Below are positions 1 through 64,000 of a stretch of DNA of 64,000 nt, in pieces. Each line of letters begins with the position of its first letter. The first letter of the stretch is position 1. The position numbers and the translations under genes were made by a program. The stretch is from positions 62,001 to 126,000 of the forward strand of contig JAUXUQ010000007.1 in the NCBI GenBank assembly GCA_030680605.1. The letters run 5' to 3'. This stretch comes from Gammaproteobacteria bacterium (GTDB taxonomy: Bacteria > Pseudomonadota > Gammaproteobacteria > SURF-13). The notes beneath the pieces were generated by a model. The model had not been told where the DNA came from. It did not search any database and was given only the letters and a program-made list of their open reading frames with translations.

Positions 1-383
1 GTGCCGCGCAAATGGCACTGGTCACACCTCTCAAGGATGGCATGAATCTGGTCGCCAAGGAATACTGTGCATGCTCTAACGACGAGGACAGCGTTTTGAT
101 TCTCAGTGAGTTTGCTGGTGCCGCTGCCCAGATGCAGAAAGGCGCGCTGCTGGTAAATCCCTATGATATTGAGGGCGTCGCCGATGCCATCCACCAAGCC
201 TTTATCATGGATCTTGATGAACGCCGAACCCGCATGCGCCGGTTGCGACGCTCCATCAGGAACCAGGATATTTTTTGGTGGGTGGACTCATTTTTGCGTG
301 CAGCGATCGCGCAGGACATGGCTGCCTTCCCGGTATTGGCGGACTATGTGCCCCGGGACGATATTGGCGACACCCCTCTCTGA
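1..383 (+). CDS. otsA: Trehalose-6-phosphate synthase, C-terminal end (5' truncated by window edge)
   Basis: This is the last 126 codons of a GT20 glycosyltransferase that joins a nucleotide-activated glucose to glucose-6-phosphate to give trehalose-6-phosphate in the cytoplasm. The reading frame is open from base 3, so the gene begins outside the window. The stretch [17 protein letters not shown] is the family signature near the nucleotide-sugar site, followed by the SEFAGAA segment and the VNPYD segment typical of OtsA C termini. Its phosphatase partner OtsB is not adjacent but lies near 38,483-39,247 on the other strand, so the pair is split by about 38 kb. The gene ends 33 bases before the convergent end of tamB. 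The identification is secure; the rest of the enzyme and any upstream neighbours are not visible. Confidence 0.93.
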
Positions 384-416
384 GCAGGACGAATCGTTGG
401 ACAGGCATGCAGCCGC

Positions 417-3400
417 CTAGTCAAAGCTGAAGCTGTAAAAAAGATCTACAGCACTCTCCTCTCCCGTCTGCGTGCGCACTGACAGACGCTCGGTCAACGT
501 GTAGTTAATCTTCGCCAGATTGGATGCGCCTGCCAACCCCTGCTCGAACGTCAGGTAGGCCCGCGATGAAAGGCGTTTCCCCATTGTCAGCACGGCGTTC
601 TCGACACCGCCCGCGCCTGACAGGGAAAACTCATCCAGCCCGGCGGCGTGAGCTATTTTTGCCTCCAGCGAAACCGATTCACCCTGCGCAAGTAATGCAC
701 CCGCCGCTGCTTGCAACGCACCAAACTCTCCGCCGCTGGTTTTTTCCAGCCCGTGCCCGAGTACCAGCCATGACAATTTTTCGCTGTCGGGTACAGATGG
801 TATGGATGTCAGCCTCACCTGCGGTACCTGCGCCGTACCACTAATGGCAACGCCTGCCTCCACCGGCAGGTTTTTGCGCAGGGCTACGATGTTGAGGCCG
901 GGATTATCAATCGGCCCAATAAAATTCAGAATGCCACGCTCAATCGAGAGACTCTGGCCATACGCCGAGTACCTGCCCTTGGCCACCTGTATCTTGCCGG
1001 AAGCGGTGGGCGCGGTTTTTCCGCTGGCGTGCACCTTCACGGCACCGACAAGCTGCGCATCCACACCCTTTCCCTTCAGGTAAAACCGGTCACCAAGATC
1101 GAGGTCTATATCCGCTATAATGGCATAAGGTGCTTTTCTGTTCTCCACTGCGTCAGGCTGTCCGAGCACCACGACATCCTCGCTCAAGCTTGGTGCATCT
1201 TCCTCCGGAAGATCGATCAGGCCGCGGTCAATCCTGAGCTTGGCGGACAGGCCCAACTTCCCGGCATGCAATCTTGCATCGCCATTCCCACTCACTATCA
1301 ACAGCCGGTCAGGTCGGCTCAGCAGCTCAAGTTGCTTGGCCACAAGCGCGACCTCGACCTCAGGCTCGCCAGACTCCCAGCTGACGCCGCCCTTGCCGCT
1401 CACACTCCCTGCGCCACCCTGCACATCAAAGTGTCCTGCCAACTGGTTGCTGCTATCCATGCTGGCCTGTAAATTACCTTGCCTGAAACTGATGCCATAC
1501 TCAGGGTAGTCGAACTTGAGGCCATCTATTTTAAGCTCTCCGGAAAGATTGGGCCTGCTCACGGTTCCTTGCGCACTCATGCGTACTTTCACTGCGCCGT
1601 CTATCCCCATCTGCTTTCCCAGCAGTGGCGTGATCCAGGCGATGGACGGCATATTGGCATCCGCATCCAGTATTAGCGCGGCATCGCCGACAATTCCCCA
1701 CACACCGTCTTTCTGTGCCAGACTGCTTTGTATGCGGGCCGTTATGGAGCCGAGGGTGGTACCTGCCAGATCCAGTTCAGTTGTCAGTTGGTTATCTACC
1801 ACTGCAGTTTGCAGCGCAAGGCGTGTCAGTCCCAGGGCTGTATGTGGCTCCGTCAACATCGTCACGTCGCCCTGGTCACGCCACAGCACAATCTCACCAT
1901 TTAACTTGTCGCTTGCCGACAGCGCCCACTTCCCTCCAAATATCAGCGTAGTCTGCGCATGTAACGGCTGCTGCGTCATCCTCAGAAACTCGGCACCGCG
2001 CAACCCCGCCAGCACCCCATGACTACTCATCCGTCCGTCACTGTGCATCAATTCTCCGATACGTATTTCACCGCCCGCAAAAGTAACGGATGCTCCTGTA
2101 AGAGTAAACTTTCGCCGCTCCAGCGTCAGTGTCGCCGGGGCCTTGAGCATCGCAGGGTAGCGTCCGTGGTTCTCAAGGCTCGCCACTGTACCTGTCCAAG
2201 CACTGCCCTCTCCCCAGGCACCGTTGAATGTGGCGCGCATGTCCATGATTTTATTGCGCGCTGAAAACCCGATCTCGTGGGCAGTACGCCGCCCCGTGGC
2301 ATTTATCAGCACCTGCTCAATCTCCAAACCTGCACTGCGATAACCGTGTAGCTCTGCCTTCAGCGCCAGCGGCCCGTCCAAGCCCTGTTCGAGCTGCCCA
2401 CTGGCCGCGAACTGCGCGACGTGGTGCGCTCCATCCCAGTCAAGATTGCCTGCGTTGATATCAAATGTACCGGCTGTTTGTTGCAGGGTTCCTGCCAGCG
2501 TGCCTGTGGCCGCAATTCGCCCGCCAAAACGCGGCCCGACCCAGGCACCCACATCTGCCGCATTCAGACGCCAGTTCAACACGTCGCCGGGCTCACCGAA
2601 GGCACCATTGACAGCGAACCTGTCAGCACCCAACTGCAGAGCCACATCGGCATCCCAAAGACGCTGCATGGCAACAGTCGCGCCGCCCTTTCCGCTCAGT
2701 GGTCTGTTCCGGTACTGACTGTCCGCGATGGTAACCTGCAATGTCGATTGCAGCACAGGCTGTAATTGACCCGTTGCAGTAAAGCGTGCATTGATTGACG
2801 CTGCCGGGTAATCCCCGAATCTTGCGGGGTCAAATTTTATTAGCGTGCCTTCAGCCTGGAACTCGCGTGCCTGTGCAAGCTTCAGTGCCCCCTGAAGCGC
2901 CAGCTCACTGTCTGCAGACGAAATGCGTGCCGACTTGATTTCCACTACAGCGTCACGATGCAGAGCATCAAGCTGGATGCGATACTGCTCCTGTCCAAGG
3001 TCAGCCCGCACAATATGTGTTGTCCCTTCAACAGCCACCTGTACCTTGCCCGCCAGCTGGGTGGGTTTGAGTGTGCTGTGTATGCCGCGCAGATTGAGCC
3101 CTGTAGTGGTCAGGTCGAAACTCAATTTCCCTTGCTGCAAACCACCTGCGCCTGAAAACCGGCCCGCCTCCGCCAAATCCAGCTGAAGTTCGCCGAAGGC
3201 AAGCTTGTCGAACGTACCCTCAAATACTGCCTGTAATTGCTTAAATGGTATTCGCGCACCATCCAGCGTGCCGTGTGTCGCATTCACCACGCCTACTACA
3301 CCCTGAAAAATATCTGGAGATTTTGCTTGCAGCGTAACATCAACAGCGACGTCGGCTTGAGGCAAGTCTGCCCCGAACTGCTGCGGATTTATGTGCTGTG

Positions 3401-4157
3401 CGTTTAGCGCAGCCTGTTTCAGTGGTACCGCATCAAACGGTGCGAGGGTTGCGCTCACTGTGGCTTGTGCCGCACCCACACTTCCCGTGCCTGCCAGTTT
3501 GATAGCGCCCAGACTACCTGCGAGGGTTACATCTACCTTGTAGGGGTGTGGTTGCCCTGCGTGATCAAGTTGCACTCGCCCACCCAACCGATAGGGTAAG
3601 ACAGCCCCCATACCGATGATCGCATCTCCCCTTCCCCAGGGAGTATCGAGTGTAACCCTCACCTGATACTCGCCCTCCGGGTTATTCAGTGAAAGTTTCA
3701 AGCGTGAAAACTCGTGGCGCTGGTCGGCTGTCTCAATCACTATATGCTCCGCCATCGCGGCAGGTATCTCCAATCCCAGCGGAAACTGTAGTGTATTCGG
3801 GAGCTGTAGCGGTTCAGTACCTGGCTGCTTTATGGTCAACCTGAGTTTTTGTATCCGTAGTGTCTGCACATGTATTTTCTTGTCGAGCACGATGTCACGG
3901 GGGGACCAGTCAAACTCAAACCCGCTCAACTCTATACGACGTTCTGCTGTCTCAAACACCAGCGTTGCGATCCGTATCGGACCATACAGCGAACCCTCAA
4001 CCCCCTGCAGTTCCAGCCTGCCATCGCTATTCGCAACGGTATACTCTGCCAGCCACAGCAACACCGGTGTGCGGCCCACGAACCAGAGGGTGCCTGCTGT
4101 GCTGGCCAGCAGCAGAATGGCTATCAACCACGCCCGTCGGGATTTTCGAAACGCCAT
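417..4157 (-). CDS. tamB: Translocation and assembly module inner-membrane subunit TamB
   Basis: The 1246-residue protein has an N-terminal membrane anchor (about residues 9-29, hydrophobic after KSRRAW) followed by a very long, repetitive, beta-rich periplasmic region and the C-terminal DUF490/TamB domain (last 350 or so residues, ending in the family-typical aromatic tail FYSFSFD). TamB spans the periplasm and works with TamA in outer-membrane protein insertion and, as more recent work indicates, phospholipid transport to the outer membrane. Its ATG shares one base with the TGA stop of tamA (TGATG at 4155-4159), which implies translational coupling. The length matches the usual 1200-1300 residues. 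The assignment rests on length, domain layout and the neighbouring tamA. Confidence 0.93.
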   Translation of the reverse strand: MAFRKSRRAWLIAILLLASTAGTLWFVGRTPVLLWLAEYTVANSDGRLELQGVEGSLYGPIRIATLVFETAERRIELSGFEFDWSPRDIVLDKKIHVQTLRIQKLRLTIKQPGTEPLQLPNTLQFPLGLEIPAAMAEHIVIETADQRHEFSRLKLSLNNPEGEYQVRVTLDTPWGRGDAIIGMGAVLPYRLGGRVQLDHAGQPHPYKVDVTLAGSLGAIKLAGTGSVGAAQATVSATLAPFDAVPLKQAALNAQHINPQQFGADLPQADVAVDVTLQAKSPDIFQGVVGVVNATHGTLDGARIPFKQLQAVFEGTFDKLAFGELQLDLAEAGRFSGAGGLQQGKLSFDLTTTGLNLRGIHSTLKPTQLAGKVQVAVEGTTHIVRADLGQEQYRIQLDALHRDAVVEIKSARISSADSELALQGALKLAQAREFQAEGTLIKFDPARFGDYPAASINARFTATGQLQPVLQSTLQVTIADSQYRNRPLSGKGGATVAMQRLWDADVALQLGADRFAVNGAFGEPGDVLNWRLNAADVGAWVGPRFGGRIAATGTLAGTLQQTAGTFDINAGNLDWDGAHHVAQFAASGQLEQGLDGPLALKAELHGYRSAGLEIEQVLINATGRRTAHEIGFSARNKIMDMRATFNGAWGEGSAWTGTVASLENHGRYPAMLKAPATLTLERRKFTLTGASVTFAGGEIRIGELMHSDGRMSSHGVLAGLRGAEFLRMTQQPLHAQTTLIFGGKWALSASDKLNGEIVLWRDQGDVTMLTEPHTALGLTRLALQTAVVDNQLTTELDLAGTTLGSITARIQSSLAQKDGVWGIVGDAALILDADANMPSIAWITPLLGKQMGIDGAVKVRMSAQGTVSRPNLSGELKIDGLKFDYPEYGISFRQGNLQASMDSSNQLAGHFDVQGGAGSVSGKGGVSWESGEPEVEVALVAKQLELLSRPDRLLIVSGNGDARLHAGKLGLSAKLRIDRGLIDLPEEDAPSLSEDVVVLGQPDAVENRKAPYAIIADIDLDLGDRFYLKGKGVDAQLVGAVKVHASGKTAPTASGKIQVAKGRYSAYGQSLSIERGILNFIGPIDNPGLNIVALRKNLPVEAGVAISGTAQVPQVRLTSIPSVPDSEKLSWLVLGHGLEKTSGGEFGALQAAAGALLAQGESVSLEAKIAHAAGLDEFSLSGAGGVENAVLTMGKRLSSRAYLTFEQGLAGASNLAKINYTLTERLSVRTQTGEESAVDLFYSFSFD

Positions 4158-5950
4158 CAGAATGCCACTCCAACGGAGAAATGCAGCTGCAGGCTTGCCT
4201 GGTCACGCCCATAGGCAACATCAACATTCAACGGGCCGACCGGGCTTTTCCAGCGTGCGCCGAGGCCATAACCGTGCGCCAGCCGGAACGACGCCAGGTC
4301 GTCTGCAGCATTGCCGACATCATAAAATACTGCGGCGCCCCATTTCGGGCGCAGCCAGTGGACATACTCCACACTCGCCACACCAAGATAGCGGCCACCG
4401 ACAACAGCGTTGCCCTGCTTCACCCCCAGACTCAGATAGTCGTAACCACGCACAGACTGGTCACCTCCGGTGCGAAACAGAAAATCCGAGGGAATCCCCT
4501 GACGACTACTGGCCGCGACCATGCCCAACTCACCTCGCACGAGCAGGCTGTCCTGTTCACCCAGAGGATAATAATAGGCTGCTTTCAAGTAGCTGCGCGC
4601 AAAGCTTTGGTCAGAGAGCAGCGCCTTGCCAGCACCGCCCACCTGTGTACTCAGTAAATAACCTCTGGTCGGGTACAACAGATTATCCAGATCACGTCGC
4701 GCCCAGGCGTAATTCAAGCTCAACGCCTGACGCTGGTTTTCCTCTGCACCCAGTACCTTCTGTTGTTCTGTCTGATACTGGATGGCAAGCGTCGTCTCGA
4801 TCTTGCCAACCACGCGCGTTCGTTTTGTACCCAGTCCATACTTGGTTATATCCTCACCCTCTATGTCGCTACTCTCGGTGAAGACATCCAAGCTATCCAG
4901 ATAACCCCCCGCCGTGCGCGGCACCAGTATTTCACCTTTCAGAAACTGTCGATTGGTTTCAAGTTTAAGCAGACTGGTCAGGCGCCAGGCCTGGCCCAGA
5001 AAATCGAGATTCTCGTACTCCACCTGTCCACGTCCGCCGGTGTTGGTGCTGGCCCCGATACCAAAACCGATCCTTCTGGCAGGTCGCTCCGTAATCTCCA
5101 CCCGTACCGGCACATGCTCTGGCCTGAGCGGATCGGTCTCCATACTCACCAGTGCACTGGAAAAATAGGGGCTATCCTGCAGTCGTGACTGAAAATCGAG
5201 CAGGCGGGTTTGCGAGTATGGAGCACCCTCCCCAATCGGGCTGAGGCGATCAATGATCGAGCGCGGATAACGTGAAAGCCCTGCCACCTCCAGCGCTCCG
5301 AAAGTAAATGCAGGCCCGCTATCAAGCGCAAGATACAACACCACCTCCCGTGTGTCGGGATTCACCGTCGCCTGACTTGCGCTTATCGTGGCCGCAGGAT
5401 ACTGCTCAATCAGTAACTCCTTTAATGCAGAGCGCTTGGCCGCCTCCCATTCTGCCTGCCTGAATACACTGCCCGGCTGCAACGGCCATACCTCGTGCAG
5501 CTTCTGCAGGCGCAGGGCATTTTCTTCTGGGCCATCCTCAAAATCACCGCGCACCTCCAGATCGAATCGAACCACCCGCACCGGCTCACCTGGTTCTACC
5601 GTGAAGCTCACCACCCATGCACCATCCTTTCCCTCAAGCGATGAGTCGATTGTGGGTGAGTAGAATCCCTCGGTCGACAACAGCTCGCGGGTATTATCCG
5701 GCGCCTTGCGCAACAACAGGCGCAACTGATCCTCATTCATGCGTGGATTATCACGCCACTTATAGATATCCAGGTACTGCTCCAGCAAGGCACGGTAGGA
5801 CTCCGGGATATCCAGCTCAATCGAGTAACGAAAGTCCTGTGCGGACGCCAGGACTGGCACAAAAAACAGACAAAGTGCTCCGATGCTGGCATACCGTGTG
5901 AGGGTATGCCGCGCACACAGCAAAGCTCGCAAAATAGGCACCGACTGCAT
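4157..5950 (-). CDS. tamA: Outer-membrane Omp85-family protein TamA
   Basis: TamA is an Omp85 beta-barrel protein with N-terminal POTRA domains that forms a complex with TamB. The proposed 597-residue product starts with a signal peptide (MQSVPILR..., cleavage probably after LASA), then POTRA modules (about residues 40-260) and a barrel ending in the aromatic C-terminal signature (HFSVGVAF). The frame is open back to 6139, but the start at 5950 is preferred. It has GAGG six bases upstream and gives a clean signal peptide, while the upstream alternatives (5968, 6139) add sequence that does not look like a leader. The gene overlaps tamB by one base. A divergent bufferin-like gene lies upstream. 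Confidence 0.9.
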   Translation of the reverse strand: MQSVPILRALLCARHTLTRYASIGALCLFFVPVLASAQDFRYSIELDIPESYRALLEQYLDIYKWRDNPRMNEDQLRLLLRKAPDNTRELLSTEGFYSPTIDSSLEGKDGAWVVSFTVEPGEPVRVVRFDLEVRGDFEDGPEENALRLQKLHEVWPLQPGSVFRQAEWEAAKRSALKELLIEQYPAATISASQATVNPDTREVVLYLALDSGPAFTFGALEVAGLSRYPRSIIDRLSPIGEGAPYSQTRLLDFQSRLQDSPYFSSALVSMETDPLRPEHVPVRVEITERPARRIGFGIGASTNTGGRGQVEYENLDFLGQAWRLTSLLKLETNRQFLKGEILVPRTAGGYLDSLDVFTESSDIEGEDITKYGLGTKRTRVVGKIETTLAIQYQTEQQKVLGAEENQRQALSLNYAWARRDLDNLLYPTRGYLLSTQVGGAGKALLSDQSFARSYLKAAYYYPLGEQDSLLVRGELGMVAASSRQGIPSDFLFRTGGDQSVRGYDYLSLGVKQGNAVVGGRYLGVASVEYVHWLRPKWGAAVFYDVGNAADDLASFRLAHGYGLGARWKSPVGPLNVDVAYGRDQASLQLHFSVGVAF

Positions 5951-6270
5951 AGGGAACCTCGGGCGCATGTTTTCAGATAGAGCCGCTGGGGGTTGCACAA
6001 AACACACTGTGGCAGGCTGTAAATCTGTGCTAATTATACTCTGTTCAATCAATGGCATCGAGTCACCATCGAGGTGGTACGCGTGCATAAGCACCCGCTG
6101 GCCCGCATGCCACATAGACTGCATCTGCACTGTCCACAAGCCCGGCCACGATGTGACCGAATTGTGATTTTCTTGTGAGACAGAGGCAAGATATGCCGTC
6201 TAATCTGTACACCGTAGGCCAGACGCCTACGATCACTCTAACTATCCATCACTTGAACTGGAGCACATAT
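5951..6270. promoter_or_regulatory. Divergent intergenic region between tamA and the bufferin-like gene
   Basis: About 320 bases without a convincing gene. It should carry promoters for both divergent genes. Two copies of TTGTGA, 11 bases apart start to start (6162-6167 and 6173-6178), could be a direct-repeat regulator site. A perfect 7-bp inverted repeat (CGTAGGC, five-base loop, GCCTACG; 6213-6231) lies 40 bases before the bufferin start, where it could be an operator or leader hairpin. No well-spaced sigma-70 pair was found. The open frames running through here are extensions of the two flanking genes. Confidence 0.4.
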
Positions 6271-6546
6271 ATGAACACTGCAAATGCATTCAAGGGCTTA
6301 CTCCTCGCAACCGCTGCAGCCGGCATGTTCGCTACCGCGGGTCTCGCCTCTGCCGCTGACAAAATGGACAGCAAGGAAGGGAAAATCCACTGTAACGGCG
6401 TGAACTCCTGCAAAGGAACAGGTGACTGCAAAGGCGTGAATGCCTGCCAAGGCCAAAACAGCTGCAAAGGCAAGGGCTTTCTGTTCATGACACCTGAGGA
6501 CTGCAAGGCTGCACAGGCAAAAATGGAAATGGAGATGCACAAGTAG
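6271..6546 (+). CDS. Bufferin-like (BufA2-type) exported cysteine-repeat peptide
   Basis: A 91-residue precursor with a signal peptide (about residues 1-28, ending LASA) and a short mature part with six cysteines. Five of them fall in an exact six-residue period (C at every sixth position: CNGVNS, CKGTGD, CKGVNA, CQGQNS, CKGKGF), and the sixth lies in PEDC near the C terminus. This pattern matches the BufA2 bufferins, periplasmic ribosomally made peptides whose cysteines are modified by an MNIO (DUF692) enzyme and which sequester copper. GGAG eight bases before the ATG supports this start over the longer frame. DoxX follows, as in many bufferin loci, but no DUF692 or DUF2063 partner is visible in the window. 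The family call is from memory of the motif; copper binding is inferred. Confidence 0.78.
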   Translation: MNTANAFKGLLLATAAAGMFATAGLASAADKMDSKEGKIHCNGVNSCKGTGDCKGVNACQGQNSCKGKGFLFMTPEDCKAAQAKMEMEMHK

Positions 6547-6565
6547 TCATAGCGGTCACGAACAA

Positions 6566-6590
6566 CCGGCCGGGAACTATTCCCGGCCGG
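6566..6590 (+). terminator. Perfect 10-bp hairpin between the bufferin-like gene and doxX
   Basis: CCGGCCGGGA is followed by a five-base loop and TCCCGGCCGG, a perfect GC-rich stem starting 20 bases after the bufferin stop. No T-run follows, so it is not a standard intrinsic terminator. It may stabilise the 3' end of the peptide mRNA or partly attenuate read-through, letting the peptide be made in excess over DoxX. Confidence 0.55.
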
Positions 6591-6617
6591 TCACGCGCGC
6601 ATCAACGGGAGAGCCTC

Positions 6618-7091
6618 ATGTACAGCAGATTTTCCTCAGGAATAAATGCAATCGTCAACGGGGCAAATGCACTGAGTTCACTGCTTGATCTCTTTATACG
6701 ATTGTGGATGGCCAACATCTTCTGGTCGTCCGGTCTTGTCAAAATCGGTAATTTTGACAAGACACTGGATATATTCACCACTGTTTTCAAAGTGCCGCTG
6801 TTCAACCCCACACTGGCTGCGGTATTGGCCACTGGCACGGAACTGATCGGCGCTGTGTTGCTGGTGCTGGGCCTGGCAACCAGATTCGCCAGTGCCTCGC
6901 TAATCTTTCTGACGTTCATGGCCGCCATCTCATACCATCTGGACGTGCCCGATGCTGCCAGCACCTGGGGCGAAGGCTATCTGTCCCATATCTACTTCGG
7001 TATATTACTCACGGTACTGATGCTGCATGGCCCCGGCAAGCTGTCGCTTGATCACTACCTCTGGCGCCGCTATTCGACACATGGCAACTAA
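6618..7091 (+). CDS. DoxX family membrane protein
   Basis: The 157-residue protein has four predicted transmembrane helices and the DoxX-family features of the first helix (RLWMANIFWSSGLVKI), the second membrane pair (LAAVLATGTELIGAVLLVLGLATR) and the HGPGKLSLD motif near the C terminus. Members of this family are inner-membrane proteins of poorly defined function, sometimes linked to thiol or sulfur redox chemistry. A clear ribosome site (GGGAGAG) precedes the ATG. The gene lies 71 bases after the bufferin-like gene on the same strand, separated by a strong hairpin. Its role with that peptide, perhaps in redox or copper handling at the membrane, is inferred from context only. Confidence 0.85.
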   Translation: MYSRFSSGINAIVNGANALSSLLDLFIRLWMANIFWSSGLVKIGNFDKTLDIFTTVFKVPLFNPTLAAVLATGTELIGAVLLVLGLATRFASASLIFLTFMAAISYHLDVPDAASTWGEGYLSHIYFGILLTVLMLHGPGKLSLDHYLWRRYSTHGN

Positions 7092-7118
7092 CCTGACGAG
7101 ACAAGCACAAAGACTCTG

Positions 7119-7670
7119 TCAAAGACGCCGAAACTCGGTACCTTTGCACTTTGGGCACTCAGCCAAATGTCCGGATTCAGACCGGACTATAAGTTCTCCA
7201 CAAGCAGTACAGGAGAATGTACCACCACTGGCCATTTCACCGGTACGATACGTGAGGTGGCCCAGTTTGGTGCCGGCCTTTTGCAGCCACTCTCCGACAG
7301 CGACCGAAGCCTGCGACAGAAAAAGCGCACTGCGATCACACCACACGCTGAAAAGATCGGCGCTTTTATCGGAAAAGGCGTCCCACTTTGGCCCCAGCTT
7401 CTCCATGGCATAAGCGGCGTCCTTCTTCAACGCCTCAGATGCCTTGTTCAACATCTCTGCCGTATAACCTCCAGCCTCCTTTAGCCGGCTACCTGCCTTG
7501 TCAACCGCCTCGCGGATAGTCTCGGCATTCACATTCTCACGCATCTCTGAAAACACCCGCTTTGCTTCCTGCCGCAGTCTTTCATAGGCCGCCACCTCAT
7601 CCTGCTTTTGTTGCGCGCTGTCTTCCACCTTTTGCCCTGCTGTATCGTCCTTCTTTATTTCCTCAGTCAT
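7119..7670 (-). CDS. DUF1451-type zinc-ribbon protein (YbeL-like)
   Basis: A 183-residue soluble protein with a charged, helix-rich N-terminal half (residues 1-110, many K, E and A; probably coiled coil or amphipathic) and a C-terminal zinc ribbon with two cysteine pairs (CTAC and CPKC, about residues 153-175) ending FRRL. The segment GGTFSCTACGE is characteristic of the DUF1451 family that includes E. coli YbeL. Function is unknown; the ribbon suggests protein or nucleic-acid contact. The ATG at 7670 has AAGGGG six bases upstream and is preferred to the in-frame start at 7709. It is convergent with doxX. Confidence 0.8.
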   Translation of the reverse strand: MTEEIKKDDTAGQKVEDSAQQKQDEVAAYERLRQEAKRVFSEMRENVNAETIREAVDKAGSRLKEAGGYTAEMLNKASEALKKDAAYAMEKLGPKWDAFSDKSADLFSVWCDRSALFLSQASVAVGEWLQKAGTKLGHLTYRTGEMASGGTFSCTACGELIVRSESGHLAECPKCKGTEFRRL

Positions 7671-7946
7671 GATTAACCCCTTGCCATTTGCAATTACATT
7701 TTCTGTCAATAATAAACGCCAAGTACAGGTACTGCTTCAGCATATGGACATTGTAGCAGCCCCGTAACGGTGGCGTCATGATGCTGACAAACAACAATAA
7801 GAATAATAAGTCACAAAACCAACAGCCTGGACGCCATAGGTTATTGATTCCCATGCGGTTGACGTATGTTTACATTGTCGTAGCGGGACTACAGGAATGC
7901 TGCTTCCAGCTAAAGTCAGGCCTGAATATTAAAATGTCGGTCTGGA

Positions 7947-8225
7947 TCATCGGCCATCAACGTCCTCGCGAACCATGCCGGACAGTGCAACGTACGCTGG
8001 CGGTGGTCGCCACTGGTGTAACAATTCCGCCTGCAGAAACTGCTCGACCCGGAACATATCAAGGTGCCGGTGAATGCGTTCAAAGTTCTGGATAAATTCA
8101 TGATTGGCAGCGTTCCCCATACTTTCCAACGATCTTGTGACCGCTACGCTCAAACCTGTCCTGGATAATATGCGCTGATGCAGCCTTGCAAGGGTCGCGC
8201 CATTGGTGCGGCCCCTGCAGGTCAT
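7947..8225 (-). CDS. Hypothetical protein downstream of lapA
   Basis: A 92-residue frame beginning 9 bases after the lapA stop, with AGGTG a few bases before the ATG. A GTG at 8237, overlapping the lapA stop, is an alternative start. The product is basic and soluble, with no signal peptide or recognised motif (contains RLHQRILSRTG and NFERIHRHLDMF). Position suggests it is co-transcribed with glgX and lapA. I do not recognise a family. If it is not a gene, the stretch from 7671 to 8233 is intergenic. Confidence 0.42.
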   Translation of the reverse strand: MTCRGRTNGATLARLHQRILSRTGLSVAVTRSLESMGNAANHEFIQNFERIHRHLDMFRVEQFLQAELLHQWRPPPAYVALSGMVREDVDGR

Positions 8226-8233
8226 TACACCTG

Positions 8234-8437
8234 TCACATACGGCGCCTGCGGACAATGTGACTATACAGAAAGGCGCCCAACAGCATGCCCACGATCAAC
8301 ACACCGAGAATCAGCAAGGCACGCGACATCGCCACTGTCCACAGCAGTAAACGCACTTCTACTACCGTGGTATTCTGGACAATGAATACTGCCACCAGGC
8401 TGACCAGAACCAGCATCAGGATCAGCTTCGGACTCAT
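8234..8437 (-). CDS. lapA: LapA domain (DUF1049) small membrane protein
   Basis: A 67-residue protein with two hydrophobic helices (about residues 4-22 and 38-60), the family signature [14 protein letters not shown] and a basic tail (HIVRRRRM). LapA-domain proteins are inner-membrane proteins; E. coli LapA works with LapB to control lipopolysaccharide assembly. No lapB is nearby, and the frame sits downstream of glgX with a four-base ATGA overlap, so it is translationally coupled to a glycogen gene rather than placed with lapB. It is shorter than E. coli LapA and lacks most of the C-terminal region, so the exact role is uncertain. Confidence 0.75.
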
Positions 8438-10608
8438 TGCATATTATCTCCGCCATGTGTGCCGTGGGACACGGTACTGGTCTCGCGTAACAGTACGCAG
8501 GAACGGCCCGCGAGTGGATATGCCTGCCCCGGCATGGTGAGTCCATCTCGTTCCAGTCCCGCACCCCGACTCGTGTCGAACTCCCGCAGCCATCCTGTAT
8601 CCGGTTTGAAGCCGGGCACCACAAATGGCACTACATCATGGTGCGCATTGAGCAGGAGTATGAAGCTGTCATCCTCCAGCGGCACGCCGCGCTCATCGAC
8701 GTCACTCACACCCTCGCCAGCGATATACAACCCCAGGCTGCGGGCATAAGATGCCTGCCATTCCTCGTCCGTCATTTCCTCACCGTCTGGCTTTAGCCAG
8801 ACGATATCCTTGAGGGCGCTGCCACGAATACGCCTGCCGTGAAAAAACGAGCGGCGGCGGAACACCGGATGTGACTTGCTCAAATCAATGACACGTCGCA
8901 CAAACTCAAACAGCTGCCTGTCTTCAGGCTTTATGTCCCAGCTTACCCAGCTGAGTTCGTTGTCCTGGCAGTAGGCATTATTGTTTCCCATTTGCGTGCG
9001 CCCTGCACAGTCGCCTGCAACAAACATCGGCACGCCCTGCGAGAGCAGCAGCGTCGCCATGAAATTACGTTTCTGTTGTGCGCGCAGGGCCGTAATTTCC
9101 GGGTCATCGGTTGGGCCCTCGACACCACAGTTCCAGCTCCGGTTGTTGTCGGTACCGTCGCGGCTGTCCTCACCATTCGCCTCATTATGTTTATGGTTGT
9201 AGCTCACGAGATCGTTGAGTGTGAAGCCGTCGTGCGCGGTAACGAAGTTAACGCTGGCATGAGGCCGACGCCCACTGTGCGCATACAGATCACTCGAGCC
9301 GGTCAGCCGGTGCGCAAGATCACCTATCAGCCCCCCCTCTCCCTTCCAGTAGGAGCGCACATCATCACGGTAACGGTCATTCCACTCCACCCAACCCACA
9401 GGGAAGTTGCCTACCTGATAGCCGCCCTCACCCAGATCCCATGGCTCGGCGATGAGTTTGACCTGGGACAGCACCGGGTCCTGGTGGATGATGTCAAAAA
9501 ATGCCCCCAGCCGGTCTACGTCATGCAGCTCACGCGCCAGCGCGCTGGCAAGATCAAAGCGGAATCCGTCCACATGCATCTCCTGCACCCAGTAGCGCAG
9601 GCTGTCCATGATCAACTGCAACACGCGCGGGTGCAGCATGTTGAGCGTGTTGCCACAACCGGTGTAATCCATGTAGTGACACGGATTATCGGCAACCAGC
9701 CGGTAATAGGCAGCGTTATCGATGCCCCGGAAGCTCAACGTGGGCCCGAGATGATTGCCCTCGGCGGTGTGGTTGTATACCACGTCCAGAATGACCTCGA
9801 TACCGGCTGAATGCAGCTTCTTGACCATCGTCTTGAACTCTGACACCAGACCGGTCGCCGAGTAGCGCGGCTCCGGCGCAAAGTAGCTTATCGAGTTGTA
9901 ACCCCAGTAATTACGCAGACCCTTTTCGGCCAGGTGGCGGTCGTCTACAAAGCCGTGTATCGGCATCAGCTCCACTGCCGTAACACCCAGCCGCTTCAGG
10001 TAATCAATGATGGGGGCGCTTGCCAGGCCCAGATAGGTACCTCGCAGTGTCTCCGGCACATCGGGATGCAGCTTGGTAAAGCCCTTCACATGCAGCTCGT
10101 AAATAATGGTGTCATGCCAGGGTATGCGCGGTGGCTTGTCATCGCCCCAGGTGAATGCGGGATCAATGACCTGGCACTTTGGCATGCCCGGTGCGCTGTC
10201 CCTCCGGTCAAGGACGAGGTCTGCACCACTGGCGCCGACACGATAGCCGAAATGGGCGTCGCTCCAGCGCAGCGCACCGACGATATCCTTTGCATAGGGA
10301 TCGAGCAACAGCTTGTTGGGGTTGAAACGGTGGCCTTCCGCAGGCTTGTAGGGTCCGTGTACGCGGTAGCCGTACGGTAACCCGGGGCGCGCATCCGGCA
10401 AGTAACAATGCCATACCTGATCCGTCTGCCAGCGCACGGGGATGCGGATGATCTCTCGCCGTCCCTTGTGATCAAACAGGCACAACTCTACCTTTTCCGC
10501 ATGCTCAGAGAACAGCGCAAAGTTCACACCCTCTCCATCCCACGTAGCACCCAGAGGATAAGGACGGCCTGGCCAAACACTGAGGTTGCTGGTCGTAAAC
10601 TGATACAT
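8434..10608 (-). CDS. glgX: Glycogen debranching enzyme GlgX (isoamylase-type)
   Basis: A 724-residue GH13_11 enzyme that hydrolyses alpha-1,6 branches in glycogen or limit dextrin. It has an N-terminal CBM48 (residues 10-150: [21 protein letters not shown]) and a (beta/alpha)8 domain with the nucleophile in DGFRFDLAS, the acid/base Glu in IAEPWDLG and the third acid in [12 protein letters not shown]. Length is typical. Released short linear maltodextrins would feed MalQ, TreY and TreZ encoded elsewhere in the window. The stop overlaps lapA (ATGA at 8434-8437). Confidence 0.96.
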
Positions 10609-10651
10609 GTTGCTGATGTCTCTGATATATTATTTTGAATTGGCGCACGGC

Positions 10652-10690
10652 GGCAGACATCACGTTACCCGATGAAACGTGATGTCTGCC
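10652..10690. repeat. Perfect 15-bp inverted repeat upstream of glgX
   Basis: GGCAGACATCACGTT (10652-10666) and its exact complement (10676-10690) are separated by nine bases. It lies in the 144-base gap between the mechanosensitive-type gene (ends at 10753) and the glgX start (10608), both on the minus strand. Neither side has a T-run, so a classical intrinsic terminator is unlikely. It could be a regulator operator for glgX, a transcript-stabilising hairpin or a repeat-family member. Confidence 0.65.
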
Positions 10691-10752
10691 ACTTGCACTC
10701 CTTATTACAACAAACTCTATGGATACTGCCTTGGGCAGTCACCCCATATTGT

Positions 10753-11436
10753 TCAGCCATGCCCGGAATCATTGCGGTTAGGCCACCACCGCTCCAGCAG
10801 CCCTGCCGCCCACTTCTGGCCACCGATACCAAATGCTATCGCCAGCGCGAGCGCCACACCCGCCAACAGGATCAGGAAACTCTGCCGCACGATGTCCACA
10901 CCGATACTGATCTGGTCTAGCGCAATCAGCACCACGAAGATCAGCGTGGCAAAACGCGCCAGCCTGCCGAGCAGCTCTGCATCCTGTAACTCTACATTTT
11001 TACCAAAGGTAGTAACAGTAGCGTCTATAAAACGGGCAAAATAGGCACCAAATGCCAGCACCAATACTGCCACAATCACATTGGGGATAAACAACGTTAC
11101 CTTGCCAAGCAGATCGGTGACATGGGTCAGCCCAAGGCCATTGAAAGCCACTACCAGTGCCGCCAGAATCACCAGCCAGTAAATAAGCAACCCAAGAATA
11201 TCGACTGTATCTGTTTTGGCTCCACCCTGTTGTAAAAAGCCATCAACACCTGCGCGCTCTGTCAGCACCTGAAAATTGATTGCCCTGAGCGCCCTGACTA
11301 CGGCGAACCTGATAATCTTCGCGAACAGCCAACCTGCCACCAGTATGGCTATGGCAACGATCAACTTCGGCAGGAATTCACCCAACTGGATCATAAACAC
11401 ACGTACTGGCTCAAGCATAATATTGACCTGTTCCAT
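10753..11436 (-). CDS. Small-conductance mechanosensitive-type membrane protein (conserved TM-helix repeats)
   Basis: A 227-residue protein with a first hydrophobic helix and basic edge typical of this family (LPKLIVAIAILVAGWLFAKIIRFAVVRAL), then further hydrophobic segments around residues 80-105, 115-140, 160-180 and 185-205. The repeated pattern FIPNVIVAVLVLAFG resembles the conserved-TM-helix proteins that align with the MscS membrane part. It lacks the large cytoplasmic MscS domain. The start at 11436 has GGAGAG upstream. It sits between trehalose and glycogen genes, which fits a role in osmotic adaptation, but channel activity is not shown by sequence. Confidence 0.75.
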   Translation of the reverse strand: MEQVNIMLEPVRVFMIQLGEFLPKLIVAIAILVAGWLFAKIIRFAVVRALRAINFQVLTERAGVDGFLQQGGAKTDTVDILGLLIYWLVILAALVVAFNGLGLTHVTDLLGKVTLFIPNVIVAVLVLAFGAYFARFIDATVTTFGKNVELQDAELLGRLARFATLIFVVLIALDQISIGVDIVRQSFLILLAGVALALAIAFGIGGQKWAAGLLERWWPNRNDSGHG

Positions 11437-11498
11437 CGCTCTCTCCTTCACTTGGTTTGATATTCACAGCCGGCATCCAGAGCCTTGCTGCGGACCCC

Positions 11499-11516
11499 TG
11501 CTGACCCCCGTCAGCA
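11499..11516. repeat. Short inverted repeat between treS/mak and the channel-like gene
   Basis: TGCTGAC, a four-base loop and GTCAGCA lie in the 106-base gap after the treS/maltokinase stop. The stem is followed on the minus strand by no T-run. It could mark the 3' end of the glgB-glgE-treS transcript or shield the next ribosome site; evidence is weak. Confidence 0.35.
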
Positions 11517-11542
11517 TTGCATTGTACTCCTTGAACTTTACT

Positions 11543-14500
11543 CTATTTGCCCTGGTTCACCACTTCCAGTATCCCGCGCAACGGGATAGCCACCCATTCA
11601 GGCCGATTGGCAAGTTCATAACGTAACTCATACAAGGCCTTCTCCAGCACAAACAACTCCAGCAGCTGTTTCGCGTCTCCCCATGCCCCATAAAGCCCGG
11701 AGTCACGCGTAGTTTCTTCATAAGCATCAAGAAAAGCCCGCCGTACCTCAGCCTCCCATATCTTCCCGTATGGCTGGAAGGCGGCAAAATCATCTGGCCG
11801 TTCGGTGCTGAGGCGAGCAAGCATGGTATACAAGGCATAATTGAATGAGCGCAGCATACCGGCGACATCTTTCAGTGAGGAATGCTTCTGGCGACGTTCA
11901 CTCAACGGCCGTGCTGGTTCGCCTTCAAAATCAATAATCATGAAGTCATTTTCAACCAGCAACACCTGTCCCAGATGATAGTCCCCGTGGTAGCGGGTCT
12001 TGATTGCGGCGACTCGCGATGGCACACAGGTCTCAATGTGTTTGAGCATATCCTTGCGCCTTGATAGCAGGCTATCCGCAACGGCTTGCACTTCTACATC
12101 CAGACTGGAACGATTGCGCTCAAGCTGGTCCAGCGTTGCTACCGCCTCTTCGCGTACCTGCCGCATCCAGACATCCAGGTCGTCCTGCTCGATCGGCTCC
12201 GGGTCAAAGGCCGGATCACCTGTTGTAATAGACAGGGCCTTGTGCAACTCAGCAGTACGTACACCCAGCGTATGCACCAGGGCCAGATAGCCGCCATGCG
12301 CCTCGCCGGACAATTCAGCCTCTGTGCAGCTACAACTGTACTCCAGAAAACGCTCCAGATAATTCAGCGTTGTGCTCCAGCCGTCACCCTGATTGCTGAC
12401 GTAACCCTGCAGTACTGCCAACGTGCATTTGCTGCCGTCTTCAACCTCATACTCGACCACCCCAGCCACGGGCACGGCGTGCTTGAAGTGGGCAACTTCC
12501 GTCAGAAAGCGGCCTATTTCAACTTCGGGATTAGTCCCTGTGTGCAGTCGCCGGTACCCCTTGAGGAAGAGATTATCGCCCAGCTGTACCGTAGTATTAC
12601 TGCTCTGAGCTCCTGGCGTATGCATGGTCAAGCCGGAGATGTCTTCGCCCACCAGCTTGGCAAATACACTGGTAGGCAGAAAGTTGATGAGGCCTCTTTC
12701 GCTCACCAACTTGAATCCTTCACTCATGGCCTCTACCAGAGCACGGCAGAACTCTACGTCAGCAAAGGCATCACCCATAATACCGATACGCGCTTGCTGG
12801 CGTACCCTGGCTATTGTGGCCGGCATCAGCCTGTCCATGCGTTCGTCGTCATCCTCCCATGCCAGTGCCAGCGGCAGAAAGTACATTGATGCGTCTGCTG
12901 CGGCAGCGCCCTCTACGCGGAAGATACCCATCAGCCAGTTGGCTTGTTCACCACCCCACTCAACATGGTCCGTCAGTGCTACACACTGGGTAGCCACGTC
13001 CTTGGCTGCATACCAGCGTTGGCCTGCAACAAAATGCGGCAGCACTTCTGTCTCAAGTTGTTCCCGGGCCTTCTCCGCCATGACAATGCGCCAGGGAATG
13101 ACGCGGTCACGGAAAAAGCTGAGCCAGCCATCGAACAACACCACCACCGGCAGCTCCTCGCGCTGCAAACGCTCCTCATGCCACTCGGGCACTTCCCCAC
13201 CCTTGGCAAGGCGGAACCAGTAAAACCCATAGCCCGGCAGCGTCAGCAGATAAGGCAATTCGCCAATGGGTGGGAAAGGCGTACGCCCCATCAGTTCCAG
13301 CGGCACACTACCCTTGTAGTTTGAAAGATCCAGCTCCACAGGCTGCGCCGTGCGCGCAAGGTTATTCACGCAGAGCGTGACTTCTGAATCGTACTCCCGC
13401 AGAAAGGCGAGGATCTTGCGGTTTCCTGGTCGCAAAAAGATCAGTTTGCCGCGACCAAACGCCTGGTAGGTTTTGCGCACTGCCAACAGGCGTCGCATCC
13501 AGTTAAGCAGTGACGAAGGATCACGCAATTGTGCCTCCACGTTCACCGCCTCATAACCACGCACGGGATCCATAACCGGAGGAAGGAACAGGCGCTGCGG
13601 GTCAGCGCGGGAAAAGCCTGCGTTACGGTCGGGGCTCCACTGCATCGGTGTACGCACACCATTACGGTCACCGAGATAAATGTTGTCACCCATGCCTATC
13701 TCATCGCCATAATAGATAATGGGCGAGCCCGGCATGGACAATAACAGGCTGTTCATCAGCTTGATCTTCTCGTGATCGTTGTCCATCAGTGGCCCCAACC
13801 GGCGCCGGATACCCAAATTGATGCGCGCGCGCGTATCAGCAGCGTACATCTGATACATATAATCACGCTCTTTACTGGTAACCATCTCGAGCGTGAGCTC
13901 ATCATGGTTGCGGAGAAAGATCGCCCATTGTGAGTTGGCTGGTATCTCGGGCGTTTGTTGCATGATCTCTACTATTGGATGCCGGTCCTCCTGGGCAATT
14001 GCCATGTACATGCGCGGCATCAGGGGGAAATGGTAGGCCATGTGACATTCGTCACCTTCGCCAAAATAGCCACGCACCTCCTCCGGCCACTGATTTGCCT
14101 CGGCGAGGAACATGCGGTTCTTGTAGTGCTTGTCCAGTTCTGCCCGCATGTATTTTATGACTTCATGCGTCTCCGGAAGATTTTCATTTGTTGTGCCTTC
14201 ACGCACACATAGATAGGGGATGGCGTCGAGACGTACGCCATCAACGCCGATATCGAACCAAAAACGCATCACCCGCATCACCGCCTTCACGACATGGGGG
14301 TTATTGTGATTAAGATCCGGCTGGTGGGAGAAGAAGCGATGCCAGTAATAAGCCTTGGCTACATCATCCCAGGCCCAGTTTGATTTTTCGGTATCGCTGA
14401 ATATGATCCGGGTGTCTTCAAACTTCTTTACCGTGTCGCTCCATACGTAATAATCACGTTTGGCAGAGCCGGGAGGCGCATGACGAGCCGACTGAAACCA

Positions 14501-14866
14501 TGGGTGTTGATCAGATGTGTGGTTGACCACCAGCTCCGTGATCACGCGCAAACCACGACGATGGGCCTCGCTTATCAGGGTGCGAAAATCCGCCATCGTC
14601 CCGTAGTCGGGGTGAACGTTACGGTAATCGGATATGTCGTAACCATCGTCACGTTGCGGCGAGGGATAAAACGGCAGCAGCCAGATCGTGTTTACACCCA
14701 GATCGTTAATATAATCCAGCTTCGATATCAGCCCGGCAAAGTCCCCCACCCCGTCACCGTTGCTGTCCATGAAGGCTTTTACATGCACCTCATAGATAAT
14801 GGCGTCCTTATACCACAAGGGATCGTCACTGATCGCCGAGGAAACCTGTTTGGCTTTAGCGTGCAT
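11543..14866 (-). CDS. treS: Trehalose synthase-maltokinase fusion (TreS-Mak/Pep2)
   Basis: A 1107-residue bifunctional enzyme. Residues 1 to about 560 are a GH13_16 trehalose synthase that interconverts maltose and trehalose (nucleophile DGVRLDAIPYL, Glu in FLAEANQWP, Asp in FLRNHDELTLEM). From about residue 600 (FVAGQRWYAAK) it is a maltokinase that makes maltose-1-phosphate with ATP; the kinase motif HGDYHLGQV (about residue 960) and the following FMIIDFEGEP are both present. The product is the donor for GlgE, encoded 9 bases upstream in the same operon. The fusion is a known form in GlgE-pathway bacteria. Both halves appear intact. Confidence 0.95.
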   Translation of the reverse strand: MHAKAKQVSSAISDDPLWYKDAIIYEVHVKAFMDSNGDGVGDFAGLISKLDYINDLGVNTIWLLPFYPSPQRDDGYDISDYRNVHPDYGTMADFRTLISEAHRRGLRVITELVVNHTSDQHPWFQSARHAPPGSAKRDYYVWSDTVKKFEDTRIIFSDTEKSNWAWDDVAKAYYWHRFFSHQPDLNHNNPHVVKAVMRVMRFWFDIGVDGVRLDAIPYLCVREGTTNENLPETHEVIKYMRAELDKHYKNRMFLAEANQWPEEVRGYFGEGDECHMAYHFPLMPRMYMAIAQEDRHPIVEIMQQTPEIPANSQWAIFLRNHDELTLEMVTSKERDYMYQMYAADTRARINLGIRRRLGPLMDNDHEKIKLMNSLLLSMPGSPIIYYGDEIGMGDNIYLGDRNGVRTPMQWSPDRNAGFSRADPQRLFLPPVMDPVRGYEAVNVEAQLRDPSSLLNWMRRLLAVRKTYQAFGRGKLIFLRPGNRKILAFLREYDSEVTLCVNNLARTAQPVELDLSNYKGSVPLELMGRTPFPPIGELPYLLTLPGYGFYWFRLAKGGEVPEWHEERLQREELPVVVLFDGWLSFFRDRVIPWRIVMAEKAREQLETEVLPHFVAGQRWYAAKDVATQCVALTDHVEWGGEQANWLMGIFRVEGAAAADASMYFLPLALAWEDDDERMDRLMPATIARVRQQARIGIMGDAFADVEFCRALVEAMSEGFKLVSERGLINFLPTSVFAKLVGEDISGLTMHTPGAQSSNTTVQLGDNLFLKGYRRLHTGTNPEVEIGRFLTEVAHFKHAVPVAGVVEYEVEDGSKCTLAVLQGYVSNQGDGWSTTLNYLERFLEYSCSCTEAELSGEAHGGYLALVHTLGVRTAELHKALSITTGDPAFDPEPIEQDDLDVWMRQVREEAVATLDQLERNRSSLDVEVQAVADSLLSRRKDMLKHIETCVPSRVAAIKTRYHGDYHLGQVLLVENDFMIIDFEGEPARPLSERRQKHSSLKDVAGMLRSFNYALYTMLARLSTERPDDFAAFQPYGKIWEAEVRRAFLDAYEETTRDSGLYGAWGDAKQLLELFVLEKALYELRYELANRPEWVAIPLRGILEVVNQGK

Positions 14867-14875
14867 CCGGCAATC

Positions 14876-16885
14876 CTACAGATAGTAGTCAAAATCGCGT
14901 TCGTTATGCACATGCCGACGCAGGCGAAATACATGTGCAGGCGCAGCATGCGGATCCAACTGCACATAATTGCGTGCACCATGCCAGAGATAACGCACAT
15001 CGGTAAGTAAGTCGTGCATTTGATACGGGCCATCGCCCGTGATCCCGAAGCGCGCCGGTGGGAGATCGATCCAGCCGGACTGTGTGTGATACGGGTCGAG
15101 ATTAACCACAACCAGTATGACCTCACTGGCATCATCGACGGCCTTGCTGTAGCAGAGCAGGTTATCGTTATCCACACCATGAAATTGCAGGCTCCAGTCA
15201 CTCTGCAACGCCGCATTATCGCGCCGTATACTGTTAAGCCGCGCAATCAGGGCGCTCAGGCTGTCAGTACGGGTGGTATCCCACTGCATCAGTTGATATT
15301 TTTCGGAATTGTTATATTCCTCTGCACCCGGCTTATGCGTCTGGTCATCGGCGAGCTCGAAGGCCGGCCCATAGATACCGTAGTTGGCAGAAAGCGTAGC
15401 CGCCAATATCTGTCTGATCATGAACGCCGGACGACCGCCATATTGGAGATACTCACTCAGAATATCCGGTGTATTGGGCCAGACATTGGGCCGGAAATAC
15501 TCGCGTGATTCAGAGCTTGCGAGCTCAGTGAAATATTCGGTCAGCTCCCCCCGGGTATTGCGCCAGGTGAAATAGGTGTATGACTGCGAGAACCCGAGCT
15601 TGGCCAGGCAATGCATCACCTTGGGGCGGGTAAAGGCCTCGGCCAGAAAAATAACCTCGGGGTGTTTACGCGTTATTTCGTCTATCACCCACTCCCAGAA
15701 GGCGAATGATTTCGTATGCGGATTATCAACGCGAAATATATACACGCCCTGATCGATCCAGAACTGAAATACACTCTTTAATTCCTGCCACAGGCCTTCC
15801 CATGCCTCGGTCTCAAAATCGAATGGGTAGATATCCTGATATTTCTTGGGCGGGTTTTCCGCGTACTGGATACTCCCATCGGGGCGCTTGCGGAACCATT
15901 CCGGGTGCTCTTTCACATAGGGATGATCCGGGGCGCACTGAAAGGCAATATCAAGCGCAAGTTCCATACCCAGTGCTTCGGCACGTTTGCGGAAGGCTGA
16001 AAAATCCTCCAGGGTGCCAAGCTCAGGATGCAGGGATTTGTGCCCGCCCTCCTTGCTGCCAATGGCCCATGGGCTGCCTACATCATCCGCCGTCGCCGCC
16101 AGGATGTTGTTTTTACCCTTGCGAAAACTATGGCCAATGGGATGCACCGGTGGGAGATACACAACGTCAAAACCCATGCGAGCAACATACTCAAGCTGGG
16201 CCATGCATGTTTTGAAACTGCCATGCTGTCCTTCGCCGCCAAACGAGCGCGGGAAGAACTCATACCAGGCGCCGAAGCGTGCCCGTTCGCGGTCGACGCG
16301 GACCCTGAGTTCTGTACCGTAATGCGTCTCGAAGCGCCTGTCCGCGCAGGTATACATGAGGCGGGACAATTCCTCATCCTGCGCCAAGGTACGTTTTTCA
16401 CTCGCATCGCGTTTGCTGCTCAACCCCCTGACGGTTGCCTCGAGGTGACTCGCGTCCTTGCCCGTGGCACGCGCAGCAGCGGCAGCAACCAGCGCTGCAC
16501 CGGCTCGATAATCGAGCTCGGTATCTTCGTTCACAGCGATACGCTTGCCGAGGTCCCGCCGCCAGGACTCGAAGTGATCCACCCAGGCACAAACGCTGTA
16601 GCGGTAAAATCCGGTTTGAGACACGCTGAAGAATGCTGCCCAGCGGTCATTGCCCAAGGGGACCATGGGCAGCTCGAACCACTTGCCCTCCGATTCATAC
16701 TGGTAGCGCAGTACGCACATGATTGCGTCATGCCCGTCAGTAAAGGCATCCACCTCTACCCCAACCTTTTCGCCAACAACACGCTTTATGGGGTAACGCC
16801 CACCATCGACCTGTGGCGTCAGTGTTTCTATCACAACACGCTGACGAGCCTCTGCGGGCAAACTGCGCGCAACCGGCTTGGCCAT
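14876..16885 (-). CDS. glgE: Alpha-1,4-glucan:maltose-1-phosphate maltosyltransferase GlgE
   Basis: A 669-residue GH13_3 transferase that moves maltosyl units from maltose-1-phosphate to a growing alpha-1,4-glucan. The nucleophile motif is VDNPHTKSFAFWEW and the acid/base Glu lies in IFLAEAFTRP, both diagnostic of GlgE. The N-terminal domain (about 1-170) and central catalytic domain are complete. The ATG at 16885 shares a base with the glgB stop (TAATG) and is preceded by a G-rich ribosome site (AGGGGGG), so it is preferred to the in-frame codon at 16918. The operon order is glgB-glgE-treS/mak, which with the kinase half supplies the full GlgE pathway. Confidence 0.96.
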   Translation of the reverse strand: MAKPVARSLPAEARQRVVIETLTPQVDGGRYPIKRVVGEKVGVEVDAFTDGHDAIMCVLRYQYESEGKWFELPMVPLGNDRWAAFFSVSQTGFYRYSVCAWVDHFESWRRDLGKRIAVNEDTELDYRAGAALVAAAAARATGKDASHLEATVRGLSSKRDASEKRTLAQDEELSRLMYTCADRRFETHYGTELRVRVDRERARFGAWYEFFPRSFGGEGQHGSFKTCMAQLEYVARMGFDVVYLPPVHPIGHSFRKGKNNILAATADDVGSPWAIGSKEGGHKSLHPELGTLEDFSAFRKRAEALGMELALDIAFQCAPDHPYVKEHPEWFRKRPDGSIQYAENPPKKYQDIYPFDFETEAWEGLWQELKSVFQFWIDQGVYIFRVDNPHTKSFAFWEWVIDEITRKHPEVIFLAEAFTRPKVMHCLAKLGFSQSYTYFTWRNTRGELTEYFTELASSESREYFRPNVWPNTPDILSEYLQYGGRPAFMIRQILAATLSANYGIYGPAFELADDQTHKPGAEEYNNSEKYQLMQWDTTRTDSLSALIARLNSIRRDNAALQSDWSLQFHGVDNDNLLCYSKAVDDASEVILVVVNLDPYHTQSGWIDLPPARFGITGDGPYQMHDLLTDVRYLWHGARNYVQLDPHAAPAHVFRLRRHVHNERDFDYYL

Positions 16886-18840
16886 TACACACCCCCCTGC
16901 GAAGGCGCCTTGAGACACACCATGGCCAGCGGCGGCAAGGTCAGCGTGAGCGAGTGATACCGTTCCTGTACCTGCACAGGGGCAGAGTGCACCCCACCCT
17001 GATTGCCTTGTCCGCTGCCACCATAAAGACTGGCATCGCTATTCAGCAACTCGACCCAATACCCTTCACGCGGTACGCCGACACGATAGTTGTGGCGTGG
17101 CAGTGGCGTGAAATTACACACGACCAATACCATATCGTCTGGATTGCGCCCCTTGCGCAGGAAGCTCACGATACTCGCTTCCCAGCCATGCAGATCAACC
17201 CACTCAAAGCCCTCGGCCTGAAAGTCCTGCTCATGCAGCGCCCGTTCAGAGCGGTACAAATGATTCATGTCTTTTACGAATCGTTGCAAGCCCTGGTTAG
17301 GCGCATAATCCAGCAGATGCCAGTCCAGGCTATCGTCATGATTCCATTCACGCCACTGACCAAACTCCCCGCCCATGAACAAGAGCTTCTTGCCGGGGTG
17401 GGTATACTGATAGCCAAACAGCAGTCGCATATTTGCAAATTTCTGCCAATCATCCCCCGGCATTCTGCGCAGCAACGAACCCTTGCCGTGCACAACCTCA
17501 TCGTGCGATAGCGGCAACGTAAAGTTTTCGTTGAAGGCATACCAGATACTGAAGGAAATCTGGTCGTGGTGGTATTTGCGGTACACCGGATCACGCCCGA
17601 TGTAGGCAAGCGTATCGTGCATCCAGCCCATATTCCATTTCATGCCAAATCCCAATCCGCCCAGATAAGTGGGCCGCGACACCATCGGCCAGGCCGTCGA
17701 TTCTTCGGCGATGGTCTGTACATCAGGGTGGTCGCGGTATATCGCCTCGTTGAGATCACGCATGAATTCTATCGCGTGAATGTCTTCCCGGCCCCCATAT
17801 TCATTGGGTATCCACTCACCCTCCTTGCGCGCATAATCGAGATAAAGCATGGAGGCCACGGCGTCCACCCGCAAACCATCAATGTGATAGCGATCCAGCC
17901 AGAAAAGCGCGCTCGAGATCAAAATAGAACGTACTTCGTGGCGACCATAGTTGAAGATGCTCGACTTCCACTCCGGATGGTAGCCACGCTTGGGGTCAGC
18001 GTGTTCAAACAGGTAGGTGCCGTCGAAATACACCAGCCCGTGCTCGTCGGTCGGGAAGTGTGAAGGCACCCAGTCAAGTACCACACCAACGCCATTCTGA
18101 TGCAGGCAGTCGATAAGGTACATGCAGTCCTGCGGCGTACCGTAACGCGCCGTAGGTACAAAATATCCCGTGGTCTGATAACCCCATGAACCGTAAAACG
18201 GGTGTTCGGTCACCGGCATCAGTTCGACATGGGTGAAGCCCATATCACGCACATAGTCGGTCAGTTGCTGCGCCTGCTCCCGGTAGGTGAGAAAGCGGTT
18301 GTCTTCATTCGGTACGCGACGCCAAGAACCCAGATGCGCCTCGTATATCCCCCACGGTGCATCCAGCGCATTTACCTGCGCACGCGTATCCATCCATGCC
18401 TTGTCACCCCAGGCGTAGTCCGTATCCCATACTATCGAGGCCGTCTTAGGCGGCATCTCGCTGCGCATGGCGAAGGGGTCTGCCTTATTCACCTGATAGT
18501 TGTTGTAGCGCGATGAAATGCGATATTTATAACAGGTACCGGCGCCGATAGCTCCTACAAATCCCTCCCAAATACCCGAGCCATCGTCACGCATACGCAA
18601 TGGGTGCGCACCGCTATTCCAGCCGTTGAAATCGCCGATAACAGAAACGCCCTTGGCATTAGGTGCCCACACCGCAAAATGCACACCGTCCACACCTTGT
18701 ACGCTGATACGATGCGCACCCAGCTTCTCATGTAAACGGAAATGCTTACCCTGGCGGAAAAGATAGATGTCATGCTCGGTGAGCAAGCCAACACCGTATA
18801 TCACGCGCTCGGCTGAATCGTGTGCTGTCGTCGTTCCCAT
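16885..18840 (-). CDS. glgB: 1,4-alpha-glucan branching enzyme GlgB
   Basis: A 651-residue GH13_9 branching enzyme with a CBM48 (about residues 25-120, GVHFAVWAPNAKGVSVIGDFNGW) and a catalytic domain with nucleophile DGLRVDAVASMLYLDY, Glu in TIAEESTAWP and Asp in LPLSHDEVVHG. It lacks the extra N1 module of longer GlgB proteins, a common short form. AGAGGA lies seven bases before the ATG. It is first in the glgB-glgE-treS/mak operon and would introduce alpha-1,6 branches into the GlgE polymer. Confidence 0.96.
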   Translation of the reverse strand: MGTTTAHDSAERVIYGVGLLTEHDIYLFRQGKHFRLHEKLGAHRISVQGVDGVHFAVWAPNAKGVSVIGDFNGWNSGAHPLRMRDDGSGIWEGFVGAIGAGTCYKYRISSRYNNYQVNKADPFAMRSEMPPKTASIVWDTDYAWGDKAWMDTRAQVNALDAPWGIYEAHLGSWRRVPNEDNRFLTYREQAQQLTDYVRDMGFTHVELMPVTEHPFYGSWGYQTTGYFVPTARYGTPQDCMYLIDCLHQNGVGVVLDWVPSHFPTDEHGLVYFDGTYLFEHADPKRGYHPEWKSSIFNYGRHEVRSILISSALFWLDRYHIDGLRVDAVASMLYLDYARKEGEWIPNEYGGREDIHAIEFMRDLNEAIYRDHPDVQTIAEESTAWPMVSRPTYLGGLGFGMKWNMGWMHDTLAYIGRDPVYRKYHHDQISFSIWYAFNENFTLPLSHDEVVHGKGSLLRRMPGDDWQKFANMRLLFGYQYTHPGKKLLFMGGEFGQWREWNHDDSLDWHLLDYAPNQGLQRFVKDMNHLYRSERALHEQDFQAEGFEWVDLHGWEASIVSFLRKGRNPDDMVLVVCNFTPLPRHNYRVGVPREGYWVELLNSDASLYGGSGQGNQGGVHSAPVQVQERYHSLTLTLPPLAMVCLKAPSQGGV

Positions 18841-19184
18841 AATGCTATCCTCTGAAGCGACCCGCAGGTAAAATCGGGGTCAACGCACTTGATGATTGTG
18901 GCACACTCCAGGGCTTGCCTGCCATGCGCAGGGCGCCTGCTGTACTCAGGTTTATGTAGTCATTGCCACAAAGACAGACAATGGACCGGGGAGAGTGATT
19001 TTACTGCTTGCTGTCGGCGCTGATCTGCCTGATTGGACGAGCGTTAAACTGATTATCTCGTACAACCAACTGTTGTTCATATTATGAAAAAATCATACAT
19101 CACGACAGTACCCCGGTCAAACTACACCAGGCGTATCATCACGTGTTACACATGCCCAACATCAACAAAATCAATGCGCACTTA
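18841..19184. other. Intergenic region upstream of glgB
   Basis: About 344 bases between the glgB start and the slipin stop, both minus strand. It should hold the promoter of the glgB-glgE-treS operon and the 3' end of the nfeD-slipin transcript. Apart from the glgB ribosome site (AGAGGA) I see no strong promoter, no terminator hairpin with a T-run, and no convincing small gene. Two short plus-strand open frames here lack coding character. Confidence 0.4.
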
Positions 19185-19955
19185 TCAACTACCGTCTTTG
19201 CCCTTTCCTACCAGACGCGACAACGTGGAAAACAAATCTACGGGTAATGGAAAAACAATCGTAGATGACTTGTCGCCCGCGATTGCGGACAGCGTCTGCA
19301 TATAACGTAATTGCATGGCTTCTGGCTGCTGCGCAAGCATCTGGGCTGCCTGCAACAGCTTCTCAGAGGCCTGCAGTTCGCCTTCTGCATGAATAACTTT
19401 GGCGCGGCGTTCTCGTTCAGCCTCTGCCTGACGAGCGATGGCACGCACCATGGATTCATCAATATCAATATGTTTTATTTCTACATTGGAAACCTTTATT
19501 CCCCATGTGTCAGTCTGGGCATCTAATACCTTCTGAATATCCAGGTTGAGTCGTTCGCGCTCGGCCAGCATTTCATCCAGTTCATGTTTTCCGAGTACGG
19601 CACGTAACGTAGTCTGTGCAAGTTGGCTGGTGGCGTTCATAAAATCTTCCACCTGGATGATGGCGCGCTGCGGATCCATTACGCGAAAATACAATACCGC
19701 ATTCACCTTGACTGAAACGTTGTCGCGCGAGATCACATCCTGCGTAGGCACATCGAGTACTACGGTGCGCAAATCTACGCGCACCATCTGCTGAATGCCG
19801 GGAATGATGATGATCAAGCCCGGACCCTTCACCTTCCAGAACCGTCCCAGCTGGAACACTACACCGCGCTCATATTCCCGCAGAATGCGGAACATTGAAA
19901 TGCCCAGCACTATGAGCAGAAACAGCAGGCCAACCAAACTGAAGTCGAATGACAT
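19185..19955 (-). CDS. SPFH/Band 7 membrane protein (slipin)
   Basis: A 256-residue stomatin-like protein: N-terminal membrane segment (residues 6-24), SPFH domain (about 25-180, with [22 protein letters not shown] and [24 protein letters not shown]), then a charged helical region ([17 protein letters not shown]) and a C-terminal oligomerisation tail. Slipins scaffold membrane microdomains. The gene follows nfeD by 2 bases, the classic NfeD-slipin pair in which the protease can cleave the slipin C terminus. AAGGAG seven bases before the ATG fixes the start. Confidence 0.93.
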
Positions 19956-19957
19956 GA

Positions 19958-21319
19958 TTATTCTCCTTTTGCTGCCAGTGGAATTACCGTTAGTAGAAGA
20001 CCTTTTTCACCAGTCACCCTGACGCTCAAACCTGGCGTCAATGGAGCCGTGCTGGATACCCGCCAAATTTCACCCTGTATCTGCGCCCAGCACTCGCTGC
20101 CCGTGCACGTCACCACCACTCCCTCACTGCCGATGATCTGCCTGCCCCCACTCACCAGCGGGCGGCGATAGGATTTGACTGCGAGGCCACCGATTGCCGC
20201 CAGCACAATGGCGCTGGTCACGGCCAGCGTACCAATCAGATAGGGCGAAATACCGTAACCGGGCACATCCGTATCCATCAGCACGACGGCGCCAACGACA
20301 AACGCCACCACACCCCCCAACCCCAGTATGCCAAAACTGGGAACGAAAGCTTCCGCCACCATAAAGGCCAGCCCCAACAGAATCAGCGCCAGGCCGGCAT
20401 AGTTAACCGGCAGCATCTGCAAGGCATACAGCGCCAGCAGCAGGCTGATGGCACCAATCACGCCGGGCACCACCGCACCGGGGTTGGCCAATTCAAAAAA
20501 CAGACCATAAATCCCAATCATCATCAGAATCAATGCGATATTGGGGGCCGTGATAACGGCAAGAAATTTGGTGCGCCAGTCCGGTTCGTGCTTGATCTGC
20601 GGCGCGGCCACCGTATCCAGCGTGACTTCTCCACTCGGCACACTGAGTTTGCTCCCATCTACCTGCACCAGCAGTTGGCTGAGGTCAGGTGCAAGATAAT
20701 CAATCACCTTCAGCTGCAAGGCCTCGGTGGCGGACAGGCTGACGGCCTCACGCACGGCCTGCTCTGCCCATTCAATATTGCGGCCGCGCAGTTGTGCCAG
20801 CCCGCGGATATAGGCGGCAGCGTCGTTCACCGCCTTCTCGCCCATGGCGTCCCTGGGAATTTCAGCGGGTGACCCGGCTTTGTCCGTGTCCTTGCCGGGC
20901 TTTTGCGGCGGCGCACCGGTGCCGGGCGCACCTATCGCCACCGGCGTGGCCGCACCCAGATTGGTGCCAGGCGCCATGGCGGCAATGTGGCTCGCATACA
21001 GGATATAGGTACCAGCGCTGGCGGCGCGTGCGCCACTCGGTGCAACGTAGCTTGCCACCGGCACCGGCGAGGCCAGTATGGCCTTGATGATCTCGCGCAT
21101 CGAGGTATCCAGCCCGCCCGGAGTATCCATGCGCAACACGACGAGCTGCGCCCCTTCCCGGGCGGCGCGTTCGATCCCGCGGGTGATGTAGTCGGCACTG
21201 GCGGGGCCTACCGCACCGTCCAGCTGCAACAGCATGACCGGCGCGGGGGTAGCCGCTGGCGCTGCCATCGCAAACCCTGCCAGCAGTACTGTCAGCCACA
21301 CAGCCCTATTCCGCTTCAT
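19958..21319 (-). CDS. NfeD-family membrane-bound serine protease (long form)
   Basis: A 453-residue protein: signal peptide (residues 1-22), ClpP-like protease domain (about 28-225) with the serine in [11 protein letters not shown] and the lysine in [13 protein letters not shown], four or so membrane helices (about 250-375) and a C-terminal OB-fold NfeD domain (about 385-453, [11 protein letters not shown]). Long-form NfeD proteins are paired with slipins, as here, and are implicated in membrane protein quality control. Start 21319 is chosen over the in-frame codon at 21367 because GGAG lies seven bases upstream and a signal peptide begins there. Confidence 0.93.
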
Positions 21320-21407
21320 GTGACACTCCTTCGCCATGTTCGTGACTGCAGATACGGCCTGCGGCAATTACCGTCGGCCCACACGGTAACCCTGTGACCC
21401 GGTATCC

Positions 21408-22661
21408 TCACTCTGCCGGCTGACCCAGCGCGGCAGCACGCCTTGCATGCATTGTAAAATGCGGCTCGAACGCATCAAACAGGTCAAGATACTGCTCTGC
21501 CAGTCGGGTCAGAAGAAACTGACGACGCACTGACTCACATGCATTGCGGCCGAGACTGGCGCGCAACTCCTTATCTTTCAGCAGTTGCACAAGGCGCGCC
21601 GCCGCCTCTTCTACCGTGGAGACAAGGAACCCGCTGACGCCATCCTCTATCTGGCGCCGGATGCCGCCGCAATTACCGCCAATGACAGCAGCACCTTTCC
21701 ACATCGCCTCAGTCACGGTCAAGCCAAACCCCTCACGCAGGGATTTTTGCATAACGACTGCCGCACATCGCTGCAACGCATTCACCAAGGCACTGTCTGT
21801 GGCGGTCAGTATGATTATGCGCTCTTCCTTGCAGGAAAGCAGCGACTCGAACACCTCCTGCCCTTCGGGATCATCGGTGGCTATATTCCCCAGCAGCACA
21901 AGTGTCGCGGGCACCTCACGACGCGCTATTTTAAAGGCCTGAATGACGCCTTCCGGGTCTTTCCAGCGATCGAAACGTGAAACCTGGACCACGATAGGCA
22001 GATCATCCGGGATGCCATAGTGCTCGAGTCGATCCTTGATCTCGGCCTCGCTCAGTTCACGGTTTTTAAGGGAGAAGGGATCGATCGCCGGCATGAAAAA
22101 AACCTGCGGCACCTCGATCTTCTGCGTGTATTCGGGCAGCGACGAAATCATGGCATCGTACTCTTCCACAAATCCCCTCAGATAATTCCACGCTTCGACG
22201 TCCGGCTGTGTGAGGTCTACATGACAGCGCCAGACCCACGGGCAGGTACGGCGATAGTGGCTGATAAGCGGAAGCGGCTGCGGGTCGTGCACGACCACAA
22301 AATCTGCGTCGATATCCATGCGCAGTGCATTCTCTGATATCACCTGCTCGTAGACATTCCGCTTCAACTCGGTCAAGTTGATGTCGCCTCCTTGTAACGC
22401 GTTATGCAGCTTCTTGGTAACACTGAAGAAGTCAGGGCTGCCCTGGATCAGGCGCCAGTCGGCCCTGATGCCAAGAGCACGCTGCATCAGCGTGAGTGAC
22501 GACAGCATCTCGGCCACGCCGCCGCCATGAAACGTGGAACTGATATTGATAACGCGCAAACCATGCAGCCGCTTGGCCTTGCGTAGGATGCGCTCGACAG
22601 CCTCAGCCCCGATCAAGCGTTCATACGCATCAATACCCATGGGCCAGAAGAACTTGTCCAT
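21408..22661 (-). CDS. treT: Trehalose glycosyltransferring synthase (TreT-type GT4)
   Basis: A 417-residue GT4 glycosyltransferase closely resembling archaeal TreT, which makes trehalose directly from a nucleotide-glucose and free glucose and can also run in reverse. Family-typical stretches are FHGGGVAEML near the N terminus, VHDPQPLPLI, WRCHVDLTQPD and the C-terminal donor-site motif REGFGLTVTEAMWKG. Length matches the family. It is the last gene of the ackA-pgm-xfp-treT run, 27 bases after phosphoketolase, so glucose-1-phosphate from Pgm may indirectly supply its donor. In vivo direction and donor cannot be read from sequence. Confidence 0.87.
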   Translation of the reverse strand: MDKFFWPMGIDAYERLIGAEAVERILRKAKRLHGLRVINISSTFHGGGVAEMLSSLTLMQRALGIRADWRLIQGSPDFFSVTKKLHNALQGGDINLTELKRNVYEQVISENALRMDIDADFVVVHDPQPLPLISHYRRTCPWVWRCHVDLTQPDVEAWNYLRGFVEEYDAMISSLPEYTQKIEVPQVFFMPAIDPFSLKNRELSEAEIKDRLEHYGIPDDLPIVVQVSRFDRWKDPEGVIQAFKIARREVPATLVLLGNIATDDPEGQEVFESLLSCKEERIIILTATDSALVNALQRCAAVVMQKSLREGFGLTVTEAMWKGAAVIGGNCGGIRRQIEDGVSGFLVSTVEEAAARLVQLLKDKELRASLGRNACESVRRQFLLTRLAEQYLDLFDAFEPHFTMHARRAAALGQPAE

Positions 22662-22688
22662 CTTGAATCCTCGCCAGACTGCGCCTAA

Positions 22689-25079
22689 TCAGGCCTGCCA
22701 CTTCCAGTCACGGATCTCGGGCATGTCCTGACCATGACGCCGGATGTATTCATCATGCTCTATCAGCCGGTCACGCACAAACTGCCTGAGGTAGGCCGCC
22801 TTGTAACCGAGTGTCGGCACACGATCCACCACATCGGCCACCAGATGAAAGCGGTCAAGGTCGTTACGCACCGTCATGTCAAACGGCGTGGTGGTGGTAC
22901 CTTCTTCCTTATAGCCGCGCACATGCAGATTATCGTGGTTGGTGCGGCGGTAGGTCAGTCGGTGAATCAGCCAGGGATAACCGTGGTAGGCGAAGATGAT
23001 CGGCTTGTCGGTGGTAAACAGCGTATCAAAGTCCTTGTCAGACAAGCCGTGCGGGTGTTCCTCGCGCGGCTGCAGGGTCATCAGGTCGACGACATTGAGC
23101 ACACGCACCCGGAGGTCAGGCGCATGCTGGCGCAGCAGACTGACTGCCGCTAGTACCTCGAGGGTCGGCACATCACCCGCCGCCGCCATCACCACATCCG
23201 GCTCGCCGTCGCGGTCGTTGCTGGCCCATTCCCAGATGCCGATGCCCGCCGCACAGTGCTTGATGGCGGCGTCCATCGTCAGCCACTGCGCCTGCGGCTG
23301 CTTGCCCGCGACGATCACATTGACCAGATTGCGCGACCGCAGGCATTGATCCGTGACACAGAGCAGCGTGTTGGCATCGGGCGGCAGGTAGACGCGAATG
23401 GTATCGGCCTTCTTGTTGGCCACATGGTCAATGAAACCGGGATCCTGGTGTGAGAAACCGTTGTGATCCTGACGCCAGACGTGCGACGTCAGCAGATAAT
23501 TCAACGAGGCGATGGGCCGCCGCCAGGGAATCTCGCGCGTAACCTTGAGCCACTTGGCGTGCTGGTTGAACATCGAATCCACAATGTGGATAAAGGCCTC
23601 ATAGCAGGAAAAAAATCCGTGACGGCCGGTGAGCAGATAGCCTTCGAGCCAACCCTGACAGGTGTGCTCGGACAGGATTTCCATCACCCGCCCATCCGGC
23701 GCCAGATGATCGTCCTCCGGTAGCTGCTCGGCCATCCAGGCACGATCCGTCACCTCGAACAACGCACCCAGCCGATTGGAGGCCGTCTCATCAGGACCGA
23801 CCACGCGAAAGTTGCGTGCCTTCAGGTTGCGCTGCATCACGTCGCGCAGCAGTTGGCCCATCACCCGCGTGGCCTCAGCCAGCACAGCACCGGGTTGCGG
23901 CACCTCCACCGCGTAGGCGCGAAAATCCGGCAAGCGTAAATCCTGGAGCAACAAGCCGCCGTTGGCGTGCGGGTTGGCGCCCATACGGCGTGCGCCGTCC
24001 GGCGCGAGCGCGGCCAGGTCTGGCATGAGCACGCCATCGGCGTCAAACAGTTCTTCGGGCCGGTAACTTTTCAGCCACTGCTCCAGCAGCTTCAGGTGTC
24101 CGGACTTGGCGGAGAGATCGGCAAACGGCACCTGATGCGAGCGCCACGAACCCTCGGTCTTTTTGCCGTCGACCTCTTTCGGCCCGGTCCAACCCTTGGG
24201 CGTACGCAGGATGATCATCGGCCAGCGCGGACGACCGGGCTTGCCCAGCTCACGCGCATGGTGCTGAATGGTTTTGATCTCGGCGATAACCTTGTCGAGC
24301 GTGGCCGCCATCTGCTGGTGCATCACCTCAGGATCATCACCTTCGACAAAATGCGGCTGGTAGCCATAGCCGACAAACAGGCTCTCCAGTTCGGCATGCG
24401 GGATACGTGCGAGCAAGCTGGGGTTGGCAATCTTGTAGCCATTCAAATGCAGAATCGGCAGCACCGCGCCATCCTGCGCCGGATTGAGAAATTTATTCGA
24501 ATGCCAGGCGGCCGCCAACGGGCCGGTCTCGGCCTCACCGTCCCCCACCACGCAGGCTACAATCAAATCCGGATTATCAAACGCCGCACCAAAGGCATGC
24601 GCCACCGAATATCCCAGCTCGCCACCCTCGTGGATAGAGCCGGGCGTCTCCGGCGCCACGTGGCTCGGTATGCCGCCGGGAAATGAGAACTGGCGGAACA
24701 ACTGCCGCATGCCTTCGGCGTCGGGCGATACGTTGTGATAGACCTCGCTGTAACTGCCCTCCAGCCAGGTGCTCGCCACCAACCCCGGTCCGCCGTGACC
24801 GGGTCCGGCGACATAGATGACGCTGAGGTCTTGCGCCTTGATGACGCGATTGAGATGGGCATAGATAAAGTTCAGCCCCGGCGTGGTGCCCCAGTGACCG
24901 AGCAGGCGCGGCTTCACGTGCTCGATCCTCAGCGGCTCGCGCAGCAGCGGATTATCCAGCAGATAAATTTGCCCGACCGAGAGGTAATTTGCGGCGCGCC
25001 ACCAGGCGTGTATCAGCCGCGCCTGCTCGGCGGAAAGTGGGGTTTGCGCTGCTGCCATCCGTATCGCTGTCTCACTCAT
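22689..25079 (-). CDS. xfp: Xylulose-5-phosphate/fructose-6-phosphate phosphoketolase
   Basis: A 796-residue thiamine-diphosphate enzyme that splits xylulose-5-phosphate (and usually fructose-6-phosphate) with phosphate into acetyl phosphate and glyceraldehyde-3-phosphate (or erythrose-4-phosphate). Landmarks are the N-terminal [26 protein letters not shown], the cofactor site GDGEAETGP and the segment ANPSLLARI. Length is typical. GGAGAGGG precedes the ATG. It lies between pgm (14 bases) and treT (27 bases), with ackA further upstream, so acetyl phosphate can pass to acetate kinase. Confidence 0.96.
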
Positions 25080-25093
25080 GGTGCCCTCTCCTG

Positions 25094-27881
<2,788 letters not shown>

Positions 27882-28097
27882 CTATACCTACACTCCTGCC
27901 TCAGCTCGCGCCCTTGCGCGCTGTGAAAATCAACACGCACGGCCTTAAGATCATTGTTTCCCCAAAGCACCGCTTCTGCAACCCCAAATTCCGTGACTCC
28001 CACAGGGCGCGTGCAGACGTATTTCGAGTGGGTCAGCAATGTAGACCCCGTTACCCGAATTAAGCGCGGCTTACAGCAACCACCGGGAGAAAAGCGC

Positions 28098-28127
28098 AAA
28101 AAAAACGGAGTACGAGACTCCGTTTTT
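28098..28127 (-). terminator. Intrinsic terminator downstream of prk
   Basis: A perfect 11-bp stem (AAAAACGGAGT / ACTCCGTTTTT) with a five-base loop starts 29 bases after the prk stop and is followed on the minus strand by a run of eight T. The plus strand also shows five T, so it may work both ways. It separates prk from the downstream ackA operon. Confidence 0.88.
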
Positions 28128-28155
28128 CACTCGGACAGAATCTGCTTACTATTTA

Positions 28156-29037
28156 CTATTTGCTGGAAATCATGTCGTGGATGATGGGTGCCAGAATCAG
28201 CTCCATGGCAAAACCCATCTTGCCACCGGGGACGACGATGGTGTTGCGGCGCGACATGAAGGAATTAGGAATCATGTTCAGCAGGTAGGGAAAATCCACA
28301 CCCTTCGGGTCGCGGAAGCGGATCACGATGAAGCTTTCGTCCGGCGTCGGGATGTCGCGCGAAATGAAGGGGTTGGAGGTATCCACCGTGGCAACGCGCT
28401 GGAAGTTGATGTCGGTGCGCGAGAACTGCGGGGTGATATAGTTCACGTAATCCGGCATGCGGCGCAGAATGGTATCCACGATCACCTCGGCAGGATAGCC
28501 GCGCTCGGCGCCATCGCGATGGATTTTCTGGATCCATTCCAGATTAACGATGGGCACCACGCCTATGCCCAGATCGACATGCTCCGACACATCCACATCG
28601 TCGCTCTTGGCCAGACCGTGCAGGCCTTCGTAAAACAGCAGGTCGGAACCCGCCGGCACGTCTTCCCAGGGGGTGAACTCGCCCACATTCAGCTGGGTAT
28701 TGAGGCGTTTATTATGCTGCCGCGCCTCCTCATCACTGTGGATGTAATAGCGCTTCTTGCCACCCCCGGTTTTACCGTAGGTCTGGAACAGCTCGGCCAG
28801 CTTGTCGAAATGGTTGGCCTGGGGCCCGAAATGACTGAAGTGACGATTGCCCTCGGCCTCGGCCTTTTTGACCGCTTCCTTGAATTCGACCCGCGACAGG
28901 CTATGAAAGCTGTCGCCCTCGACCACGGCGGCATTGATCTTTTCGCGCTGAAAGATGTGCTCGAACGCGCGCTTGACGGTCGTGGTGCCGGCGCCGGACG
29001 AGCCCGTCACCGCAATCACGGGATGCTTCTTGGACAT
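28156..29037 (-). CDS. prk: Phosphoribulokinase
   Basis: A 293-residue class I (bacterial) phosphoribulokinase that makes ribulose-1,5-bisphosphate from ribulose-5-phosphate and ATP, an enzyme specific to the Calvin cycle. The P-loop GSSGAGTTTVKRAFE is at residues 10-24, followed by EGDSFHSL and HFGPQANHFDKL. The ATG at 29037 with GGGAG eight bases upstream is used; the frame runs open to 29118. No Rubisco gene is in the window. The gene is monocistronic by appearance, with its own terminator. It shows that the organism probably fixes carbon dioxide and gives xylulose-5-phosphate for phosphoketolase. Confidence 0.96.
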   Translation of the reverse strand: MSKKHPVIAVTGSSGAGTTTVKRAFEHIFQREKINAAVVEGDSFHSLSRVEFKEAVKKAEAEGNRHFSHFGPQANHFDKLAELFQTYGKTGGGKKRYYIHSDEEARQHNKRLNTQLNVGEFTPWEDVPAGSDLLFYEGLHGLAKSDDVDVSEHVDLGIGVVPIVNLEWIQKIHRDGAERGYPAEVIVDTILRRMPDYVNYITPQFSRTDINFQRVATVDTSNPFISRDIPTPDESFIVIRFRDPKGVDFPYLLNMIPNSFMSRRNTIVVPGGKMGFAMELILAPIIHDMISSK

Positions 29038-29591
29038 GCTGGAACTCCCTAAGTATGAAAATTGAAAGCGAAAACCACCCAATTGTACCTGCGGGGAACC
29101 GGGCCTGTCATCATCCACGTCCGTGCTATCGAGACCCGTTTCAGCGGTCTGGCGCCTTTATGCAGCCATATGGAGCTAAATATCCAACCGGGCCACGGCA
29201 CACCCTCCTTTTACCACAGACCACGGTACGATTGCCCGTCACTTTGGAGTACCTTACAGTACGGTAAGCTGGGTGGCGACGAGGCATGAGCGCAATGATG
29301 TGTGTATTATTGCATGACCTCGCCTTACACCTCACGGTACGGTAGCGATGGGTTGTCAGACACGGTAACGTTTACTGATGTAGGGCAGCTTTTCGGGTTC
29401 AACGAAGCGTAAAGGATCAAGTTCATTGTATGACTGCATGGGCTGTGTAATCCCGCAACTATCTATATGCATAGTCATGCAATGAACCTGACTCCTTTCA
29501 TCCGTGCGCTCTATGCCGGTCACGCACTGTCGTGCCTGAGCGGCTCACCCCGGCCGACACCAGCCAGCGTGGTTCGTCAACAGATACGATC
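29038..29591. other. Intergenic region upstream of prk, with a direct repeat copy
   Basis: About 550 bases between divergent prk and a membrane protein gene. No convincing gene is seen. The hexamer ACGGTA recurs several times between 29,220 and 29,370, including a short inverted pair (CTTAC...GTAAG near 29,252-29,267), and one copy of a 29-base direct repeat lies at 29337-29365. A promoter for prk is expected near 29,050-29,200 but no clear hexamer pair was found. Confidence 0.4.
29337..29365. repeat. 29-base direct repeat, copy 1
   Basis: The sequence GTACGGTAGCGATGGGTTGT plus CAG, one variable base and CACGG recurs at 30251-30279 with a single mismatch. The copies are in the same orientation and bracket an 885-base segment containing one membrane protein gene. 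Confidence 0.85.
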
Positions 29592-30179
29592 ATGACCCGT
29601 ACCAAAGGCCTTGAGTCCCGCTACCGCAAGCACGGCGAAAGCATCCTGATCGAGCTGAAGCTGCACAGCGTCATGCAGTTGTTTAACTCGCTGGATCCCT
29701 CGCCGTTTCACGAGAAGGACCTGGACGACGATGCGGTGGAGTACATCGTCGGCACCGCGCGCGAGTTTCCGCTGAAGACGCCGTTGCGGCTGCACCTGCA
29801 TCTGCCACCCGAGGCGGTGACCCAGGAATCGAGCGAGAGCATCGGCCAGGCGATCCACAATTTCTTCGAATACCAGACCGAGGTGGCGGACCGCGCGCTG
29901 CGCCAGAAGCTCCGCCAGGGCCGCGCAAGCCTCGTCATCGGATTGCTGTTCCTGTTCGCCTGTATCAGCGCGCGGGCGCTGATCGCCCCGGTCGGCAACG
30001 GCATGCTCCATGACATCGTCCAGGAGGGGCTGCTCATCAGCGGCTGGGTGGCGATGTGGCGGCCGATCCAGATCTTCCTCTACGACTGGTGGCCGATTCG
30101 CAATCGGCGCCGGCTCTATCACAAGCTGAGTCATCTGGAGGTGGCGATCCACCCGGGCACCCGATCCGCGCAGGGGTGA
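29592..30179 (+). CDS. Hypothetical membrane protein with two hydrophobic segments
   Basis: A 195-residue protein (ATG at 29592; an in-frame GTG at 29532 is possible, neither has a strong ribosome site). The N-terminal 115 residues are soluble and charged (SIGQAIHNFFEYQTEVADRAL). Two hydrophobic segments follow (about 118-135, SLVIGLLFLFACISARAL, and 145-165), then a basic C-terminal tail with WWPIRNRRRLYHKL. I do not recognise a characterised family, although the C-terminal motif looks conserved rather than random. It is bracketed by a 29-base direct repeat, which hints at insertion or duplication. Confidence 0.75.
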   Translation: MTRTKGLESRYRKHGESILIELKLHSVMQLFNSLDPSPFHEKDLDDDAVEYIVGTAREFPLKTPLRLHLHLPPEAVTQESSESIGQAIHNFFEYQTEVADRALRQKLRQGRASLVIGLLFLFACISARALIAPVGNGMLHDIVQEGLLISGWVAMWRPIQIFLYDWWPIRNRRRLYHKLSHLEVAIHPGTRSAQG

Positions 30180-30250
30180 GAAATAAAGGCTCCGGTTTTG
30201 CAATAGTGTATTTAATCATGGCCTTCATTCACCCTCGCCCATCGCTTCAC

Positions 30251-30279
30251 GTACGGTAGCGATGGGTTGTCAGCCACGG
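30251..30279. repeat. 29-base direct repeat, copy 2
   Basis: Second copy of the repeat at 29337-29365, differing at one base (C for A). It lies 71 bases after the membrane protein stop and about 100 bases before the end of the convergent hydrolase gene. Confidence 0.85.
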
Positions 30280-30375
30280 CAGATGACACTCCACCCTGGC
30301 AAGGCCAATGCAATGCCCTGCAAGACTTCATTATGCTCAGTTCGCCGGATCTGCAAGAGCGGAAACAGTATCCGT

Positions 30376-31227
30376 TCAGTTTCCGGCCGGGGCAGGCACT
30401 GCCGGGTTTCTCATGTGGCGGTCAAGAAAGACGCCCAATTCCCGGGCCCAGGCTTCCCGGCTGAACAGGAAGCTGTCGTTGTGGCCGCCGCGCATCTCCA
30501 AAAATATCTTGGGCTCGCGCGCCGCGTCGAACAGCGCCCGGCCATGGCGGTAGGGAATGATGTCGTCCTCGCGGCTGTGGGCGATGAATACCGGGGCTTC
30601 CACGTTCTTGAGGTAGGCGCGGGTGTTGTAGTTGAAGCGTGACAGCAGCCGCACCGGCAGGAACGGATAGACTTCGGCCCCCATGTCCGGCACCGAGGTA
30701 AATACGGAGGCAAGCACCAGCGCTCCGGGCTGTTGGCGTGCCGCGAGCCACGCCGCCACCGCGCCGCCGAGCGATTCGCCCAGTAGCGCGATGCATCGGG
30801 GCTCGATTTTCCGGGTTACGGTAAGGTAACGCCAAGCCGCTTCGGCGTCCCGGTAGGTTCCCTGCTCGCTCGGGCTTCCGCTGCTCTTGCCGTAGCCCCG
30901 GTAGTCGAAGATAAAGCTGGAATAGCCCAGCCGGTGAAACATGGGCAGGTATTCCAGGCGGTGGGAGATGTTGCCAGCATTGCCGTGGAACAGCAGCACG
31001 GTTCCCCGCGACTGCGGCGCCGGAATGAACCAGGCATGCAGGCTTTCCCCGTCGCCGGTGTCGAGCTGCACCTCTTCATAGTCGAGGCCAGCGTCCTGCG
31101 GCGTTGCGGCGTACTCGCGACCTATGCCGGGGAAATAGACCAGCCACGACTGAAACAGGAACACGCCGATGAGCAGCGCCGCATAGACGGCTGCCAGGAT
31201 TCCTGCAACGTTCCACACCATGCGCAC
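30376..31227 (-). CDS. Membrane-anchored alpha/beta hydrolase (BEM46-like)
   Basis: A 283-residue serine hydrolase with an N-terminal membrane anchor (residues 5-28), the oxyanion region LLFHGNAGNISHR, the nucleophile elbow GESLGG (about residue 150), the acidic residue in HSREDDIIPY and the histidine in MRGGHNDSF. This layout fits the BEM46/ABHD13-like family. The substrate is unknown. The GTG at 31227 has GAGG five bases upstream; an ATG two codons later is the alternative. No operon partner is evident. Confidence 0.88.
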   Translation of the reverse strand: MRMVWNVAGILAAVYAALLIGVFLFQSWLVYFPGIGREYAATPQDAGLDYEEVQLDTGDGESLHAWFIPAPQSRGTVLLFHGNAGNISHRLEYLPMFHRLGYSSFIFDYRGYGKSSGSPSEQGTYRDAEAAWRYLTVTRKIEPRCIALLGESLGGAVAAWLAARQQPGALVLASVFTSVPDMGAEVYPFLPVRLLSRFNYNTRAYLKNVEAPVFIAHSREDDIIPYRHGRALFDAAREPKIFLEMRGGHNDSFLFSREAWARELGVFLDRHMRNPAVPAPAGN

Positions 31228-31484
31228 GATGGCCTCGGCGAGTTCACGAATATCATAATGACTGCTTTACACCTTGGCAGGCTTAAGCAAGGTGCGCAGG
31301 GCCAGATACCGTCTTGAGAACAAACCCTCATCATAGCCTTCACCCAGGTGGGTGTTGTCCCTATTTTTCCAGCAGCGCCTGCTTAGTAGCTGACGACTCA
31401 TTCGGAATCATCAGCAGATACGCGCCCAGCCTGGTGACCTGAAACTGCTCGGATAGCAGAAAACTTCTGAACCAGCTGCCCATA

Positions 31485-34400
31485 TTAGTTTTCAGGCTGA
31501 AGCCGTGCCCGCAGTAACGCCAGCGGGAAACGCGCCAGCAGGCGCTCGGCGGCAAACAGCGTGCGTCCCTCGTGCAGTTCGCTGCGGATGATTTCTCCGC
31601 TCAACACGTCGGTGTAATCAACGCCTGCGGTCTGCGCGGGTGTTTCAATCCAGGTGTCACTCCAAACCGCAGCCACCGGGTGCTGTGCGCTGTCACCCAG
31701 CAGGCGCGCAAACCAGTGCGTCGTCACGATCACCACGACATCGTTTTCGTGACGCCGCGCATAGGCGCACACATGCCCGGCCTGCGCGCCTTCAACCGCC
31801 AGTGGCTGGTAGCTGCCCAACTGGAATAGTTGCGGCAACGCGTGACGCAGGGCAAGTGCCTTCCACGTCAGATACAGTTTTATGCGTCCATCTTCCATGT
31901 GATCCAGCATGGCTTGCAACTGCGCGGCGGGGTTTGAGTGGATGGCGTCTTCGACCTCTGCCAGCCACTGCTGGCGCAGGCCATAATCCACGGGGCGGCG
32001 ATTGTCGGGATCGACCAGGCTGAAATCCCACAGCTCCGAACCCTGATAAATATCCGGCACGCCCGGCGCGGTAAGCTTGAGCAATGTCTGGCTCAGGCTG
32101 TTGAACAGGCCGAAGCGGGCAATGCGCTGTTTGAAGGCCCACAGGTCGGTGACGAACGGGCTGGCCACCGAACCCAGCAGCGCGCGCACAAAGTGCTGCA
32201 TCGCTTCTTCATAGCCGGTGTTGGGATTGATCCAGCTGGTGTGCACCTTGGCCTCTTTGATGGCCTTCAGCATGTAGGCCTCGATGCGTTCGCGCAATGC
32301 CGCGAGGCCTGTGTCATCCAGCACCTCCAGCGGCCAGACGCCCACCAGGGTCTGATAGAGCAGATACTCGTCATTGCGGCTAGGCACCCAGTGCTCGTCC
32401 AGCCGGCGTTTTTTATGGCGATTGAGTCGACTCCAGCGTGCCAGCCTCTGCCACCACTGTTCCGGCACTTCCGACAGCACGTTGATGCGTGCGCGCACAT
32501 CTTCGCTGCGCTTGGCATCATGGGTGGAGGTGGCGAGCATGGTATGCGGCCAGCGCTTGAGCCGCTCCTGATTGGCGTTGTGGAAGGCCGCCACCGATAC
32601 CGAATAGCGGCGCGGATCGCCGCCCACGTCGTTGAGCGACACCAGCCGGTTATAGATGTAGAACAAGGTATCTTCCATGCCCTTGGCCATGACCGGGCTG
32701 GTGTATTGCTGGAAGCGCATGGCGAAGGTGACCGCCATCTGGCGATAGGCTCCCGACTTGCCTTCCAGCGCCTGCAGCAGCAGGATGTCACGGATGAAAT
32801 CGTAAATGCTCACGTCGGCCGCCAGGCTGCGTTTCTTGGCCTGCGCCACCGCCCATTCCACGTAGCGCCGGTCTTCCTCCGAGACGCCCGCGCCGGTGAC
32901 ATAGGTGCGGTAGACCGGGAAACATGCCACTACTTCGCTCAGGGCATTGCGCAACGTGGTCAGGGTGTAGTCGCGGGTGTGCCAGTCTGATTCAGAAATG
33001 CGGTCGAGCTCGCTCGCGAGCACATGCAACTCGCTGGAAAGCGCGGTACCCATGATGAGTTTCTTGCGTTCGTAGAGCAACTCGTCGAAGCTCTGCGCGT
33101 GCCCGGTGAAGCGCCGGTAGATACGATCAAACTCGCGCTCGGACGGGCCATAGATCTGGAGGCCGTTGACCAGCACCGCAAAGTCATAGCCGGTGGTGCC
33201 GTGAATCGGCCACTCCTCCGGCAGGCGCTCGTAGTGCGCCAGGATTTTTTCCGCCACGATATACAGCGGCGCGCTGTCAGCGGGCGTGTCGCTACCGTTA
33301 TGTTGCGCCGTCAAAACGGCAGCCTGTTGTTGCAGTTGCGCAAAGTACGCTGCCGGGTCATAGAGGCCGTCGGGATGGTCGATGCGCAGGCCGTCGACCT
33401 TGCCTTGCGCCACCAGCTCGAGTATCACCCGATGGGTGGCCTCAAACACGTCGGGATTTTCCATGCGCAGGCCGGCCAGTTCGTCGACATCGAAGAAGCG
33501 CCGGTAATTGATTTCGTCGCTCGCCACGCGCCAATAGGCCAGCCGGTAGGCCTGCTGCTCCAGCAACTCGTGCAGCAGGTTGAAGTCAGCCGTCTCGCCG
33601 CCGCCATTAAAGGTGGCGACATTTTCCTCGATAAACTGGCGAACAGTCGGCGCCGCGCGCGCCAGTTCGGCCAGATGACGCTTGTGTACGGCCTGATCGC
33701 GATTACGCTCGCGGATACGTTCTTCAGTGCTGACATGGTGCGGTGGCAGATTGCGGAAGGCGGTAATCAGGGTCTGGAGTTCCTGTTGCTGCGGATTGTC
33801 CTCGCCCATCTGCCGCTGCAAACGCTCCAGCGCGTGACTCAGGATTTGCGCGTAGTTTTTGGGGTCGATGGGAAACAGGTGCGTGCAATAGTGCACCGCA
33901 AGGCTGCCAGCCTCGGCATCAAACGCAAGCTTGAGCTCGCCCTTCTCCAGCACCTTGCCGTAATAATCGCCCAGCACCGGCAGCAACACCTTGCCACGCA
34001 GCGCGTCTTTCTCGGGGCGCCAGTCGATATCGAAATAGCCGGCGTAGGCCGATGCCCGCCCGTTCTCCAGCACGTCCAGCCACCACTGGTTGTCGTTGCC
34101 GGCGACGCCCATGTGATTGGGCACGATGTCCAGAATCTGCGCCATGCCGGCCTTGTGCAGCGCCTGCACAAAGTCTTCGTAGTCGTCGGTCGAGCCGATC
34201 TCGGGATTGATGCTGGCGTGGTCGACGATGTCATAACCGTGCTGGCTGCCGGCGCGCGCCTTGAGGTAGGGCGAGGCATAGGCGTGACTGATGCCGAGGC
34301 GGGCCAGATATGGCACCAGTTCGCACGCTTGGGAAAAGGTAAAGTCGCGATTGAACTGCAAGCGGTAGGTGACACGCGGAATGCTGGCAGTGCGCAACGG

Positions 34401-36623
34401 CACCGGTGGTGCAGCGCCCGGCACAAGGCCGCGCGTGTCACGCAAGGTAACGGCCAGTGCGCGCCAGCGCGCATCGCCCCATATCTCCTCAAGCGTGAGA
34501 GCGAGTTTGTAACGCCAGTTGGGCCGTTGGTCGGTCGTGCCGGGGAGGTTGACCTGATGCCGCTGGCCGATGATGTCTTCGAGCTGCACCAGCATCACCT
34601 GTGACGCGGTGCGCGCCAGATAGTGATGGATGGCGTGTGCCAGTGCCGGTGTCATTTCCGGCACCGTCTGCGGATCAACGCTCATATCCGCCGGCAGCAG
34701 GCCTTCACGTTTGAGCGCATACAGCAGACGGGCACGGTCTTCGGCCCGCCCTACCATCTGCTGGTCACGCACTGCATCCGACGGAAACAGGTGCAACACA
34801 TCGCGTTCGTGCAGGTCATCGCCCAGCCAGAAACCCGCGAGTGTCGGCAGGTCGTGCGTGCTCGCCGACACCACCGCTTGCGCGGTGTAGCCGGACGGCG
34901 GCCTGAATCCGGCCTGGTCGTCTTTCTCAAAATAAAACAGGCGGTAGGACAACACGCCGAGGGGCAAGAGCGCCGTGCGCACCACCTCCGGCACGGTGCC
35001 CAGGTCTTCGCCGATGACAAAGCAATGATTGCGCTGGCTCTCCAGCGCAAGAATACCCAGCAGATCCTCAAACGCGTAGTGCACATACGCACCCTCATCC
35101 GGCGTGCCCTTGCCCGGCACCCAGAACAGCCGCATCAAACCCATGACATGGTCGATACGTAATGCACCGGCATGGCGCATGTTGGCGCGCAGCATCGCTA
35201 TGAAGGGGGTATAGCCTGCCTCCACCAGCGCCTCGGGTATAAACGGCGGCAGGCCCCAGTTCTGACCATGCAGGTTGTAATCGTCCGGCGGCGCGCCGAT
35301 GCTGGCGTCGAGCGCATACAACTTCTGATTGGCCCATGCCTCGGCCCCGCCGCGGTCTACGCTCACGGCAAGGTCCGCGTACAGGCCTATGCCTAAATGC
35401 GCCTGCTCTGCGCGACGGCCTACAGCGCCAAGCTGTTGGTCGGCCTGCCATTGCAGGTACTGGAAAAATTCGATTTGCTCGCGCTGAGTCTGGGAAAATT
35501 TCTGCACCGCTGTGGATGCAGGATCACGATACTCCTGCGGCCAGACCGGCCAACCCCAAATGGTTGCGTCGCTGGCATGAAAGTGCGCCTGCAAGGCCTC
35601 GAACAACGCGTGGCGGTAGAGTGTGTCACCCGCCTGCTCGACAAATGTCCGGAATGCAGTGCCGCGCTCGCTGCGTGGTTGCAGGTGGTGTTTGCAGAAA
35701 TGTTTATAGAGATGCCGCAGTAGTTGCAGCTTGGTTTTCGAGACCCCCGCGTAGTCCACCAGCTCCGATTCACGCAGCGCCTGCAGGCGCGCCTGAAATG
35801 CCGGGTTGGCAACCTCCTTGCGTGCCGGTTGGCATTCAGAAAAATCAGGCACCGCTTCAACATCGAGGTACAACACGTTGAGGTACAGTCTGCTGGACGG
35901 GCTGTAGGGACTCGCATGTTCAGGGTTATGCGGGAACAGCGCATGCAACGGATTGACGCCGACGACATTGACGCCCTCGCGGGCGCGCTGCCCGGCTATC
36001 CGTTGCAGATCGGAGAAGTCGCCGATCCCCCAGTTGCGTTCCGAACGCAGCGCATAAAGTTGCAGAGCCGGGCCCCAGACGCGCCCACCTTCCGCCAACA
36101 CCGGAGGCTTATAACACCGGTCCGGCACAATGATCAGGCTCAGCCGGTCGGTGACCTGACCGGTGCGGCGCAACTCGAAGCGGTGGTATCCCGGCGGCGG
36201 TGTGAGCGGTAGCGGCAGCGCGTAGCGCAGGTACAGCACGTCATCGATAGTGGCGCGCTCCAGCACGTCGAGTTCATCCGGTCGCACCCGGCCTGCATGC
36301 TGGCGCCCATCCTCCAGCCGCAGCGTCCATTCCAGCAACTCTTCTGCCTGGCCACCTGCGAGTGTAAGCGTCAGCTTGACCGGCGCAGTGCTGTTGCGCA
36401 CGACCTGCACCGGCGCCAGCGTACGCTGCCATGAGCGCTGCCTGCGCAGCGCGAGCGCGTGCGCTATCTCCTTGTCGCTGCCGGCTGCAACACCCATCGC
36501 CTGCAGCAGCGCACGCCGGGTTGCCAGCGCAACCTCATGCCGGTTGCCCCATACGTCATGGTATTCGGTTTCAATGCCACACAGGGCACACAACTGGTCG
36601 AGGTCACTGACACGGGACATCAT
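31485..36623 (-). CDS. 4-alpha-glucanotransferase fused to malto-oligosyltrehalose synthase (MalQ-TreY)
   Basis: A 1712-residue two-enzyme protein. Residues 1 to about 735 form a GH77 amylomaltase with its N-terminal accessory domain, nucleophile ALRIDHVMGL, acid/base Glu in IGEDLGTVP and Asp in STHDLPTLAGFW; it disproportionates maltodextrins. From residue 748 (PRVTYRLQFNRDF) to the end lies a complete GH13_26 TreY with DGLRIDHPDGLYDP, VAEKILAHYERLP and STHDAKRSEDVRAR; it turns the reducing end of maltodextrin into a trehalosyl unit. The join is a short linker with no stop or frameshift. It starts directly after the treZ stop (TAG then ATGATG), so TreZ can release the trehalose. In relatives malQ and treY are often adjacent separate genes, so the fusion probably arose by loss of the intervening stop. 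Confidence 0.95.
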   Translation of the reverse strand: MMSRVSDLDQLCALCGIETEYHDVWGNRHEVALATRRALLQAMGVAAGSDKEIAHALALRRQRSWQRTLAPVQVVRNSTAPVKLTLTLAGGQAEELLEWTLRLEDGRQHAGRVRPDELDVLERATIDDVLYLRYALPLPLTPPPGYHRFELRRTGQVTDRLSLIIVPDRCYKPPVLAEGGRVWGPALQLYALRSERNWGIGDFSDLQRIAGQRAREGVNVVGVNPLHALFPHNPEHASPYSPSSRLYLNVLYLDVEAVPDFSECQPARKEVANPAFQARLQALRESELVDYAGVSKTKLQLLRHLYKHFCKHHLQPRSERGTAFRTFVEQAGDTLYRHALFEALQAHFHASDATIWGWPVWPQEYRDPASTAVQKFSQTQREQIEFFQYLQWQADQQLGAVGRRAEQAHLGIGLYADLAVSVDRGGAEAWANQKLYALDASIGAPPDDYNLHGQNWGLPPFIPEALVEAGYTPFIAMLRANMRHAGALRIDHVMGLMRLFWVPGKGTPDEGAYVHYAFEDLLGILALESQRNHCFVIGEDLGTVPEVVRTALLPLGVLSYRLFYFEKDDQAGFRPPSGYTAQAVVSASTHDLPTLAGFWLGDDLHERDVLHLFPSDAVRDQQMVGRAEDRARLLYALKREGLLPADMSVDPQTVPEMTPALAHAIHHYLARTASQVMLVQLEDIIGQRHQVNLPGTTDQRPNWRYKLALTLEEIWGDARWRALAVTLRDTRGLVPGAAPPVPLRTASIPRVTYRLQFNRDFTFSQACELVPYLARLGISHAYASPYLKARAGSQHGYDIVDHASINPEIGSTDDYEDFVQALHKAGMAQILDIVPNHMGVAGNDNQWWLDVLENGRASAYAGYFDIDWRPEKDALRGKVLLPVLGDYYGKVLEKGELKLAFDAEAGSLAVHYCTHLFPIDPKNYAQILSHALERLQRQMGEDNPQQQELQTLITAFRNLPPHHVSTEERIRERNRDQAVHKRHLAELARAAPTVRQFIEENVATFNGGGETADFNLLHELLEQQAYRLAYWRVASDEINYRRFFDVDELAGLRMENPDVFEATHRVILELVAQGKVDGLRIDHPDGLYDPAAYFAQLQQQAAVLTAQHNGSDTPADSAPLYIVAEKILAHYERLPEEWPIHGTTGYDFAVLVNGLQIYGPSEREFDRIYRRFTGHAQSFDELLYERKKLIMGTALSSELHVLASELDRISESDWHTRDYTLTTLRNALSEVVACFPVYRTYVTGAGVSEEDRRYVEWAVAQAKKRSLAADVSIYDFIRDILLLQALEGKSGAYRQMAVTFAMRFQQYTSPVMAKGMEDTLFYIYNRLVSLNDVGGDPRRYSVSVAAFHNANQERLKRWPHTMLATSTHDAKRSEDVRARINVLSEVPEQWWQRLARWSRLNRHKKRRLDEHWVPSRNDEYLLYQTLVGVWPLEVLDDTGLAALRERIEAYMLKAIKEAKVHTSWINPNTGYEEAMQHFVRALLGSVASPFVTDLWAFKQRIARFGLFNSLSQTLLKLTAPGVPDIYQGSELWDFSLVDPDNRRPVDYGLRQQWLAEVEDAIHSNPAAQLQAMLDHMEDGRIKLYLTWKALALRHALPQLFQLGSYQPLAVEGAQAGHVCAYARRHENDVVVIVTTHWFARLLGDSAQHPVAAVWSDTWIETPAQTAGVDYTDVLSGEIIRSELHEGRTLFAAERLLARFPLALLRARLQPEN

Positions 36624-38471
36624 CTATACTCCTGTAGCAGGCTCCAGATGCCAGCATACCGACCACGGCGGCAACGCGCGCGGCGGCATCCACACTGCGT
36701 CCGTTGTGTACAGGACACGCCCCGCAGACGCCGGCACATTTTCAACCGGCGCTGCCCCAAGATTGGCCAGCAGCACCAGTCGCGAGCCCTCGCCGAGCAG
36801 CCAATGCGCACACAAGGCGCGGTCGCCAAGCACCGTGAAGCCTGCCGTGCCACCGCGCAATCCGGCCAGTCGCGGGGCAATCTCCAACTGGCGCAGCGCA
36901 AGCAGGGCACGGTGCAATTGCAGTGCGCTTGCATCCTGCGCTGCCCAATCAAGGCAGGCACTGTCAAAAGTGGCTACAGCGCACGGATCGGGAATGCGTG
37001 CGCGCGCCGCCGGGTCACTGAACTCGGGGAAGCGTTCGAATTCGCGCCGGCGCCCTGCGGTAACGGCCTCCGCAAGCTCCGGGCCGAAGTCACAGAAGAA
37101 TGGGAACGGCTGGCGGCTGCCCCACTCCTGTCCCATGAACAGCAACGGCGGTGACGGCGCGAGCAACACTACCGCCGTCACCGCGCGCAGGGCCTCCGCT
37201 GTTGCCAGCGCCGTCAGTCGCTCGCCAAACGCGCGATTGCCAATCTGGTCGTGATTCTGCAGAAATGTCACAAAGGCCGTCACCGGCAGATGGCGCGACG
37301 GTTCACCGCGCAGCGCCCCGTCCCGATACGGCGATGGATCATTTTGATAGGCAAAGCCTTCGGTCAGGCAGCGCCCGAGATGGCGCGCGGGGACATCGGC
37401 GTAATCCGCGTAATAGCCCCCTTGCTCGCCGCTCGCCAGCACATGCAGTGCATGATGGATGTCGTCATTCCACTGCGCCACATAGGCGCGTGGCTTGAGC
37501 ACAGTGTCACGCTCCAGATAGCGCGCCGCGTTGTCGTCATTCTCCAGCACCAGATGCACGTGGCGCGTGGCCCCCGGCCCTCGGGCCACGGCCTGCGCCA
37601 GTTCGGTGAGAAAATCCGGACTGGAATTGTCCAGAATTGCGTGCACGGCGTCGAGCCGCAAGCCATCCAGATGATATTCCTCCAGCCAGTAGAGGGCATT
37701 GTGAATGAAGAAATCTCGCACCCGGCCAGAGTCTACGCCGTCGAAGTTGATGGCCGCGCCCCAGGGCGTGTGGTGCTGCTGACTGAAAAACTGCGGCGCA
37801 TAGGCATGCAAGTAATTGCCTTCCGGCCCAAAGTGGTTATACACGACATCCAGAAACACCATCAGACCCTTGGCGTGCGCCGCCTGCACCAGCGCCTTGA
37901 GCTCTTCGGGGCGGCCATAACTCGCATCAGGCGCATACGGCAACACGCCATCGTAGCCCCAGTTGCGAACACCCGGAAAATCCGCCACCGGCATCAGCTC
38001 TATGGCCGTCACACCGAGATCGACCAGATGATCGAGACGCTCTGCAACTCCCACGAAACTGCCCTGCGGCGTAAAGCTGCCGACGTGCAGCTCATAAAAC
38101 ACGGCCTCTTCCCAGGGGCGGCCCTGCCAACCTGTATCTGCCCACTGCCACGCGCGCGGGTCTACCACTTCACTCGGCCCGTGCACATCCTGCGGCTGGT
38201 AGCGCGAGGCAGGATCCGGCACCCGCATCCCGCCGTCCACACTAAAGCAATAGTGCGCACCCGCGGTTGCCTCATGCGTGGCGAGCGAAAACCAGCCGTC
38301 TTTTTGAAGTTGCAGCGGGAGTATCCTTTCACCCGCGCCGTCCTGCAGACAGACCTCGACACGCTGCGCCGCCGGGGCCCACAGCCGGAAGTTGATGCTG
38401 CCATCGTCCAGCATCTCTGCCCCGAAGGGCATGGCATGCACACGTTGCACAGATTGCTGCTGTTGCGCCAT
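36624..38471 (-). CDS. treZ: Malto-oligosyltrehalose trehalohydrolase TreZ
   Basis: A 615-residue GH13_10 enzyme that releases trehalose from maltooligosyltrehalose made by TreY. It has an N-terminal CBM48 (about 12-100, FRLWAPAAQRVEVCLQDG), then the catalytic domain with nucleophile GLRLDAVHAI, acid/base Glu in LVLENDDN and Asp in FLQNHDQIGNRAFGERL, the last being typical of TreZ. It lies between otsB (11 bases upstream) and malQ-treY (no gap) in one operon. Confidence 0.96.
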   Translation of the reverse strand: MAQQQQSVQRVHAMPFGAEMLDDGSINFRLWAPAAQRVEVCLQDGAGERILPLQLQKDGWFSLATHEATAGAHYCFSVDGGMRVPDPASRYQPQDVHGPSEVVDPRAWQWADTGWQGRPWEEAVFYELHVGSFTPQGSFVGVAERLDHLVDLGVTAIELMPVADFPGVRNWGYDGVLPYAPDASYGRPEELKALVQAAHAKGLMVFLDVVYNHFGPEGNYLHAYAPQFFSQQHHTPWGAAINFDGVDSGRVRDFFIHNALYWLEEYHLDGLRLDAVHAILDNSSPDFLTELAQAVARGPGATRHVHLVLENDDNAARYLERDTVLKPRAYVAQWNDDIHHALHVLASGEQGGYYADYADVPARHLGRCLTEGFAYQNDPSPYRDGALRGEPSRHLPVTAFVTFLQNHDQIGNRAFGERLTALATAEALRAVTAVVLLAPSPPLLFMGQEWGSRQPFPFFCDFGPELAEAVTAGRRREFERFPEFSDPAARARIPDPCAVATFDSACLDWAAQDASALQLHRALLALRQLEIAPRLAGLRGGTAGFTVLGDRALCAHWLLGEGSRLVLLANLGAAPVENVPASAGRVLYTTDAVWMPPRALPPWSVCWHLEPATGV

Positions 38472-38482
38472 ACTCTATTCCC

Positions 38483-39247
38483 TTATGATGGAGTCTGGCA
38501 GGCGCCTGTTTGCAAGGCATGCCACTGCACATAGTGTCGCAGCCAGTCCAGCACCTCGCCGGCATCCTCCAGTCGCCCACGCGCCAATGTGGCACCCTCG
38601 CCTACCTTGATCGCGTAACCCCCCATCCAATTGACTATTCTGAACCCGTCTTCGTCCGTTACATCATCACCCACAAATACCGGCGTATGCCCGCTGAACG
38701 GGGCAGTCTGCATGAATGTGGCAATGGCCTGCCCCTTGTCCCGGCCACGTGGCCGTATCTCGAACACCTTGTTGCCTGCCATGAGCACAAAATCATCCCC
38801 AAGCTGCCGCAGCAGATGCGACATTAATGCCTGTGCTTCACCCTCGAGCGCTGGCGCCATACGGTAGTGCAGCGAGAGCGTGAGACCCTTGTCCTCCAGC
38901 AGCACACCCGTGTGCTGGCGCGCAAACTGCTCCAGTGCGGGCCTGATGGCAGTGAACGCCTGCGCGTGTGTATCCTGCCGGCTTACCTGTCCATTCGACA
39001 GGCGCGATTCTGCGCCGTGTTGTCCGGCGGCAGGCAGTTGCAGTGGCGCAAACAGACGATCAAGCATTGCAATCGGCCGGCCGCTGATCAGTGCCACTGG
39101 CGCAATACAGTGCAGTGCTGCCAACGTGTCGATCAAGCCCGGGCCGCACTGCACATCATCCGGATGCTGAACGATGTCGAGCAAGGTGCCGTCAACATCG
39201 AGAAAAAAGGCCCAGTTCAGACCAAAGGCGGGTAAATGTTGCGCCAA
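38483..39247 (-). CDS. otsB: Trehalose-6-phosphate phosphatase
   Basis: A 254-residue HAD phosphatase that dephosphorylates trehalose-6-phosphate. Motif I is FFLDVDGTLLD near residue 15, motif II lies in VALISGRP, and motif IV is FVGDDVTDEDGF. A TTG start at 39247 with AAGG about nine bases upstream is used because no ATG precedes motif I. It heads the otsB-treZ-malQ/treY operon rather than sitting with otsA, whose 3' end is at the left edge of the window. Confidence 0.93.
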   Translation of the reverse strand: MAQHLPAFGLNWAFFLDVDGTLLDIVQHPDDVQCGPGLIDTLAALHCIAPVALISGRPIAMLDRLFAPLQLPAAGQHGAESRLSNGQVSRQDTHAQAFTAIRPALEQFARQHTGVLLEDKGLTLSLHYRMAPALEGEAQALMSHLLRQLGDDFVLMAGNKVFEIRPRGRDKGQAIATFMQTAPFSGHTPVFVGDDVTDEDGFRIVNWMGGYAIKVGEGATLARGRLEDAGEVLDWLRHYVQWHALQTGACQTPS

Positions 39248-39442
39248 GGCTGCTTACCTTTATGGTTGACGAGGAATGGGGGCGGGTGCACTGGCCTGCG
39301 ACGGCCACTCACCTGGCGCAGCTTGCGAACCCTGAATTACATCAAAACATGTGCATTCCGGGCACTTTTTACTGTAACAATGACAGCACTGCAAGTCAAT
39401 TTAGGACAGCGCATGCCACGCTATCTCAGCACTGAATATCCG

Positions 39443-41254
39443 TCATGGAGAGGTTTGCATATTTTCAGTTGCGGGATGTATGCTGCCTCGCGATGGAGGC
39501 AGATGAGTCTGCTTCTTGCTTCCGCTGTAGCCCTGCCACAATCCGGCAAAGAAGTTTCTTACATTGATGCCCAGCGTTCGGGTTCTGTAGCCACCCTCCT
39601 GCACCACCAGCATCGGTATTCCAAGCGCACCGATGAGCCTCCCGTTCTCATGAAAATCCTTGGCGCCCAGCGTCCAGCTTCCTGTTGGATCGGCCTTGGC
39701 CGTGTCGAGGCCGAGCGCGACCACCAGATAATCGGGTCTGAAGCGCGCGATTTTCTTCAGCGCATCTTCGAGCGTTCGTTGATAGCGCTCAACAGAACAG
39801 GCTTCCGGCAACGGGTAGTTGATGTTGTATCCCTCACCCGCGCCCTCACCCTTCTCATCCGCGAACCCGGAAAAATGCGGATAGGCAAAATGCGGGTGGC
39901 CGTGTATGGAAACTGTCAATACATCACTGCGGGAATAAAAAATATCCTGGGTACCGTTGCCGTGATGGAAATCCACATCCAGTACGGCTACCCGCCCGTA
40001 ACTGGATAAATAATTGGCAGCGACCGCAGAAGAGTTGAAGTAGCAGAATCCGCCGAATGCGCGCGTCTCGGCATGATGCCCCGGCGGCCTCACCAGCGCA
40101 TAGGCAATGGAATAATCATCCAGAAGTTTCGTGGCCCCGGTCAGCGCGCAATTGACCGCATTGCGTGCGGCAATGTAGGCATTACGGTTGAGCGGCGTAA
40201 AGGTATCCATACAGTAGTAGCCAACCTGCAGTTCCGAGTCTTTGGGCGGACGCAGCTTGTTACGCAACGGAAAAATGATCGGGTATATGGACTTGCCCGC
40301 AGGCAGGGATTCGCACGCGCGGCGCAGATAATCCACGTAGCCGGCATCGTGCACCTGTTTGATAAAACGGGACGGAAAGCGCTCGGCCTTGACATTGCAA
40401 AACAGACTTGTTTTTGCAAGCTCTCGCATGATGACCGGAATACGCACCGGTGCCTCCATATAGCCGACGTCACGCACATGGTGAATGTCGTGCCCCGCAT
40501 TCACAATCAGCGCAATAGCTGCCTTGGCTCCCGACACAACTCGAGTAGCGGCAACGGCATGCTTGATGTATCTGGGCTCACGAAATACGGCAGGATCGTC
40601 CTTGAATGAGAGCGCCACCATGGCTATATGGTCTTTGCTCAACAAATTTCCGTATTTACGATCCAGTATCGCCCTGATAACCTTGCGCAGAAACGGCAAC
40701 TGCAGAGAATCCGGCTTGCCCAGCGGATCGTGCATCAGAAAATACAGGTCGCGGTCGCCTTCGTGTACCGGACTGGCGTAGAGGTTGTTGATGATCGGGA
40801 ATATCTTGTAGCGCTCATAGAAGCGCAGGCGCTCCTGATTCTGTTTCAGGGTGCTGGCGCTGGCGATGACCATCGGGTCATCGACGCTGCACTCAAAAAA
40901 CAGTCCCCTCATACCGAGATTGCCGGCCTCTTCCCGGACATGCTCATACAGCGCACCGCCAACGCCACCGCCGGTAGCACCCGGCGCCGCCGACAATAAT
41001 TCCAGATAGCCGATGTTCAGGTCGGGCATGTGCAGCATCATGGCAAAGCCCTTGACCACGCCGGCCGCATTCTCGCCCACAAACAGAATCGAGCGATAAC
41101 GATAGCGCACGGGGTCATGCAACTGCATGACGATCTTGTCGAGGTCTTCCTTGCGCGTGAGCGGGAACTGCTTGCGCATGATGCCCTTGACCTGCTCGAT
41201 CGCATCACGATTGGCAGCCGAGGTGTCGTCGTATATTTTGCGTATTCTGAACAT
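39443..41254 (-). CDS. GNAT acetyltransferase fused to histone-deacetylase-like amidohydrolase
   Basis: A 603-residue protein joining opposing chemistries. Residues 1 to about 170 form a GNAT N-acetyltransferase fold, with the acetyl-CoA loop in SAAPGATGGGVGGALYEHV. A linker of about 80 residues follows. From about 255 to 575 lies an HDAC/acetylpolyamine amidohydrolase domain with RPPGHHAE (about residue 390), the zinc ligands in DVDFHHGNGTQD (about 426) and GLDTAKADP (about 518), and a late QEGGY. All catalytic residues expected for the deacetylase are visible. The likely substrate is an acetylated polyamine or protein lysine, but this is inference. A possible 75-residue protein is encoded just upstream. 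Confidence 0.92.
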   Translation of the reverse strand: MFRIRKIYDDTSAANRDAIEQVKGIMRKQFPLTRKEDLDKIVMQLHDPVRYRYRSILFVGENAAGVVKGFAMMLHMPDLNIGYLELLSAAPGATGGGVGGALYEHVREEAGNLGMRGLFFECSVDDPMVIASASTLKQNQERLRFYERYKIFPIINNLYASPVHEGDRDLYFLMHDPLGKPDSLQLPFLRKVIRAILDRKYGNLLSKDHIAMVALSFKDDPAVFREPRYIKHAVAATRVVSGAKAAIALIVNAGHDIHHVRDVGYMEAPVRIPVIMRELAKTSLFCNVKAERFPSRFIKQVHDAGYVDYLRRACESLPAGKSIYPIIFPLRNKLRPPKDSELQVGYYCMDTFTPLNRNAYIAARNAVNCALTGATKLLDDYSIAYALVRPPGHHAETRAFGGFCYFNSSAVAANYLSSYGRVAVLDVDFHHGNGTQDIFYSRSDVLTVSIHGHPHFAYPHFSGFADEKGEGAGEGYNINYPLPEACSVERYQRTLEDALKKIARFRPDYLVVALGLDTAKADPTGSWTLGAKDFHENGRLIGALGIPMLVVQEGGYRTRTLGINVRNFFAGLWQGYSGSKKQTHLPPSRGSIHPATENMQTSP

Positions 41255-41267
41255 GGGTCAGCATCCT

Positions 41268-41495
41268 TCATGCAAAGGGCTGCAGCCGTTCCCATATGAG
41301 CGCCTCGTACACGGCGCCCATCTGCCCGGACACGATGACATCGTGCAAAACAGGATGGACAGGCTGCCCTGCAATCACCCCGGGGCGGAAACCCGAAGCA
41401 GTTGAGGCCCACAGAGCGTGGAGTGCACGATACCCCCTGACCGCGCCATCTGCCCCAGTCCAGCGCCAGACGCTGTCCTGAAGCACATGCAACAT
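41268..41495 (-). CDS. Possible small protein between tRNA-Leu and the GNAT-HDAC gene
   Basis: A 75-residue frame starting 19 bases after the tRNA-Leu 3' end, with AAGGA eight bases before the ATG, and ending 13 bases before the GNAT-HDAC start. The product (MLHVLQDSVWRWTGADGAVRGY to WERLQPFA) is soluble and tryptophan-containing, with no motif I know. Spacing and the ribosome site favour a real gene co-transcribed with the fusion enzyme. The frame also runs open backwards through the tRNA, so part of its openness may be accidental. Confidence 0.5.
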   Translation of the reverse strand: MLHVLQDSVWRWTGADGAVRGYRALHALWASTASGFRPGVIAGQPVHPVLHDVIVSGQMGAVYEALIWERLQPFA

Positions 41496-41513
41496 CAGGT
41501 GATTCCTTGATTG

Positions 41514-41597
41514 TACCGAGGGTCGGAATCGAACCGACACGGTGTCACCACCACCGGATTTTGAGTCCGGCGCGTCTACCAGTTCCGCCACCCCGGC
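41514..41597 (-). tRNA. tRNA-Leu(CAA)
   Basis: An 84-base class II tRNA on the minus strand. The anticodon arm is CCGGA-CTCAAAA-TCCGG, giving anticodon CAA (reads UUG). A long variable arm (TGGTGGTGACACC) and a T arm GTCGG-TTCGATT-CCGAC follow. The acceptor GCCGGGG pairs with CCTCGGT, leaving a G-U at the terminal pair and discriminator A. The genomic sequence after the discriminator is CAA, so CCA is not encoded and must be added by the nucleotidyltransferase. It lies upstream of queA, the usual gammaproteobacterial position. Confidence 0.95.
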
Positions 41598-41606
41598 ATA
41601 TCGCCT

Positions 41607-41612
41607 ATTATA
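41607..41612 (-). promoter_or_regulatory. Consensus -10 box for tRNA-Leu
   Basis: TATAAT on the minus strand, ten bases before the tRNA 5' end, with a GC-rich stretch following as in stable-RNA promoters. The -35 position shows no good match. The predicted transcript would start only a few bases before the mature tRNA. Confidence 0.5.
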
Positions 41613-41655
41613 GGGCTTTCTTGCGCATGGCGATAGATTGCACCACCCCTTAAAT

Positions 41656-42690
41656 ATGCGCCGCAGCGAATTTCACTATGACCTCCCGCCTGAGCTGATC
41701 GCCCAAGCCCCTCTGCCCGAGCGCACACAAAGCCGGTTGCTGACACTCGATGGCGTTAGCGGTGCGCTGGGAGATCACTCGTTCAGTGCGCTGCCGCAAC
41801 TGCTCGCTCCGGGCGACCTGCTGGTGCTCAACGACACGCGCGTCATTCCCGCACGTCTGTTCGGCAGCAAGGAATCCGGCGGGCGCATTGAGGTGCTGGT
41901 GGAGCGTGTACTGGATCATAACCGCGTGCTGGCACAGATACGCGCCAGCAAACCGCCCAGGGCGGGCATGCAGTTAATGCTGGAAGGCATGCCCGCCCAT
42001 GTTGTGACGCGCCACGGTGACCTGTATGAGCTGGCGTTTGCGAACGGGCAGAATAATGTCCTCGAACTGCTGAATAGCGTCGGCCATACCCCGCTACCGC
42101 CTTATATCGAGCGTGCCGACCAGCCCGCCGATCGCGAACGCTACCAGACCGTGTATGCGCAGACCCCGGGCGCCGTTGCCGCCCCCACCGCAGGGCTGCA
42201 CTTTGACACCGCGCTGCTGCGGCGCCTTGCAGCGCAAGGCATCGAGTGCGCCTTCGTAACCCTGCACGTGGGGCTGGGCACCTTTCAGCCGATGCGTGCA
42301 GACAATGTCGAAGACCATGTCATGCACCGTGAACGGCTTGAAGTAACCACACACGTCTGTGAGCAGGTGCGCGCTACACGCGCACGTGGCGGGCGCGTGA
42401 TTGCAGTTGGTACCACCAGCGTACGGGCCCTGGAAAGTGCGGCGGCAAACGGAGAGATTCAGCCCCTGACAGGCGAAACCGGCATTTTCATTTACCCCGG
42501 CTACCGCTTCAAAACCGTGGATGCCCTGATCACCAACTTCCACCTGCCGGAGTCTACACTGCTGATGCTGGTGTCTGCCTTCGCCGGCACTGTGAACGTA
42601 TTGAATGCTTACCGGCATGCGGTGCAGCAGCGTTACCGCTTCTTCAGCTATGGTGATGCCATGTTTGTCACACCAGTGGCGAGTAGCTAG
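41656..42690 (+). CDS. queA: S-adenosylmethionine:tRNA ribosyltransferase-isomerase
   Basis: A 344-residue enzyme that transfers the ribosyl group of SAM to preQ1-modified tRNA to give epoxyqueuosine. Landmarks are [12 protein letters not shown] at the start, [35 protein letters not shown] and the C-terminal [17 protein letters not shown]. The ATG at 41656 matches the family start; an in-frame ATG at 41638 is possible. It begins the queA-tgt-yajC-secD-secF cluster. Confidence 0.97.
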
Positions 42691-43845
<1,155 letters not shown>

Positions 43846-43879
43846 TTAGCGCCACTTTAATGATTGCCCGGAAACCCTC

Positions 43880-44212
43880 ATGAGCTTTTTTATCTCCGAT
43901 GCCATGGCCCAGGCAGCACCCGCTGCCTCGCCGGAATCCACGCTGTTCAGCTTCATACCGCTGATCGCGATATTCGTGCTGTTTTACTTTCTGCTCATCC
44001 GCCCACAGATGAAGCGCGCCAAGGAACACAAGGTCTTGCTGGGGTCACTGGCAAAAAATGACGAGGTCGTCACCACGGGTGGCCTGTTGGGCCGTATCAC
44101 CGAAGTAGGCACTGATTTCGTCAGCATCGAGATTGCAGGCAACACCGTCGTGAAGGTGCAGAAACATTCTGTTGCTGGCGTCATGCCCAAAGGCACCATA
44201 GCATCAGCCTGA
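43880..44212 (+). CDS. yajC: Preprotein translocase subunit YajC
   Basis: A 110-residue inner-membrane protein with one helix (about residues 24-43, FSFIPLIAIFVLFYFLLIRPQMKRAKEH) and a small cytoplasmic domain with VVTTGGLLGRI. It associates with SecDF in the translocon. GGAAA precedes the ATG. The position between tgt and secD is conserved in gammaproteobacteria. Confidence 0.96.
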   Translation: MSFFISDAMAQAAPAASPESTLFSFIPLIAIFVLFYFLLIRPQMKRAKEHKVLLGSLAKNDEVVTTGGLLGRITEVGTDFVSIEIAGNTVVKVQKHSVAGVMPKGTIASA

Positions 44213-44240
44213 AGCCCACGCTGCCAGATACCCTGCCGCC

Positions 44241-46100
44241 ATGATGAACCAGTATCCTGCCTGGAAATACCTGCTGATCGTGATCGCCGTCGTCACGGGC
44301 GTGCTGTTCAGCCTGCCCAACCTGTATGGCGAAGATCCCGCCTTGCAAATTTCCGGCACCCGCACCACCACCATAGATGCTGCTGCCGAGGAGCAGGTAC
44401 TCGGGCTATTACAGCAAAATGCCCTCCCCTACAAATCCACCACGCGCGATGACCATGCCCTGCTGATCCGCTTTAGCGATACCGAAACCCAGTTGCGGGC
44501 GAAGGATATCGTCAAGGAAACGCTGGGCGGCGGCTACGTGGTAGCACTGAATCTCGCGCCTGCAACGCCTGTCTGGCTCAGGGCCATCAATGCACTGCCC
44601 ATGTATCTCGGGCTTGACCTGCGCGGCGGCGTGCACTTCCTTATGGAAGTAGATATGGAAGCCGCCGTAGGCCAGGCGGAGGAGCGCTATATAAGTGATA
44701 TTCGCAGCCTGCTACGCGACAAGAAGCTGCGCTACCTAAGTATTGGCCGCGGCACAAATGGCCTTGAGATAAAATTCCGCAGCCCGGAAGAGCGGGACCA
44801 GGCGAATGACCTGGTGAGCCGGGATTTCCCCCTGCTGGAGCTGAAAGATGTTGACGGCGCCACCAACCATGATCTGATTGCCGTGGTTTCCGAATCTGAG
44901 CAGCGCGAGGTTCGCAAGTTTGCCTTGCAGCAAAACATCACCACGTTGCGCAATCGCGTCAACGAACTCGGTGTCGCTGAACCCGTCATCCAGCAGCAGG
45001 GCGACAGCCGTATCGTAGTACAACTGCCGGGCGTGCAGGATACCGCACGCGCCAAGGAAATACTCGGCGCCACGGCTACCCTCGAATTCCGTATGGCGGA
45101 CGAGACGAATCTGGTCGATGACGCCCTGGCGGGCCGCGTTCCTGCCGGCTCCAAGCTCTATAAGCGGCGCGAGGGCGGCCATATCCTGCTCAAGAACCAG
45201 GTCATGCTGACCGGCGACTACATCATTGATGCCGCCTCCGGCATTGAACAGAGAGCTGGCGAACCCGCAGTATTCATTACTCTGGACGGCAAGGGCGCCA
45301 ATATTTTCAGCAAGGCCACCAAAGAAAATGTCGGCAAGCTGATGGCGGTGGTGTTCATTGAAAACAAGAGTGAGACACGGGTCGTTGATGGCGTGCAGAC
45401 CAAGATCAAATCCAAGGTCGAGGAAGTCATCAACACAGCCGTCATCCGCGAACAGCTCGGCAAGCGCTTCCAGATCACCGGACTCGACAACACCGACGAG
45501 GCGCGTAATCTGGCTCTGCTGCTGCGCGCTGGCGCCCTGACAGCGCCGATTGAAATCGTCGAAGAACGCACCGTCGGGCCCAGTATGGGCGCGGAGAATA
45601 TCGCCAAGGGCTTCAACTCGACCATGATCGGGTTTGCCGCCATCGCGGTCTTCATGACCATTTACTATTATTTCTTCGGAGTCATCGCCAGCCTCGCGCT
45701 CGGCATCAACATGTTGTTGCTGGTCGCCGTGCTGTCCATGCTGCAGGCAACACTCACACTGCCGGGTATTGCGGGTATCGCACTCACCATCGGCATGGCG
45801 ATAGATGCCAACGTGCTTATCTTCGAACGTATCCGCGAGGAATTGCGCAACGGCAACAGTCCGCAAGCCAGCATCAATGCGGGCTACGACCGCGCTTTCG
45901 ACACCATTCTCGACTCCAACATCACCACGCTGATTGCCGGCTTCTCCCTGTTCTGGCTCGGCTCCGGGCCGATACGCGGTTTTGCGGTGACACTGTGCAT
46001 CGGCATTCTGACATCAATGTTCAGCGCAGTGATGGTGTCACGCGGTGTTGTCAATCTCCTCTACGGGCGCAGGCGCAAGCTCGCCAAACTCCATATCTAG
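44241..46100 (+). CDS. secD: Protein translocase subunit SecD
   Basis: A 619-residue RND-like membrane protein that uses the proton gradient to help complete protein export. It has an N-terminal helix (about 10-27), the signature YLGLDLRGGVHFLMEVD, a periplasmic domain with NTTLRNRVNELGV-type sequence (ITTLRNRVNELGVAEP), and a C-terminal block of five helices with LTLPGIAGIALTIGMAIDANVLIFERIREE. It begins with MM, so either methionine may be used. It is followed 11 bases later by secF. Confidence 0.97.
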   Translation: MMNQYPAWKYLLIVIAVVTGVLFSLPNLYGEDPALQISGTRTTTIDAAAEEQVLGLLQQNALPYKSTTRDDHALLIRFSDTETQLRAKDIVKETLGGGYVVALNLAPATPVWLRAINALPMYLGLDLRGGVHFLMEVDMEAAVGQAEERYISDIRSLLRDKKLRYLSIGRGTNGLEIKFRSPEERDQANDLVSRDFPLLELKDVDGATNHDLIAVVSESEQREVRKFALQQNITTLRNRVNELGVAEPVIQQQGDSRIVVQLPGVQDTARAKEILGATATLEFRMADETNLVDDALAGRVPAGSKLYKRREGGHILLKNQVMLTGDYIIDAASGIEQRAGEPAVFITLDGKGANIFSKATKENVGKLMAVVFIENKSETRVVDGVQTKIKSKVEEVINTAVIREQLGKRFQITGLDNTDEARNLALLLRAGALTAPIEIVEERTVGPSMGAENIAKGFNSTMIGFAAIAVFMTIYYYFFGVIASLALGINMLLLVAVLSMLQATLTLPGIAGIALTIGMAIDANVLIFERIREELRNGNSPQASINAGYDRAFDTILDSNITTLIAGFSLFWLGSGPIRGFAVTLCIGILTSMFSAVMVSRGVVNLLYGRRRKLAKLHI

Positions 46101-46111
46101 CGGGCCGGACA

Positions 46112-47044
46112 ATGGAATTTTTCCACATCACAAAAGAGCTCCGCTTCATGCGTCATGCGCGGACTACGTCGATCGTCTCGGCCGTCATCTTTCTTGCCGC
46201 AGTGGTACTGCTCGTTGTGCGCGGGCTCAACCTCGGCATCGAGTTCACCGGCGGCACCATGATGGAAGTCCGTTACCCTCAGGCGGTCAACCTGAATCAG
46301 GTACGCAATACGCTCGAAGCCGGAAACTTCCGCGACGCCAATGTGCAAAACTTTGGTACTTCTGTAGATGTACTGATACGCCTGCCGGTCAAGGCGGACG
46401 TGACCAGTGCGCAACTGAGCGAGCAGGTGCTGAAAGTGTTGCGCGCCGACAACGACAAAGTGGAAGTCAGGCGCGTGGAATTTGTCGGCCCGCAGGTGGG
46501 TGCCGAGCTGGTCAATGACGGCGGACTGGCACTGATTCTGGTGTCCATCGGCATCATGATCTATCTTGCCATCCGTTTCGAATGGCGTTTTGCGGTAGGC
46601 GCCATCGTCGCCACTGCCCACGACCTGCTGATACTGCTCGGTCTGTTCTCGTTGTTTCAGTGGGAATTCACCCTCACGGTGCTTGCCGCCATGCTCGCCG
46701 TTCTTGGCTATTCAGTAAACGATACCGTCGTGGTGTTTGACCGTATCCGGGAGAATTTCCGCAAGATGCGCAAGGGCACGATTGCGGAGATCATCGATAG
46801 CTCTATCACCAGCACCCTGAGTCGCACCATCATGACCAGCGCAACGACGCTGATCATGGTGTTTGCCATGTTATTTCTCGGCGGTGAAATACTGTTTTAT
46901 TTCGCGCTCACACTCGCCATCGGCATTGCGGTAGGCACCTACTCCTCGGTACTGGTGGCCAGCCCGATTGTCATGTGGCTGGGCATCTCGCGTGCCGACA
47001 TGGTGCCGGTCAAAAAAGAGGGTGAAATTGATGACCGCCCTTGA
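46112..47044 (+). CDS. secF: Protein translocase subunit SecF
   Basis: A 310-residue partner of SecD with six membrane helices. Signatures are LNLGIEFTGGTMMEVRY, VGPQVGAEL, LGYSVNDTVVVFDRIRENFRK and the C-terminal GTYSSVLVASPIV. The ATG at 46112 is used; the frame extends upstream into secD without meaning. It ends the queA-secF run, 15 bases before the convergent pirin gene. Confidence 0.97.
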   Translation: MEFFHITKELRFMRHARTTSIVSAVIFLAAVVLLVVRGLNLGIEFTGGTMMEVRYPQAVNLNQVRNTLEAGNFRDANVQNFGTSVDVLIRLPVKADVTSAQLSEQVLKVLRADNDKVEVRRVEFVGPQVGAELVNDGGLALILVSIGIMIYLAIRFEWRFAVGAIVATAHDLLILLGLFSLFQWEFTLTVLAAMLAVLGYSVNDTVVVFDRIRENFRKMRKGTIAEIIDSSITSTLSRTIMTSATTLIMVFAMLFLGGEILFYFALTLAIGIAVGTYSSVLVASPIVMWLGISRADMVPVKKEGEIDDRP

Positions 47045-47059
47045 CCACCCGCTTTGAGC

Positions 47060-47758
47060 CTAGGCCAGATCGAACAATAACACCTCGGATTCCTCGGCCA
47101 CGCCGGCAATCTCGAGCACTGTTTCATCACTCACTGCGGCACCGTCACCGGCGATCAGCCGTGTACCCTGTACATCCACTGCACCGCGCGCCACCTGAAG
47201 CCAGGCATGGCGCCGGGTCAGCGCATGTGTCACGCGCTCATGTGCGGCGAGAATACCGGCATATACATCTATATCCTGCTGCACTGCCACTGCATTGCCA
47301 CGCCCGCCACCCGCAGCGATCAGGCATAGACCGCCGCGCTTATCCTCGATACTGAAGCTGCGCTGCTCGTAGCCCGGCGCAATACCGTTCTTGTCCGGCA
47401 GCACCCATATCTGCAACAGGTGCACCGGCTCGGTTGTTGAGTGGTTATATTCGCTGTGGGTAATGCCGCTGCCTGCGCTCATGCGTTGTACGTCGCCATA
47501 CCGCATCACTGAACTCGTCCCGAGGCTGTCTTTGTGCTCCAGCGCGCCTTCCAGCACGTAGGTCACTATCTCCATATCGCGGTGACTGTGCGCAGCGAAA
47601 CCCTGCCCTGGCTGTATCCGGTCTTCATTGATGACCCGCAAGGCGCGAAAGCCCATGTGTTTAGGATCATGGTAATCTGCAAACGAAAAACTGTGCCGGC
47701 TATCGAGCCAGCCGTGCTGGAAGTGGCCGCGTTCTGCGCCCGGCCGCAGTGTAATCAT
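47060..47758 (-). CDS. Pirin family protein
   Basis: A 232-residue bicupin. The N-terminal domain carries the metal-binding pattern AAHSHRDMEIVTYVLEG and SGITHSEYN, and the C-terminal cupin holds the VARGAVDVQG region. E. coli YhaK is a close type. Functions in this family vary (quercetinase activity, regulation). The ATG at 47758 with AGGGGAT upstream is preferred to the frame start at 47824, which would run into dinG. It is convergent with secF and divergent from the helicase gene. Confidence 0.9.
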   Translation of the reverse strand: MITLRPGAERGHFQHGWLDSRHSFSFADYHDPKHMGFRALRVINEDRIQPGQGFAAHSHRDMEIVTYVLEGALEHKDSLGTSSVMRYGDVQRMSAGSGITHSEYNHSTTEPVHLLQIWVLPDKNGIAPGYEQRSFSIEDKRGGLCLIAAGGGRGNAVAVQQDIDVYAGILAAHERVTHALTRRHAWLQVARGAVDVQGTRLIAGDGAAVSDETVLEIAGVAEESEVLLFDLA

Positions 47759-47814
47759 GCCTGTATCCCCTGACAAAACCCCGGCTTGCGCATCAGTTCC
47801 ACTATAATAACACC

Positions 47815-49746
47815 ATGCACTCACTTGCCCGCCTCTTCGGCCCCGACGGACCGCTTGCGCATACCCTGCCGGGTTTTGCGCCGCGCATCGCGCAACAGGA
47901 GATGGCCGCCGCCGTTGCCCGGACGCTGGCAGACCAGGACCTGCTCATCACCGAGGCCGGCACCGGTACAGGCAAGACCTTTGCCTATCTGGTGCCCGCG
48001 CTGCTGTCTGGCAAGAAAATCATTGTCTCCACGGCAACCAAAACCTTGCAGGACCAGTTGTTCCAGCGCGACCTGCCCGCCCTGCGTGCAGCCCTTGCGG
48101 TGCCGGCACGCGCCGCCCTCCTCAAGGGACGCTCCAATTACCTGTGCCTGCACCGGCTGGATCTGGCGGAACAACGCCACCACAGCCCTGCCCAGACCGC
48201 CGATTTGGGCGCCATCCGCGCCTGGGCCGGACACACCCGTAGCGGCGATATTGCCGAATTGACCGGTATCCGCGAGGACTCCCCGCTCTGGCCGCATGTC
48301 ACCAGCACTGCGGATAATTGCCTGGGGCAGGCGTGCCCGTCATTAAGGTCATGTCATGTGCTGCGCGCGCGCAGCGAGGCGCAGACGGCAGACCTGCTGG
48401 TCATCAACCATCACCTGTTTTTCGCCGATATGGCTTTGCGCGCAGAGGGTTTTGGTGATCTGCTCCCCGGCGTCGAGGGTATCATCTTCGATGAGGCCCA
48501 CCAGCTGGCGGAAATCGCTGCTGGATTTTTCGGAACCGTACTTGGCAACCGTCAGCTGCTCGGGCTCGCCCACGACACCGTTGCAGAACAGGTCAAGGAG
48601 GCAGTTGACATGACTTCGCTCGCTGCCGCCGCAGACAACCTGAGCAAGGCCACCCGTGATTTTCGCCTGGCACTGGGTGTCGACGAGCGTCGCGGCAACT
48701 GGCACGAGGCACAGCAGGAGCCCGCCTTGACTCCCGCACTGGACGCATTGCAGCAGGCCTTGAACCAGCTGCACGATTTACTGGAGACCGCAGCGGTGCG
48801 CGGCAAAGGACTGGAAAACTGCTGGCGGCGTTGCATCATCCTGCAAGAACAGCTGGATTTGTTTACCACAGCGGTGCCCGAGAATCACGTCGCGTGGTTC
48901 GAGACCCATGCGCATGTCTTCGCCCTTAACCTCACACCGGTCGATATTGCACAGCAGTTTTACGCGCGGATTCTGGCGCAGCGTTGTGCCTGGATATTCA
49001 CCTCGGCAACCCTGGCAGTGGGGGACAATTTCGATCACTTCAGCGCGCGACTCGGCCTGAACGATGCCATTACCCGGCAATGGGCCAGCCCCTTCGACTT
49101 CGCCCGCCTTGCCTTGCTGTATGTGCCGGACATGCTGCCTGACCCGGCACAACCCCACTACACCTCCAGCGTGATTGAAGCCGCGCTGCCGGTCATCCAC
49201 GCCAGCGGCGGCCGCGCCTTCCTGCTGTTCACCAGCCACCGTGCCCTGCGTGAGGCTACCACACTGCTCAAGGGAAGATTCGATTTCCCCCTGCTGGTGC
49301 AGGGCAGTGCGCCGCGCGCCGAACTGCTTGAGCGCTTCCGCACACTGGGGAACGCCGTGTTGCTGGGCAGCGCCAGTTTCTGGGAGGGTGTCGATGTGCG
49401 CGGTCCAGCACTGTCGTGCGTTATCATAGACAAACTTCCCTTCGCCTCACCCGGTGACCCGCTGCTGCAGGCCCGCCTCGAAGCCCTGCGCGCAGCAGGC
49501 AAGAACCCCTTCATGGACTACCAGTTACCGCAGGCCGTGCTCTCACTCAAGCAAGGCATCGGCCGACTGATCCGGGACACGCACGACCGCGGCGTGTTGA
49601 TGCTGTGCGATCCACGGCTGTTTACCAAGTCATATGGCAAGAATTTTTTGCACAGCCTGCCACCGGTGCCGCTGACACGCAGCATGCAAGATGTCGAAGC
49701 TTTTTTTGCGGCCGAAGGCTCCATCACCGCAGGTATCGCATCGTGA
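47815..49746 (+). CDS. DinG/YoaA-type iron-sulfur DNA helicase
   Basis: A 643-residue XPD-like superfamily 2 helicase. Walker A is TEAGTGTGKTFAY (about residue 45). Four cysteines in the expected spacing (YLC, NC, AC, SC; about 105-180) would hold an iron-sulfur cluster. The DEAH box is IIFDEAHQLAE, and C-terminal motifs include SFWEGVDVRG and QGIGRLIRD. It resembles YoaA, which assists replication repair. A TATAAT lies only seven bases before the ATG and no ribosome site is seen. The stop overlaps tsaB by four bases. Confidence 0.93.
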   Translation: MHSLARLFGPDGPLAHTLPGFAPRIAQQEMAAAVARTLADQDLLITEAGTGTGKTFAYLVPALLSGKKIIVSTATKTLQDQLFQRDLPALRAALAVPARAALLKGRSNYLCLHRLDLAEQRHHSPAQTADLGAIRAWAGHTRSGDIAELTGIREDSPLWPHVTSTADNCLGQACPSLRSCHVLRARSEAQTADLLVINHHLFFADMALRAEGFGDLLPGVEGIIFDEAHQLAEIAAGFFGTVLGNRQLLGLAHDTVAEQVKEAVDMTSLAAAADNLSKATRDFRLALGVDERRGNWHEAQQEPALTPALDALQQALNQLHDLLETAAVRGKGLENCWRRCIILQEQLDLFTTAVPENHVAWFETHAHVFALNLTPVDIAQQFYARILAQRCAWIFTSATLAVGDNFDHFSARLGLNDAITRQWASPFDFARLALLYVPDMLPDPAQPHYTSSVIEAALPVIHASGGRAFLLFTSHRALREATTLLKGRFDFPLLVQGSAPRAELLERFRTLGNAVLLGSASFWEGVDVRGPALSCVIIDKLPFASPGDPLLQARLEALRAAGKNPFMDYQLPQAVLSLKQGIGRLIRDTHDRGVLMLCDPRLFTKSYGKNFLHSLPPVPLTRSMQDVEAFFAAEGSITAGIAS

Positions 49747-50441
49747 ATATTCTCGCCCTTGAAACCTCCACCGACGCCTGCTCCGTTGCCTTGTCTGTTG
49801 CGGGCGAGATACGCGAGCGCTTCGAGGTGGCGCCACGCAACCACTCCCGGCTGATTCTGCCGATGGCGGAGGAACTGCTGGCGGAGGCAGGCCTGATGTT
49901 GAGCCAGATCGATGCACTGGCCTTCGGCTGCGGGCCCGGCTCATTCACAGGGGTACGCATTGCCGCTGGCGTCGCGCAAGGTATCGCCTTTGGCGCCGAT
50001 CTTCCGGTGGTGCCGGTGTCCACACTGGCAGCGCTGGCCCAGGGCGTGCACGAACAGTTCGGTACTACACATGTATTGTCGGCGCTGGACGCGCGCATGA
50101 GCGAAGTCTACTGGGGCGCTTACCGGATGAGTGATAATGGCATGATGCAGTTGCAGGGTGAAGAAGGTGTCTACCCGCCGGGGCATGTCCCTGTTCCCGC
50201 CGCGGGGCACTGGCAGGGTGCCGGCAGCGGCTGGCAAAGTTACTCATCGGTACTGCATATCCGCCTGCAAGACCGGCTCAGTGCTACGTATACCGACCAT
50301 CATCCGCGTGCACGCGCCGTGGCACAGCTCGGCGCGCACGGATTCACACTCGGTCAGGCCGTCAGTGCCGAACAGGCGCAACCGGTATACCTCAGAAACG
50401 AGGTCACCTGGAAAAAACTGTCGGATCAGCCAACCCTATAA
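49743..50441 (+). CDS. tsaB: tRNA threonylcarbamoyladenosine biosynthesis protein TsaB
   Basis: A 232-residue ASKHA-fold protein needed with TsaC, TsaD and TsaE for t6A-37 in tRNA. It begins ILALETSTDACSVAL and has LAFGCGPGSFTGVRIAAGVAQGIA and ALDARMSEVYW. The start is a GTG overlapping the helicase stop (GTGA at 49743-49746), so the two are translationally coupled; the frame itself opens earlier inside the helicase. Confidence 0.95.
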   Translation: MNILALETSTDACSVALSVAGEIRERFEVAPRNHSRLILPMAEELLAEAGLMLSQIDALAFGCGPGSFTGVRIAAGVAQGIAFGADLPVVPVSTLAALAQGVHEQFGTTHVLSALDARMSEVYWGAYRMSDNGMMQLQGEEGVYPPGHVPVPAAGHWQGAGSGWQSYSSVLHIRLQDRLSATYTDHHPRARAVAQLGAHGFTLGQAVSAEQAQPVYLRNEVTWKKLSDQPTL

Positions 50442-50460
50442 ACCGCAGACGGCCACACCT

Positions 50461-51132
50461 ATGACCAATAAATCCATCACCCTGACAGATGCCTTGTACG
50501 ATTACTTGATACACGTTTCTGTACGCGAGACGCCTCTACTCACACGTCTGCGCGAGGAAACTGCACGCGATCCACTGGCGGTGATGCAGATCGCACCCGA
50601 GCAGGGCCAGTTCATGGCGCTGCTGGTGCAGCTCATGGGTGCAAAAAAGACACTGGAGATCGGCGTCTTCACCGGCTACAGCTCACTGTGTGTTGCACTG
50701 GCGCTCCCGGCTGACGGAAGACTTGTCGCCTGTGACGTGAGCGAATCATGGACACAGGTTGCACAACGTTACTGGCAGGAAGCCGGAGTTCAGCACAAGA
50801 TTGACCTTCATCTTGCACCAGCGCGTGAAACTCTTGACCAACTGTTGCACAACGGGGAGGGCGGCACGTTTGATTTTGCCTTTATCGACGCGGACAAGAC
50901 CAGTTACGATGCGTATTATGAGCGCACGCTGCAACTACTACGCCCAGGCGGATTAATCATGTTTGACAATATGCTGTGGGGCGGTAGCGTCGCTGACCCA
51001 GGCATACAGGATGACGATACCCTCGCTATCCGCCATCTCAATGAAAAACTGCTACACGATAAACGCGTTGCCTTGAGCTTGCTGCCGGTTGCCGATGGGA
51101 TATCGCTGGCGCTGAAATGCAGCACGGCATAG
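50461..51132 (+). CDS. O-methyltransferase (SAM-dependent, family 3)
   Basis: A 223-residue class I methyltransferase similar to catechol/caffeoyl-CoA O-methyltransferases. It shows LEIGVFTGYSSLCVALALP for SAM binding, DFAFIDADKTSYDAYYE for the metal and substrate site and GGLIMFDNMLWGG. The substrate in bacteria is usually unknown. It starts 19 bases after tsaB on the same strand. Confidence 0.92.
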   Translation: MTNKSITLTDALYDYLIHVSVRETPLLTRLREETARDPLAVMQIAPEQGQFMALLVQLMGAKKTLEIGVFTGYSSLCVALALPADGRLVACDVSESWTQVAQRYWQEAGVQHKIDLHLAPARETLDQLLHNGEGGTFDFAFIDADKTSYDAYYERTLQLLRPGGLIMFDNMLWGGSVADPGIQDDDTLAIRHLNEKLLHDKRVALSLLPVADGISLALKCSTA

Positions 51133-51142
51133 GTGGACTGGC

Positions 51143-52138
51143 ATGACGCGGGCGGGAAGCCATCTGAGCCTGCTCTACCCCGGACGGATGCCGCCGACAG
51201 CCCACCGCCACAAGGCCCCTGCGCTCCACACCCTGTTCGCGCGCGCCAAACCCTCAACCTGTGCCGTTGACCGCAACCACGTGCTGTTCGAATTATTTGC
51301 AGCAGAAAGCAGCCGCCTGTCAGGGCTGCCCATCGCGGCGGTCACGCATGCCTTTGACAGCGCGAACCCCGCTGCCGCCCACGCCAGCTGGTGGCTGCGC
51401 GCCGACCCGGTCGTGCTGCGCCCCGATGGTGACCGTCTGCTGATGCTCGGTAATCATGCCCTCGACCTTGGCACCGAGGAGGCCGCCGCCCTGGGCACAG
51501 CACTGCACGAATTATTCTCTGCCTACGGAATGGCGTTCTCCGCGCCCCAGCCCAAGCGCTGGTACCTGCAGCTGGAGAGCGATCCCGGCCTGACACTGAC
51601 CGGGCTGGAAGATGCTGTGGCGCATGATATTTTGCATCACCTGCCACAGGCCGGTGATGCGCAGACAGCCGCGCGCTGGCGCCGCCTCCTGAATGAAGTA
51701 CAGATGCAACTCCATGCCTCTCCCGTCAATCAGGCCCGCCTTGCACGCGGTGAACTGCCGGTCAACAGCGTGTGGTTCTGGGGCGGCGGATCTGCGCCCG
51801 CCGTAGCGCCCCACCGCTTCCAGCAGGTCTGGAGCGAGGAACCGGTCAGCCTTGGGCTTGCCTGCCTGAGCGGCGCGGCGTATGCCACTGTGCCTGAGAA
51901 CACTACTGACTGGCTGCATCATGTCACACAACCCGGACACCGCTTGCTGTCCCCCTCTTTTCCGGCAGCGTCCGCTAGCGACGACTGTGCCGAACTCTTC
52001 AGCAACACGTGGTGTGCGCCACTGCTGGGAGCAGTCAACTCCGGTGCGCTTGCTACGCTGGATATCTATACGGAAGACGGCAGGATATTCCGCAATACGC
52101 CGCAGACACTACGCCGCTGGTACGACAGGTTCATATGA
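51143..52138 (+). CDS. Conserved protein upstream of recJ (phosphoglycerate-mutase-like annotation in relatives)
   Basis: A 331-residue soluble protein. In many beta- and gammaproteobacteria a homologue of this kind sits directly before recJ and is labelled a phosphoglycerate mutase or its regulator, but I see no mutase catalytic motif and regard the function as unknown. Visible features are a tryptophan-rich central segment (RWYLQLESDPGLTLTG), VNSVWFWGGG and a C-terminal DIYTEDGRIFRN. Its stop overlaps the recJ start (ATGA at 52135-52138), indicating translational coupling. Confidence 0.8.
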   Translation: MTRAGSHLSLLYPGRMPPTAHRHKAPALHTLFARAKPSTCAVDRNHVLFELFAAESSRLSGLPIAAVTHAFDSANPAAAHASWWLRADPVVLRPDGDRLLMLGNHALDLGTEEAAALGTALHELFSAYGMAFSAPQPKRWYLQLESDPGLTLTGLEDAVAHDILHHLPQAGDAQTAARWRRLLNEVQMQLHASPVNQARLARGELPVNSVWFWGGGSAPAVAPHRFQQVWSEEPVSLGLACLSGAAYATVPENTTDWLHHVTQPGHRLLSPSFPAASASDDCAELFSNTWCAPLLGAVNSGALATLDIYTEDGRIFRNTPQTLRRWYDRFI

Positions 52139-53952
52139 AAGTCATACGGCGTATCGCGACCAGCCCCTCCCTGCTGCCGGATCATCTGCACCCGGTACTG
52201 AAGCGCATTTATGCCACACGTGGCATCAACTCCGCACAGGAGCTCGACTATGCGCTTGCACATCTGCACAGCCCTGCGGCATTCGCGTCCACGCAGCCGT
52301 TATTGGGCGAGTCCGGCACTGGCCCAGGCGGCATGGAGCATGCCGTCGCGCTGCTGGCTGCTGCGCTGGCCGACAACAAGCGTATTGTCATCGTTGCCGA
52401 TTTTGACGCTGACGGCGCCACCAGTTGTGCGTTCGCGATACGGGCTTTGCGTCTCATGGGCGCGCAGGATGTACGCTATGTAGTACCTGACCGTTTCAAA
52501 TACGGCTACGGCCTCACTCCTGAAATTGTGATGGCTACAGCACCCATGGCGGCCGATCTGCTCATCACCGTCGATAACGGCATCTCCAGCATCGAAGGTG
52601 TGCGCACGGCCAGACAGCTTGGCCTGCAGGTCGTCATCACCGATCACCACCTGCCCGGCGCAGAACTGCCCGCGGCTGACGCCATCGTCAACCCCAACCT
52701 GCCAGAAGAGGATTTTCCGCCGCACAAGGATGTGCCAGTGTCGCGGGAGGCAGGACGCCGGGAGCGACCGAGCAAGCACCTTGCGGGCGTCGGCGTGATT
52801 TTTTATGTGATGCTGGCGCTGCGCGCGCACTTGCGCACGACACACTGGTTCCATGAAAAAAATATACCAGACCCCAATCTTGCGCAACTGCTCGATCTGG
52901 TCGCGCTCGGTACCGTCGCGGACGTCGTCCCCCTCGATCACAATAACCGCATACTGGTTGCACAGGGCCTGCAGCGCATTCGCAGTGGCCGCTGCATTGC
53001 CGGCATTCGGGCACTGCTCACCGTGGCAGGGAAGAATGTGGAACGTATCTGCGCCTCCGATCTCGCATTTTCCGCCGCGCCGCGCCTTAACGCCGCAGGC
53101 AGGCTGGAGGACATGGCGCTCGGCATTGAATGCCTGTTGTGCGATGACTACACAGCCGCGCTGGATATGGCCCAGCGTCTCGACACACTCAACCGCGAAC
53201 GCCGCAGCATCGAAAGCGAGATGCAGGAGCAGGCCTTAAGTGCGCTCAAATCGATGCGCCTGGATACTGAAGCCGCATTACCGCATGGGCTTTGTCTGTT
53301 TGATCCCGACTGGCACCAGGGTGTTATTGGCATCCTCGCAGCACGCATCAAGGAGCGCACACACCGGCCGGTCATCGCCTTTGCCCCGGCCAGTGAACAC
53401 GATATCAAGGGTTCGGCACGCTCTGTGCCGGGGCTGCATATCCGCGATGTGCTGGACAGCGTGGCGGCACGGCACCCGGGGCTGCTCACCAAATTTGGCG
53501 GCCATGCCATGGCTGCCGGGCTGAGCCTGCGGCGCGCCGATTTTGAAACCTTCAGCGCAGCCTTCGATGCCGAAGTACGCCGCCACCTTTCCGCAGACGC
53601 GCTACAGGGCAGCGTCCAGAGTGACGGTGAGCTGTCTGCGGATGAGCTGCGGCTGGAAGTCGCCGAGATGCTGCGCAATGCCGACCCCTGGGGTCAGGGC
53701 TTCCCGGAGCCCTTGTTTGATGGTGAGTTTGAAATACTCAACCAGCGCAGGCTGGGGGGAAAGCATCTCAAGCTGAGTGTACGGCACCCGCAGGGTCAAC
53801 AACCCCTGGACGCCATCGCCTTCAATATTGCGGAGGATGATCGCCTGAGACTTGAAAACAGCACGCGCGCGCACCTGGTCTACAAGCTGGATGTAAATGA
53901 CTACCGTGGACAGCGCAGCCTGCAGCTCATTATTGAGCATGCCGTGGATTGA
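52135..53952 (+). CDS. recJ: Single-stranded-DNA-specific exonuclease RecJ
   Basis: A 605-residue DHH-family 5'-3' exonuclease used in recombination and mismatch repair. The DHH phosphoesterase motifs are ADFDADGATSCAFA, VDNGISS and ITDHHLPG, followed by SAAPRLNAAGRLEDM and the DHHA1 part GHAMAAGLSL. An insertion of charged residues (HKDVPVSREAGRRERPSKH) makes it slightly longer than E. coli RecJ. The ATG at 52135 overlaps the previous stop. Confidence 0.96.
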   Translation: MKVIRRIATSPSLLPDHLHPVLKRIYATRGINSAQELDYALAHLHSPAAFASTQPLLGESGTGPGGMEHAVALLAAALADNKRIVIVADFDADGATSCAFAIRALRLMGAQDVRYVVPDRFKYGYGLTPEIVMATAPMAADLLITVDNGISSIEGVRTARQLGLQVVITDHHLPGAELPAADAIVNPNLPEEDFPPHKDVPVSREAGRRERPSKHLAGVGVIFYVMLALRAHLRTTHWFHEKNIPDPNLAQLLDLVALGTVADVVPLDHNNRILVAQGLQRIRSGRCIAGIRALLTVAGKNVERICASDLAFSAAPRLNAAGRLEDMALGIECLLCDDYTAALDMAQRLDTLNRERRSIESEMQEQALSALKSMRLDTEAALPHGLCLFDPDWHQGVIGILAARIKERTHRPVIAFAPASEHDIKGSARSVPGLHIRDVLDSVAARHPGLLTKFGGHAMAAGLSLRRADFETFSAAFDAEVRRHLSADALQGSVQSDGELSADELRLEVAEMLRNADPWGQGFPEPLFDGEFEILNQRRLGGKHLKLSVRHPQGQQPLDAIAFNIAEDDRLRLENSTRAHLVYKLDVNDYRGQRSLQLIIEHAVD

Positions 53953-54013
53953 TAATGGATTATCGAAGTCGCCTGGTCGGGAACCAAAGTGGTGCGAACA
54001 ACAGCGGAAAGCT

Positions 54014-54949
54014 CTAGAAGATTTCGTGCAGGGCGAGGGTAGTGTACGTCGCTGCCAGATTCTTCTGCCCCTGCACGGCCAGTGCATTTGTTGCTGCCAC
54101 CTTCTCGATCCAGCCCTTGATGCGGTTGGAGTCTGAAACGATGGCGCTTCGCCCTGCGGCATCCAACAGGACAATGACCAGCGGGCGGTCGGCGATGCGC
54201 GCCTGCATGGCGACGCAATGCCCGGCTGGTATGATATAGCCGGTTTTGCTGAGGCCAATCTCCCAGCTGTCATTACGCACCAGTGGATTTGAATTACGGT
54301 ATTTGAGGACACTCTTCTGACGTACCTCATAACTCTCCGTGGTGGTGATCTCACGTATCTGCGGGTATGCCAGACTGGCACTCACCAGATTCACCAGCTC
54401 CTCTGCTGTCGAGGTATTCTCGCTGTTCAGCCCGGTGGCATCGACAAAGCGCGTGTTTTGCATGCCCAGCAGTGCCGCCTTGGCGTTCATCGCGGCATAG
54501 AAGGCCCGGCTGCCCTTGGGGTAGCTGCGCGCCAGCGCGGAGGAGGCACGATTTTCGGACGACATCAGGGCAAGCTGCAGCAGTTCACGTCGCGTATGTA
54601 CGGTGCCTACGCGCAGCCGGGAATGGGAGTTGCGCAGTGTATCAATGTCACTTTCGGTAATGCGGATTTTTTCGCCCATCGGCAGCCCGGCATCAAGCGT
54701 AACCATGGCGGTCATCAACTTGGTAATCGAGGCGATGGGGCGTTTGACATCGGCATTCTTTGCATACAGCACCTGACTGCTGTCGAGATCGACCACCATA
54801 ACGCTATCTGAAGACAGGCTGGGCGCATCATTGGCTATGGAGCGCACCTCAGTACCGGCGCTGTAGGCCCACCCCGGCAGGGCCACTGCAGCACAGATAC
54901 ACCCTGTCTTGAGCAGCCGCAGGATACGTACCGTGGTCTTGTTATGCAT
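54014..54949 (-). CDS. pbpG: D-alanyl-D-alanine endopeptidase, PBP7 type
   Basis: A 311-residue low-molecular-mass penicillin-binding protein that cuts peptide cross-links in murein. Signal peptide at residues 1-32 (GCICAAVALPGWAYSA), then the three active-site motifs SITK, SEN and KTG. It has the short S11 form without a C-terminal membrane anchor, like PbpG. The ATG at 54949 has a G-rich site upstream; an in-frame start at 54997 is less likely. It is convergent with recJ. Confidence 0.92.
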   Translation of the reverse strand: MHNKTTVRILRLLKTGCICAAVALPGWAYSAGTEVRSIANDAPSLSSDSVMVVDLDSSQVLYAKNADVKRPIASITKLMTAMVTLDAGLPMGEKIRITESDIDTLRNSHSRLRVGTVHTRRELLQLALMSSENRASSALARSYPKGSRAFYAAMNAKAALLGMQNTRFVDATGLNSENTSTAEELVNLVSASLAYPQIREITTTESYEVRQKSVLKYRNSNPLVRNDSWEIGLSKTGYIIPAGHCVAMQARIADRPLVIVLLDAAGRSAIVSDSNRIKGWIEKVAATNALAVQGQKNLAATYTTLALHEIF

Positions 54950-55037
54950 GGTTGCAGCCCCCGCCAAGCTCATATGTTTTTCACAATACCCTAACAACTG
55001 GCTGAATACAATGCACTAAAGATACAAAATTGTTGCC

Positions 55038-55346
55038 TCAGCCGTAGTGGCAGACATAATCGAGCAGTTGATCCACCTCAATCTCGAAGTGCGAGTTGGC
55101 CGGCACATAAAAACTTGCTCCGGCCTGGTAGTCATCCCAGCCCTGCTTGTCGGCCAGCTTGACGCGGCAATGGCCCTGCGTGATTTCCATCTGCTCCGGC
55201 ACCTGGGTGGAAAACCGGTAGCTGCCCGGCAGTATCACGCCCAGCGTCTTCATCTCGCCATCGGCGGTGATGATAGAGCGGCTCGTGACCTTGCCGTCAA
55301 AATAGACGTTGGCCTTCCTGTGGATTTCTGCGTTCTTGAAGCTCAC
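55038..55346 (-). CDS. ppnP: Pyrimidine/purine nucleoside phosphorylase PpnP
   Basis: A 102-residue cupin of the former DUF1255/YaiE family, a broad-specificity nucleoside phosphorylase. It shows the family start [38 protein letters not shown] and [12 protein letters not shown]. It begins with GTG overlapping the argG stop (GTGA at 55343-55346), with GAGGGA upstream in argG. Coupling to argG is unusual but the reason is not visible. Confidence 0.95.
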
Positions 55347-56560
55347 TTCCCATCCCTCAGACGGCGCGCAATACGCATGCGCAACGCGTTCAGCTTGATA
55401 AAGCCTCCTGCATCGGCCTGATTATAAGCACCGGCATCCTCCTCGAAGGTGGCGATGCCGGGATCAAACAGGCTGTCGGTAGCGGATTTCCGGCCAACAG
55501 CGCTGACACTGCCCTTGTAGAGCTTCATGCGCACCACACCGTTGACGGTCGCCTGTGAGGCATCGATCATCTGCTGCAGCAGCACACGCTCGGGGCTCCA
55601 CCAGTAGCCATTGTAGATCAGGCTGGCATAGCGCGGCATCATCTCGTCCTTGAGGTGGGCGACCTCGCGATCCAGGGTGATGGACTCAATGGCGCGATGC
55701 GCCTTGAGCATGATGGTGCCACCCGGAGTTTCATAGCAGCCCCGCGACTTCATGCCGACGTAGCGGTTCTCAACCACATCCAGCCTGCCGATGCCGTTCT
55801 CGCCACCGATGCGGTTCAGCGTCTCCAGCACCTTGGCCGGCGTCATCGCTACACCATCAATAGCGGCAATATCACCCTTGGCATAAGTCATCTCAAGATA
55901 CGTCGGCTTGTCGGGCGCCTTTTCCGGCGCCACCGTCCAGCGCCACATGCCCTCTTCCGCCTCCGTCCATGGATCCTCCAGTATGTCGCCTTCATAGGAG
56001 ATGTGCAGCAGGTTGGCATCCATCGAATACGGCGATTTTTTGCCGCGCTTCATCTCGACCGGAATGGCATGCTGCTCGGCATAGGCCAGCAGCTTCTCAC
56101 GCGAGGTCAGATCCCACTCGCGCCACGGTGCAATAACATGCACATCGGGCTTGAGCGCGTAATAACCCAGCTCAAACCGTACCTGGTCATTGCCCTTGCC
56201 CGTCGCGCCGTGTGACACTGCGTCAGCGCCGGTTTCATTGGCAATCTCGATCTGGCGTTTGGCGATCAACGGCCGTGCGATGGAGGTGCCCAGCAGATAC
56301 TCACCCTCATAGATCGCATTGGCGCGAAACATGGGAAACACGAAGTCGCGCGCGAACTCCTCGCGCAAGTCGTCGATATATATTTCCTTCACCCCTGCGC
56401 TCTTGGCCTTGGCACGCGCTGGCTCGACCTCTTCGCCCTGCCCGATGTCGGCGGTGAAGGTCACTACCTCACAGCGGTAATTCTCCTGTAGCCATTTGAG
56501 GATAACGGAAGTATCAAGCCCCCCGGAGTAGGCGAGCACAACTTTTTTAATTTCAGACAT
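55343..56560 (-). CDS. argG: Argininosuccinate synthase
   Basis: A 405-residue enzyme that joins citrulline and aspartate with ATP in arginine synthesis. The ATP loop [15 protein letters not shown] is at the N terminus, followed by [38 protein letters not shown] and GLNRIG-type region [21 protein letters not shown]. Length and start are standard. It overlaps ppnP by four bases, and the upstream gap carries repeat elements. Confidence 0.97.
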
Positions 56561-56573
56561 TTAAACTCCAAAT

Positions 56574-56646
56574 GTAGGGCGGGTTAGCGTAGCGTAATCC
56601 GCCAGCGATTGATGGGTTACGGCGCTACGCGCCTCACCCACCCTGC
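56574..56646. repeat. REP-like paired palindromes upstream of argG
   Basis: Two imperfect palindromes lie back to back: GGCGGGTTAGCGTAGCG followed by TAATCCGCC, then GGGTTACGGCGCTACGCGCC followed by TCACCC. The second resembles the first in inverse orientation. This layout matches the dispersed GGGTTA/CACCC repeats common between genes of many proteobacteria (REP/BIME-like). It lies between the argG start and the inverted-repeat element at 56655. Confidence 0.65.
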
Positions 56647-56654
56647 TCGCCTAC

Positions 56655-56808
56655 AATCCAACGCAAAGACGCCAAGGCGCAAACACAGAGAACGCAAGCA
56701 ATTATTGACAAGATACCACGTCATCTTACGGTAACTCAGCATCGCACATGAAACTTTGGTTCTTAACCTACATTAATACTTTGCGTCTTGGCGTCTTCGC
56801 GTTGGATT
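56655..56808. repeat. 154-base element with 29-base terminal inverted repeats (MITE-like)
   Basis: The left end 56655-56683 (AATCCAACGCAAAGACGCC and onward) and the right end 56780-56808 are inverted repeats matching at 27 of 29 bases, around a 96-base AT-richer core without a gene. The right end stops three bases before the stop codon of the E2-E3 gene. It looks like a small non-autonomous mobile element or dispersed repeat; no transposase is nearby and no target duplication is obvious. Confidence 0.7.
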
Positions 56809-56811
56809 TTT

Positions 56812-59800
56812 CTATTTCGCAGTTGCCACCGCGGCCGTACGCCTCAGGCGCGATAACAAGCGCCTTGCCATGTCGCCGAACAGTTCGGTTTGCGTGGGAT
56901 GCGGATGAATCGCGTGCGCCACCTGTTCCAGCGTCATGTCGCCCGCCACCATCATCACCGCTTCGCCAATTAACGTATCGGCGTGGTCGGCGAGAAAATG
57001 TACGCCGATGATGCGGTGTGTCTTCTTGTCCGCGACCAGCTTGATCAGGCCCAGCGTCTCATTGGTGATCATGGCCTTGGCATCGATACTCATGGGTACC
57101 TTAACTTCGACTGCGTCGATATTTTTGGCCTTGGCCTGCTCCACTGACAGGCCGACAAACGCGGCCTGAGGACGGGTGAAGATCACTCCGCAATCCTTGT
57201 CCTGCTGGTACTGTGCCGCATCTTCACCGACGATGTTCGCCGCCGCCACCCGTCCCTGCGTGCCTGCAGTGTGAGCGAGCATGTAACCGCCAACCACGTC
57301 ACCCACTGCGAAGATGTGCGGCACACTGGTACGACCGCGCGTATCGGCCTTGATGACGCCCTTCTCCACAACGACACCAGCCTGCTCCAGCTTGAGCGGT
57401 TCCAGCAGCGGGCGTTTGCCGGTGGCCATCAACACGTAGTCGCAGGCCAGCGTGTGGACTTTATCATCTGCATCGGTGAAGCCCAGCTTCATTGCGCCGG
57501 GCTTACCCTTGATGTCTTGCACCTTGGCGGAGACCTGTACCGTGAGATGCGGATCCTTGCTCAGAATCTCGGCGAGATTTTTGGCGATTTCCGGTTCGAC
57601 CTCGGCCAACAGGCGCGGCTGCCCTTCGAGCAGTGTGACCTGTGTGCCGAAATCCTGAAAAATCTGCGCCATCTCGACACCAATGGCGCCGCCGCCAACG
57701 ATGGCCAGTTTTTTCGGCGCCTGCTTCAACGTCCACACCGTGTCGGAGGTCAGCACACCCCCATTTTCAAGGCCTGCATCCGCGCCGGGTATCGGCGGCA
57801 CAAACGGCGGTGCGCCAGCGGCGATCACCGCGCAGCCGAAGGTGATGCGTTCGCCCCTGGATCCGTCGCCCTGCGGCGTGCGCGGGTGCGGGTCACTGCT
57901 GTTGGCCGAGGTATCGACAAACAGACGGTGGTCAGTTTCAAAACTGGCAAAACCCTGAATGAGCTTGACCTTGACCCCGGTGTCGGTCTTTTTTGCCATC
58001 TCGCCACGGGTTTCCAGGATGCTACGCCGGGTTTTTTCCAGCTCGGCGAAATTCAGTTTGCCACCGGTGGTGCCCTCCACACCGAGGTGCGTGTCGTGGG
58101 CACGGTCGCGCAGGCGATCCGCTGCCGCACGCCAGGCCTTGGACGGAATACAGCCGCGCCACAGGCATTCGCCGCCGGGCAACGGTGCATCATTGATCAT
58201 GGCGACCTTGATGCCATGCTCCGCCAGCTCGCGGGCACAGTCTTCGCCACCCGGTCCGCCGCCGATAACAACCACGTCATAATCCCATTTACCTTCAGGT
58301 ATTGCAGGGCCCAGTGCTCCCATCCAGGTCTCCGGTTGTTCGATATGGCTTTTCAGGGTATTGAGAAACAGCGCCACTTCGGCCCCACTCACCACACGAT
58401 GATCGGCGGTAATGGTAAGCGGCATGCCTTGTTCCTGCGTGGTGGCAATGGCCAGGATAGCGGCCGTGCCGGGGGTGGGTATGGCGTCGAAATAGCTCAC
58501 ACCCAGCATGCCCATGTTGGAGATCATGAAGGTGGGGTTGGCATATTCTTCCGGCTTCAGGCGCCGCACACGCGCCCGTTCGACCAGATCCTTCCATGCC
58601 GTATTTAATTCATCAAGATTACGCGACTCGCAGTGCCGCAACACCGGCACTACCAGACCACCACCCTCGGCCGAAACCGCGATGCCGATATCGACATCGT
58701 CACGCTCGACCAGCTTGTCCACCGGCTGATAGGCCCAGTTGATAGTCGGGTGCTTCTTGATCGCTTCGGCACAGGCCTTGGCAATCAATACGGTCAGCGA
58801 CACCCCTTTACGCTTGGCCGCCTTGGCCAACTGCTCCGGACGGGCATTGACCGTCACATGGAAGGTTGGCATGGTCAGTGCCGCCGTCATGGAATGGCTT
58901 ACCGCGCGCTCCATCGCCGTCATCGCGCGACCGTGCCCCGGCACCTGCACCTCGGGCATGGTATGGGCGGGAATATGCTGGGCCACTTCGCTCGGGCGCT
59001 CCAGCGGCTGGGCGCGCCGAATATCTTGCGCGGTAATGACGCCCTCCGGGCCGGTGCCCTTGAGCGTGTTCAGATTCACATGCAGCTCAGCGGCAAGCTT
59101 GCGCGCCTGCGGCGTAGCCTGCTTGTTATCAGGCCGGGGCGCGTGCGCTGCCGCCTCCGCACCCATCGCCGGTGCCCTGTGCCCAGGCGCGGGATGGGCC
59201 TCGGCCAAACGGTGGCGCTGTTCCTGTGCCGAGGGGCTGGTCACATTATCCACCGCGCCCTTGCCGACCACGGCGAGATTGCTGCGCACCACCTCATCCG
59301 CCTTATCCACCAGATAGGCCAGCGCGCCGCCAACCGCCACCACACTGTCTACGGGCGCAACCGGGCCAGACAGAAATCCGGCACGGAACACCTCAACATC
59401 CATAATCGCCTTGTCGGTCTCGACCTGGGCCACCACAGCGCCACGCTCAATCCTGTCGCCGGGCTGCATGCTCCAACCCACCACCACACCCTCAGTCATG
59501 GTGTCGGAGAGCTGTGGCATCTTGATCACATGCGTTGCGGCCACCGGGGCATCCGTCTTGGCGGGTTGCCCCGCTGCCGGCGGCTTACTGGCGGGCGGCT
59601 CTGCATCAGGCGTTGACGCAGCAGGTGTTGACGCAGCAGGTGTTGACGCGGCAGCTGCGGGCGCGGGTTGCGGTACTGCGGCGCTGTCGGGCTGCACCTC
59701 GGCGGCGGTAGCGGCCAGATAGGCAATCACCGCACCCACCGCCACCACACTGTCCGGAGCGGCACGCGGGCCAGACAGAAATCCATCCCGAAACACTTCC

Positions 59801-59949
59801 ACATCCATGATGGCCTTGTCGGTTTCCACCGTCGCCACCACGTCGTTGCGTTTGACCTTGTCGCCGATATTCTTCTCCCAGCTCACCACGACACCTTCAG
59901 TCATGGTGTCGGAAAGCTGGGGCATTTTTATTGGGTAGGATTCAGACAT
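56812..59949 (-). CDS. Pyruvate dehydrogenase E2-E3 fusion (lipoyl-lipoyl-PSBD-acetyltransferase-dihydrolipoamide dehydrogenase)
   Basis: A 1045-residue protein with the whole E2 and E3 of a 2-oxoacid dehydrogenase complex. Lipoyl domains lie at about 3-78 and 138-215, each with the TDKAIMDVEVF lysine motif (about residues 45 and 180), separated by an Ala/Pro/Ser linker with AASTPAASTPAASTP repeats. A subunit-binding domain (about 275-312, ATPQARKLAAELHVN) and the acetyltransferase (about 335-545) follow. Its HxxxDG motif reads HRVVSG, with Ser for Asp. From about 553 a full dihydrolipoamide dehydrogenase begins (DYDVVVIGGGPGG), with redox pair CLWRGC (about 593) and the C-terminal HPHPTQTE. 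It lies 139 bases after the fused E1 gene on the same strand. Plastid and cyanobacterial E2 also lack the aspartate, so activity may be retained. Confidence 0.95.
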   Translation of the reverse strand: MSESYPIKMPQLSDTMTEGVVVSWEKNIGDKVKRNDVVATVETDKAIMDVEVFRDGFLSGPRAAPDSVVAVGAVIAYLAATAAEVQPDSAAVPQPAPAAAASTPAASTPAASTPDAEPPASKPPAAGQPAKTDAPVAATHVIKMPQLSDTMTEGVVVGWSMQPGDRIERGAVVAQVETDKAIMDVEVFRAGFLSGPVAPVDSVVAVGGALAYLVDKADEVVRSNLAVVGKGAVDNVTSPSAQEQRHRLAEAHPAPGHRAPAMGAEAAAHAPRPDNKQATPQARKLAAELHVNLNTLKGTGPEGVITAQDIRRAQPLERPSEVAQHIPAHTMPEVQVPGHGRAMTAMERAVSHSMTAALTMPTFHVTVNARPEQLAKAAKRKGVSLTVLIAKACAEAIKKHPTINWAYQPVDKLVERDDVDIGIAVSAEGGGLVVPVLRHCESRNLDELNTAWKDLVERARVRRLKPEEYANPTFMISNMGMLGVSYFDAIPTPGTAAILAIATTQEQGMPLTITADHRVVSGAEVALFLNTLKSHIEQPETWMGALGPAIPEGKWDYDVVVIGGGPGGEDCARELAEHGIKVAMINDAPLPGGECLWRGCIPSKAWRAAADRLRDRAHDTHLGVEGTTGGKLNFAELEKTRRSILETRGEMAKKTDTGVKVKLIQGFASFETDHRLFVDTSANSSDPHPRTPQGDGSRGERITFGCAVIAAGAPPFVPPIPGADAGLENGGVLTSDTVWTLKQAPKKLAIVGGGAIGVEMAQIFQDFGTQVTLLEGQPRLLAEVEPEIAKNLAEILSKDPHLTVQVSAKVQDIKGKPGAMKLGFTDADDKVHTLACDYVLMATGKRPLLEPLKLEQAGVVVEKGVIKADTRGRTSVPHIFAVGDVVGGYMLAHTAGTQGRVAAANIVGEDAAQYQQDKDCGVIFTRPQAAFVGLSVEQAKAKNIDAVEVKVPMSIDAKAMITNETLGLIKLVADKKTHRIIGVHFLADHADTLIGEAVMMVAGDMTLEQVAHAIHPHPTQTELFGDMARRLLSRLRRTAAVATAK

Positions 59950-59991
59950 GGGCGGTAATTTAAAGCCTTTTTAGTTGAGGCACCCCAAATA

Positions 59992-60022
59992 AAGGAACCT
60001 CTGATGTATTCAGAGGTTCCTT
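59992..60022 (-). terminator. 13-bp hairpin with T-rich tail between E1 and E2-E3 genes
   Basis: AAGGAACCTCTGA, a five-base loop and the exact complement form a perfect stem, followed on the minus strand by TATTT. It resembles a weak intrinsic terminator or attenuator inside the operon. Two further hairpins lie upstream of it in the same spacer: GGTGCA/TGCACC (60025-60040) and CCCTCCC/GGGAGGG (60054-60073). Confidence 0.65.
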
Positions 60023-60088
60023 GTGGTGCATGGATGCACCGCCATTCATCAACCCCTCCCCAAACAGGGAGGGATATCTATTCACTCC

Positions 60089-62122
60089 TTACAGCTTTCC
60101 GCACAATTTGAGCACGGCATTCACCACATCCTGCACGTTCGGAATAGCGGCCTTCTCCAGCGTGTGGTTATAAGGTATAGGCACATTGACAGCCGAGACC
60201 CTGACCGGCGCGGCGTCCAGCTCGAAGAAGCACTCCTCGTTGATGATCGCCATGATTTCCGCACCCACGCCTACGGCGGGCTCGGCCTCTTCCACGATCA
60301 TGGCCTTGTGGGTTTTCGCAACCGAGGCCTTGATGCCTTCTCGATCCAGCGGCGAAAGCGCATACAAATCGATCACCTCGGCATCGATGCCGTGCTGGCT
60401 GGACAATATTTCGGCCGCCTTCAGACACCAGTGTACCGAGATGTTATAGCCAAACAGGCTGACGTCACGTCCGGCGCGGGCCACCTCGGAGCCTTCCAAC
60501 GGGTGGAAATACTCACCATCCGGCACCGGCCCCTTCATGTTGTACATGAGTTCGTGCTCATTGATGAACACGGGGTCGTTGCAACGCAGCGCGGATTTGA
60601 TCATTCCGTAGGCCTGCCGCGGACTCGAGGGCGTCACCACCCGCAGGCCGGCGATGCCCATGAACACCTTCTCCATGCGCGCCGAGTGCTGTGCGCCCAG
60701 CTGGTGCGCGGTGCCGCCCGGCGAACGTATCACCACCGGCGCCGTGAGCTGTCCGCCCGACATGTAGCGCACCTTGGCGGCGGAATTCGCAATTTGATCC
60801 AGCGCCAGCCAGGCAAAATTCACCGACATGATTTCGATGATGGGACGCACACCGGCAAATGAAGCGCCAATACCCAACCCGGTATAACCGTTTTCTGAAA
60901 TGGGGGTGTCCATCACGCGCTCGGGACCGAACTTGTCATACAGGCCCTGGGTGGCCTTGTAGGTGCCGCCCACCACGCCGATGTCCTCGCCCATCGCGAT
61001 CACCAGCGGGTCGCGCGTCATCTCTTCATCGTGCGCGCGGCGGATGGCCTCCCAGTACATGATGTCCTTGCTGCCACCTTTGGGCGCAGGCTTGCCGCCT
61101 ACCCACGGATCGTTTTCGGCCAGCACATACTTTTCCAGCTCTTCTTTTTTCGGCTCCGGCGATTCTTCAGCGAATTTGATAATGTCGTCTTCAATATGCT
61201 TGATGATCTCGTCATCCAGCGCCTGATAGTCCTTGTCCGTGTACTGCTTGTCCGCGATCAGGCGGTCACGCAACAGAATGATCGGGTCGCGCTTGTTCCA
61301 GGCGCGCTCCTCATCCTTGACGCGGTAGGCGTTGGAGTCGGACATGGAATGTCCACGATAGCGGTAGGTCATTAACTCCAGAAAATACGGGCCGTTGCCG
61401 CCGCGCACATGATCTACGGCCTGCCTGGCTGCTGCGTAGACCACCTCGATATCCTGGCCATCCACCTGCTGGGCGGGAATGTTGTAGGCCGCCGCACGCT
61501 TGTACTGGTCGAGCACCGCAGTCGAGCGTTCGATGCGCGTGCCGATACCGTACAGGTTGTTTTCACACACGAACAACACGGGCAGGTTCCACACCTTCGC
61601 CATGTTAAGCGTCTCATGGAAAGTGCCCTGATTGTTGGCGGCATCGCCGAGGAAACAAATCGCAATCTCGTCGCCGCCCTTGAGCTTGATCGCCTTCGCC
61701 ATGCCCGCCGCGAGCGGGAACGGCCCACCTACCAGCGCGTAGCCGCCCATGAAGTGGTGCTTGGTGTCGAAAATGTGCATGGAACCGCCGCGGCCTTTGC
61801 ACACGCCGGTCTCCTTGCCGAACAGTTCCGCCATCACGGCCTTGGGGTCAGCACCACACTTGATGGCATGCACGTGGTCGCGATAACCGGTAATGACGTA
61901 ATCATGGCCGGGGCGCGCGGCCTCCAGCACACCGTGCGCACACGCCTCCTGACCAGGGTAGAGATGCAGGAAACCGCCAATCTTGCGTTCCACATACGCC
62001 TCGTAGCAGCGTTCTTCGAAACGGCGCGCAAACAGCATCTCGCGCAACAGGCGTTTCTTGTCGGCAACACCAAGCACGGGCGTCACGTCCTCCGCTGAAC
62101 TGATGGCTTTTGTGATAGGCAT
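60089..62122 (-). CDS. Pyruvate dehydrogenase E1 alpha-beta fusion
   Basis: A 677-residue E1 in which alpha and beta subunits are one chain. Residues 1 to about 335 are E1alpha with FARRFEERCYEAYVERKIGGFLHL-type sequence, GGSMHIFDTKHHFMGG and the thiamine-diphosphate motif GDAANNQGTFHETLN ending CENN. A charged linker (EESPEPKKEELEKYV) leads to E1beta from about 350 (MYWEAIRRAHDEEM, AMGEDIGVVGGTYKAT, DTPISENGYTGLGIG, RSPGGTAHQLGAQHS). The ATG at 62122 is used; upstream codons to 62203 are TTG-started and lack family character. With the E2-E3 gene it makes a complete complex from two genes. Acetoin dehydrogenase is an alternative, but the E1 and E2 sequences look pyruvate-type. Confidence 0.93.
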   Translation of the reverse strand: MPITKAISSAEDVTPVLGVADKKRLLREMLFARRFEERCYEAYVERKIGGFLHLYPGQEACAHGVLEAARPGHDYVITGYRDHVHAIKCGADPKAVMAELFGKETGVCKGRGGSMHIFDTKHHFMGGYALVGGPFPLAAGMAKAIKLKGGDEIAICFLGDAANNQGTFHETLNMAKVWNLPVLFVCENNLYGIGTRIERSTAVLDQYKRAAAYNIPAQQVDGQDIEVVYAAARQAVDHVRGGNGPYFLELMTYRYRGHSMSDSNAYRVKDEERAWNKRDPIILLRDRLIADKQYTDKDYQALDDEIIKHIEDDIIKFAEESPEPKKEELEKYVLAENDPWVGGKPAPKGGSKDIMYWEAIRRAHDEEMTRDPLVIAMGEDIGVVGGTYKATQGLYDKFGPERVMDTPISENGYTGLGIGASFAGVRPIIEIMSVNFAWLALDQIANSAAKVRYMSGGQLTAPVVIRSPGGTAHQLGAQHSARMEKVFMGIAGLRVVTPSSPRQAYGMIKSALRCNDPVFINEHELMYNMKGPVPDGEYFHPLEGSEVARAGRDVSLFGYNISVHWCLKAAEILSSQHGIDAEVIDLYALSPLDREGIKASVAKTHKAMIVEEAEPAVGVGAEIMAIINEECFFELDAAPVRVSAVNVPIPYNHTLEKAAIPNVQDVVNAVLKLCGKL

Positions 62123-62223
62123 GGCGCAGGATATCCCCAAGGTTGGTAACCGGGCTATGATCGGTGTTTTAAACCGGGAGGTCAAGGGAAACCCCTCCTC
62201 CAACTCTTTGATTGAGAACCATA

Positions 62224-63723
62224 ATGAACAGCAAAGTCAAGATAAAACAACATGCTAAGGCCATCACCCGCATAGGCAGTACGGACAGCCTGATTGTCGT
62301 GCTGCCCACGAGCCGCGACAAAAACCACTGGCCGCTATTTCCCCACAGTGACGTGTTGCGAAAACGCCTCGCACGCCGCGCAGAACACGATTGCACACGC
62401 ATACCCTTCAGCACAGATTTACCCGATGCTGCCGGCACGCCTGTGGCGCTCGCTACTGTGGACGAAACCAGCAGCAGCTTTGAACTGCTGACGCTGGCGC
62501 GCAAGCTGGTAGCAGCAGCCATGGCACCCAACCCACGCACCCTCACCCTGTGTCTGGCGGGACTGAGTGCCCTGCTCGCCGCCCGCGTGGCAGAAGCGCT
62601 GGTTGCGGCGCTGCTGGCCGCCAGCCAGCCCCTGCCCCACTTCAAAAGCAAAAAGGACAAACCGGTCAAGCTCGCGTTGCTCGATCTATACGGCGTGCAG
62701 AAAAAACTCGCGCTCAGCCGCACCTTTGCCGAGGCAGAGGGCAACAATCTCGCCCGCTCCCTCACCGCGCTGCCGCCGAACGAATTGACACCCGGCCTGT
62801 ATCGCCAGCGCATCGCTGCGCTCGCCCGTGAGCACGGCTGGCGCATGCAGTTTCTCGACATCAAAAAACTCAAGCGCCTTAAGGCCGGTGCGTTTCTCGC
62901 CGTCGCGCAAGGCAGCAGCGTGCCGGACGCCGGCATTGTACATCTGCGTTACCAGCCCGCGCGCACGCGCAAACCGTCCGTCGCATTGGTCGGCAAAGGC
63001 GTCTGCTTCGACACCGGCGGCACCAACCTCAAACCCGCCAAGCACATGTACGGCATGCACGAGGACATGGAAGGCAGCGCGGTCGCGCTTGGCACATTGC
63101 TCGCGCTCACCGCGCTTAAAGTCGATTTCCCGGTGGACTGCTGGCTCGCACTGGTGCAAAACCACATCGGCCCCAACGCCTACAAACAAAACGACGTGGT
63201 ACGCGCCTGCAACGGCACCAGCATCGAAGTCGTACACACTGACGCCGAAGGCCGCATGATACTCGCCGACACACTCGCCCTCGCCTGCAAACGCAAACCC
63301 GCGCTCATGATCGACTACGCCACCCTCACCGGCGCGTGCGTCTATGCGCTGGGCACGGCTTACAGCGGCGCCTTCACCAATCGCCCGCAATGGAACTCCA
63401 CCCTCATCGAAGCCGGACGCGCCAGCGGCGAACGCGTGTGGCCGTTCCCCATGGACGCAGACTACGACACGCAACTCGAAAGCAAGATCGCCGACATCAA
63501 ACAGTGCAGCACGGAAGGCGAAGCCGATCACATCCTCGCCGCGCGATTTTTAAACCGGTTTGTGGAAAAAGACATCCCTTGGGTGCATGTGGATTTATCG
63601 AGCGGTAACCATAAAGGCGGCCTCGCCCACATCCCGACCGACATCACCGGCTTCGGCGTGCGCCTTACGCTCAATTTATTACTGGAACAAAACGTGTTGA
63701 CTCGCCCACGCGGCAAGTCATGA
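62224..63723 (+). CDS. Leucyl aminopeptidase family (M17) metallopeptidase
   Basis: A 499-residue cytosolic aminopeptidase. The catalytic C-terminal domain has LVGKGVCFDTGGTNLKPAKHM, HEDMEGSAVALG and the two-metal motif HTDAEGRMILADTLALA, with the late GGLAHIPTDITGFGVR. The N-terminal domain (about 1-170) is less conserved. It resembles the PepB/putative M17 subgroup more than classical PepA. The gene is divergent from the E1 gene with about 100 bases between; its ribosome site is weak. Confidence 0.9.
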   Translation: MNSKVKIKQHAKAITRIGSTDSLIVVLPTSRDKNHWPLFPHSDVLRKRLARRAEHDCTRIPFSTDLPDAAGTPVALATVDETSSSFELLTLARKLVAAAMAPNPRTLTLCLAGLSALLAARVAEALVAALLAASQPLPHFKSKKDKPVKLALLDLYGVQKKLALSRTFAEAEGNNLARSLTALPPNELTPGLYRQRIAALAREHGWRMQFLDIKKLKRLKAGAFLAVAQGSSVPDAGIVHLRYQPARTRKPSVALVGKGVCFDTGGTNLKPAKHMYGMHEDMEGSAVALGTLLALTALKVDFPVDCWLALVQNHIGPNAYKQNDVVRACNGTSIEVVHTDAEGRMILADTLALACKRKPALMIDYATLTGACVYALGTAYSGAFTNRPQWNSTLIEAGRASGERVWPFPMDADYDTQLESKIADIKQCSTEGEADHILAARFLNRFVEKDIPWVHVDLSSGNHKGGLAHIPTDITGFGVRLTLNLLLEQNVLTRPRGKS

Positions 63724-64000
63724 TAATTAATATATGAACGATGCGCGGGAAGGAGACTCGTTTTGCTGGATTTCGTCGTTGCCTCTCGGCAACCATTGGC
63801 CATGTCACTGTTGGTGGTTGAAGTCATGTCTTGCCCCCTGATGAGGTCCCTGTCCTTTGGCATCCCGCAGACGCCGCCGCAGGAGCGGCGTTAGCCTCGA
63901 TGCGCCGCAAGACGTGCTCAAATCGGGGCAAGGGCGCCCCTCCCAAAGCGCTGTCCAACACCAACAAATAACGATGAAAGAGCCTTAAAATTTGAACGTG
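63724..64000. other. Non-coding tail of the window with a GC-rich hairpin
   Basis: No convincing gene follows the aminopeptidase. ACGCCGC (63871-63877), a seven-base loop and GCGGCGT (63885-63891) form a stem without a T-run; it resembles a REP-type palindrome more than a terminator. A minus-strand open frame (63528-63863) overlaps the aminopeptidase end and is probably chance. Confidence 0.4.

What the first reader, a model, noticed from the sequence alone, without database searches (positions are those of the whole stretch)
1..39247. Four trehalose routes and the GlgE glucan pathway in one 39-kb stretch
Seen: otsA (3' end), otsB, treY (in a fusion), treZ, treS (in a fusion) and a TreT-type gene, plus glgE, glgB, glgX and pgm. 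Known: OtsAB, TreYZ, TreS and TreT are separate routes; only TreP-type phosphorylase is missing from the common list. Inference: trehalose is both a stress solute and a carbon store, and the routes can interconvert trehalose, maltose-1-phosphate and alpha-glucan. Having four on one segment is rare redundancy. The otsA-otsB pair is split by about 38 kb and sits on opposite strands.
Basis: partly seen in the sequence, partly recalled or inferred. Interest (0 to 1): 0.72.

Follow-up and report, generated by a model that had tools for sequence, protein, structure and literature searches.

The report
Clustered trehalose and glucan genes
A small gammaproteobacterial genome carries on one 40-kb stretch almost every known bacterial enzyme set for making trehalose and turning it into glycogen-like glucan; it is an unusually complete collection of known building blocks, apparently acquired by this lineage, rather than a new kind of system.

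Summary
OtsA (3' end), OtsB, a MalQ-TreY fusion, TreZ, a TreS-maltokinase fusion, GlgE, GlgB, GlgX, Pgm and a TreT-type GT4 enzyme lie within the first 39 kb. OtsA and OtsB are 38 kb apart on opposite strands. All four routes together are rare: 2 of 185 class genomes (about one per family), and only this one has them on one 40-kb stretch.

The interpretation needs changing. TreS is fused to maltokinase in a glgB-glgE-treS/mak operon, so it most likely consumes trehalose (GlgE pathway), as shown in Pseudomonas aeruginosa. The GlgE and TreYZ blocks recur together in other families, and nfeD-band7-glgB-glgE-treS/mak-msc is syntenic in a Burkholderiales MAG. Five relatives of the same family lack these genes, so the set looks acquired.

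The most open part is the TreT gene. Its best fold matches are TreTs (TM up to 0.94), but it belongs to a well-supported clade apart from the solved TreTs and sits in an operon with phosphoketolase, phosphoglucomutase and acetate kinase. It could run backwards, burning trehalose to acetate and ATP. That is untested.

New variant of a known kind; modest interest.

The parts
1..383 (+). 3' end of otsA (whole gene at G000:C7 about 60.8-62.4 kb, preceded by an mscS gene)
   Evidence: PF00982 454 bits; ORF end computed; mscS
8434..10608 (-). glgX, glycogen debranching enzyme
   Evidence: TIGR02100 1085 bits; 72% identical to GlgX of G024
10753..11451 (-). small mechanosensitive-channel-type protein; follows treS/mak also in the Burkholderiales MAG (59%)
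   Evidence: PF05552; synteny
11543..14866 (-). treS-maltokinase (pep2/mak) fusion
   Evidence: TIGR02456 923 bits, TIGR02457 496 bits
14876..16918 (-). glgE, maltose-1-phosphate maltosyltransferase
   Evidence: PF11896, PF21702; RVDN and AEAF motifs
16885..18840 (-). glgB, branching enzyme
   Evidence: TIGR01515 909 bits, NF008967 973 bits
19185..19955 (-). Band 7/SPFH protein; upstream of glgB also in the Burkholderiales MAG (78%)
   Evidence: PF01145; synteny
19958..21367 (-). nfeD, likely membrane partner of the Band 7 protein
   Evidence: PF24961, PF25145, PF01957; 57% and same order
21408..22661 (-). treT-type GT4 glycosyltransferase (clade distinct from solved TreTs)
   Evidence: PF21269, phmmer to 6zj4/2x6q 1e-109/1e-103, tree, AlphaFold model TM 0.84-0.94 to TreT
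22689..25079 (-). xfp, phosphoketolase
   Evidence: NF003619 1524 bits, PF09364/PF03894/PF09363
25094..26824 (-). pgm, phosphoglucomutase (true start probably downstream of the listed one)
   Evidence: NF005737 942 bits from residue 33
26763..27881 (-). ackA, acetate kinase family
   Evidence: TIGR00016 317 bits, PF00871; 55% identical to the ackA upstream of glgE in G154
31485..36623 (-). malQ-treY fusion
   Evidence: NF011077 2346 bits, TIGR02401 1024 bits, TIGR00217 526 bits
36624..38471 (-). treZ
   Evidence: TIGR02402 700 bits
38483..39247 (-). otsB, trehalose-6-phosphate phosphatase
   Evidence: TIGR00685 159 bits vs cut-off 68; HAD motifs DVDGT and GDDVTDED

Best explanation
This is a trehalose/alpha-glucan interconversion region built from known modules that the lineage probably gained by horizontal transfer and gathered on one stretch. 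(a) malQ-treY-treZ-otsB and otsA make trehalose: TreYZ from glucan released by GlgX and MalQ, OtsAB from nucleotide-glucose and glucose-6-phosphate. (b) glgB-glgE-treS/mak drains trehalose through maltose and maltose-1-phosphate into branched glucan. (c) ackA-pgm-xfp-treT links a TreT-type enzyme to glucose-phosphate interconversion and to the phosphoketolase/acetate-kinase ATP step. The routes therefore work as a loop with different entry and exit points rather than as four redundant makers. Shown here: gene identities, order, rarity, absence from close relatives, synteny with distant relatives. Inferred: flux directions (from P. aeruginosa work), transfer as the cause, and the role of the TreT operon.
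For: Gene identities. In G001-G005 of the same family TreS, GlgE, TreY, TreZ and GlgX are not found; they have GlgA, mostly GlgB, and, in four of five, OtsA. The window GlgB is 65-76% identical to GlgBs of G087, G124, G090 and the Burkholderiales MAG, but 54-56% to those of its own family; its OtsA is 57-62% to G154/G178 but 35-36% to its family. Blocks recur: G154 ackA-glgE-treS-glgB-glgX-treZ-malQ/treY in about 18 kb, G124, G090; in Burkholderiales bin78 otsBA, nfeD-band7-glgB-glgE-treS/mak-msc and xfp within 20 kb, and treT near glgX-treZ-malQ/treY elsewhere. Flux directions were worked out genetically in P. aeruginosa (PMC8084333). The genome also has two GlgC-type genes, GlgA, pgi and zwf, so the surrounding pathways are largely present.
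Against: No expression, metabolite or enzyme data. GC content does not mark an island: neighbouring tamAB is as low as the GlgE block. Mobile-element genes were not looked for systematically. Loss in the other family members instead of gain is possible, though sequence distances argue against it. Only five relatives of the family are held and one is 76% complete. Gene trees were made for TreT only.
Confidence: 0.72

Rival explanations
1. One reading: four parallel, redundant trehalose-making routes kept together for stress tolerance.
For: All four gene sets are intact. OtsA is next to an mscS gene, and a mechanosensitive-channel-type gene sits in the GlgE block, consistent with osmotic stress.
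Against: TreS is fused to maltokinase and lies between glgE and msc in one operon, the arrangement that in P. aeruginosa consumes trehalose (PMC8084333). Routes co-occur far above chance, suggesting complementary rather than redundant roles.
Confidence: 0.12
2. The TreT operon is catabolic: TreT splits trehalose with NDP into NDP-glucose and glucose, and Pgm, phosphoglucose isomerase, phosphoketolase and acetate kinase turn the sugar phosphate into acetyl-phosphate, acetate and ATP. (This concerns one part and can hold together with the best explanation.)
For: treT, xfp, pgm and ackA are head to tail with gaps of 27 and 14 bases and an overlap (coordinates). xfp is near treT also in L012, L046 and L057 (3 of 54 loci of the clade, 0 of 26 outside). 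A GalT-like nucleotidyltransferase gene is near treT in 12 of 54 loci of the clade and 0 of 26 outside, while otsA/otsB neighbours are concentrated outside. TreT is described as reversible (PMC7549927). pgi and zwf are in the genome.
Against: xfp alone is not significantly enriched between the two groups (p = 0.55). The window has no galT, so use of the NDP-glucose is unassigned. Glucokinase was not looked for. Neighbour counts ignore phylogeny and contig length.
Confidence: 0.25
3. The TreT-like protein is not a TreT but a GT4 of another specificity (for example a trehalose phosphorylase or another disaccharide synthase).
For: It lies in a 48-sequence clade (100/100 support) separate from the clade with the two solved TreTs, and scores 378 against a 775 cut-off in the Thermococcales TreT equivalog. 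No member of its clade with known activity was found here.
Against: Full-length match to solved TreTs, E326 equivalent conserved (E310), TreT_GT1 domain, TM 0.84-0.94 to TreT against about 0.65 to the next GT4.
Confidence: 0.12

Closest known systems
Pseudomonas aeruginosa PAO1 trehalose/alpha-glucan operons (PMC8084333)
   Same: glgE, treS/pep2 fusion and glgB as one group; treZ, malQ, treY and glgX as a second; both in one genome.
   Different: PAO1 has no otsA/otsB; its second operon includes glgA and separate malQ and treY. Here malQ-treY are fused, otsB precedes treZ, glgX is with the GlgE block, glgA is about 60 kb away on the contig, and a treT-xfp-pgm-ackA operon lies between.
TreT, trehalose glycosyltransferring synthase (P. 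horikoshii 2x6q, T. uzoniensis 6zj4)
   Same: Domain architecture, fold (TM 0.84-0.94), conserved motifs including the E326 position.
   Different: 42-45% identity, a separate bacterial/archaeal clade, operon with phosphoketolase and acetate kinase.
treT-otsB-mscS-otsA operon (G001, G154)
   Same: The window genome keeps the mscS-otsA part (mscS 52-59% identical).
   Different: Its treT and otsB are elsewhere and of other types (treT 43-44%, otsB 28-29%).
Burkholderiales bacterium bin78 (CP070661.1) loci
   Same: Same gene set, with nfeD-band7-glgB-glgE-treS/mak-msc in the same order and the closest full-length TreT (75%).
   Different: Two loci 1.4 Mb apart instead of one stretch; otsA is only 32% identical; no pgm or ackA match beside xfp.

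Membership tests
GlgE pathway (TreS-Mak-GlgE-GlgB) | TreS and maltokinase, GlgE and GlgB all present and adjacent | tested here: met
GlgE pathway (TreS-Mak-GlgE-GlgB) | Maltose-1-phosphate formed and used | not testable with these tools
   needs metabolite measurement
TreY-TreZ pathway | TreY and TreZ over curated cut-offs | tested here: met
   TIGR02401 1024 vs 499; TIGR02402 700 vs 539
OtsA-OtsB pathway | GT20 synthase and HAD-type phosphatase present | tested here: met
OtsA-OtsB pathway | The two genes adjacent or fused (usual, not defining) | tested here: not met
   38 kb apart on opposite strands
TreT (EC 2.4.1.245) | TreT_GT1 N-terminal domain plus GT4 C-terminal domain | tested here: met
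   PF21269 4.7e-55, PF00534 5.9e-26
TreT (EC 2.4.1.245) | Closest by sequence and fold to solved TreTs, clearly before other GT4 | tested here: met
TreT (EC 2.4.1.245) | Groups with enzymes of proven TreT activity | tested here: inconclusive
   separate clade, no characterised member included
TreT (EC 2.4.1.245) | Makes or splits trehalose with NDP-glucose/NDP | not testable with these tools
   needs enzyme assay
P. aeruginosa-type two-operon arrangement | glgA in the treZ-malQ-treY operon | tested here: not met
   glgA at G000:C7:37 kb, about 60 kb away

The most novel reading that the evidence does not exclude
A widespread, uncharacterised TreT clade works in the breakdown direction and, in this genome, feeds a dedicated trehalose-to-acetate ATP route (TreT, Pgm, phosphoketolase, acetate kinase) beside a GlgE/TreYZ storage loop.
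Probability: 0.22. Interest if true: 0.55.

Novelty: new variant of a known kind. Interest (0 to 1): 0.36.

Why it matters
It gives a natural case in which OtsAB, TreYZ, the GlgE pathway and a TreT enzyme sit together in a genome of only 1.87 Mb, so that making, storing and burning trehalose can be dissected as one network. It also marks an uncharacterised TreT clade, present in many bacterial phyla and in methanogens, whose gene neighbours differ from those of the TreT clades that hold the characterised enzymes.

Tried and rejected
GC as an island marker: rejected, since low GC continues into tamAB. Promoter and terminator scans: no more hits than shuffles, so no operon boundary is claimed from them. 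RNA elements: only a tRNA. Plasmid carriage of close TreT relatives: only 38-44% identical TreTs in haloarchaea and Streptomyces, none close. Another GT4 family for TreT: rejected. Organism name: not established; relatives are unnamed and no 16S search was made. Literature: no paper found on four co-localised routes in Gammaproteobacteria or on TreT with phosphoketolase; subscription papers, for example on Rubrobacter TreT, are not held, so an earlier report of four routes in one organism cannot be excluded.

Full report
Observation. The window is G000:C7:62001-126000 of a 1.87-Mb, 99% complete genome. In transcription order on the minus strand there are three groups: otsB, treZ and a malQ-treY fusion (38483-39247, 36624-38471, 31485-36623; 11 bases between otsB and treZ, treZ and malQ-treY abut); then ackA-pgm-xfp-treT-nfeD-band7 (27881 to 19185; ackA and pgm overlap, gaps of 14 and 27 bases around xfp, 40 between treT and nfeD); then, after 344 bases, glgB-glgE-treS/mak-msc-glgX (18840 to 8434). 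otsA ends at window 383 on the plus strand, convergent with tamB, and is preceded outside the window by an mscS gene. Promoter and terminator scans are at chance level, so the operon reading rests on spacing and strand only.

How rare. In a sample of 185 class genomes, about one per family, over-cut-off hits were TreT 7, TreY 11, TreS 11, OtsA 25 and GlgE 8. All four routes occur only in G000 and G154; seven more genomes have three. The routes are not independent: TreY and TreS co-occur in 9 genomes (0.65 expected), TreS and GlgE in 8 (0.48 expected), TreT and OtsA in 7 (0.95 expected). These figures ignore phylogeny, and a few OtsA hits are partial or odd (G046, G090, G098). G154 has its set on two contigs, so only G000 has it on one stretch in this sample; draft assemblies may hide others.

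Not inherited with the family. G001-G005 (same family; the only order relatives held) show no TreS, GlgE, TreY, TreZ or GlgX (G004 has one other alpha-amylase-family enzyme, G003 no hit at all). They do have GlgA, and all but G002 have OtsA. TreT is only in G001, 44% identical, in a treT-otsB-mscS-otsA operon. The window GlgB and OtsA are closer to those of distant families than to those of their own. Gain by transfer is the simplest reading; full gene trees were not made for these genes.

Recurring modules. G154 carries ackA-glgE-treS/mak-glgB-glgX-treZ-malQ/treY in about 18 kb; G124 and G090 carry similar clusters. The closest full-length TreT (75%) is in Burkholderiales bin78 (CP070661.1), where treT lies about 5 kb from glgX-treZ-malQ/treY and a second locus holds otsB-otsA, nfeD-band7-glgB-glgE-treS/mak-msc and xfp within about 20 kb. 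Among the loci held here, nfeD, band7 and msc matched only that genome besides the window, so how widespread the order is remains unknown.

Function. In P. aeruginosa PAO1, GlgA and TreYZ make trehalose, and TreS/Pep2, GlgE and GlgB turn it into glucan; trehalose protects against osmotic stress and glucan against desiccation (PMC8084333). The fusion and operon layout here match, so TreS is most likely an exit. OtsAB adds an entry that pseudomonads lack. The genome also has two GlgC-type genes (C1 and C7), GlgA, and a pgi-zwf group, by eye with gnd, next to glgA.

TreT. It has the TreT N-terminal domain, matches solved TreTs over its full length, whereas the next GT4 proteins match only over the C-terminal half, and its AlphaFold model (pLDDT 89.5) is TM 0.84-0.94 to TreT and about 0.65 to BshA, the next family. 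E326 of P. horikoshii TreT, mutated in entry 2xmp, corresponds to E310. In the tree it is in a 48-row clade with 100/100 support, spread over Chloroflexota, Myxococcota, Nitrospirota, Planctomycetota, methanogens and others, outside the clade with 2x6q and 6zj4. Loci of this clade have a GalT-like gene (PF01087) nearby in 12 of 54 cases against 0 of 26 for other TreTs, while otsA/otsB neighbours show the opposite (not corrected for relatedness, and loci not in the tree were assigned by identity). xfp is near treT in three further loci. This makes a catabolic role possible but not shown.

Verdict. A real, unusually complete and probably acquired collection of known modules. The four-route count is correct as gene content; redundancy is not the best explanation.

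Noticed in passing
L193:10318-10983, L090:366, L087:9328, L081:7679, L196:10422-11141: A DUF5752 protein gene lies directly upstream of treT in the clade that includes G154, G142 and several other phyla (PF19027 in L193); it may be a functional partner of that TreT type. Absent beside the window treT.
   Followed up: partly
window 39443-41254 (-): 603-aa protein that by eye looks like an N-terminal acetyltransferase (GNAT) fused to a histone-deacetylase-like domain; no NCBIfam match at 1e-20.
   Followed up: no
window 56812-59949 and 60089-62203 (-): Pyruvate dehydrogenase as two fusions: E2-E3 (1045 aa) and E1alpha-E1beta (704 aa).
   Followed up: no
window about 6270-7091 (+): A small cysteine-rich repeat peptide (CNGVNSCKG...) next to a DoxX-like membrane protein, resembling a bufferin-type metal-stress pair by eye.
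   Followed up: no
window 27881-28155: By eye, an inverted repeat CGGAGT/ACTCCG with a T run on the minus strand after the phosphoribulokinase gene (28156-29118), a possible terminator separating it from the ackA operon; the scan tool did not list it.
   Followed up: no
L028:1269 and L028:10001: A Dehalococcoidia locus holds two treT genes of different types about 9 kb apart.
   Followed up: no

Follow-up and report, generated by a model that had tools for sequence, protein, structure and literature searches.

A second, unlinked bufA2 gene followed by doxX in a gammaproteobacterial genome with a single bufferin maturation operon

Judged from its sequence, the gene at positions 6271-6546 of the analysed window (a 64-kb stretch of DNA, G000:C7:62001-126000) is a BufA2 paralogue followed by a doxX gene of the bufferin type, that is an ordinary second copy and a locus of an already known kind. 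It is considered probable (roughly 0.83) that the locus represents a second, unlinked bufferin-2 unit, bufA2-doxX, whose peptide is matured in trans by the BufB and BufC proteins encoded on another contig of the genome, C2, and is used for periplasmic copper sequestration. According to this proposal the BufB-BufC complex of contig C2 would recognise the window precursor in the cytoplasm by means of its signal peptide, some core cysteines of the precursor would be converted into 5-thiooxazoles, and the peptide would be exported by Sec to the periplasm and sequester copper there, with DoxX assisting in the membrane. The separate bufA2-doxX unit may serve to raise the dosage of precursor or to allow expression in a different pattern. 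The features of the locus are as follows:

6271..6546, plus strand: bufA2 paralogue, an unlinked bufferin precursor of 91 aa (NF050166 match, signal peptide and Cys motifs)
6565..6591, plus strand: perfect 12-bp inverted repeat with a 3-nt loop between bufA2 and doxX, no T-run
6618..7091, plus strand: DoxX membrane protein of the bufferin/MNIO-operon type, 157 aa (PF07681, HvfX scores, surroundings of relatives)

The open reading frame 6271-6546 begins with an ATG codon and its 91-aa product carries an N-terminal Sec-type signal peptide (MNTANAFKGLLLATAAAGMFATAGLASA), which according to sequence reading and the family alignment covers approximately residues 1-28. The product scores 77.2 bits (E 8e-22) against NF050166 Cu_RiPP_BufA2, the NCBIfam model named "BufA2 family periplasmic bufferin-type metallophore" with a cut-off of 60 bits, and is thus a BufA2 bufferin by NCBI's own model. 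The first-pass annotation had described an exported BufA2-like peptide with five Cys at an exact six-residue period; this description holds and a sixth Cys can be added to it, as the residues are located at 41, 47, 53, 59, 65 and 78 (spacing 6,6,6,6,13). When the mature window peptide was shuffled with its composition preserved, a run of five Cys with period 6 arose in 5 of 200,000 cases. The same spacing is found in 11 of the 41 scored members of the BufA2 family and the variant 6,6,7,6,13 in 25 of them. Four of the six Cys are directly followed by Lys, forming Cys-Lys motifs. The window peptide therefore shares with the BufA2 / Buf_6-12Cys bufferins (NF050166) the Sec signal peptide, a score above the NCBI cut-off, six Cys spaced 6,6,6(7),6,13 and the core CxGVNxCKG...CKGxG. 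In contrast to them, its gene does not adjoin bufB-bufC, and doxX comes next.

No DUF692/MNIO or DUF2063 gene is present in the 64-kb window, in agreement with the first reading of the DNA, and the only matches to both families in the genome lie on contig C2. Search of the whole genome (1.87 Mb, 99.4% complete) revealed one MNIO and one DUF2063 protein, encoded side by side at 322022-323148. The MNIO scores 386.7 bits to PF05114 and 394 bits against NF050167 ("MNIO family bufferin maturase", cut-off 310), and directly upstream of it, in the same direction, a second BufA2 is encoded (NF050166, 77.9 bits). The region of approximately 322.0-323.45 kb on contig C2 is a complete bufA2-bufB-bufC operon; adjacent precursor, MNIO and DUF2063 genes are found there and not at the window locus. 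Near this operon there are a mercuric-reductase-like oxidoreductase, an ArsS arsenosugar radical-SAM gene (459 bits) and a protein which by appearance is TVP38-like and has no NCBIfam match. The whole-genome search found no DUF2282 (BufA1) precursor, and the second DoxX-family protein of the genome is encoded on contig C22, where no bufferin gene adjoins it. The statement that the usual maturation enzymes are missing hence applies to the locus but not to the genome. It had been set beforehand that a genome search for DUF692 and DUF2063 proteins which found them with another bufA would make the window gene a plain paralogue, and both were found together with another bufA2. Nothing essential is missing for the window bufA2, because its genome does encode the maturation enzymes, next to the other BufA2 copy in an operon of normal make-up.

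Specificity residues and the leader bear on whether the C2 enzymes fit the window peptide. MNIOs acting on Cys-Lys precursors have been described to carry Asp just after the catalytic Asp, where enzymes of Lys-Cys precursors carry Phe (PMC13097082). The C2 BufB has ERDD at this specificity site, which is the BufA2-type Asp-Asp signature; Asp after the catalytic Asp is present in 28 of 30 BufA2-linked MNIOs as compared with 0 of 21 from DoxX-containing (mostly BufA1-type) operons (p ~2e-12). The signal peptide is conserved in linked and unlinked BufA2 alike (Gly9 88%, Ala13 97%, Ala16 100%, Ala17 91%). Work cited in PMC13419390 reports that the signal peptide of bufferins also serves as the leader, and PMC12452194 gives this too, on the basis of preliminary data; the leader-function reports concern Buf1 and HvfA and not BufA2. 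The Asp-Asp signature, the four Cys-Lys motifs and the conserved signal peptide favour action of the C2 enzymes on the window peptide, and modification in trans by the only MNIO of the genome appears most likely from these sequence features. The window and C2 BufA2 are 49% identical over 63 aa; the two copies have drifted apart, therefore differing modification or metal use is possible.

BufA2 genes without neighbouring enzymes are common. Among 144 relatives 45 BufA2 matches above the cut-off were noted, and comparison of this list with MNIO positions left 10 of the 45, one of them at a contig end, with no MNIO within ~3 kb, which is the definition of unlinked used here. Four belong to the family of the window genome (the window gene, G003:C11, G004:C3 and G005:C88), and the remaining ones are G033:C26, G087, G090:C91, G137:C14 and two in G127, the second at the contig end. 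Searching the genome collection with the window peptide itself gave three loci only, all enzyme-linked. In two other genera of the family (L038:4799-6471 and L041:4999-6673) the unlinked BufA2 is located directly before genes which by appearance are FliK-like (flagellar hook-length) and chemoreceptor-like. In two different families (L096:4445-7455 and L044:7187-9885) BufA2, unlinked in one case and linked in the other, adjoins TVP38-like and mercuric-reductase-like genes. A published survey found that a sizeable share of both the Buf1 and the Buf2 precursors is unlinked (PMC12452194). The window gene resembles those in having no neighbouring MNIO while an MNIO and a PME-type 1 protein are encoded elsewhere in the genome, and there is no established difference from them; the BufA2-DoxX pairing is absent at the nine other unlinked BufA2 loci.

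For unlinked precursors the same survey allows both modification by enzymes of another locus and no modification at all (PMC12452194), so it leaves room for a window BufA2 that binds metal in the periplasm simply as an unmodified Cys-rich peptide, partnered by DoxX. The lack of local enzymes at the window locus agrees with such a peptide. The same can be said of G222, a genome listed as 100% complete: it encodes a DUF2282-DoxX unit, and the class search at E<=1e-10 revealed no MNIO in it. Units of a precursor and DoxX without enzymes may therefore occur in the sister family, and the G222 unit is possibly a true one. However, genomes with BufA2 but no MNIO are practically never seen. Among 369 genomes of the class, MNIO was found in 66 of the 67 with an above-cut-off BufA2 against 156 of the 302 others (Fisher p ~1e-15), and of 864 complete genomes with Buf_6-12Cys in the survey 0 are without MNIO (PMC12452194 Table 3). 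In the single exception, G127, the contig ends 180 bases from the second BufA2, on the side expected for bufB, and the operon is present in its congener G241; G127 was rejected as unproven as a genome truly devoid of MNIO, and the exception is probably an assembly gap. Moreover, the window peptide has kept its Cys-Lys motifs and the conserved signal peptide, as expected if BufBC still recognises it. The first-pass annotation had left the choice between action in trans and an unmodified peptide undecided; the complete C2 operon favours the former, and a peptide working unmodified is regarded as unlikely.

The DoxX protein encoded at 6618-7091, on the same strand and, as originally noticed, after the peptide gene, meets the family cut-off of PF07681 (61.8 bits) and reaches 77.1 bits against the HvfX family NF050144, just below the cut-off of 80; HvfX is called uncharacterised in PMC13419390. 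It is assigned to the bufferin-cluster type because, among the 30 closest DoxX matches whose surroundings were fetched, 19 adjoin BufB and BufC; one more adjoins a BufC-like gene. In six of the 30 (G014, G108, G224, G306, G323 and G222) a DUF2282 precursor is encoded near DoxX and MNIO is not directly alongside. One run of genes in G222 (L085:1065-2269; G222:C20, ~16-17 kb) comprises a DUF2282 (BufA1) precursor, DoxX and a thioredoxin-like gene. Units of BufA1 (DUF2282) and DoxX, for example in G014, G108 and G306, share with the window the order of precursor and then DoxX with MNIO elsewhere in the genome; they differ in the precursor, which is DUF2282 there and BufA2 in the window, whose genome has no DUF2282. 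No DoxX was found beside the other unlinked BufA2 genes in the stretch read at the nine loci, two of which are close to a contig end. A conserved bufA2-doxX pair of the family was rejected, as the unlinked BufA2 of G003, G004 and G005 have no adjoining DoxX. Since no other examined unlinked BufA2 adjoins DoxX, the role of the window DoxX is not backed by conservation of the pair. The pairing is a minor rearrangement of known parts, given that the DoxX is of the bufferin type, BufA1 has the same layout and DoxX is absent from the nine unlinked BufA2 loci. An independent two-gene metal-handling unit, with the peptide unmodified or with DoxX replacing the contribution of the maturation enzymes, is quite improbable.

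The inverted repeat at 6565-6591 is a possible transcript stabiliser or attenuator. The 91-nt stretch holding it folds at -30.7 kcal/mol (z -2.5), and hairpins of at least 8 bp follow bufA2 at 15 of 38 loci including the window, linked or not. An intrinsic terminator at this hairpin is unsupported, with no T-run and no terminator-like site. The unit is flanked on the opposite strand by a large open reading frame resembling, by appearance, an outer-membrane assembly protein (4157-6139, upstream) and by a gene of a zinc-ribbon DUF1451 protein (7119-7709, downstream). Further on, at 8434-16918 of the window, there is a run of large minus-strand reading frames which by appearance resemble glycoside hydrolases of glycogen/trehalose metabolism.

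The DoxX relatives in other genomes stand mostly at the end of bufA-bufB-bufC-doxX operons, and in two genomes of the same genus, G001 and G002, the only BufA2 is enzyme-linked, with no unlinked copy found and no DoxX of the window type. Both observations would agree with the window unit being a relic of such a full operon, decaying or unexpressed. Nevertheless, bufA2 and doxX both have intact frames with GGAG-type ribosome-binding sites, all six Cys and their spacing are preserved, and unlinked copies exist in three other genomes of the family, all of which speak against a relic and make it very improbable. A tree of 38 BufA2 peptides joins the window copy to the copies from its family and to two enzyme-linked relatives in a supported group (98/96). 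The C2 copy falls in an enzyme-linked clade (98/95) with the window copy outside it; the inner order is weak. Because the window and C2 copies fall in separate supported groups, the divergence of the two BufA2 copies probably predates that of the genera within the family. The unlinked status was gained or lost several times on this tree, with at least 4 changes forced by supported branches. Claims made from it are kept modest because the peptide is short.

The window genome encodes a single MNIO and a single DUF2063 protein next to two BufA2 peptides and no BufA1. It thereby offers a clean natural setting in which to ask whether the same BufBC pair can act in trans on two precursors that have diverged, a question which the published survey left open. 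The locus is otherwise ordinary.
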